A stretch of 38,850 bases of DNA from Saccoglossus kowalevskii (taxonomy: Eukaryota > Hemichordata > Enteropneusta > Harrimaniidae), in the NCBI RefSeq assembly GCF_000003605.2, contig NW_003124909.1, positions 187,323-226,172 on the forward strand. Direction: 5' to 3'. The position numbers and the translations under genes are program-made. This document shows, in pieces, positions 1 through 38,850 of the stretch (positions are counted from its first letter, which is position 1; each line of letters begins with the position of its first letter). Under the pieces are notes generated by a model, which made no database searches, was not told the origin of the DNA, and saw only the letters and a list, made by a program, of their open reading frames with translations.

Positions 1-507
1 TTCGTATATATATATACGAACACTATGCATAGTATTACCACACATGGTCAGTATGTACGACAACGTTGTTAGATCTATATTTGACAATAAGTCGGCACCG
101 GACCTGATTTCAAGTCCACAGCCTGCTTCGTATAGAATGGTACAAGACCCGCAATCGTATTGGCGGGACAAACATTGGACTTGTAGAGTTACAGGGACAC
201 GGAAGATATATACTACATGTGTGGTATATTTCAAACCTTGATTAAGAAAAATCTAGTACAAATAATAGCTTATAAGACTAAGACATATAAAAAGAAAAAC
301 AATGTATAAAAATGGTATCAATGATACCACTTGTACAGTTGGTAATATATATATATTTACAAGCTAAAATTAAGTCTGATATTTATTCTGCTAACAAATC
401 ATACTAAACAATTTATCATGGTAGCATTTAATGGTGAATTGTGCCATTGGGGTTTCTTATGAATTTGCTCATTCAATTATGAGAGAATATTCAATCGGAA
501 ATGCATG
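1..507. other. 3' UTR and downstream of the solenoid gene
   Basis: AT-rich noncoding sequence with the candidate poly(A) signal. The window opens with a perfect 20-base AT-rich palindrome (1-20). I see no other gene. Confidence 0.5.
382..387 (-). terminator. Candidate polyadenylation signal AATAAA of the solenoid gene
   Basis: On the minus strand AATAAA lies about 120 bases past the TAG stop, in AT-rich sequence, and is the first canonical hexamer downstream. The position is reasonable for a short 3' UTR. Confidence 0.5.
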
Positions 508-3500
508 CTACACTACTGTCAATGTAACATTAGTAGTACCATAGTCAATACGGAAAGTTACACTATCATCCTGTTGTTCAATATTCGTAAACATTCCACT
601 CCTCGAGCCACTAAATTCAAGGATTACAAAATTGTCTCCTGAACGAGGCTGATAGCCACTTGTTGCCCAAAAAACGCGAAGTATGCCATTCAGGCTCAAA
701 TCCTCGTTCACTGTTATTTCACTAGCCACATCCTCACTCGCGATATCTATGCCTAGAACGCTGCCATCATAAAGGATTAAATCACGTGTTATTGTAACAC
801 TTTTCACAACGCGGAATAATCCATTAATAATGTTCACATGTCCAGTGACTGTACCGTCACAAACAAACTGGCCTGTATTGACATTCACCGTTGGCACTTG
901 CAAGGTTGTATCCTTTCTTAATTCCAAAACGGCGTCTCCGTGTTCCTGCTCAAATGAGCTTAACACCAATAAACTATCCTCAACTAGGACCATCCTACCG
1001 ATGTTATTCAATTGACACGATTGAAGGTCTGCATGAGTGTTGTTCACGATAACTAATCCCTGGTTAATAAGCGCGTAACTTGTATACCTATCCGATGCTA
1101 CACTGTTTGAATTTGGTCCCAGAATATGTATTTCACCATTTGGTAAATTGATGATTGGTCCTTGAATTTTAATACTCCCTCCTAGCCAGTAAATACGTCC
1201 CTGGTTAACAAATTCGAGATATTGTCCCAAGTATCGAGTTCCAGTGACATCAGACATAATAAAGGTTCCTTTGTTCAGTAAATATTGTTCAGGACATGGT
1301 GGAATCATTATGGAGTTTGACGACGGATTGTAATAACGATTCTGACACTCGTCCTCGCCATATATGGAGCCAGCTAACCACGTGACCGTGGCATCTATAA
1401 TCAAGGCATGCGTAATGATAAGATTGCAATTCATTTCAATTTCACCCTGGATCATGCCGTTTGTCTTTATTGTTCCCACGAGGGAGACAGCCTGTCCGAG
1501 CAAACGTGAATTGATGTTCATATGTTGAACGGCACCAGATGACTGTGAAAACTGCAGCTTTGATTGGTTACCATCAATTATCCATATATTCTGTAAGCTG
1601 CACGTGATTTCAGCAATACGCTCAGTGTGCATGTCACCAGCAGTTATTAATCCAGCATTAGTGAGAAGACCTTTCCCTGTTATAAGACCAGCGTTAGTTA
1701 TAATCATCAGCCCAGTTTCTTCGTTTCTGATCTCACCTGATTCTAAGCTCCATGACGATGTGATTTGAATTGTTCCAAAGTTTTGAAAAGACGAAATTGA
1801 CATGACTCTGGTACTTGACGATTGTCTATTCACAAACGATGCATTTGTAGTTATCTTTAATATTCCAGTTCCTTCTATACGCCCACTATTAAAATGAATG
1901 ATGCCTGTCACGTCCAGAATGCCATTGACACGTAGTGTACCACCCTCAATGGTTATCATTCCACTTGTAGTAACATAAGAGTTGTTGCTGAGCAGAACAA
2001 TTGAACCACTTTGTACAATCATTTGATGGGTCAAAACTCCATTACCGTAATCAAGGACGCCACCAGTTGATCGAATCATCCCAGGGCCTATGACGTCATC
2101 TGGCGATGTAACAAATATACCACCACTGATTTCCATAGTTGATAAAGGCGATAAAAAGGTTTGAGATGAAGAGCCCCCTTTACTCAGTTTGAGTATTCCA
2201 CCTTCTACACTCATGGTTCCAAGGTTCTGCAAAGGGATATCGTATGGAATAATGACATTGTTTCTATATTTACCAAATGTAATATTTCCGTTGTTGATTA
2301 TTTGTGAATTTGAAGTCCCATCGATTTCCCCCACATAATGAAGAAAATGACTATTTTCATCTACGCTGATCCTTGATAAACCTTGGATTTGAAGTGGCCT
2401 CCCAGCAGCCATTGATGCCTTTCTTCTGACTGTTAGAATGACATTATCATTCATGATTTTCTCGCTGTTGCCTAGAATCCACAAATTCCTCTCAACGTAA
2501 ATGTTCAAGACGTTATTGAAACCTGCATTTATCTGGCCACTACTCCAAACCATGCTATCAGTTGTTATTTGTGGCTTCATACCTTCTCCAATTAAACTAC
2601 CACTCCTAAGCATCAGCTTGTCGACCTTTATTTTTTTTTTTGTGCTGACCTCGGCACTTGAAGACACTTCCATGACGTTTACAGTAGCATCTTCATAAAA
2701 CCTCAAATGACCAGCGGATATCGTCACTACACCAATTCGAGCGCTCATACAACCAATCTGAAGGCTTGTGGATCTGTACGTCATCTGCAAACTGTTAATA
2801 TAGACAGGCGTGCTTGTTTTTCCAATACTAACAGTTGTAGAGTATCGCGATTGTGATAGAAGTGCTGACCCATCCACTGTCAGCATCGATGTATTTCTAA
2901 AGTAATGATCACCATAACCAAAAGAAAGTGTTGCTAGAAGGCCTACTGTAAGGTTGCCTAAGTAATATGATTGTAAATTGTTCCCTGGTGAGATGTAGAA
3001 ATTTCCACTAATTACTGATATTTTCCCAGTGTTTATAAAAGGTATAGTCAGACTTAAACCCTGAGACAAAACACCAGAGTTGATTTGTACATTTCCCTTG
3101 TTGATGAGGAGACTATTTGTGCCACCAGTAACAGTGAAGTCACTAAACACATCAATAGAACCTTCTATTAATAAGAATGCTTCATTTTGCAGAGTGATGT
3201 GATTGTCTTGATTTTGTTTCACTCTTCCATTAATAATTACATATCCGTTGTCAATTATGCCATCTCCGCTCATTTCGAGTAGTTCCTCAACAGATAAGAA
3301 AGCCTGCTTTTGTTCAAACGGGAGGTTGACATAAGAGTTGTCATAATCTGGAGACTGGATACCATCGCTGTAATCACTATAATAATCCATGTCTGTTCCA
3401 TACATAGGGTGTATTATGGATTTTACCCACTCAAATATTTGTGAATCAGTATAGGGTGTTCCGAGTTGAATTGTTCCACCGATCCAGTGTAGAACATCAA

Positions 3501-5018
3501 CCTTCAGTGAACCTCCACCTTCAATCCTACCAGAACGTAAATATATTTCAGCAATGTTGAAGTCATCGCTAACTGTCAAAGTTCCGCCATCAACAGTCAG
3601 AGTGTCTATTTTCAAGTTTGATGAATTTGATAAAATCATAGTCCCAGAGCCAAGGTACAGGTGATGTATATCTGCAATGACACCATCAATATTGACGTTG
3701 CTAGAAGACATTACAGTCACTGTAGAGTTTGGGAACGCTAACATGACTGACTCATCTAGAGTTATATCCACACCAAACAAGGACATAGTAGTGGCAGAAA
3801 GCCCATTAATGTTCCCCAGGAAACCGATGGAGTAGATTTTTAATGTTCCATGTTGAATTGTAAATGTACCATAATTGTACAACCTGACACCATTTTTTAT
3901 GGACAACGCATGCAAGGAACCACGTATCTGCACGTGAATACTCCCATAATTGAGCAGAACACCTTCTGTTGTACCATATTGTTGAAATTCAAAATTGTTT
4001 AGGAAGTACCAGTAACCAGTCACATTTACCGTGGAGCCATGTAGAGATAACACAACACTATCTAATGCTGTGGCTTTTCCAGCGATTGCAAGAACTGAAT
4101 TTTCAAGACGTTTGAAATTATTGGTCATAAAATACAAATCTGCAGTCGGTGAAATAACTATGTTCCCTTGAATCCTTCCACTATTCCATGTCATTTTTAT
4201 TCCAACATTCATCACTCCAGAAATGTTCAGGAAGGTATTCGATCGATCGCGGTAAGATCTGATATCAAAATTTCCCACTTTGGTTTCCTCTTTTGAGCTG
4301 ATATGTAATTTTGTTTCATAGCTGTATTCTGGTATGAATGAAATCGCTCCTATTTCTATTTGATTTTCGCTTTGCAAAACCAGTGAACCAGCATTTGTTA
4401 CAATGACATTGTCAATTAGTTTGTGATTACTCCCATATAACACATTACAATTTCCTCCAGTTATTCGAAGGGTTATTTTTGCACCATTGCTAGGCGTATT
4501 ATCTATTTTTTGCCCAGTAATACGCAGCACGCCACCGGCTATATATATATTACCTCTTCCTGAAAAGCTCACATTGGTCAAATTAAAAGAGCCTGATTTT
4601 AATTCAAACCAGCTATCTGGTTGTACGAAATACATTTGAGCATCGGAAATCTGACCACTCTCCCATACCCGAAATCCTCCTTGAATAATAATATCAGACA
4701 CACTCTCGTAACGTGGGTACATATTGATGGTATTTCCGTCGGGGATGATATATTTCCTTGCATTACGTACCATGCCGGATCCCTGTATCGTGAGGGAATT
4801 TGAGTACCAGGTCATAGGTTCACCTTTCTCAATAATTAGCTCGCCGTTGATGACTATATATCTTGTAGAGCTCCCTGGCTGGCCAATGAATTCGTGTATG
4901 GACAAACTCCCTTTGAGAGTGACAGATCCACTCTGGAGAACAGATTTATAACTCGAACTTCCCCAAAATGTTTCTACAAATCCAACATTCATTCGTTCGC
5001 CATTCAAGTCGATAGTTC
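508..5018 (-). CDS. Solenoid gene terminal exon (1,503 aa): solenoid II and C-terminal cap
   Basis: A single 4,511-base exon after acceptor ttgtttattgtag (phase 1), ending at a TAG stop at 508-510. Nearly all of it is beta-solenoid ('LLNYGSIHVQIRGSLHAL', 'NYGTFTIQHGTLKIY', 'LINQGLVIVNNTHADL'). One Asp/Tyr-rich insertion lies at 3331-3402. The last 60 or so residues, 'LDLILYDGS'-like strands followed by GDNFVILEFSGSRSGMF and YGTTNVTLTVV, match the pattern that closes many bacterial autotransporter-type passengers (GDxFxLLxxGxxxGxF ... Yxxxxxxltv). There is no transmembrane or GPI-type hydrophobic tail. An intact exon of this size with dense repeats argues that the gene is under selection. Confidence 0.9.
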
Positions 5019-8000
5019 CTACAATAAACAAGAAATTAGGTAAATATTTATCAAAGATAATCAAAGAAAACTTCTTATTTATATTGAATTGGTCATGTGA
5101 CTAATGATTCACTGCGATAGTTCATATTTTACCGATCATAGTACATAAAATTAAAGTACAGTTGCATGGCTGAAACATGGATACGTTCATACATTCCAAT
5201 ATGGTAGAGACAATGTGCATATATTGAGTCACATTTCCCGCCAATCGTTTACTAATATCAGTAAAATGGGACTGAGAAAAATTTATGTAATGATATTTTG
5301 AAAATATTTTGTCAAAATTGAATTATAAATTGCACAAAGGCTCAGGTGTGTATTATTATTGGCATAACAGTTAATAGACTGTAATATTTATATTACTGTG
5401 CTACTATATCAATCCCACGACCTTTTGTAGAATAATAAATTTAATTCCATGGCCCCATGAATGTATATGAATACATCATATCAAGGCAAAAGTTTGTCGG
5501 AAAAAATATGCAAACGAGGATTGCGGGGATACTTTATACTACATAGCAAAAACTGGTTTTCAAAATCAGCACTGCAAATGTCATATTTTTTGTTTCAGCC
5601 CAACAGTAACAACAACAACTAGGAACAGGACGAATATTTCAAAAATAAAAGATAAAATTAAAATGACTTATTATTTACATTTCCAGTATAGGTTTCTTTT
5701 TACTTGACTTGAACTTACAAGTTAAGCTTTGTTAATCATATGAATGTCATTGCATTTATTACATTCTACAATCACAAAAATCCTAAGCTGATAGGACACA
5801 TTTTATAAATATCGGCCAGCCTTACCAAATCTGTCACAAGAAAGTGTTAACATCGATGGCATTGTAACCCATATATCGCCATTGTGTCACGTGATATCTT
5901 TACACTCACCTTCATTCCAATACAGTCTCCCAAGTTCAACCAAGTTTCTTACATGAAAATTAACAGTGGCTCGACTGCCTACACGAAGATAGTCTAACTT
6001 CATTACATCACTAGTCGAATACATGTCAATGTTACCATACGTGGCATCAATAGTGGTAGTTTCATATTCATATTGTGTCATATTCAGGCGTGTATTAGCA
6101 TCTCTTACGTAGACAATACCGCCGTCTTTCACTAGAAAACGACATGATTCCTGAATCAGGTGGTAGAAACCATTCCTGAAATTCAAAAATCCCTTAGATG
6201 CTATCTCGACTTGTCCTGTCAACAGTGATGACACATTATCAAATGCTAATCCGACATCTTCATTGAGTTGCATATAGCCATAATTAATAAAAGGTACAGC
6301 AAACGTATTAGATTTAAACACAACAATTGTTCCGTAGTTTGTCGCCTGTGTCCTTCCAGCGCCATTGTTTCTCCAATATGCACCATGTAAACTCACAGAT
6401 GCCAATTTGTTGAAAGTTACTGTACTATTTCCATCGAGTGTCATATCACCAGTTCCAGCGAGCATAAAAGTATTAAATATGTCTATGTTTACAGATCGAA
6501 TAACTGTGGCATAATTTCCATTTCTATGTACAACTCCTGTTATCGTTAGTGTTGGCGTGTCAGTAATAGAAGACGCGATGATTTCACCACGACCATAGCT
6601 CCATACTACCCATTGCTCAATTAGGTAGGTATTTTCATGGGAACCAAGATATAAATATCCAGTGTAATAACGCTCACTAAACAACAGTCGATTGATTTTG
6701 GTTGAGGTTAGTAGATACAAGCGACCATTTTTCCGTAATGTAATAGAATCGATGCTCAGATCATCGGCAAAGGAGGATCGTAAAAACAATTCTGAAGTAT
6801 ACAAGTTTATTGACGTGATTGACTGAAGGTTTGTATCAACACTGACGTATATCTGTCCTGCAGTGGCGCTGATCATACCTATGTGGTTACATACAGTTGC
6901 ATTTATCACTACATTGTTTGCCTGCGTTGATATTTGTCCATCAAGAAACAATCTGACGTTTTCAAGAAACAAATGGTTGGTCCCTCGTAGTTCAATCACA
7001 CCTTGGTGCAACGAAGCCACGTTACCACCAAAAAAGGAACTTTCATCGGACAGTATTAATCTACCAAGTTGAATTGAAATATTTCCATAATTTTGAAAAC
7101 CGACTGCAAGTGTCAGAGTCCCATCCACAACAATGTCACCGTAATTAGTCACTCGAGATAATGACTGATCCGACTGTATAGTGTACGGTTTAGAGTGACT
7201 CACATATATCAAAGCTGTATTGGCAAATTCAACACTCGCGTTGCTTGACAACTCTAGTACAATGTCGTTTTCGTTAACAAGCACCTCTCCATACATTATC
7301 AAATGTGCAGATTGTAAGGATTTTGTTCGTCTGGAGCTATATCTTTCCGGGTAAATGAACCTTGTGTCACCACTTACAGTAATGGTCTTCTGTCCCTCAA
7401 CACTTCCGCCTTTCCACTCTAGAAGATTGTCAATAATGATGTCTCCGGTTCCACTTAATACCACGCGATCAAAATATGCCCGTCCCACGCGTAATGTCTG
7501 GTTTGTGTTAAATACGGTATTTCCCGTCATTGATATCGCGCCTATAGTGTACGATAATGGATTAAAATCCACAGTAGAAGCTGAAATGGATACTTTGCCA
7601 TATTCAGCATCCACGCTGCATGAATTTGACACTTCATATATGCCGTTACTTAGTATCAGCTCACTCCTTTCTTTTATATCAAATCTACCATTGCAGTTCA
7701 TGTCGTTATTAAGGTTGAATCGACCAGAATTAACTTCGACATCACCATTTTGATAGAGTCGAATTCCGAACAGTAAAATTCCATTGATGGAAACAATAAT
7801 AGTTCCAGAGTTAAACAAACTACCGCCAGTCATAGTCAATGTGCTTTCTATCAGGAATTCTCCATTTTCGGTGTTTGTGATGCTATTATCGTCATTGATC
7901 TGTAATTCATTTCGAGTATTCCGATAATAAATATTCCCATTATTTATAACACTGAGTGCCAATATGTTGTGCTTGGTATACCTCCAGTGGTAATAGTCAT

Positions 8001-9343
8001 TAAAGATGTCTAATATTCCGTTAATAACAATAGATCCTGTTCCAGACAGTGTTCCCCATCGCCATGCGAGTTCACCGTACACTGTCAGAGTACCTCCGAT
8101 GGATAAAGTTTCTTTCAGTGTAATCCGACTATGTTTGTGAATTACAACGTTCTCTAATACGTTCAATGTGCTTTCAATTATAACCTCCTGTATATGGCCA
8201 CACATCAGGACACGAGTGTCATCGCAAGATATTCCAATTACCAGTGATTTTACTGTGGTTTCAGAACTAACTGTAGTTGTAAAATCACTTAATCTTTGCC
8301 CAATAAAAACATTACTGTCTTCCGTGGGTATAGTGCTATTGAGCCAATTTTCGTTTACTCCCCAGTCACCACCATTATCGTTTATCCAAAACGCGACATT
8401 CTCCGATTGGTTGCACGAGTTAACATCGACACAGTGATTCGACCAATCGCACCACACACATTCATTGTTCGCTTCACACATGGTACTCGAATTGTGAGCA
8501 AAACAATTAACTTCTGCAAGGAAGGACAAAGAGAAGTTTTATTGAAATTTTAATGAGATGAAATACATCGCATTCATGTTAATCTCGGTATTAAGGATGT
8601 CGTGTTAGAGCTGTAAAAGCTGCAAAGATCTGACCCACTTTCTTCTCATACTCAGTTACGTCAAGAAGTCGCTTCACCGCTTAAGACATACCAGTAGTTA
8701 TTAAAGGAGTTAGAATAATGTAAGTGATATTTTGATAAAACGAATATAAACTTGTCACTCCCTAATTCTTATAATGGAGTGCCTTGCTGCAATGTAACTA
8801 CATATCGTTATTAACAATTTATTTTAGGGATTACATCTATCGATTTTATGTAAATTTGAATCATCAATTATCAGATTTTTTTATTATAACTCAAAAGGTT
8901 ATTGATAGACTCGCATAAAATTTACAGGCGTGGTGTCCTTGATACACTCCAACCGAATAGTTAATAATAATCAATAATCAACGAAGTTAATGAAAACATT
9001 TTGAATTCATCAGCTTTTAAGTTGGGGTGTCCTAGCATATACCAAGCGATAATGTTTTAGGAGAGAGTTGGATCCAGTTGCTTTTGAGATCATTTTTCAA
9101 AGGGATTTTATACCCTTGCCATATCTTTAATGATTTGGTACTCACCAGACCCACACGTATCTTGATAACACTGACGAGACCCAGACCGACTTTGTGGTAC
9201 ACACAAATTAGTGTTTGGATTCCACGCACAATCATTCACGCACGAATTACAATCTGCAATGTCCGTACAATCACTCGCTGTCAAAAAACACATAAGAATA
9301 TTGATTAGCGTGCGCAAACATGGCATACTGATTGTTTGTTTGG

Positions 9344-9389
<46 letters not shown>

Positions 9390-12300
9390 TCTGTTTGTTT
9401 GTTTGTTTGTTTGTTCGATCGATCGATTGATATATCGATTTAAACAGTTGCATCATGCGCTTACCATCAGGTGGCAGGATATCACCAACTGTTGTAACAT
9501 CATCAGAAATGTATAAATATCCATTGGCGTATAGTGTACCAGTTACAAACACTTGTCCTGAGTGCAGTAATATGGGACCATTGACAGCGGCTAGTCCGGG
9601 ACATTGTACCGTACCACTGTATAACTCCAGTGATGCTACAAGATAAAATAAACAATAGTCATTATCTCACATGTCATAAAGTGTGATATTTATATATAGA
9701 TCACGTTACTATGGTATATATCATTATTATATCGGTCGATTATTTTATCTCAAGCTCATTATTATCTCAAGCTCATGATTATGTGATTACAGAACTCAGA
9801 CGGGAATGTTTTATCAAATAAAAGACTAGACTCCGCCCATTATTGCAAATATCCCCGTTCTTGCCCTGTTATTAGAGTTACATACATTCTCTTGTTTGTT
9901 TTTGGTGATTAAATATCATGTTCCCGAAAAGCAAAAACTTGTGTTCCCTTGTAGACGCCCTCTCGCGACACCGGTGATGATTGTCACCAGTCTAGGGTTC
10001 AGTGCGTGATGCTCAATAATATTCCACCAATCACCACCAAGTTCAAATTTGGAGTTAATGGAGTGAAATTTTCAATAAAACACATTCATCTCGATAGTTT
10101 TGTGAAATTTCGCACGCTTGCATTTCACATTTCTTGTTTGTTTCGCGGTAATCAAGCTGTCGCTATTTATATACTCACATAATATTTTATTTTATTGAAG
10201 AAAAAACACAGTTAAAAAAACAAGAAATTGTATGCAAGTATATCTTGTTATTTAAACAATAATGAATCCCCATAGCGACACATTTGAAGAGGGGGACAGA
10301 GGTATGCCCCATCTACAATATGACGTTGTGGGGGATTCATTATAACAAAATAATTGTTGTTATAAATCATAAATATATCATTTTTTTGTTTTATGAAATT
10401 ACTTGGTTTACGTTATCGTGTGATAATGTAAAGCTATAACGTCATACGAATCTCTAATTTTGATAGTGACGATTTATAATACGCATTAATGGGCAATACG
10501 TCATCTTTTATTCCCTAATTAACTGTTGTAATATTTCATGTCGTATGGTGTAGTAAACGTCACAATGTTCGAAATTATATGTAAATAGGTATATTTTACA
10601 AAACTCGGCAAAATCGAGATTATATACTGTTATTAATATAGGGTAAAAGATGTTCGAGTTCAGCTGGTCAACGAAAACCACCAGATCAATGGTGACTACT
10701 GGTCCATCAACACGGTCACGTGTATTTGCCATGAAATACACGATTCATAGGGAGCATTAAGTCAGTTATATAAACCACATATACGAAATAATGTTATCTG
10801 GTTCGATAACTTCATAAATATCATTTTTCATTGATGTTCGATAAGATAACATCTTATTTCGTCTGTCAGATCACGAAACAGAAGAAAGGGCGTTAATATA
10901 TGCTACATTATATATCATTACTTACATATGCTAATAACTTCATTATCATGCAGTCCGCTTTTCAACTCTACTGAGCCATCGTATACCTTCAGTATGGATA
11001 TGCATGAAGCCCCTACAGAAACAAACATGGNNNNNNNNNNNNNNNNNNNNNNNNNNNNNNNNNNNNNNNNNNNNNNNNNNNNNNNNNNNNNNNNNNNNNN
11101 NNNNNNNNNNNNNNNNNNNNNNNNNNNNNNNNNNNNNNNNNNNNNNNNNNNNNNNNNNNNNNNNNNNNNNNNNNNNNNNNNNNNNNNNNNNNNNNNNNNN
11201 NNNNNNNNNNNNNNNNNNNNNNNNNNNNNNNNNNNNNNNNNNNNNNNNNNNNNNNNNNNNNNNNNNNNNNNNNNNNNNNNNNNNNNNNNNNNNNNNNNNN
11301 NNNNNNNNNNNNNNNNNNNNNNNTTAGTATTTACCATTCAAGAACACATGACCATGTGTAACCAACTTATCAACAGTGAAATTGGTGGTAGATGATGTAA
11401 CAATCGCTCCAGTATCTATGTAAATAAATCCATTTCCCACAAGAGCTGATGCCTCTGTCAAATCATGTCGACCATTCTCAAGATGTAATCTCGTCCTGGC
11501 ACTTGATTTAACTGTACATGATATCGTGTGTCTTTATTAAATTGAAGGGTGCCACTCTCGATCTCAATGTCTCCTGTACTATTGAAAGGAACGTTAAACA
11601 CAACATGGTGCGTAGATCGTACGGCAATAAAGAGACTGCCAAAGTTTTCAAAGAGGGCGCCGTTAACTTCATTGGTTGTTACGGACCGACTCGGTCGGGA
11701 GTCTTCATTGTTGTCACTGGTATCAAAGGTCAAAGAGGAACGTATGGTGAAATTAAGACTGAGCGTTTGTAATAACAGAGTTTCCTGTCAATGTAATTGT
11801 ATTTTCTGCAACATTACGAAGCTGTTTATTAATGTCCAAGTTAGCATTTACTAGTATTTTATAACCACTTTCAGGGAGACTTAGTTTGTCCGCTTCAATG
11901 GCGCCATCTTGGATTACACCACTTATCCAGGTAAATTTCCGTATACTCCCATCTCCATTAATAGTACCGCTAAAGAAGTCAAGGTTGAATATTGTTGCCA
12001 AGGACTGGACTAAAATAACTTCTCCAGAAATGACTGACAATAAATTTATCTTGAGTGATTCGTTTGCCACACTATCCACGGACTCATTGAAGTATAAATG
12101 TCCTCCATCTACGGTAATTGATAAGCCACTGTTGATATTGCTATACATGTTTGACTGTGAAAACATATGAACTGTGCCACCATTAACTTTTAATTCTGAG
12201 CCATCATTAAAGTATGAATTTTCATCAATAACGGTAATTCCTGTGTCACCAGAAAAAAGCAATGTTATTTTTTCTCCAGTCAGTTCGTACTTTGTCCTGA

Positions 12301-15300
12301 TAAACACGCTTGAATCTGGTATGCGTACGTTCACTACTGCATTATCTTTTATGACTGAAACACTGCCACTACTGTAGAAGTCGGCCAGGCAAGAGAAACT
12401 GCGACTATTGACAACAATTGACCCGTCATTTATCAAGGCACAATTCTTATCACCGGTACAACTTTGTAACACTGTTCGACCATTCACTTGCATGACAGCA
12501 CCCTCAGTGTTTACCAGTATGGCACCAAGACTGAAAATAACATTCAGGTATGTAGTAATAGTAGCCATTTCAGTAATTACAACATTACTAGATTCTATTG
12601 TCATGGACTGACCATACAAGATGACTTCTCTCATAGCTAGTCTGTCTATGTGTTTCAGGACAGGGGAACGCATCTCAGCTTTATCAATGGAAGCCCAAAT
12701 GGTGTCTTCTGACAGAACATGTGCAGTTAAAGTCCCTCCGTACATATTTAAGTAACCAACTGTCAAGTTAGCTCGCAGATCAAGAGTTCCATCGGTTATT
12801 TCAATATCTCTTAAACTATAACTGGAGTGTTCTGAATCCTGGCGATTGCTGAGAATGACAGTTGCATCAGTGTTCACAATTGTCAACGATTGCAGTTCCA
12901 ATGGTTGTACCAAAATGACTTTTGAGCTCTTCACAATTAAATTATTACAGCTGATATTCAGTCCATTCGAGCTTTGGTGATTATCAAATTCAAGAGATGT
13001 ATTACTGTCCGACATGAAAGGCCCTTTCAGTGTTGCAGTAGCGTGAAAAGCGATTATGCCATCTGACCCTAAATATGTGGTACCAACACTGAGGTACTCG
13101 GCATATGTCTGTAAGTGTGATGCAAATTTTCTGGATACTAACTCAGGCACACGTACTTCCAATGTACCAAGATTTAATACCGTGCCTATACCACTATCGT
13201 GACAGCGATAGATATAGCGATCACCCGATATTGAAAGTGTTGCAGGCTGCAGTATGACAAGTTTCCCTCCATTGTCAATACAGAGAGTGTCTCTTATCCT
13301 GGGTATTTCCTCCCAGAAGCCTTTGCCGGAAATTTGAACATTTGCATGGTCGATGATCTTTTCTACCTGCATATGATGATGAAAGTATAATTCACTAGCG
13401 TTTAGATCGTAAACTGCTGTAGAAGGTGACGATATTGTCCCACCATAAAAATTGAACAAGTTAGCATCAATGTTGTTTCTTAGATTTACTACCCCATTGG
13501 TCAATGTTAGGTTTGTGAGAGAACTTCTGAGGTATAATCTGAGAATACCACCTTTTATTTCAGCATTGTCAATTGCAACACTGATGTCATCAACAGCACG
13601 GATACTTAAACTTCCTGCAGTAATTCCGATATAATCAAATGACGTTGTTGCACCTTCACTGATGTGTATATCGATGCTACCATCATGCACAGAAATCCTC
13701 CTCATGTTGAGCTGTGCTGGTGATATTCTGGACACACCACTGATAATTGTTAGAGAACCGCCACCTGTTATGACTGATCCACTATCAGACACCAGTGATC
13801 CTGTTTTCAGTTCTGTTTCCTCGGATACTTCAATTATTCCTAAATTTATGATATTGTAGTCAAATTCCAAGATTCTTCCCTTTGCAACTATTGATCCCTT
13901 CATTTGTCACTTTCACATTAAACTTGATTGATTTATGAAAAGTGATTTTGCCTCGATTTATGAACTCATTGACACGGGTGATGATGATCCAATTTCAGTT
14001 TCGTGAAATATCTCTAATACAACGCCCTCACTGACAATGATAGTTCCGCCATCGTTAATATTCAATGATTGTCTGAATTCAGACTCAAAAATCAAACTGT
14101 TTTTGAAGATAACAGTTGCTCTGTTGATGTTTAGAGACGACAGTTCACGTAAAGAGGATATTTCAGCTGAAAATGACCCTTTGCCAGTTATCAAACCACC
14201 TTTCCAATCAAGTACATCACACGCTACATGAACACCAATATCTACCACTCCATTATCAAAAACCAGATTATGAAATGTAGCATTTTTGGTGATGACCACG
14301 TTGCTCTCTATAACTTCCAGATTTTCTACTACGGCGTTTTCATCAATAAACTTTAGAACACCATCGTTGGTTATCTTAACATTCAAGAGGAATGTGTTAA
14401 CAGCATTTATCACCATAGTAACCTGGTCCGTTATTTCAATGGCCCCTACATTAAGTTCTTTTGTATCTACAAATACTGTACTTGGAGATTTGGCCACTTT
14501 TAGTGTACCTGGACCACTTATTGAAGCTGACATATCGATAGCATGTTCACCATTCTGAAACTCCAAGTTACAGTCTTCAACGAGTTCTATATTACCACTA
14601 ATCTCAGATGATAATGAAATCTCAATGTTAGCTCTGTTCAGGCAGGTGATATTCCCTTTATTCACAAATTTTCCTGCGAAGTGCACATCATCGTTGGGTC
14701 CATAGAACTTCAAATTAACAGCAACCGTGCCTTTGTTTTCTATTCTCCCTTTCTCTGAGTATAAATCAAGTGGCGACAAAATCTGTAAAATCGCTTGATC
14801 ATCAATCACAAATGAGGAATCGCCATATAAAGAAAGCCTTCCAGGACCATAAACCTTGCCGTTCTGTTTCAAAACGAAGCGTTTTTGCTCCACAATCTTC
14901 TCGTTAGTTCCATAAACATCCAAGTGTTGTGTTTCAAACTCGCTATCCTTGTCACCAGCAATACGCCCACCTGACCATCTAAGAGCATCCACCCACGTTT
15001 TTCCTGCAACACTGATGTAACTCTCTGGGTCATCCATAATGACTTTATTAACTATCAATTGAGTGTTGATATTAATTTGTCCTGTTTTAAGGTTTATGGA
15101 ATTTATATTATATGGTGACATGTTATTTAAATTAGTTAAAGTAATAGATGATCTGCCAGATACTCTCAAAGAATTGGTTGATGGGGTTATAAGATTACTG
15201 ACAACGGACAGCATACCACCCTCTCTTGAAACTAGGTCACCGGATATATTATAGTTAAATATCTGTACTTCAGCAGAACTTGCATTCAGGGTTCCTGCAA

Positions 15301-17801
15301 CTAAAGGAATTCGATTACATTAATCACTGTAACGGTTTATACTATGTGTCTGGGACTTTGTAATCGATTCGAATTATCCTGTTCAAAGCTGTACTGGGAT
15401 ATTTATTTGAGAATGTTACGAAGATAATAAATTTCAAACCTGTGCCCGTGTTTGTATTTCCATACCATCGATGTGTTCCACTACGAAACTGAACTTCACC
15501 ATCCTGATAAACAGTAACCTGGCCACTAGACCTGCTATCATCTATCATATACAAAAAACACTTCGGTTGTAATATTATCGTACTTGATGTTCGGTATCAA
15601 AATGGATTATGATTATAAACTAAAATGTTGGCAGCACACTGAATAAAAGCACTTCCGATGACAAATTACATCAAATAACATCAGTAGGCAGGTGTGGAAC
15701 CATTGTTATTGTATGTACCAGAATAATTAGCGCATATGTGGATCCATACAATAACAATCAGTCAGCGTACGTGCAAGTAGAAGAAAATATTTATTTATAC
15801 GCTAAAAGAACTATGTTTTAGTTGATGTTACATAATAACCCACCAACGTGCAGCATCAAACAGTTGTAATAATATTGCATGCTCTCATCAATATTACATC
15901 TTTCGGGGGCAAAGTAGACATTTAAATATCATTCGTATTCATGTTGTTGTTTATCTTACCTGTGAGAGCAAGCACGGCGCTGTTTCTGACCAGAAGCACT
16001 CCTTCATTCTCAACTCTCACGTGGTTCGTTATAAATGCGCCACTTTCTACGATAAGTCTACCACGTATTCTGATAACATTGGTACCATCATTGTCGTGGA
16101 AAGACCCTAGAAAAAAATATTCATAGTATGATGCATTGCTACTCAAGCGCGTTGCGCCACGATTATCCTTTGACTCGACCTGATGTATTAAAGCTGCATT
16201 TACAGGTGATTGATTGATATAAGTATAATCAGTTAGTAATGACAGTCATACGAGTTCTGAATATAATGTAGCGCGGGGTTGTGATCTCCCCATTGCCTAT
16301 GATCGAAATTATTAAATCAAAACCTTATTACAGACGGCCGCCAGGTTTATATCTTATATCTTTACAAACATATTCTATGGGGTACGTTTCATTATACTTT
16401 TTTTCATGAAAGGCACTCTAAGATTTGTGTACAGACCCAAACGTCTTTATTGAATGTATACATCTAGTTTATTGTGAAGTGCAGTATTTGTGCCAGTCAT
16501 CCGTGAAATGGCGAAGCATATAGACTGACTTTGAATATACCTACTAAACAGAAATGTAACTTATCAAGATCTATGTCATGACGTACACGCTTCATCAATC
16601 TTTTTGAAACGTTTCACAATTGGGAGATTTGTTTTCCCTTTTCGCAATTTCATTGCCGCCTCTGCATTTTGTAAAACTACTCTACTCAAGAAATAGATCC
16701 ACAATGTTGTCGAAATTGTTAAATTGTTTGTCCCAAATTTTCACTATGATTAGTTCGCATCGCTTGTTAAGAATAATTATGCATACATTGTGCTGACAAT
16801 CAATACAATTGTATGTGTATGACCTGTAACAATTGTTAAGTATACCTTCTAAGATAGAAATGACCCGAAATGTCGATGACCGCATGGTTGCAAATTAATG
16901 TACTCGCAGCCTGATTATTTCAAATATCAGTGACATTTATGCAAACGTAGAGAAATTATTTAAATATTTAACGTTTGGCCGTTATTGGAAGCTCCATGCC
17001 CAGCTCAACTTATCATATGCAAATTAATTAAATGTCAGTTAATTGGATTTATAGAACTTCCATGAATAATGTAACACAGAATGTGAAAAAATACGAAAAT
17101 TATATATTGTTAAAATCAAAAACTTGTACACTCTTTCTAGAATACTCTGGGCTGTCATGTATCAGAATTGGATAGCAAAATAAATACGTCCACTAAATGA
17201 AATTTATTGCCATTCAAAATTCGAAAATAAACCCAAATATCGATTATAATGAATTTTATAAAAATGGTTTCTGAACTCGTTTGGCAGTCATTTACCACGG
17301 AATAACTATCATCTGCAAACACAATCGTCATTATTACCCTGCTCAGTATTAATTATTATTTCATTAAACCTGTTACTTTTAGTCATACTGATATAAAAAT
17401 TAATTCATGTAATTGGACAAGAGGAATGGACATAAGATATATAATATTATAGATATTTGTACTTACCTTTGCCTTTCAAAGAAAACACACCACCCTGTAT
17501 AACGGACAAAGTTGTAGATCGTTTCATGATGATATCTGCAGAACCAATCCATTCACATTCGTTACGCACTTCAAGCAACTGTTCTTCCAATGTTTTATCA
17601 TCATCGCCTAGTACTGTCATCTTACCAAAAATACTCAACTTGGCCTGCAATGAGTAAATCACAAATACAGTTTAATTCATGCAAATAAATAAATAAAAAT
17701 ATAAATATATATATATAAATATACATATAAATAAATATTAATATAATTATAAATAAAAATTTTAATTACAAAATTAAAAAATTAAAAAAAAAAAAAAAAA
17801 A

Positions 17802-17836
<35 letters not shown>

Positions 17837-20800
17837 ATTATCGTTATCATTGTCCACTTAATATATTTCAACTACTTTCCATGATTATGTCAGTTTTATA
17901 TCAACCCATCTTTGCCGCAATAGGTAGTGATGACTGCGGACATGTGGCGTACAACTGATTGCACCTTGTTTCTTCAATGCACAGAAATAGGTGTTATATT
18001 TTCTCGTTCCCTCTACAAGTGGGTTACCCCACTAGAAGAATCTACCTGGAAATCTCTGTCGAGAACACTTCGCTAGGATATCAAAATTTAGTTACAGCTT
18101 TAGCGAACGTTTTAATTTTACCACTGAGGCGTCGGGGAATAAATGAACATGTTCAGGCTGGGCTAAACATACATTTGCCCACGTTTGATCAGTGGTTAGG
18201 GCTTCCCTACCGTCTTCTAAATATTAGTTTGAGTGACGTTTTGAAGATGCATGCACCGTGACTGAGATTAAACACAATTAGATTAAACACAAAGCACGCG
18301 ATACCAACTTGCGGAAAGAATATCATAAATTAATAGTTTTCCCTAAGTAGATATACTTATGATTGATATTTACCTGACCAAACTGACTTCCAATTATGGT
18401 TCCTGCCATCCACGTGAGTTTTCCAATAACCTCAAGTTTATCTTGGTTCTCAATAATTCCACCTCTAATCACGATGTTTGTAACAATGACGTCACCATAA
18501 AATGTAACCTTTCCACCGTCGCTAATAATATCTTTCACTCTCAGGTTTCCCCCTGTGAGGGCGTTGATGGAAGCACTTCCACCAATTGAAATGACTTTCT
18601 CCATCACAGGTTGAATTATTGAGATAAAAGTGATATTGACTAAAGCGTCGTTGAGTATGGTCATTTCTGACCACATGCAATCCGTGACTTCCATGCCCCC
18701 ATTCATTACCTGTAGACCAACAACACACAACGATAACTAAATGAATGGATGGATAAATGAACAGAAAGTTGGTGCTCCTTGTAGTGGTAGTATTGAGTTT
18801 ACGCTACTAGTATATATACTTGGAAGCTTGTCCTTAATTGCATGGCACCGATGTGCAACAAAATTCCCATATTCCCCGTTACGACGAGAATACTGTGATT
18901 TTTTGTATTTGGTGGACTGAAGCAGACGGCGGGAACGTTTGATATGTTCCCTCTAAATTGGCGTCATTCTCCAAATGCCGTAAGTCTCAAAAGTGGGCAG
19001 CATTTACTATTTTCGCACTACTGAGAAGGCAGCTATAGAAATCGAACCCCGAATCTCAGTGATACATGATGCAAGTGTGCGATGCATGGATTAAATAAGT
19101 GACTTACCACAAGTCTTCCAAGACCACCATCGGAGATCGATTCTGGAGAAACTCTGTGTTCTCCACCATTGATTCTCAGTGAACTTGTCAGATCAGAAAA
19201 TCTCACTGATCCCTCAATGGTAGATTGCTTTGACATTTCAATGTCCCCTGATATCAAATCTAAAGTGCCGAAATTATTAAGTTTAACAGCTACTAGAAAT
19301 ATTCCATATGGGATTTCTATCTCTATTCGACCATAATTCTCCAGCAAACCTTGTTGTCCAGAACTTTCAGTGAGAAATCTGAAATTATCTCCAAGAATGT
19401 TAAGCGTTGCTGCTTCGGCGATGGTTAATTTCCCTTCTAGTTTGACTGTAATGTCGGTGGACACCCATGTTACATTATTTTCTAATGTTATATCTCGTTG
19501 AATAACTTTAACTATGTCTGTTGATACTTGCATATCTTGCTGAATGACGAGTGTCTCACCGGCTCTGCCTTCAATAGTACCGCCTTCATACATGAAAAGC
19601 TCAGTGACACGATCTCCCCACTTCCTTTGAGAATTCCAGCAGACATAGTCAATCTTTTAATGTTTGTTGGTCTATTAGTTATTACCTCCGAACCACCGCG
19701 CGTACCTCTAACAGACAGGCTGTCTATATCTATGTGATCCGTGGAAGGTGGTAAGGTCAGCTTTCCACCATCCACCAAGACATTTGCAATAACCTGGTAA
19801 TTACCAGGCAAAACACTTTGAATAGTTAAAGATCCACTAATCACATTGACATCTCTGATATCTAGAGATTTGAACTCGCAATTATCGCCCTGTATTTGCA
19901 GTGTGCCTGTGCCTTCGATAATACCCTCTGAAGTTGACCTGCACTCACCGGACAAATCTAGGATATTCTCATCGCCAATAAAGAAAGAACCAAAAGTTTC
20001 CAAAATTCCAGATATCACTAGATCAGAACCAGGTGGGGATACTACTTTCACTGAGCCATGGTTTATGAAGGATTGCAGGAAAACGTTAAAGGTGCTGGAT
20101 TCATAATAATTCAGAATAAGTTCCCCGTGATTCTGAAACGATCCACCCCCTGTAACTGTACCACCAGGTGATGTTACTAAAAAAGTACTATTTATCGCAT
20201 TGATGAATTCAGCGTCCTCTTTTACTGTGATTGTTGCTGAACTCCGCACGATTACACTGTTCATAAACACCATTCTGGCATGACGAGCTTCTTTTGTTCT
20301 GGCACCTTCGATTGAAACTGCACCCACTAGGAGAGCTTCCCCCGTACATTGAAATAATCCACCTAACCACGTCCATTGCTCAGTAATAGTCACGTGTCCG
20401 ATGACGTCAAATACTGTTGAATCGCCATATCGATATCTATCGATCCTCAATCTGTTGAAATAATAGGATTACAGAATGATTAGGGTGACACTTATTTTAG
20501 TTGGGTGGCTAGACCGGAATAAAAAAAATTGAGATAAATAAGCGTGGTCACGATTTTTACACCAGCCATAATAAAAGAACAATATATAAAATTATTATAC
20601 CCACAGCCCTATCATCAGATTCGCGCATTTGGGGTCGATATATTTACATATTGACTTCTAGCGATCAAAAACGTAATATTAGGCTGCTGCGCTTGCGCAG
20701 ACGGTATGATCAGTCCATGGAAGGTACTAAGTACTTTCTATAATCAATCGAAAAAAATGCTGATTCACCGTTTGTCGGTATTTTATCGAAGAATCACCTT

Positions 20801-23800
20801 TAATTTCTGAACAGGTCGAACAACTGTGACATTATCTGCTGAACAAGGTATCTTGCATTACTTAGAACGAAGTTATATTCCGTGTATTACAGCTAATAAT
20901 CAAGCAATGCGACTATATGTACATAAAGGGGAACCTCCCAAGCCCATGGATTGCACCAAAGAATCATGGGACACTATTGTTTACAAATTTAATCTATCTT
21001 TATTTATCCATTGTAATTTTAATCCAAAAAGTAAATTTGTTGTGAGATTAGGCTTAACTAGAAGTGCCCCTTTAATTAGCGCTTTCTTGATCTTGAATGT
21101 AACAGTAATTATGGAAGGGATTGTGGAATATACCATTGGAAGTGTGATGAAGCTACTTGTAAATGGTGAACATTTTGGATGCTGGCAGTAGAAACTTGCA
21201 CAGGATCTTGCATTTCAACCGTTCACAAAATATTTGTTTGATTTGGTATAATGATACAAATATTGACCCCGGCCTCGGTCGATATATATATATTTGTCGG
21301 CCCTCACAGAGTATTGTTTACCAATGCCCCCTTCAGGTCGACTAATCTGTAAATCGACCTTGGCCCGGCGGGTTTAGTATCAACTAAGAAGCAGAAGCCC
21401 ACAAGTACGACCCATTATAATGATTGGTACAGCCCTTTGATACTGTAATATTTTGCTAGCAAGCAATGTATTTTACACGCGTTGTAAACTTCGCATGGGG
21501 CCCGATTTAAACACAATGTGAGATGACAAACCTTGGCGTAAGGATAAGCAAATATGTATGCTTCCATTCGGAATGAGGCCATATATGCAAGTAAGACATC
21601 GTACACAATTGCAAACTATACAATATCAGAGTTTATAATTTACGAATCGTGGATAAGTACAATTGCAGCTCAGATTCGCTTGAAATCCAATACACACTGA
21701 ATTACCATTATATAGATTGCTCTTGACCTTGACACTGTGTGCGTCAATAAACGAACTATGCGTCATGTAACGTTCTTCTGTAGAAGTTTGAATAAGAAAG
21801 TTTGCTATACCTTTTTACACTGACAATTCCAACCACGCGAACAGTAGAATGATCTGAGATGATGACGTCATCAATGGCCAGCATCCCTGCGTCACTGTCC
21901 GTCTGGAGGTAAACCTCAATATGACCGTTATTCCAAGTTACTATTTTTTTCATGTGCGTCAGTGTGGTAGGATGATTCAGTTGAATTGTCCCAGAGTCTG
22001 CTTCAAACTGACTGACTTCAACTTGCTCGCTTAAAATTGAAATGAACGCATTAGACGACGCTTTGAGAGTCTCCGCGCCAATAATACTACTACTGCTTTG
22101 GAAGTTGTGATGCCCTCCGGAAAAAACAACCGTATTGTCATCTCGGTAGCTCATTTCCAGATTTCCGTCCCATGTAGTCTGTCCATGTAAGGTTAAACTG
22201 CCCGTTTCAACAGTGACAGTACCCATATTGTGGAGATTTGTATGTATTGTAGCTGATGTCTTTATGTTGAGTGTACCTCTGTTTAGAAGAGTGCCGCCAT
22301 TTTGGTTGCCAATCACAGGTGAGTTAGTCATGTTAAAAGTAGCGCCCTCAGTAATCGTAAAGTATCCGCTGTTTGTAAAATACATGGTATAGCCATCCAA
22401 TACTATCACGTGATTGACTATTAGCTGCAGTTTCACCAATTCCACGCGAGGGGAATTATAGTAATATCGACTAGGCGGTGTGATATGCAGTATGCCGTTC
22501 GTTGCGACATAGCCGTTGCCTTTCGTCTGGAGGTGGCCGTCACGCCAGTTGAAATCACCGTTAAATATGGCGGTGTTTTCTACATAAAGTCCGCTATTTT
22601 GATTGGCTGTTGCGTCCAATATGAATGCGCCATCAATGTTCATGTTACCGTGCACAGTAAGTGAATTTGTCACACGTAATGTAGGCCCGGTAACCAGCAT
22701 TGATATCGAAGTCACAATAATCTCATCGGTCACATCAACCTGGTAAGATCCGTCTGAAAGCAGGAAAATAAATAAAATACGTGTAATAATTGTAGAATGA
22801 CAAACACATGCACATAGCAATAAAGATGAAACGCCTGGCCTTTTTTTTCTAAACCTAGATTGTCGCATATGACTTGTTTACCACTTCCGTGTCACTGAGA
22901 ATGTTCTAGAACCGTACTGTGTCTGGGTGGAATTTTTAGAAGTTGGTTGAATAGGTAATAGGACATTGTAGAAGGCAATAGAAGGTAATGGAACATTCTA
23001 GAAATTTGTAGTAAATTCCAGACTCATTATGTATGCTGATGTAATGGTCTATTTATAGACAGTATGGGTATATATAGGGGAGTTGTTCAGCACTGAGATC
23101 AGATCGGAGATCTCGTTGAATTGTATTGGAGTTTAAGTATCTAGTTATTGGAGTAGTGGAGTTTTACCGCGTTATTGTACTTGATGTTTGCAGAGTATAA
23201 TAATACCAGTACCAGTTGAAACCTCATCTGTTGGCTCCGTGTTCGTATTTTATCATCGCCGCCAGGGAAGTCTTTTTGTTACTGTTGCCATTTTGGTATT
23301 TGAACCATCACACCTGTACTATACCAATTACGGTAATTTTACGTTGCGTGTGACATAGATCCAAATAATGATGTCGTTAAACACGGCCCTGATTCATGAT
23401 TTAAGTTAAACATTATCAGAACATAGGCTATAATAAAAAAAATAAACGTGGACCCAAACTATAATAAATAAGTAATTATAAATGTCTTTTGATATTATAT
23501 TATATTAACTTTCATAGTAGACGGTCTGCCATCTTTAATCACATCTCAAAGAACTTAAAACGTGCACCTGTAACCCAATATGTGTTGCCAACATTATAAT
23601 AAGTTTGATGAAATTGACTTCCGAGTAATCTCGCGAACACGTTCAGGTATTGGACTTATGCACGCAAAATGGCCGCGAAAAATGACAGTTCACTGTGTGA
23701 TAATGGCATGTCCGAGGAATAAGTCTGGAAGCACTAACATAACTCGATAATTCTTCCGAACGAGGAACTAAAAATGTCCCTTAACAATTGTACGGTTAAA

Positions 23801-24807
23801 TTTAGTTATAACAAAATTTCAAGTTTCTCTAAAAGTTCATGATTGAGTGCAGACCATCATCACAGTCGGAACCAGGATGTTGGCGCAAATCACACACCGC
23901 CCCCTGGCTTCATGTCTTATGTGACCATATTAAACAAATTGACTCACCGAACGTAAACCAATGTTATCTCGACAACCTAAGTAAAAGAAGGTATATATTG
24001 TGTATAGGTAGAAGAGTAATGGGAAAAAAACTACATAGCCTGAGATCTTGAAAAACGGTGCACTTCCGGTGAATGGGCGGCGCCATTTTGTTTGTTTAAG
24101 AAATTACAAGTATAAAAATCATCATTAGAATGCTGTTCACTGTTAATGCAATGGTGTTTGGACAACAGACCGAAAATAGTTCAACTTTGAATAGTGTTTT
24201 GCGACATTTTGGTCACGGGCACTCGAATCGTGCGTGGTGACATCTTGAATTCCGCGTAATAACTCAGTACTACAGGTACTGTGGTCAATTCTATTTAACA
24301 TTAGTTTGTTCTATCTGAGAATATATGCGATATTCGGTATTTCACAGTCAGCTAGCATACACGTGGTAATACAATTTTATTTTATATACAGTAGTTTAGA
24401 AGGTCACGGGGTTCTCCGAAAGGGCATACTAGTTTATAGTATGGTTCTTAGTAATACTACAGGGCGTCACGGTCAATAAGGTGTATGTTAAAGTTTGTAC
24501 AATAAACTCGCCTAGATCAAAAATAACGTCATCTTCCGGTGAGGGCAGTCTTCCTATACTCCATTTCGATAGATCGTTCCAGTTACCACCCACGGGTTCT
24601 TTCCATCTTACAACGTCGGCCGTAGAGGGCGACACATATATAAGGAAGAAGACTATCCACTGACACAATCTCCCAGTTTTGTCCACCTTCAAGAAATGAG
24701 ATAATTTTCAATTGCGTTATATTCAAGGAAACAATACTCTGAAGCAAACTTTTACAAATAATCACCAGAATATTTCATACATTTTTATTCTCGAAGCGGA
24801 CATTCAT
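508..24807 (-). CDS. Giant secreted beta-solenoid (adhesin-like) protein, spliced gene model
   Basis: This is the whole spliced gene, read right to left through 13 supported exons plus one doubtful first exon, giving about 4,900 residues. In order the protein has a signal-peptide-like segment, Trp/Gly domain 1, solenoid I, two PSI-like cysteine modules, Trp/Gly domain 2, solenoid II and a bacterial-style C-terminal cap. The solenoid is seen as endlessly varied short strands of the type 'NxGTIxVxxGxLxL'. Almost every junction is phase 1, and the modelled length is divisible by three once one lost base is allowed for. There is no transmembrane helix near the C-terminus, so I infer secretion into the matrix, cuticle or mucus. 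I do not recognise a named animal orthologue. The repeats resemble bacterial autotransporter and filamentous-adhesin passengers. Its substrate or partner is unknown. Confidence 0.8.
5019..5909 (-). other. Intron between the two giant 3' exons
   Basis: GT-AG, phase 1, 891 bases. AT-rich with no coding pattern on either strand. Confidence 0.8.
5910..8513 (-). CDS. Solenoid gene large exon (868 aa): PSI-like module B, Trp/Gly domain 2, start of solenoid II
   Basis: A 2,604-base phase 1-1 exon with acceptor ccttccttgcag and donor GTGAGT, with no frame break. It starts with PSI-like module B (C-x8-C-x5-C-x2-C-x5-C-x5-C, including 'ECVWCDWSNHC'). Next comes WINDNGGDWGVNENW plus P-x-EDSNVFI, clearly the same domain as at 24,512-24,686. 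The rest is solenoid: 'GGTLTVYGELAWRWGTLSG', 'INYGYMQLNEDVGLAF', 'TNYGTIVVF' and similar strands. Many NxS/T sequons are present, as expected of a secreted protein. Confidence 0.88.
8514..9145 (-). other. Intron between PSI-like modules A and B
   Basis: GT-AG, phase 1. AT-rich, nothing recognisable inside. Splicing here joins the two cysteine modules directly (...DTCGS|EVNCFAH...). Confidence 0.8.
9146..9277 (-). CDS. Solenoid gene exon: PSI-like cysteine module A
   Basis: A 132-base phase 1-1 exon with acceptor gtgttttttgacag and donor GTGAGT. It encodes seven cysteines in the arrangement C-x5-C-x2-C-x3-C-x8-C-x10-C-x4-C, with 'DCNSCVNDCAWNPNTNLC' at the centre. This resembles the C-x2-C ... 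C-x-W core of PSI (plexin/semaphorin/integrin) modules, which act as rigid disulphide-bonded spacers in extracellular proteins. The tryptophan is followed by Asn where PSI domains usually have Cys, so the assignment is by similarity of pattern only. Confidence 0.65.
9342..9441. repeat. Compound microsatellite (CTGT)n-(TTTG)n-(CGAT)n
   Basis: Seen directly in the small intron 9278-9464: about 45 bases of CTGT units, then TTTG units, then a short CGAT/GATA tract. Such tracts are often length-polymorphic. Confidence 0.95.
9465..9635 (-). CDS. Solenoid gene exon (57 aa), end of solenoid I
   Basis: A 171-base phase 1-1 exon with acceptor tttatcttgtag and donor GTAAGC. It encodes 'SLELYSGTVQCPGLAAVNG', 'SGQVFVTGTLYANGYLYI' and an acidic end 'DVTTVGDILPPD'. 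The repeat character is weaker toward its end, where the chain leaves the solenoid and enters the cysteine-rich modules. Confidence 0.8.
9636..10925 (-). other. Intron with two stem-loop sequences
   Basis: GT-AG, phase 1, 1,290 bases. It contains a 13-bp perfect inverted repeat (10259-10271 with 10331-10343) and a second imperfect one (10784-10798 with 10845-10861). Both could be ends of small eroded repeats. No exon-like sequence is visible. Confidence 0.6.
10926..11012 (-). CDS. Solenoid gene exon (29 aa) left of the N gap
   Basis: An 87-base phase 1-1 exon with acceptor gtttctgtag and donor GTAAGT. It encodes 'ASCISILKVYDGSVELKSG' and then 'LHDNEVISI'. It joins the exon beyond the gap as '...HVFLNG|ASCISIL' and the next exon as '...VISI|SSLELYSG', both in phase. 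Confidence 0.7.
11031..11323. other. Assembly gap (N run)
   Basis: A run of 293 N inside the intron 11013-11331. The exons on both sides agree in phase, so no exon is required in the gap, but a phase 1-1 exon could be hidden there. Confidence 0.95.
11332..15294 (-). CDS. Solenoid gene large exon (about 1,320 aa) with two compensated frame excursions
   Basis: A 3,963-base exon, phase 1 at both ends (acceptor ctttagttgcag, donor GTAAAT). It is solenoid throughout, with strands such as 'GGTIIVSEGVVLEIF' and 'NIINLGIIEVSEETEL'. The main frame is left twice. Between about 13,970 and 13,905 the coding pattern runs in another frame as 'FINRGKITFHKSIKFNVKV'. Between about 11,757 and 11,500 it runs as 'NGALFENFGSLFIAV' and onward. 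Each time the original frame returns, so the exon length still fits. The two neighbouring giant exons show no such changes. The N gap begins 8 bases beyond the exon's left edge. Assembly error or relaxed selection are both possible. Confidence 0.75.
15440..15541 (-). CDS. Solenoid gene exon (34 aa)
   Basis: A phase 1-1 exon of 102 bases with acceptor ttttttgtatatgatag and a weak donor (GTTTGA). It encodes 'DDSRSSGQVTVYQDGEVQF' followed by a WYGNTNTGT loop. The reading frame joins the large exon to the left as '...TGTGTLNASSAEV'. The weak donor suggests that inclusion of this exon could vary. Confidence 0.75.
15960..16106 (-). CDS. Solenoid gene exon (49 aa)
   Basis: A symmetric phase 1-1 exon of 147 bases, with acceptor tttttttctag and donor GTAAGA. 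It reads 'GSFHDNDGTNVIRIRGRLIV' then 'SGAFITNHVRVENEGVLLV', with typical solenoid NxG turns. Because it is symmetric it could be skipped without breaking the frame. The neighbouring 102-base exon shares this property. Confidence 0.8.
16107..17466 (-). other. Intron without recognisable content
   Basis: GT-AG, phase 1, 1,360 bases of AT-rich sequence. Short open frames on both strands lack any family resemblance. Confidence 0.7.
17467..17644 (-). CDS. Solenoid gene exon (59 aa)
   Basis: Enters in phase 0 after acceptor ctcattgcag and leaves in phase 1 at GTAAGT. It encodes 'AKLSIFGKMTVLGDDDK', a short acidic loop with one cysteine (NECEW) and then 'GGVFSLKGKGK'. The strand-turn-strand character matches its neighbours. 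A long A/T-rich microsatellite lies in the intron just upstream of it. Confidence 0.8.
17645..18373 (-). other. Intron with A/T-rich microsatellite
   Basis: GT-AG, phase 0. The right part contains a 100-codon plus-strand open frame (17959-18261) that I do not recognise and take as chance. The left part is microsatellite. Confidence 0.6.
17681..17840. repeat. (TAAA)n / poly(A) / (TA)n microsatellite
   Basis: Long A/T tract made of ATAAAT units, a pure A run and a terminal run of about nine TAAA units. Confidence 0.9.
18374..18709 (-). CDS. Solenoid gene exon (112 aa)
   Basis: A phase 0-0 exon of 336 bases between an acceptor ending in ctacag and donor GTAAAT. It encodes 'VMNGGMEVTDCMW' followed by regular strands such as 'GGKVTFYGDVIVTNIVIRGG' and 'KLTWMAGTIIGS'. 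The last motif (xxLxWxxGxIxG) recurs throughout the protein and marks a turn between solenoid segments. It joins in frame on both sides (GRLV|VMNGG and SQFGQ|AKLS). Confidence 0.85.
18710..19107 (-). other. Intron, 398 bases
   Basis: GT-AG, phase 0. Nothing recognisable within. Confidence 0.75.
19108..20451 (-). CDS. Solenoid gene exon (about 448 aa) with one apparent lost base
   Basis: The acceptor (ttatttcaacag) is in phase 2, matching the phase-2 donor of the previous exon, and the donor GTAAGT is in phase 0. The first two thirds read as solenoid strands ('FQNHGELILNY', 'FINHGSVKVVS'). At the four-base G run of the coding strand (plus-strand CCCC at 19616-19619) the frame breaks, and the solenoid resumes in the next frame as 'DRVTELFMYEGGTIEG'. 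One additional G would restore both the frame and the predicted exon length. A homopolymer error in the assembly is the simplest explanation, and a true mutation is possible. Confidence 0.8.
20452..21810 (-). other. Intron with MITE relic
   Basis: A 1,359-base phase-2 intron. A plus-strand 121-codon open frame (20826-21191) has no recognisable domain. Around 21462-21505 the sequence matches the interior of the 125-bp TTAA MITE family (shared tgtattttacacgcgttgta), so a diverged copy or fragment lies here. Confidence 0.6.
21811..22753 (-). CDS. Solenoid gene exon (314 aa), start of solenoid I
   Basis: The exon has a clean acceptor (ttttcctgctttcag) in phase 1, a donor GTATAG in phase 2 and one uninterrupted reading frame. 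It opens with DGSYQVDVTDEIIVTSIS, which completes Trp/Gly domain 1, then passes into solenoid rungs with repeated 'NxGTLNI', 'GTVTVETGSLTL' and 'NNGHIEV' strands. It has almost no cysteine, as expected for a stacked beta-helix. No catalytic motif is visible. It is preceded by a GC-AG intron. Confidence 0.85.
22899..23076 (+). promoter_or_regulatory. Two perfect heat-shock-element trimers followed by a TATA box
   Basis: 22899-22911 reads GAAtgTTCtaGAA and 22991-23003 reads GAAcaTTCtaGAA, both exact matches to the inverted GAA trimer bound by heat shock factor. A TATA-like box (gtatatatagggg, 23069-23076) follows 66 bases later on the plus strand. No coding sequence follows, so the module may belong to a mobile element. 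Activity is inferred, not shown. Confidence 0.45.
22902..23294 (+). mobile_element. Possible LTR-type retroelement remnant
   Basis: A segment of about 390 bases begins with TG and ends with CA, contains the heat-shock elements and TATA box in a U3-like position, and is followed by sequence that could be a primer-binding region. No internal element genes are visible nearby and no convincing target duplication was found. I treat it as a fossil of unknown LTR family. The call rests on layout only. Confidence 0.25.
24512..24686 (-). CDS. Solenoid gene exon: signal peptide and Trp/Gly domain 1
   Basis: The exon follows an acceptor (tttcttgaag) in phase 0. It encodes a basic stretch, a hydrophobic core (QWIVFFLIYV) and a small-residue cleavage-like site (SPSTA), so it reads as a signal peptide. 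Next comes WKEPVGGNWNDLSKW followed by a P-x2-EDDVIF segment. That pattern recurs at about 8,320-8,400 in the same gene and is common at the start of bacterial beta-helical surface modules. The coding frame fits the next exon only if the exon ends at 24512 with a GC donor (CTAG|GCGAGT) in phase 1. The joined reading '...DVIFDL|DGSYQVDV' continues the domain naturally. Confidence 0.75.
24781..24807 (-). CDS. Possible first coding exon (9 codons) of the solenoid gene
   Basis: Exon 24512-24686 opens in phase 0 and has no ATG before an upstream in-frame stop, so the start codon must lie in an earlier exon. The nearest fitting candidate is an ATG at 24807 that reads nine codons (MNVRFENKN) to a GTATGA donor in phase 0, leaving a 94-base intron. 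The donor is ordinary and the ATG context is not strong. A more distant first exon is equally possible. Confidence 0.25.
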
Positions 24808-25279
24808 GTTGGCCGCCTGGCAACCAACACAGTGAAAACAAAGACCGAAAACTTTCAGTTATTTCTTTGTTTGCTCTTTACACTACTGAATAAGATGCAC
24901 GTGACTTTATGAACATAAATGACGATGGTTCGACTTGAATCCCATCTGCCCATAGCAACGCAAGTGGGTAAAATCACAGTCCCTCTGGTCAAATGCATTG
25001 TTTATTTATACAAACTTCGAACGCATGCGCTCACAGCCACAATGATTGGTCCATTCTTCAAGAATCGAATGAGTGCGCGCGGCCTGCTCGTATTTATCGC
25101 GAATACGCCATCAACGGCAAACTCGATACTTTGAGAATGGCACATTTTTTCGAATTTGTACACCATTTACCTTCAGCTCTGCCCGCACCTCATGCCACTA
25201 CACCACATCCAATTCATTAAAAAATTTCACCTAATATAAATATATACAAACAGGACTGTGATACAAATAACGTAATTAA

Positions 25280-25561
25280 AGGGCGGTGGTCGTCGCGCTG
25301 CCCATGTGCGACATAGATTTTCCCACAATCCAAAGCGCTCTTCTGATGGAAATCACAAGTATGAAGTTTCACTCAGGTGCGACTTGCACTAATTACCGCC
25401 GGTGACTCATTCGATACCTTCGAATCACCTAAAAACGCCTAATTAAAGGTTGGTAACGTCTCAGTTTGTACTCGTTTATCTGCGCAACAGTCAAAGTCGC
25501 CATCTTTGTTTATATGAGACCCATATATCTTACGCATGCGTAGCGCGACCACTACCGCCCT
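25280..25561. mobile_element. MITE, long form, flanked by TTAA
   Basis: 282 bases with terminal inverted repeats AGGGCGGTGGTCGTCGCGC and its complement, flanked by TTAA on both sides (25276-25279, 25562-25565). The TTAA target is typical of piggyBac-type transposition. It has no coding capacity. A second long copy lies at 35135-35399 in the same orientation, sharing the interior. Confidence 0.9.
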
Positions 25562-25724
25562 TTAACCTACAGCCAATGCAGAGGATATTTGTTTTAGTTT
25601 AGTATGACAATTGCATACGGGATTTGGTTTCTGGTAATTGCGAACGTCCGCTTCATGCCAGTCAAAACTAATTTCGGGAAATATGTTATATTCAAAAGAA
25701 GTAATTAATATATAATTATAATAA

Positions 25725-25812
25725 TTAAATTGGCCGTCGGGCAGCGTGTTCGTATGTTGTGTGAACAAACATTGTATTTCACATGCTAGACACGCCGCAT
25801 CGGGCCCACGTC
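25725..25812. mobile_element. Diverged relic of the short TTAA MITE
   Basis: Alignable by eye with the 125-bp copy at 36294-36418 (shared blocks gcagcgtgttcg, aacaa-cattgtattt and acacgcc). The left end abuts a TTAA, and the right terminal repeat is not recognisable. Confidence 0.5.
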
Positions 25813-26317
25813 GCCAACTGAATTGATGCTATCCTAGTATGTACAGATGAGATGAAATAATCTTTACTCTTTTACGCGATATAGGTTTAAGGTAGCAACA
25901 ACAAAAACTTGTTTTCTGTCTTTTTCTTAAGCCCGTGAAAAACGTTTCTTCAAACTTATATAAATCATTTTGACTAGGCTATAGCTAATTAACAATTCAT
26001 TTAATTAGAATGCTACACAAATGAGTGTTTGAAACACTAAAATATTGTAATCAGTAAGTGCATTATTAGGAGTAACCCATTTGAAATTTGGGAGAGATGA
26101 ATTTTTGGCAAAAAAATATGTGGGCTGAAATCGCTGAAAAAAATCAGCAGGCTCAATAATAAGACAAGAAATTCCCTCTAAACAGAAGTTCGTTACTAGT
26201 CCTCCTGTTTTATAAAAATATGGTTCAGACATGCTCTTTGAAACAAATCTCTGCCACAGTAACCTAAGTGTGAAAACAAAATTGACTAATTTTCTCCAAC
26301 TCCCTCTCAGATATTAA

Positions 26318-26442
26318 AAGGCGGTAGTCGTCGCGCCGCGTCCCGTTCGATATGAGACTCATAGCGACGTATACAACGCGTGTAAAATACATTGTTTATT
26401 TACATGAAATTCGAGCACGCGCTGCGCGACGACCACCGCGCT
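26318..26442. mobile_element. MITE, short form, flanked by TTAA
   Basis: 125 bases with inverted termini (AAGGCGGTAGTCGTCGCGC ... GCGCGACGACCACCGCGCT) and TTAA on both sides. Its interior is the reverse complement of the copy at 36294-36418, so the two inserted in opposite orientations. A fragment of the same interior is seen at about 24993-25032. Confidence 0.85.
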
Positions 26443-29400
26443 TTAAATGGGTCACCCCTTGACGAAAGACATGCGACATCATCGAACTACTTATCATTGA
26501 ATAGAGAACCTTTTGTTTACACATTAAATTGTACTTGTAGAATAGTAGTTGTGATATACATGTTTTAGTCGCCACGGTGCGGATATGACTGATAGGTTGC
26601 CCTTTGCCTAGGGTCACCTCTAGACAAATCTTACTTAATGGGTTCGGCGATCAATCACGCCGTGCCCCTATAAAGATTACGTCCTGGTTGCAACACACCT
26701 TAATTCGTAGAATTCGGGTAAGTGAAAGGAATAGGTGACAGCATAAATGCAGCTTCTGCACTGAAATTACCTAGGATTTATTTGCGCCATTAGTCCTGCT
26801 GTTTCGAAAAAAAAAACTGCGGGAGCTCAGATTACGGTGTCCATTTCACTCACAAAAACACGAGGAAGTGTAGGTCATTGACACGGATTATCTACAAGGC
26901 GGCCATTATCCGCAAACTAGTGAAAAACACGTGTTACTCTGTTAGCTCAATGTACACCTCAGCATATCACGTGACAATTACATAACGTTAGTCTTATACA
27001 TACGTAGCTTATCACGATTCTACGTTACTGAGGGACTGACCATTGGACACTCTAGGAGGGGATTATATAGACAAACTGTGCAAATTATGTTTTTATTATT
27101 ACTTACTTTTCCCGCTTTATCAAACGTGTGTGTATTATGGAGGCAGTTCTTGTTTAGTTTTTTTTTAAATATTTTCTGTGCAGACTGTTTTTCCTCTCTG
27201 AATCACCACCCCGAGTTTCTGATGGTCGATCCCTTACAACAAATATCCATAGACTACGCATCAGCTATATATTTATAATATTGTGTTGAGAAATAATATC
27301 GTAATTATTCTTTAGATTGTACTTTTAACGATATCTACTATATTCTATATTTCAACCACTGTGCGTGCAGGCGTAACCGTTCCCACGACTGTCCGGACAT
27401 TAGTCACTATAAATCTCAGTGTACCCTGAATGTATTTACTGAGACAGTTATTTTACGGTACATCTATCATTCATAAAGTTCAAAGTGAAATGACCCGTAT
27501 CTCACTGCCTCTTGTTAGAATGCGTTCAGTGAAACAGAAAACACTGTTGTTTTTGTAATGTAATGTAATGATTCTTTTGGAGAAAGCACAGCTATTCCGA
27601 GAATGGTTCCTGCTATAATTACCAGTCGTATTACCTGGAACACTGTATTGTGTGATGAGGTATGTCCATTGCAAATATGCAAACACAGGCCACTCAGTAC
27701 TCTCCATATTTTTAAATGTTGATTTCGAATAGGGGGAACTTAAGGTAAATAAGATATTGTAAATCTAACTACAGATAACTAATCTAACTTTGATATTGGA
27801 AGTAAAATTGTGCAAGTCTGCAGAATTTTGCTCGGTAAATCATATAAGGAACCGTTGTGGTACAGGGTGAGCTAGACGTGCATACAATCTCTTGTTCATT
27901 TTCATTGATTTTTGATCTGGCTACATGTGGACGTTGAGAGATTTCCCCTCCGCTTCAAATGGTCAACCCTGCATTTGTTTATAAAAATTGTTTACCGTAT
28001 CTGATTTGGTGAGCAAAATGTTGCTGACTTACAAAATGTGGTTCATTGAATGTTGCTCACCAATTACCCGCTGGTTAGGGGCCCATGGTAATTGATACAA
28101 GGCAAGAACAAGTATGTTTCCGGGTCCCTCGTCAAATTGAGGCCACGCGGTTATCGGCCATGCCACTTTTTGGTCAGACTTATGGTATTGATACTGCGAT
28201 GGAACATATTTTTTCATCGCTGTGTCTTCGATGCAATGACATGAATTGTGTTGAAAATCTCACCTTTCTCGCCATTATCCGTAGCAAGGTTATCGTAGTG
28301 GAATCTTAAACAGTCAGTAAACTCTTGACTCAATCTTCGATGCGTATGGATAATGCATCCTTCGCTGGACATCAACAAAATGGAAGTTCAGCTAAACACA
28401 ATAATAGTGACAGACTTGAATTAAAACTGGGTGTGTTAATTAAAGCACTGCATATTCATCAACATTCTGTCTACACGTACCCCCTAACGCAGTAAGCAAA
28501 CACACAGAAAAACGTAATTGGATAAGATATGTGGTATCTACTGTCACTTCTTGGGGCATGGCATGGTTAGCTTAGGTGGACTGGAGCTCAGTCGATTTAT
28601 GTTTAGAACGAACACAGTCCATCGGTCAGAGAAACTGTGAAACGAGGTATAGTTTTAGAACGACTGTGTCAGTGATTGAACGACACTACTGTACTGTGAG
28701 TGAAACAAAAAAAGTCGTCTGTACTACCAGAAGATTGGAGGAGATTGGGCCGGCTGGTAAGTTAACAATAAATCGGACAGGTTTTATATCACCCGTGTCA
28801 TATACATCATATATACGCTATCTTGGTGACCATTACTCGGTCATTGACTCTATTATTTGCAGACGATATGTAAGCATGATGACTTTCATCGGGCATTCCT
28901 TCCATGGGCCTGTTGAAACAAACATACGAGTCGTGGTGTAGTCACGAGATTTATTGCTGGGATAGTTGGTGGTTTCGTGTGCAAACCTTTGAATGGAGCA
29001 CGCCACGAGGGGCGGGGGGGGGGGCTGGAAATCGTGCTTGCAAATGTTACGTGATGGCTGAATTACCTAACAGAATAGCTGCGGGTCCAATACACTTGAG
29101 TCGATCTTTGTGACGGTAGTTTAGTCATCTCTGATTACTGTGACGTTTGATGTTAATTTTGGATATCGACACGTGACGGAAGGTCCGTTATTGTTGTCAC
29201 TAACCACAGGGAGTTGGCATAACCATGGCATAACTTGAGTGAAAGCCCCTGTTCCTATGCAACCAATGATCAACAGTTTATTTGGCGTTTGTGTTACAAC
29301 GCTTTACATTATGCAAAATTTAATCCGTGATTACACATCGAAAATGACCCCTCATAGCCAAAGAGGTCAAGTACGATGTGTCGAGAGCTGTAAATCTGTA

Positions 29401-30246
29401 GCGTAAACAATAAATAAACCGATAACGAGCATTGGTTACATAGAAACAGTAGACTTTGTATTACAATTTCACTTAGGTTGCGACGCTGAAGTGTATCAAA
29501 AATAAAAGTACACTATTTTATGACGCAATCGAAACTATGACTGATCGATACGATGTTTACTAAGCACCTACCAGAGCGAAAACTTGAACAAAATCGATTG
29601 TTTTGATGTTGTTTTTGTGCGTGTATGTTAATTACCTAATCCATGCATATTAATTACTTATTTTGCCGAATGATTAGTCAATTTTCGGCCTTTCCACTGA
29701 TATATTAAGTACTAATACTCACATTTCAAAGAAACTTGGTACGCTTGGTATGCTCAGACCTGATTAGCATAATACTTGATAATTTTCCGAGTCGATATCT
29801 CAAGTTCAAATCTCATTTCAGTGATACATAGATGGTCTGTGACATTGCGCAAACCATATCAGTTTTACATTAAAATATGTGCATATTAATCACCTGATAT
29901 GCATAAGCTATTATAATGCCATTATAATAGCTTTTCCATCAATAGCACTTATCATCTTATTTCAATGAATCTTGGTACAAAAATGCGACGATCTAGTTAG
30001 TAAAAATGTATTTTCTGTAAGTATAATAAACTTCAATAATGTGAATCACATTATCAAATAGTAGATAAATATTTTGAATTAATTAATACTCTCGACACTC
30101 GGGAGTTCTTTCTTTGATTTGGGAGGTAGGGGGTAGGCACAAGTAATAATGGCTTAGCGCCTTCTTGCGAGACATGACCATACATATAAAAACGAGGATA
30201 TGTGTTTCTTTTTAGCACTTTTAATAAAATTTATCAACGCTGACAT

Positions 30247-31213
30247 GGATTTACATGTGACCTGTAACTAGATTTACATATGACCTATAACTAGATTTAC
30301 ATATGACCTGAAACTAAATTTACATATGACCTGTAATTAGATTTACATATGAACTATAATTAGATTTACATATGACCTGTATCTAGATTTACATGTGACC
30401 TGTAACTAGATTTACATGTGACCTGTAACTAGATTCACATGTGGCCTGTAACTAGTTTTACGTACGACCTGTAACTAGATTTACGTACAACCCGTAACAA
30501 GATATACATACGACCTAATACTAGATTTACATATGACCTGAAACTATATTTACATATGACCTGAAACTATATTTACATATGGCCTGAAACTAGATTTACA
30601 TATGACCTGAAACTAGATTTACATATGACCTGAAACTAGATTTTCATATGACTTGTAGCTAGATTTACATATGGTCTGTAACTAGATTTACATGTGATCT
30701 GTATCTAGATTTACATATGACCTGTAACTACATTTACATATGACCTGTTACTAGATTTACATACGACCTGAAACTAGATTTACATACGACCTGAAACTAC
30801 ATTTACATATGACCTGTAACTACATTTACATATGACCTGTTACTAGATTTACATACGACCTGAAACTAGATTTACATACGACCTGAAACTAGATTTACAT
30901 ATGACCTGTAACTACATTTACATATGACCTGTTACTAGATTTACATACGACCTGAAACTAGATTTACATACGACCTGAAACTAGATTTACATATGGTCTG
31001 AAACTAGATTTACATATGACCTGAAACTAGATTTACATATGACCTGAAACTAGATTTTCATATGACCTGTAGCTAGATTTACATATGTTCTGTAACTAGA
31101 TTTACATGTGATCTGTATCTAGATTTACATATGACCTGTAACTACATTTACATATGACCTGTTACTAGATTTACATACGACCTGAAACTAAATTTACATA
31201 TGACCTGTAAATG
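30247..31213. repeat. Minisatellite, 23-bp unit, about 42 copies
   Basis: The unit is agatttacatatgacctgaaact with variants (catgtg, catacg, gtaact). Larger periods are superimposed: blocks recur at 92 bases (four units; for example 30731, 30823, 30915) and at 414 bases (18 units; ttttcatatg at 30641 and 31055). It ends about 35 bases before the acceptor of the teneurin start exon. Most units contain TGACCT (complement AGGTCA) and CATATG. Confidence 0.95.
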
Positions 31214-31270
31214 GATAGCTAGATTTTATTATTTTGTTTTTTGACAGGTTTACCACTGATATATGACAAA

Positions 31271-31325
31271 ATGGCCGATGAAGAGGAGATTTCAATGAAA
31301 GATATACCAGTTGTTGTCCCTGCAG
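31271..31325 (+). CDS. TENM: Teneurin exon 1: start codon and cytoplasmic N-terminus
   Basis: The exon runs from a strong acceptor (ttttgttttttgacag) at 31248, so a 5' leader exon lies upstream. The first ATG, at 31271, is in good context (acaaaATGg) and reads MADEEEISMKDIPVVVPA. The frame stays open back to the acceptor (LPLIYDK), so coding from a further upstream exon is possible. The donor GTAGGC leaves phase 1. Confidence 0.7.
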
Positions 31326-34300
31326 GTAGGCCCACAATTAACAAATGTTATCCAGTGTCAGCATACTATGTTAGGGCCCTGTCACATGACATGCATCTCA
31401 CCCCAGTGACACCATTGTGTTTCCACAAAAATACAACTTTTGAACATATTCAAACATTCTGTAATCAAAATGAATAATGAATTATCTTCGGGTAAAAAGA
31501 TTTCGAGTTGTAGCCACGACCGTTACTGACACAGTCGTAAGTTTCCGGGTCTCCGACTTCTCCCGAAGTGTTACTGCGCTACCAAACGTCAAATAAACGG
31601 AGGAAGCCGCGCAACTCGTAGCTGTAAAACTATTCTCTTTAAAGCGGGAGGGTCGTCACCTGCGCACGCGCGGGAATTGAGTCCCAAGCGATGGTAACAA
31701 CACACGCTAAAAACGCAAAGGCTCATGGGTTTGTTGTTTGTAAACAATGGCACGCTATGGTCATCTGACGCATGCGCAGGTGACGACTCCCTCGCTTTAA
31801 AAAATGTGTGAATAACAAGTATCCTAAATAAAAATCGTGATTTTGCCACACATTTGTAGTTGCGTTTATGTCATGGGTAAATTTAAATTAACGTGTTGGT
31901 GGAATCCTTACGAGGCAAATTCAGGGTCTAAATACATGCATGTGTAGTGCCTCTACGGAGAAACCCTGCGATTATTGAGTGATAGTAACCAGACAATTAA
32001 AACTGTACAACATGTATCAAATATTTATTTGTGCGACTCGCTTTCTCTTCGCCCTGGATGATTTTCTCTGGTTGATTTAGACACAGAGCGAACTAATTAT
32101 ACCAGTGTAGGATAAAATGGTAGGTCGCTAAATTAATATACGAGAAATAGGTCCGGACTTGCGTAAATGTATACAGTTTTTATACGGTATATATTTGTCG
32201 TCCAAAATTAAAGGGGAACTAAATAGAGCCTAATTTGGTGTTTGTATTTATCACGTTATGTATATTGATTATAAATTTGGAAAAAAAATGAAAAAAAAAT
32301 GATTATCTTCAGAGTTATGATGATTTAAATATGAGAAACCATAAACTTGTGAAGGACTTCCGTTTGCGCCATCTTGCCATAAAACGCCCTCATGAGGTAT
32401 AAACAGGAAAGGTAACAAAGCATGATGACGAAATAGTATCTGATTAAATATAAACAACTTAGGGAGCCATAGTTGGCTGTACTAGTGAATTGACTTCTAG
32501 TCTAGGTTGTTTCGACTTTTAGTACGTTAATGTTATTTACAAGCGTATCAACATACAAATATTATGGATGTGCGATTGATCGAGGCAGGCATTTTGTTTT
32601 GTCTAACTGTCTAATAAATGCTGTTTCCAGTTTTGCACTGTACGTGCAAATTATTTAAAAGTATGGATGCTGGAGTATGCAATCTTGGGTTCGTAGGATG
32701 GTGGTGGAAACATTTTCATCCATGTATTCACGGGGCTGCACTGGCAAATCATGGGACAAGTGTCACAGGAACACCAAGCAGATTGTTCACAGACTTCCGT
32801 GTAATTTGAAATAAAACTATCATCCGAACAAGGGGCATCGTCGACGATATACTCTCATCACTCACACTGGACTGATTGAATCTTCATAGTATACCGTACT
32901 TCCCTGATCATAAGCCCGGGGCATGAACAAGTAAGGGAAAAGTAAGGGATGAGCTTATACTCGAGGACCAACTCAGAAAAGATGATTTTGTTTTGGGGTT
33001 AAACACTGTAACCATTTTGTCAATACTTATTTTTGAAGAAAAAAAAATGCATCATTGATTTCCACGACACTTACAATGAAGAACCAAACACGTTCATAAA
33101 ACAAACACACATTTTATTACAATACGATTTACATACCGTCTGAATTCACGGTGAAATAATGGGTAGGGTCTGTGAGAAAACAGTGGACGAAGGCATTTAT
33201 CATTATCTTCGTTTTGGTATGTTTTCGTACGCAAACTCTCGATGCAAAGCAATTTTTCACCATGAGGTTTTTCAGCACGATTTGACCTGTAACAACTTCC
33301 TTTGACCTAACAGGTCATGTCTTTCATTACCAATCAAAATGATGTGTCGTAATGATGAAATTTTCCGATTATTGACGATGATTTTTTAACGCAATGCGGA
33401 AGTGAATTATCGCAATGTTAAAATGCGATCTGTAGCACTGATTGCAACAACAAAAAACGATGATTTTTTCCCCTAAAGCCTGGCGATTCGCAATTTCCGA
33501 AAAGTAAACGACGGTTGATAGTAACCATGGGTAAACTGAGTGTGGAGAAAGAATTTAAACACCTTTCTCGGTCGCCAACATGTCACATCGTTCAAACCCT
33601 AGGTCTTTCATGATAGTCTCAAAGTAAGCCGTGCCCAATACCAGGTACACGACTTAACGATCACATTTTTGGCTTTTCGAAAGCTACTACTCAAAGAAAT
33701 ATGGATTACTCCAGTATTGCAACATCGGGGTTCATCCTGAGTAAATGACAGAATAGAAAAGATGCGAACCACGTTGTGTACTTTCGCCATGCACTCTGAA
33801 ATTAATGCGAGTTTTCTCATAAACTACCAAACTACCATGCCAATCACGATTATTATGACTGTTATGAAATGAAACACACTTTTTACACGCATATATATAA
33901 GAATATCGTTGACGCCCAGTAAAAACACTCCGGGCTTATAATTGTGAACGCCCTCAATTCGATAAATACCTAGTAAAAATAGAGGGATGGGCTTCATACT
34001 CGGGAGGGGCTTACGATCGGGGTAGTACGGTATTTGTGCATATAAAAGTTGAGTTTATACTAGTAGTATACAATGCTTGGCAGCATGAACGGCGATGTAC
34101 AATGGTGTATACGAATGCGATCAGATACTAAAACGTCATAGCTTTTAAAAGTACCCGGATGTTAAATATGTTCGTTCGTTATTTAGTCCCCTCCATGAAT
34201 GGCCTCCATGGTGTTTAATTGCAAGCACTTCAAATGCCTATCCAAGCTACAGTTATAATTAAAACAAAATAAAATCACTGCAATATTATTTCGAATACAG

Positions 34301-37300
34301 TTTAGAATATACACAACTATAAATTAAGGCCGCATTTAGGTTCGCTTTAAGTGTAATTTACATTGTTTATGCAGTGTTTATAAACACAGTATAGCTTTGT
34401 GATACATTGTATAGTTCATGCTACTTTTACTGGAATATCATGTGTCAGGGTCATAGGTCAGATACAAGTAGTTCGACGACTTGCCATTCATAACGTCTGG
34501 TTGTATCATTTTATACTCCAATATTACAATTTAACGGTCAATAGACAATAAATTGCAACCAGAGAACAGTGCCACTGTCATGTCTACGCTGTGCAGCATT
34601 GCCCCCCCCCCCAGTGACGTCTCAGGGAAGTACTTGTTCGAAATTGAGGACTATTAAAGAGCTACGTTATGAGATGTAATAAATAGCAGATAGTAGACAG
34701 CAACTCAGTATTCACATACAAATAAGTGATTTTAAAAACTTTTCTTTGCTAGAGAACATTCCAACCATTAACCCAATAACACATCCCATTTCCGGTTCAT
34801 ACATATATAAAGTATCACAGAATTCATTGCTACTTTATGAATCTGTTCACCTCTGCTGTTTTGGTCTTTAACGAATTCAGTTGGTCTTGCAGATACTAGG
34901 TTGCAGACTCCACTACGTTCCTATAAAAGAGAACCTGTTTCTCCTGATAAACAGGATAAATCCAAACGTGGAACTGTGATAGCATTGGCGGTGATGGGTG
35001 TAGTGATATTTATTCTGCTGGTAGCTCTCATTGTAGTAGTGGGTAAGATACTTTGTGAATTGTATTTGGATACATGTTCATTGCTCACATCCATCCATTG
35101 ATTGAAGGTCCTTGATAATGGGAGATAAACTTAAAGGGCGGTGGTCGTCGCGCGGCGCATGTTCGACATTTGTGTTGATAAACATTAATTTCCCCACAAT
35201 GCAATGCGTTCTTCTAATGAAAATCACAAATGCGAGTTTTGACCTGGGCGCGACTTCATTCACATAAAAAAAATATCTAATTAAAGCTTGATAACATTTC
35301 AGTTTGTACTCGTTGATCTGCGCAACAGTCAAAGTCGCCATCTTTGTTTATATGAGACCCATATATCTTGCGCATGCATGGCGCGACGACTACCACCCTT
35401 TAATCCTTCATCCAGGTACCCAGGCAATAAATCGTAAATCACTTGACTTTAAACATGGCCCCGTGATTGGATTCTCGTTTACGATTGGTCATTAATTGCT
35501 TATTGAATCATTATTATTATTCTTTTGTATTTTAATTAGCATTCTCTTTAGTACTGTATATGGACTCAAAACAAGCACCAGTTGAAGTTCCAACACCAAC
35601 AACTGACTTTTTAACAACGCCAGGATCAGCAGGATATGCGACGAAACAAACAATATCAGAAACAGAAACAATATCCACAACACAACAATCAACAACTAGT
35701 CGATTAGTCCCAGGTAGTGTGTTCATCTAATAATGTTTGTCCGTACATTGTATATAATTTCAGACAACTAATAAACAGACTGGCAACAAGGCGTTTTCTA
35801 TTAAAGTAATGCGTGCTACGTTTATTGGTTGTCTGCGATGTATTGGGCTTCATTCTAATGACCATATCGCATTGATTATATCATAATCATCACAGTGATT
35901 TTGTTACCATGAACCAATGATTATTTTGATAATCACCATGTCATAGTGATTCTGGCAGAATCAACATGTCACAATGATTATTTCACATTGATTTTGATAA
36001 TCACCATGTCACAGCATAGACCCTCCAGTACTGGAAGGTCTATGGTCACAGTGATTATTGCGCAGTCCAAAGCGGCTTAAAATGGACAAATCAACGATTA
36101 TGTTGAACAAATCCAAAAATGTAAACATGTGGGTGTTATAGGGAGTAACACTACATGACCTTGGTGCAAACGGTCACTAAGAATGAAAAGCGTAAGAACT
36201 ACGACACTTGCCATTCAAATATAATTGTGAACAGTTGTAGTGTCTTCTATCATCACGCCCACTGTTCAATGTATCCCATGGTTGCATAGTTAAAGCGCGG
36301 TGGTCGTCGCGCAGCGCGTGTTCGAATTTCATGTAAATAAACAATGTATTTTACACGCGTTGTATACGTCGCTATGAGTCCTATATCAAAGAGGACGCGG
36401 CACGGCGACTGTCGCCCTTTAAGGGGATCAGTAGACGGCAGGGAATCGAACACTGTTTGAAAATCAAAACGAGTTTCGTGGTTCTCCCGCTCTACGCGTG
36501 ATCTCTTCTACCCTCTGCGGTCTGCAAACTTTCATGTTGTGTACTTATCCAATGTTAGATATATCAATTGGAGAACCAGTTCCAATATTAGTACCAGCTG
36601 GAAGTTTTCAATATTTCACTGACAATCTAGACGAGACTTCAGATGTTACATTTTCACTAAGGGATACCGGAAGTGACGTCATTGTCGCGGTGTACGGTCG
36701 ACGAGATTTGGCTCCCACGCATGTGCAGTACGACGTTGTGGAGACATTGATATCGAAAAGGTATTTACCCCTCCTAGTGAGAGTCGTCATTCCCCAAAAT
36801 GGCGTTTTACTAATTTCACAGAAAGGCATATAACAACTATGTTAAAATTGTATTTTCTGCTCACGTGTTTTGAAAGTCTTTAATTAATAAAATAAGTCAT
36901 GTACAACAGTACTTACAGCGTTTGTGGGTTATGGTGTTATCTTATCACTCAGCCTAAAATCCCGATATGCAACGCGGTTTTAAATTTTGCATGTGGTATA
37001 TATTACATCATACATCAATGGCTACGCACAAAATATATCCGAAAATACAACTTTAAATGGGAAGTCAATGTCATAATGGTGGTAGCTCACGTGTGTAAGG
37101 TAAACACAGAAACACAAATTGGAGGAAACATTTAACAACTATTTGTAGATTTGTGGCTATTATGATATGATATTATTATTATATAATATTATATATTCAT
37201 ACATACGCATATTATTGATATGTGTCACGCAGAACGTGATTAGATTTTGTGTAAACAAATAATAAACAAGCTCCCGGGCGACTGAATTGGGTCTTTAACC

Positions 37301-38402
37301 AATTATGTCATATGAAATACACACCTCTCACTAATGTTCACCTGAGAAAAAGGAGTAATTCACTAATATTTTGTTTTCTTGTTTGAAGTAGACCAAGTAC
37401 ATGGAAACGCGAGACCAGTGACGCCACTACTCAAATCTCGTTCTATAATTTAACCCCCGGTAAATGGGTGTTTGGTATATTCAATGGCGCTGACGAGGAT
37501 TTAGAATCGGTTATAGTAATGGAACAATCAGGTCAGTGAATTATCTGTTCCGGCGAAGAAATCGTATTTATATAGACGATTTAGTTCATTTATTTGTTTG
37601 TGATTATTGCGATCTATTAAATTTTTAAAGAGATATTCGATCGCGCAGACGCAAAAAAGACGCCTGTTTCGGTGTAGGTTACATTTTACTAACAACTAGC
37701 TTTCATTGATATTCTTGTCACATGGTATTCAATTATGTGGTCATATTAACACTGTACACTTAGGCCAGGATAACTATTTTTACTATATCACACTTTTACC
37801 TCAAACAACATCAATTTAACATAATTTATGTTTGAGATTGATGTTTCACATATTTGCAATAGGTGGAAATGCAACTTGTATTTATTAAATCTCTGTAATT
37901 GTTTTCTATGCAACTACAGATAGTCAGTTACCGTGTCCAATGGATTGTCTAGGTCGTGGGGATTGTATTAGCGGTGTGTGTCGATGCGTAGATGGGTGGA
38001 GAGGAGACGATTGCTCAGAAGGTAGATACAATGATTTATTAACCATTCCTTATTATAAAGACTTGTTACACTGTCGCAACTAAGCAATGTGTATATGTAC
38101 TCGTAAACATCGAGTGTAACACATTTACTAACAATCCTCAATCTATAATATGCACCAAGCATGCCCCCATCCAACGTGTTTCACAGTTACAACTCTTATA
38201 CGACTAATCAATATATATATATATATTAAAAACTTATATTGCCAGTTCCTGAGGTTTCACACATCGTTTTATGACCGTAATGTGTGTTTGTTTTCAGCGG
38301 AGCCAATTATCTGTTCACCCGAAGACTGTAGTGGGCATGGTTATTTTAGAGATGGCGCATGTCAGTGTTATGATGGTTGGACAGGAGACAAATGTCAAAT
38401 TG
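31271..38402 (+). CDS. TENM: Teneurin (Ten-m/TENM), 5' part: first seven exons
   Basis: Seven exons joined in consistent phase give 306 residues; the gene continues beyond the window. Teneurins are type II single-pass membrane proteins that dimerise and bind latrophilins and other teneurins in synapse and tissue patterning. The diagnostic stretch is VAVYGRRDLAPTHVQYDVVE, which matches the vertebrate 'VYGR+xLPP(S/T)HxQYDFVE' motif as I recall it, in the same place between membrane and EGF repeats. It is followed by the 'FYNLTPGKWVFGIFN' block (vertebrate YLDxGxWHLAFYN) and then EGF1 and EGF2. The cytoplasmic tail is only about 45 residues in this model, against roughly 300 in vertebrates. Alternative upstream coding exons cannot be excluded. 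Confidence 0.9.
31643..31796. mobile_element. Second TTAA-flanked MITE family
   Basis: 154 bases with inverted ends (AGCGGGAGGGTCGTCACCTG and AGCGAGGGAGTCGTCACCTG when read inward), flanked by TTAA at 31639-31642 and 31797-31800. The termini resemble the first family only loosely (purine-rich start, GTCGTC). It has no coding capacity. Confidence 0.85.
32894..34030. mobile_element. Non-autonomous TIR DNA transposon, about 1.1 kb
   Basis: The left end CCGTACTTCCCTGATCATAA is mirrored by the right end (read inward CCGTACTACCCCGATCGTAA), both next to TA. GGGCTTATA-type motifs follow inside each end. A TA duplication suggests a Tc1/mariner-like group, but the family is uncertain. No transposase-like open frame is visible. 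Confidence 0.7.
34893..35042 (+). CDS. TENM: Teneurin exon 2: basic juxtamembrane segment and transmembrane helix
   Basis: A 150-base phase 1-1 exon, with acceptor ttggtcttgcag and donor GTAAGA. It encodes a basic segment (SYKREPVSPDKQDKSKRG) followed at once by a hydrophobic helix of about 23 residues rich in V, I, L and A. Positive charges on the N-terminal side fit the type II orientation of teneurins (N-terminus inside). Confidence 0.9.
35043..35551 (+). other. Teneurin intron 2
   Basis: GT-AG, phase 1. More than half of it is the long MITE copy at 35135-35399. Confidence 0.9.
35135..35399. mobile_element. MITE, long form, second copy
   Basis: 265 bases with TIRs AGGGCGGTGGTCGTCGCGC ... 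GACGACTACCACCCT, flanked by TTAA at 35131-35134 and 35400-35403. It shares the interior blocks of the copy at 25280 (cgcaacagtcaaagtcgcca and catatatctt-cgcatgc). Confidence 0.9.
35552..35713 (+). CDS. TENM: Teneurin exon 3: Ser/Thr/Pro-rich extracellular linker
   Basis: A 162-base phase 1-1 exon, with acceptor attctctttag and donor GTAGTG. It encodes the last membrane residues and then a low-complexity linker (VPTPTTDFLTTPGSAG, SETETISTTQQSTTSR), probably flexible and O-glycosylated. The corresponding vertebrate linker is also poorly conserved. No fold is visible. Confidence 0.85.
35870..36060. repeat. Imperfect short repeats with embedded 30-bp palindrome
   Basis: Repeats of ttttgataatcaccatgtca and cacagtgatta are scattered here. 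CATAGACC...GGTCTATG at 36015-36044 is palindromic apart from one mismatched pair and is flanked by direct GTCACAG copies (36008-36014, 36045-36051). Confidence 0.8.
36294..36418. mobile_element. MITE, short form, second copy
   Basis: 125 bases flanked by TTAA (36290-36293, 36419-36422). The interior is the reverse complement of the copy at 26318-26442 and has the same length, which defines a short subfamily. Confidence 0.9.
36559..36760 (+). CDS. TENM: Teneurin exon 4: conserved juxtamembrane globular region
   Basis: A 202-base exon, phase 1 in and phase 2 out, with acceptor ccaatgttag and donor GTATTT. It encodes 'GEPVPILVPAGSFQYF', 'VTFSLRDTGSDVIVAVYGRR' and 'DLAPTHVQYDVVETL', the best teneurin signature in the window. 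The open frame continues beyond the donor by chance. Phase and homology place the end at 36760. Confidence 0.9.
36761..37388 (+). other. Teneurin intron 4
   Basis: GT-AG, phase 2, 628 bases. AT-rich, nothing recognisable. Confidence 0.85.
37389..37531 (+). CDS. TENM: Teneurin exon 5: end of the globular region
   Basis: A 143-base exon, phase 2 in and phase 1 out, with acceptor ttttcttgtttgaag and donor GTCAGT. It encodes 'RPSTWKRETSDATTQISFYN' and 'LTPGKWVFGIFNGADEDLES', matching the YLDxGxWHLAFYNDG block that precedes EGF1 in vertebrate teneurins. It is not an ATG-initiated open frame; homology and phase define it. Confidence 0.88.
37532..37919 (+). other. Teneurin intron 5
   Basis: GT-AG, phase 1, 388 bases, AT-rich with nothing recognisable. 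The next intron (38022-38297) is similar. Confidence 0.85.
37920..38021 (+). CDS. TENM: Teneurin exon 6: EGF1
   Basis: A 102-base phase 1-1 exon, with acceptor gcaactacag and donor GTAGAT. It encodes one tenascin-type EGF with six cysteines: CPMDCLGRGDCISGVCRC then VDGWRGDDC. Vertebrate EGF1 reads nearly the same ('CPxNCxGNGxCVSGxCHC'). Confidence 0.95.
38298..38402 (+). CDS. TENM: Teneurin exon 7: EGF2 with five cysteines
   Basis: A 105-base phase 1-1 exon, with acceptor gtttgttttcag and donor GTAAAT. It encodes CSPEDCSGHGYFRDGACQC then YDGWTGDKC. The third cysteine of the EGF pattern is replaced by Phe, leaving one cysteine unpaired. In vertebrate teneurins EGF2 and EGF5 have Tyr or Phe at this place, and the free cysteines form the covalent dimer. 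Confidence 0.95.
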
Positions 38403-38850
38403 GTAAATAAATTCACTGTTTTGTTTTTTTAGCTCCGCTGTCGACTTTGTCGAGCGGAGCTTATCATATGAGTGATTGTCCGTCGTCGTCCGTCGTCCGT
38501 CGTCGTCGTCCGTCGTCGTCCGTCGTCCGTGTCAATGTTTTACTTTTTCGACTTCTTCTTGAAAACTACAAGCCTGAATGCTTTGATACTTGGTGTATAT
38601 GTACCTTGGGTAGACCTCTCTCAGATTTGTTCATTTCATGATGATATCTTCAATTCTCTAATTTTGGTGAATATTTTTGTCATTTTTAGTAAAAAGTGAT
38701 ATTTTCGACTTCTTGTTGAAAACCGCAAGTGCAATTGCTTTGATATTACATATATAGGTACTACATGTGGACCTCTCTCAGATTTGTTTATTTTGTAATG
38801 ATATCGTCAATTCTCTAATTTTGGTGAATATTTTTGTCATTTTTGGTAAA
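38403..38850. repeat. Start of teneurin intron 7 with dispersed CGTC-rich repeat
   Basis: From about 38430 a hairpin (AGCTCCGCT 38431-38439 with AGCGGAGCT 38453-38461) is followed by a CGTCGTC-type tract (38479-38530). Two tandem copies of a unit of about 157 bases follow, starting ttttcgacttctt at 38546 and 38702. The second copy runs off the window. It looks like a dispersed repeat family; no open frame of note. Confidence 0.8.

What the first reader, a model, noticed from the sequence alone, without database searches (positions are those of the whole stretch)
508..24807. A roughly 4,900-residue bacterial-adhesin-like beta-solenoid protein encoded by a spliced animal gene
Thousands of residues of autotransporter-like strand repeats, two Trp/Gly head domains and a bacterial-style C-terminal cap are encoded in an intron-bearing gene with a signal peptide and PSI-like modules. 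Bacterial-type passengers combined with animal disulphide modules are unusual. Ancient horizontal acquisition followed by intron gain and domain fusion, or a little-studied animal matrix protein family, could both explain it.
Basis: partly seen in the sequence, partly recalled or inferred. Interest (0 to 1): 0.85.

Follow-up and report, generated by a model that had tools for sequence, protein, structure and literature searches.

The report
Bacterial-type giant rod protein in animal
An animal gene with introns appears to encode a very long secreted rod-shaped protein whose start, repeats and end piece all resemble secreted proteins of soil and water bacteria, which suggests that an animal borrowed and enlarged a bacterial surface protein.

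The parts
24781..24807 (-). exon 1, start codon and first residues of the leader
   Evidence: ATG at 24807, donor GTATGA
24512..24686 (-). exon 2: hydrophobic leader and first half of Trp/Gly head 1; GC-AG donor
   Evidence: bacterial-only head profile E 1.4e-19 for head 1 as spliced
21811..22753 (-). exon 3: rest of head 1 and most of supermodule 1
   Evidence: module profile E 4.1e-70 (training member)
19108..20451 (-). exon 4: supermodules; frame switch near 19,605
   Evidence: piece B, which begins in this exon after the switch, scored 41.6 bits before it was part of the profile
18374..18709 (-). exon 5: solenoid
17467..17644 (-). exon 6: solenoid
15960..16106 (-). exon 7: solenoid
15440..15541 (-). 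exon 8: solenoid (acceptor chosen by reading phase, weak site)
11335..15294 (-). exon 9: solenoid; frame switches near 13,965, 13,905, 11,755 and 11,460
11031..11323 (.). assembly gap (293 N) inside the intron between exons 9 and 10; a small exon could be hidden here
10926..11012 (-). exon 10: solenoid
9465..9635 (-). exon 11: end of solenoid 1
9146..9277 (-). exon 12: first PSI-like module (symmetric phase 1-1)
   Evidence: Pfam PSI 22.5 bits over the pair
9278..9326 (-). alternative start: in-frame ATG and leader-like stretch running into exon 12 (MPCLRTLINILMCFLTA-SDC...)
5910..8513 (-). exon 13: second PSI-like module, Trp/Gly head 2, three supermodules
   Evidence: head 2 vs bacterial-only profile E 2.3e-14; three module matches; AlphaFold model of head+module, pLDDT 78.4, pTM 0.79
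508..5018 (-). exon 14: supermodules and C-terminal autochaperone-like cap, stop at 510..508
   Evidence: cap vs bacterial-only profile E 1.7e-15; model pLDDT 83.7, pTM 0.82
36435..38410 (+). exons of a neighbouring teneurin gene (galactose-binding-like domain, two EGF exons), used to place the host among animals
   Evidence: GBD_Tenm3 E 9.3e-10, EGF_Teneurin 1e-7 and 6.2e-7

Best explanation
The window holds an animal gene for a secreted, roughly 535-kDa protein of bacterial ancestry. An animal ancestor took up a gene for a secreted bacterial beta-helix protein of the head-supermodules-cap type. It gained introns, the supermodule multiplied, and the unit came to stand twice in a row: head + solenoid, then a pair of disulphide-rich PSI-like modules as a joint, then head + solenoid + cap. 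Shown here: gene anatomy by sequence, homology of all three bacterial parts, a predicted right-handed beta-helix, a predicted cap of the autotransporter passenger type. Inferred: one transcript; horizontal transfer; two stiff rods, each about 55 nm long if a turn takes about 21 residues and rises 0.48 nm (recalled figures), joined at the PSI pair; the Trp/Gly heads close the N-terminal ends, and the cap closes the C-terminal end and probably seeds folding, as the autochaperone end of autotransporter passengers does (recalled); the protein, which stops right after the cap, acts as an extracellular spacer or coat component (matrix, cuticle, mucus or egg coat).
Against: No eukaryotic collection could be searched, so an old eukaryotic family is not excluded. 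Trees of heads and cap do not place the animal sequence (cap grouping UFBoot 61), and the two window heads do not pair. Bacterial ORFs were pre-selected by a motif derived partly from the window, which inflates E-values; whole-ORF E-values add up over repeats; second-round head and cap profiles were recruited with the window sequences. Foldseek itself gave no match below E 0.27 for the head model. Five frame switches and a gap leave open whether this copy is intact. A leader-like reading before exon 12 allows a second gene start. No transcript, localisation or paralogue evidence.
Confidence: 0.55

Rival explanations
1. Two adjacent genes of the same kind, wrongly joined in the model: one ends in or after exon 11, the second starts just before the first PSI exon with its own leader.
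For: An in-frame ATG stands 49 bases upstream of exon 12 and reads MPCLRTLINILMCFLTA-SDC, leader-like, straight into the PSI module (hydropathy). The unit is duplicated (two heads, two solenoids).
Against: Exons 10 to 14 join without a stop in the frame used, exon 12 is a symmetric phase 1-1 exon with a good acceptor whose pyrimidine tract itself explains part of the hydrophobic reading. A first gene would lack the cap: read on past its donor, exon 11 runs into simple repeats and a stop.
Confidence: 0.25
2. An old eukaryotic (or animal) beta-helix family, related to amnionless or G8 proteins, inherited vertically; the likeness to bacteria reflects very deep common ancestry.
Against: The supermodule order and the cap match bacterial proteins in detail; G8 fails (E 0.54, 10.6 bits against a cut-off of 22.9); no relative in the host genome with two exon queries.
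Confidence: 0.2
3. A decaying gene or allele: the frame switches are real mutations.
For: Five frame switches in exons 4 and 9.
Against: Four of them form two compensating pairs, open frames of 1,530 and 883 codons are untouched, splice sites are intact, and an assembly gap lies nearby; indel errors of a draft assembly fit as well.
Confidence: 0.15
4. Bacterial contamination of the assembly.
For: Bacterial-type protein.
Against: 13 introns, PSI-like modules, a teneurin gene about 12 kb away on the same 376-kb contig, low GC3.
Confidence: 0.01

Closest known systems
Unnamed head-supermodule-cap secreted proteins of Verrucomicrobia, Planctomycetes, Chloroflexi, Acidobacteria and others (for example the L047, L033, L066, L069 ORFs; phyla from record titles)
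   Same: Trp/Gly head, solenoid supermodules with W..GG, N.GT and PF.N.GT.V..G motifs, C-terminal cap; head-module-cap order in 13 of the 16 ORFs with head and cap
   Different: The animal protein is spliced, longer, has the head+solenoid unit twice and a PSI pair, and stops after the cap; L026 for comparison ends in a PEP-CTERM signal
Autotransporter passengers (Serratia Ssp 8e7f, IcsA 5ke1/3ml3, pertactin 1dab)
   Different: No outer-membrane barrel follows the cap; not exported through an outer membrane
RemA (8gl6; a Flavobacterium gliding adhesin, recalled)
   Same: Trp/Gly head profile match E 2e-5
   Different: Only the head segment matches
Amnionless (animal cubam receptor), 6gje
   Same: N-terminal head and right-handed beta-helix; weak match (passages of PMC6283879 read)
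   Different: Short, membrane-anchored; no supermodules or cap of this kind known (recalled)
Teneurins (recalled as an animal cell-surface family with bacterial-toxin-like ancestry)
   Same: Animal surface protein thought to derive from a bacterial giant by transfer
   Different: Different fold; here only the neighbour gene

Membership tests
Bacterial head-supermodule-cap proteins | solenoid supermodule | tested here: met
   Window-only profile, 57 of 1,812 ORFs, best domain 1.8e-15; controls negative
Bacterial head-supermodule-cap proteins | Trp/Gly head at the start of the solenoid | tested here: met
   Both window heads against bacterial-only profile 1.4e-19 and 2.3e-14, Z set to 1e6
Bacterial head-supermodule-cap proteins | C-terminal cap | tested here: met
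   1.7e-15; direct match L033 3.3e-9
Autotransporter (type Va) | passenger beta-helix with autochaperone end | tested here: met
   predicted models only
Autotransporter (type Va) | C-terminal membrane barrel translocator | tested here: not met
   Stop at 510..508 directly after the cap; no barrel family among the Pfam rows at E<=1
PSI domain (PF01437) | score above Pfam gathering cut-off | tested here: inconclusive
   two stretches, 22.5 bits against 23.1, E 1.5e-4
G8 domain proteins (PF10162) | score above Pfam gathering cut-off | tested here: not met
   10.6 bits against 22.9
Amnionless | first beta-helix domain | tested here: inconclusive
Amnionless | membrane anchor | tested here: inconclusive
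   No anchor at the C-terminus; a plain hydropathy scan shows three internal stretches of 1.75-1.86, which read as solenoid strands; no transmembrane predictor was available

The most novel reading that the evidence does not exclude
An animal keeps, inside its own secretory pathway, a complete bacterial passenger with its autochaperone-type end as folding seed, and has doubled it around a PSI hinge to build a ~100-nm two-rod extracellular protein: a new kind of animal matrix rod with a bacterial origin.
Probability: 0.35. Interest if true: 0.85.

Novelty: new variant of a known kind. Interest (0 to 1): 0.73.

Why it matters
If it stands, one of the largest proteins of an animal is a bacterial surface protein that was taken up whole, amplified and fused to animal disulphide modules. 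That would be a traceable case of how an animal extracellular structural protein was borrowed, and a test of whether the autotransporter autochaperone end can fold beta-helices in an endoplasmic reticulum. It would also name a bacterial family that Pfam and NCBIfam hardly cover: of two bacterial relatives scanned, the only matches above a curated cut-off were PEP-CTERM sorting signals in one of them.

Tried and rejected
Known-family searches: Pfam and NCBIfam gave nothing above a curated cut-off for the solenoid ORFs scanned (9, 6; lowest Pfam E was DUF7724 0.00058, 20.3 bits against 27); PHROGs, 6 ORFs, lowest E 0.0066. PDB by single sequence: lowest E 0.15, none at E<=1, none for the cap alone at E<=10. 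tblastn to plasmids and phages: no match; the low-complexity filter may hide such sequence. The search for related loci: no confirmed relative, so a motif pattern was used instead.

First gene model was rejected: it began with a false first exon and bridged the frame switches with weak introns. A claim of selection against N-glycosylation sites was kept weak: 44 sites against 69.1 expected (z -3.56), lower than all 53 bacterial ORFs of 400 residues or more, but the reversed motif is also depleted (z -2.25). Trees of heads and cap are inconclusive. Nine of the 64 ORFs with the fetching motif did not match the module profile, among them the one viral locus L006. In L058 the listed head follows the cap, and L030 and L066 show no module match between head and cap. 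The module tree kept 79 tips after a length filter on 81. The organism was not identified: the COX1 search did not complete. Paper searches (titles and starts of abstracts seen; passages of PMC6283879) showed no report of this protein; that is not proof of absence.

Full report
What was checked. The window is part of a 572-Mb genome in 4,830 contigs, on a contig of 376,443 bases. The minus-strand ORFs named by the finding are there: 1,530 codons at 508-5100 and 883 codons at 5887-8538 are the longest. A first dynamic-programming model was replaced by a model read by eye from three-frame prints and tabulated: 14 exons, 13 introns, 12 GT-AG and one GC-AG, CDS 14,717 bases. Read in the pieces, introns 6 to 13 are in phase 1; the running phase printed is shifted by the frame switches. 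The frame switches at five places (about 19,605; 13,965; 13,905; 11,755; 11,460); these pieces were searched apart. The nine pieces hold 4,904 residues. The N run at 11,031-11,323 lies in an intron by this model.

One gene or two. While checking this report I found that the reading frame of exon 12 is open upstream to an ATG at 9326 with a leader-like start. So the half with the PSI modules, head 2, solenoid 2 and cap could be a gene, or an isoform, of its own. Against it, exon 11 read past its donor runs into simple repeats and a stop, so the first half would have no cap, and the splice from exon 11 to exon 12 is in phase with good sites.

Host. Plus-strand exons at 36.4-38.4 kb belong to a teneurin: GBD_Tenm3 E 9.3e-10 and two teneurin-type EGF exons. 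With the introns and PSI-like modules this makes the host an animal; the species was not identified.

Repeat structure. Autocorrelation shows strand spacing of 6-8 residues and a long period near 240 (241, 239 and 479 among the 25 best offsets). Fourteen module starts were taken by eye; 11 segments of more than 150 residues made a first profile, 16 matched domains a second of 271 positions. A stretch that was not used for the first profile (piece B) scored 41.6 bits.

Bacterial relatives. A motif pattern written from the window modules and from the recalled bacterial form found 64 loci in genome contigs and 1 in viral contigs. Their 1,812 ORFs of at least 100 residues were scanned with the window-only profile: 57 ORFs in 54 of the 65 loci have a domain below 1e-3; best whole ORF 4.6e-53 (L058), best domain 1.8e-15 over profile positions 1-177 (L038, Chloroflexi); of 133 such domains 97 span at least 150 and 34 at least 200 of 271 positions. 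Reversed ORFs: best 0.0079. With the fetching motif masked, 37 ORFs remain (best 5e-49); with a broader mask 32 (best 8.3e-34); 285 plain shuffles and 285 block-wise, alternation-keeping shuffles give none below 1e-3, best domain 0.33 and 0.015. Within L069 the downstream part, which looks like an ordinary parallel beta-helix region, gives no match below 1e-3, nor does the haemagglutinin-like L048 ORF. So the match is to this supermodule, not to solenoids in general.

Heads and cap. Single window sequences already find bacterial counterparts: head 1 4.2e-9, head 2 2.7e-5, cap 3.3e-9, with no reversed match at E<=1. Second-round bacterial-only profiles find 27 heads in 25 ORFs (E<1e-5) and 41 caps in 39 ORFs (E<1e-4), 16 ORFs with both, and find the two window heads at 1.4e-19 and 2.3e-14 and the window cap at 1.7e-15 with Z set to one million; these profiles were recruited with the window sequences and are not independent of them. 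In 15 of the 16 ORFs the head precedes the cap, in 13 a module match lies between. L047 shows leader (by eye), head, modules and cap in one ORF.

Origin. In a tree of 79 modules (13 window, 66 bacterial) 12 of the 13 window modules fall together with support 0.82, as expected for one acquisition followed by amplification; the alignment was fitted to a window-made profile, which leans that way. Trees of heads and cap do not resolve. GC3 of exons 14 and 13 is 0.36 and 0.354, against a median GC of 0.629 for the 64 bacterial loci, so the gene has the composition of its host. Two exon queries found no second copy in the host genome (at E<=0.001, at E<=10). Because no eukaryotic collection was on hand, transfer is inferred, not shown. 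The head is the least decisive part, since animal amnionless has something similar.

Function. Inferred from anatomy: leader, no anchor at the C-terminus, two long beta-helices with closed ends and a disulphide-rich joint. A plain hydropathy scan shows three internal stretches of 1.75-1.86 that read as solenoid strands, so an internal membrane segment is unlikely but untested. The cap is of the kind that ends autotransporter passengers; there it is known (recalled) to start folding of the helix from the C-terminus. A secreted spacer or coat protein is the most likely role; nothing here tests it.

Noticed in passing
window 30248-31210: Minisatellite of 23-bp units, 41.9 copies, 88% matches; a search of the host genome with the consensus unit listed three exact matches, all in this array (such counts are lower bounds).
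   Followed up: partly
window 36435-38410, + strand: 5' part of a teneurin gene, divergent from the giant gene; a transmembrane-like exon by eye at about 34841-35101 may belong to it.
   Followed up: partly
window 24511 region: A GC-AG intron between exons 2 and 3, placed between the two halves of head 1.
   Followed up: partly
window 9278-9326, - strand: In-frame ATG and leader-like stretch directly before the first PSI exon: a possible second gene or isoform start.
   Followed up: partly
L066 (Gemmatimonadota), head 240-344, cap 503-560, head 583-687 of the ORF: A bacterial ORF with two head-led units in tandem, a doubled arrangement somewhat like that of the animal protein.
   Followed up: no
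L026 (Betaproteobacteria): A bacterial cap protein that ends in a PEP-CTERM sorting signal (E 3.5e-8).
   Followed up: no
L069, residues about 750-2290 of the ORF: A head-module-cap unit is followed by a long stretch that looks like an ordinary parallel beta-helix with many NCTFSGN-type repeats.
   Followed up: no
window 9344-9414 and 17683-17838: Simple tetranucleotide repeats in introns of the giant gene.
   Followed up: no
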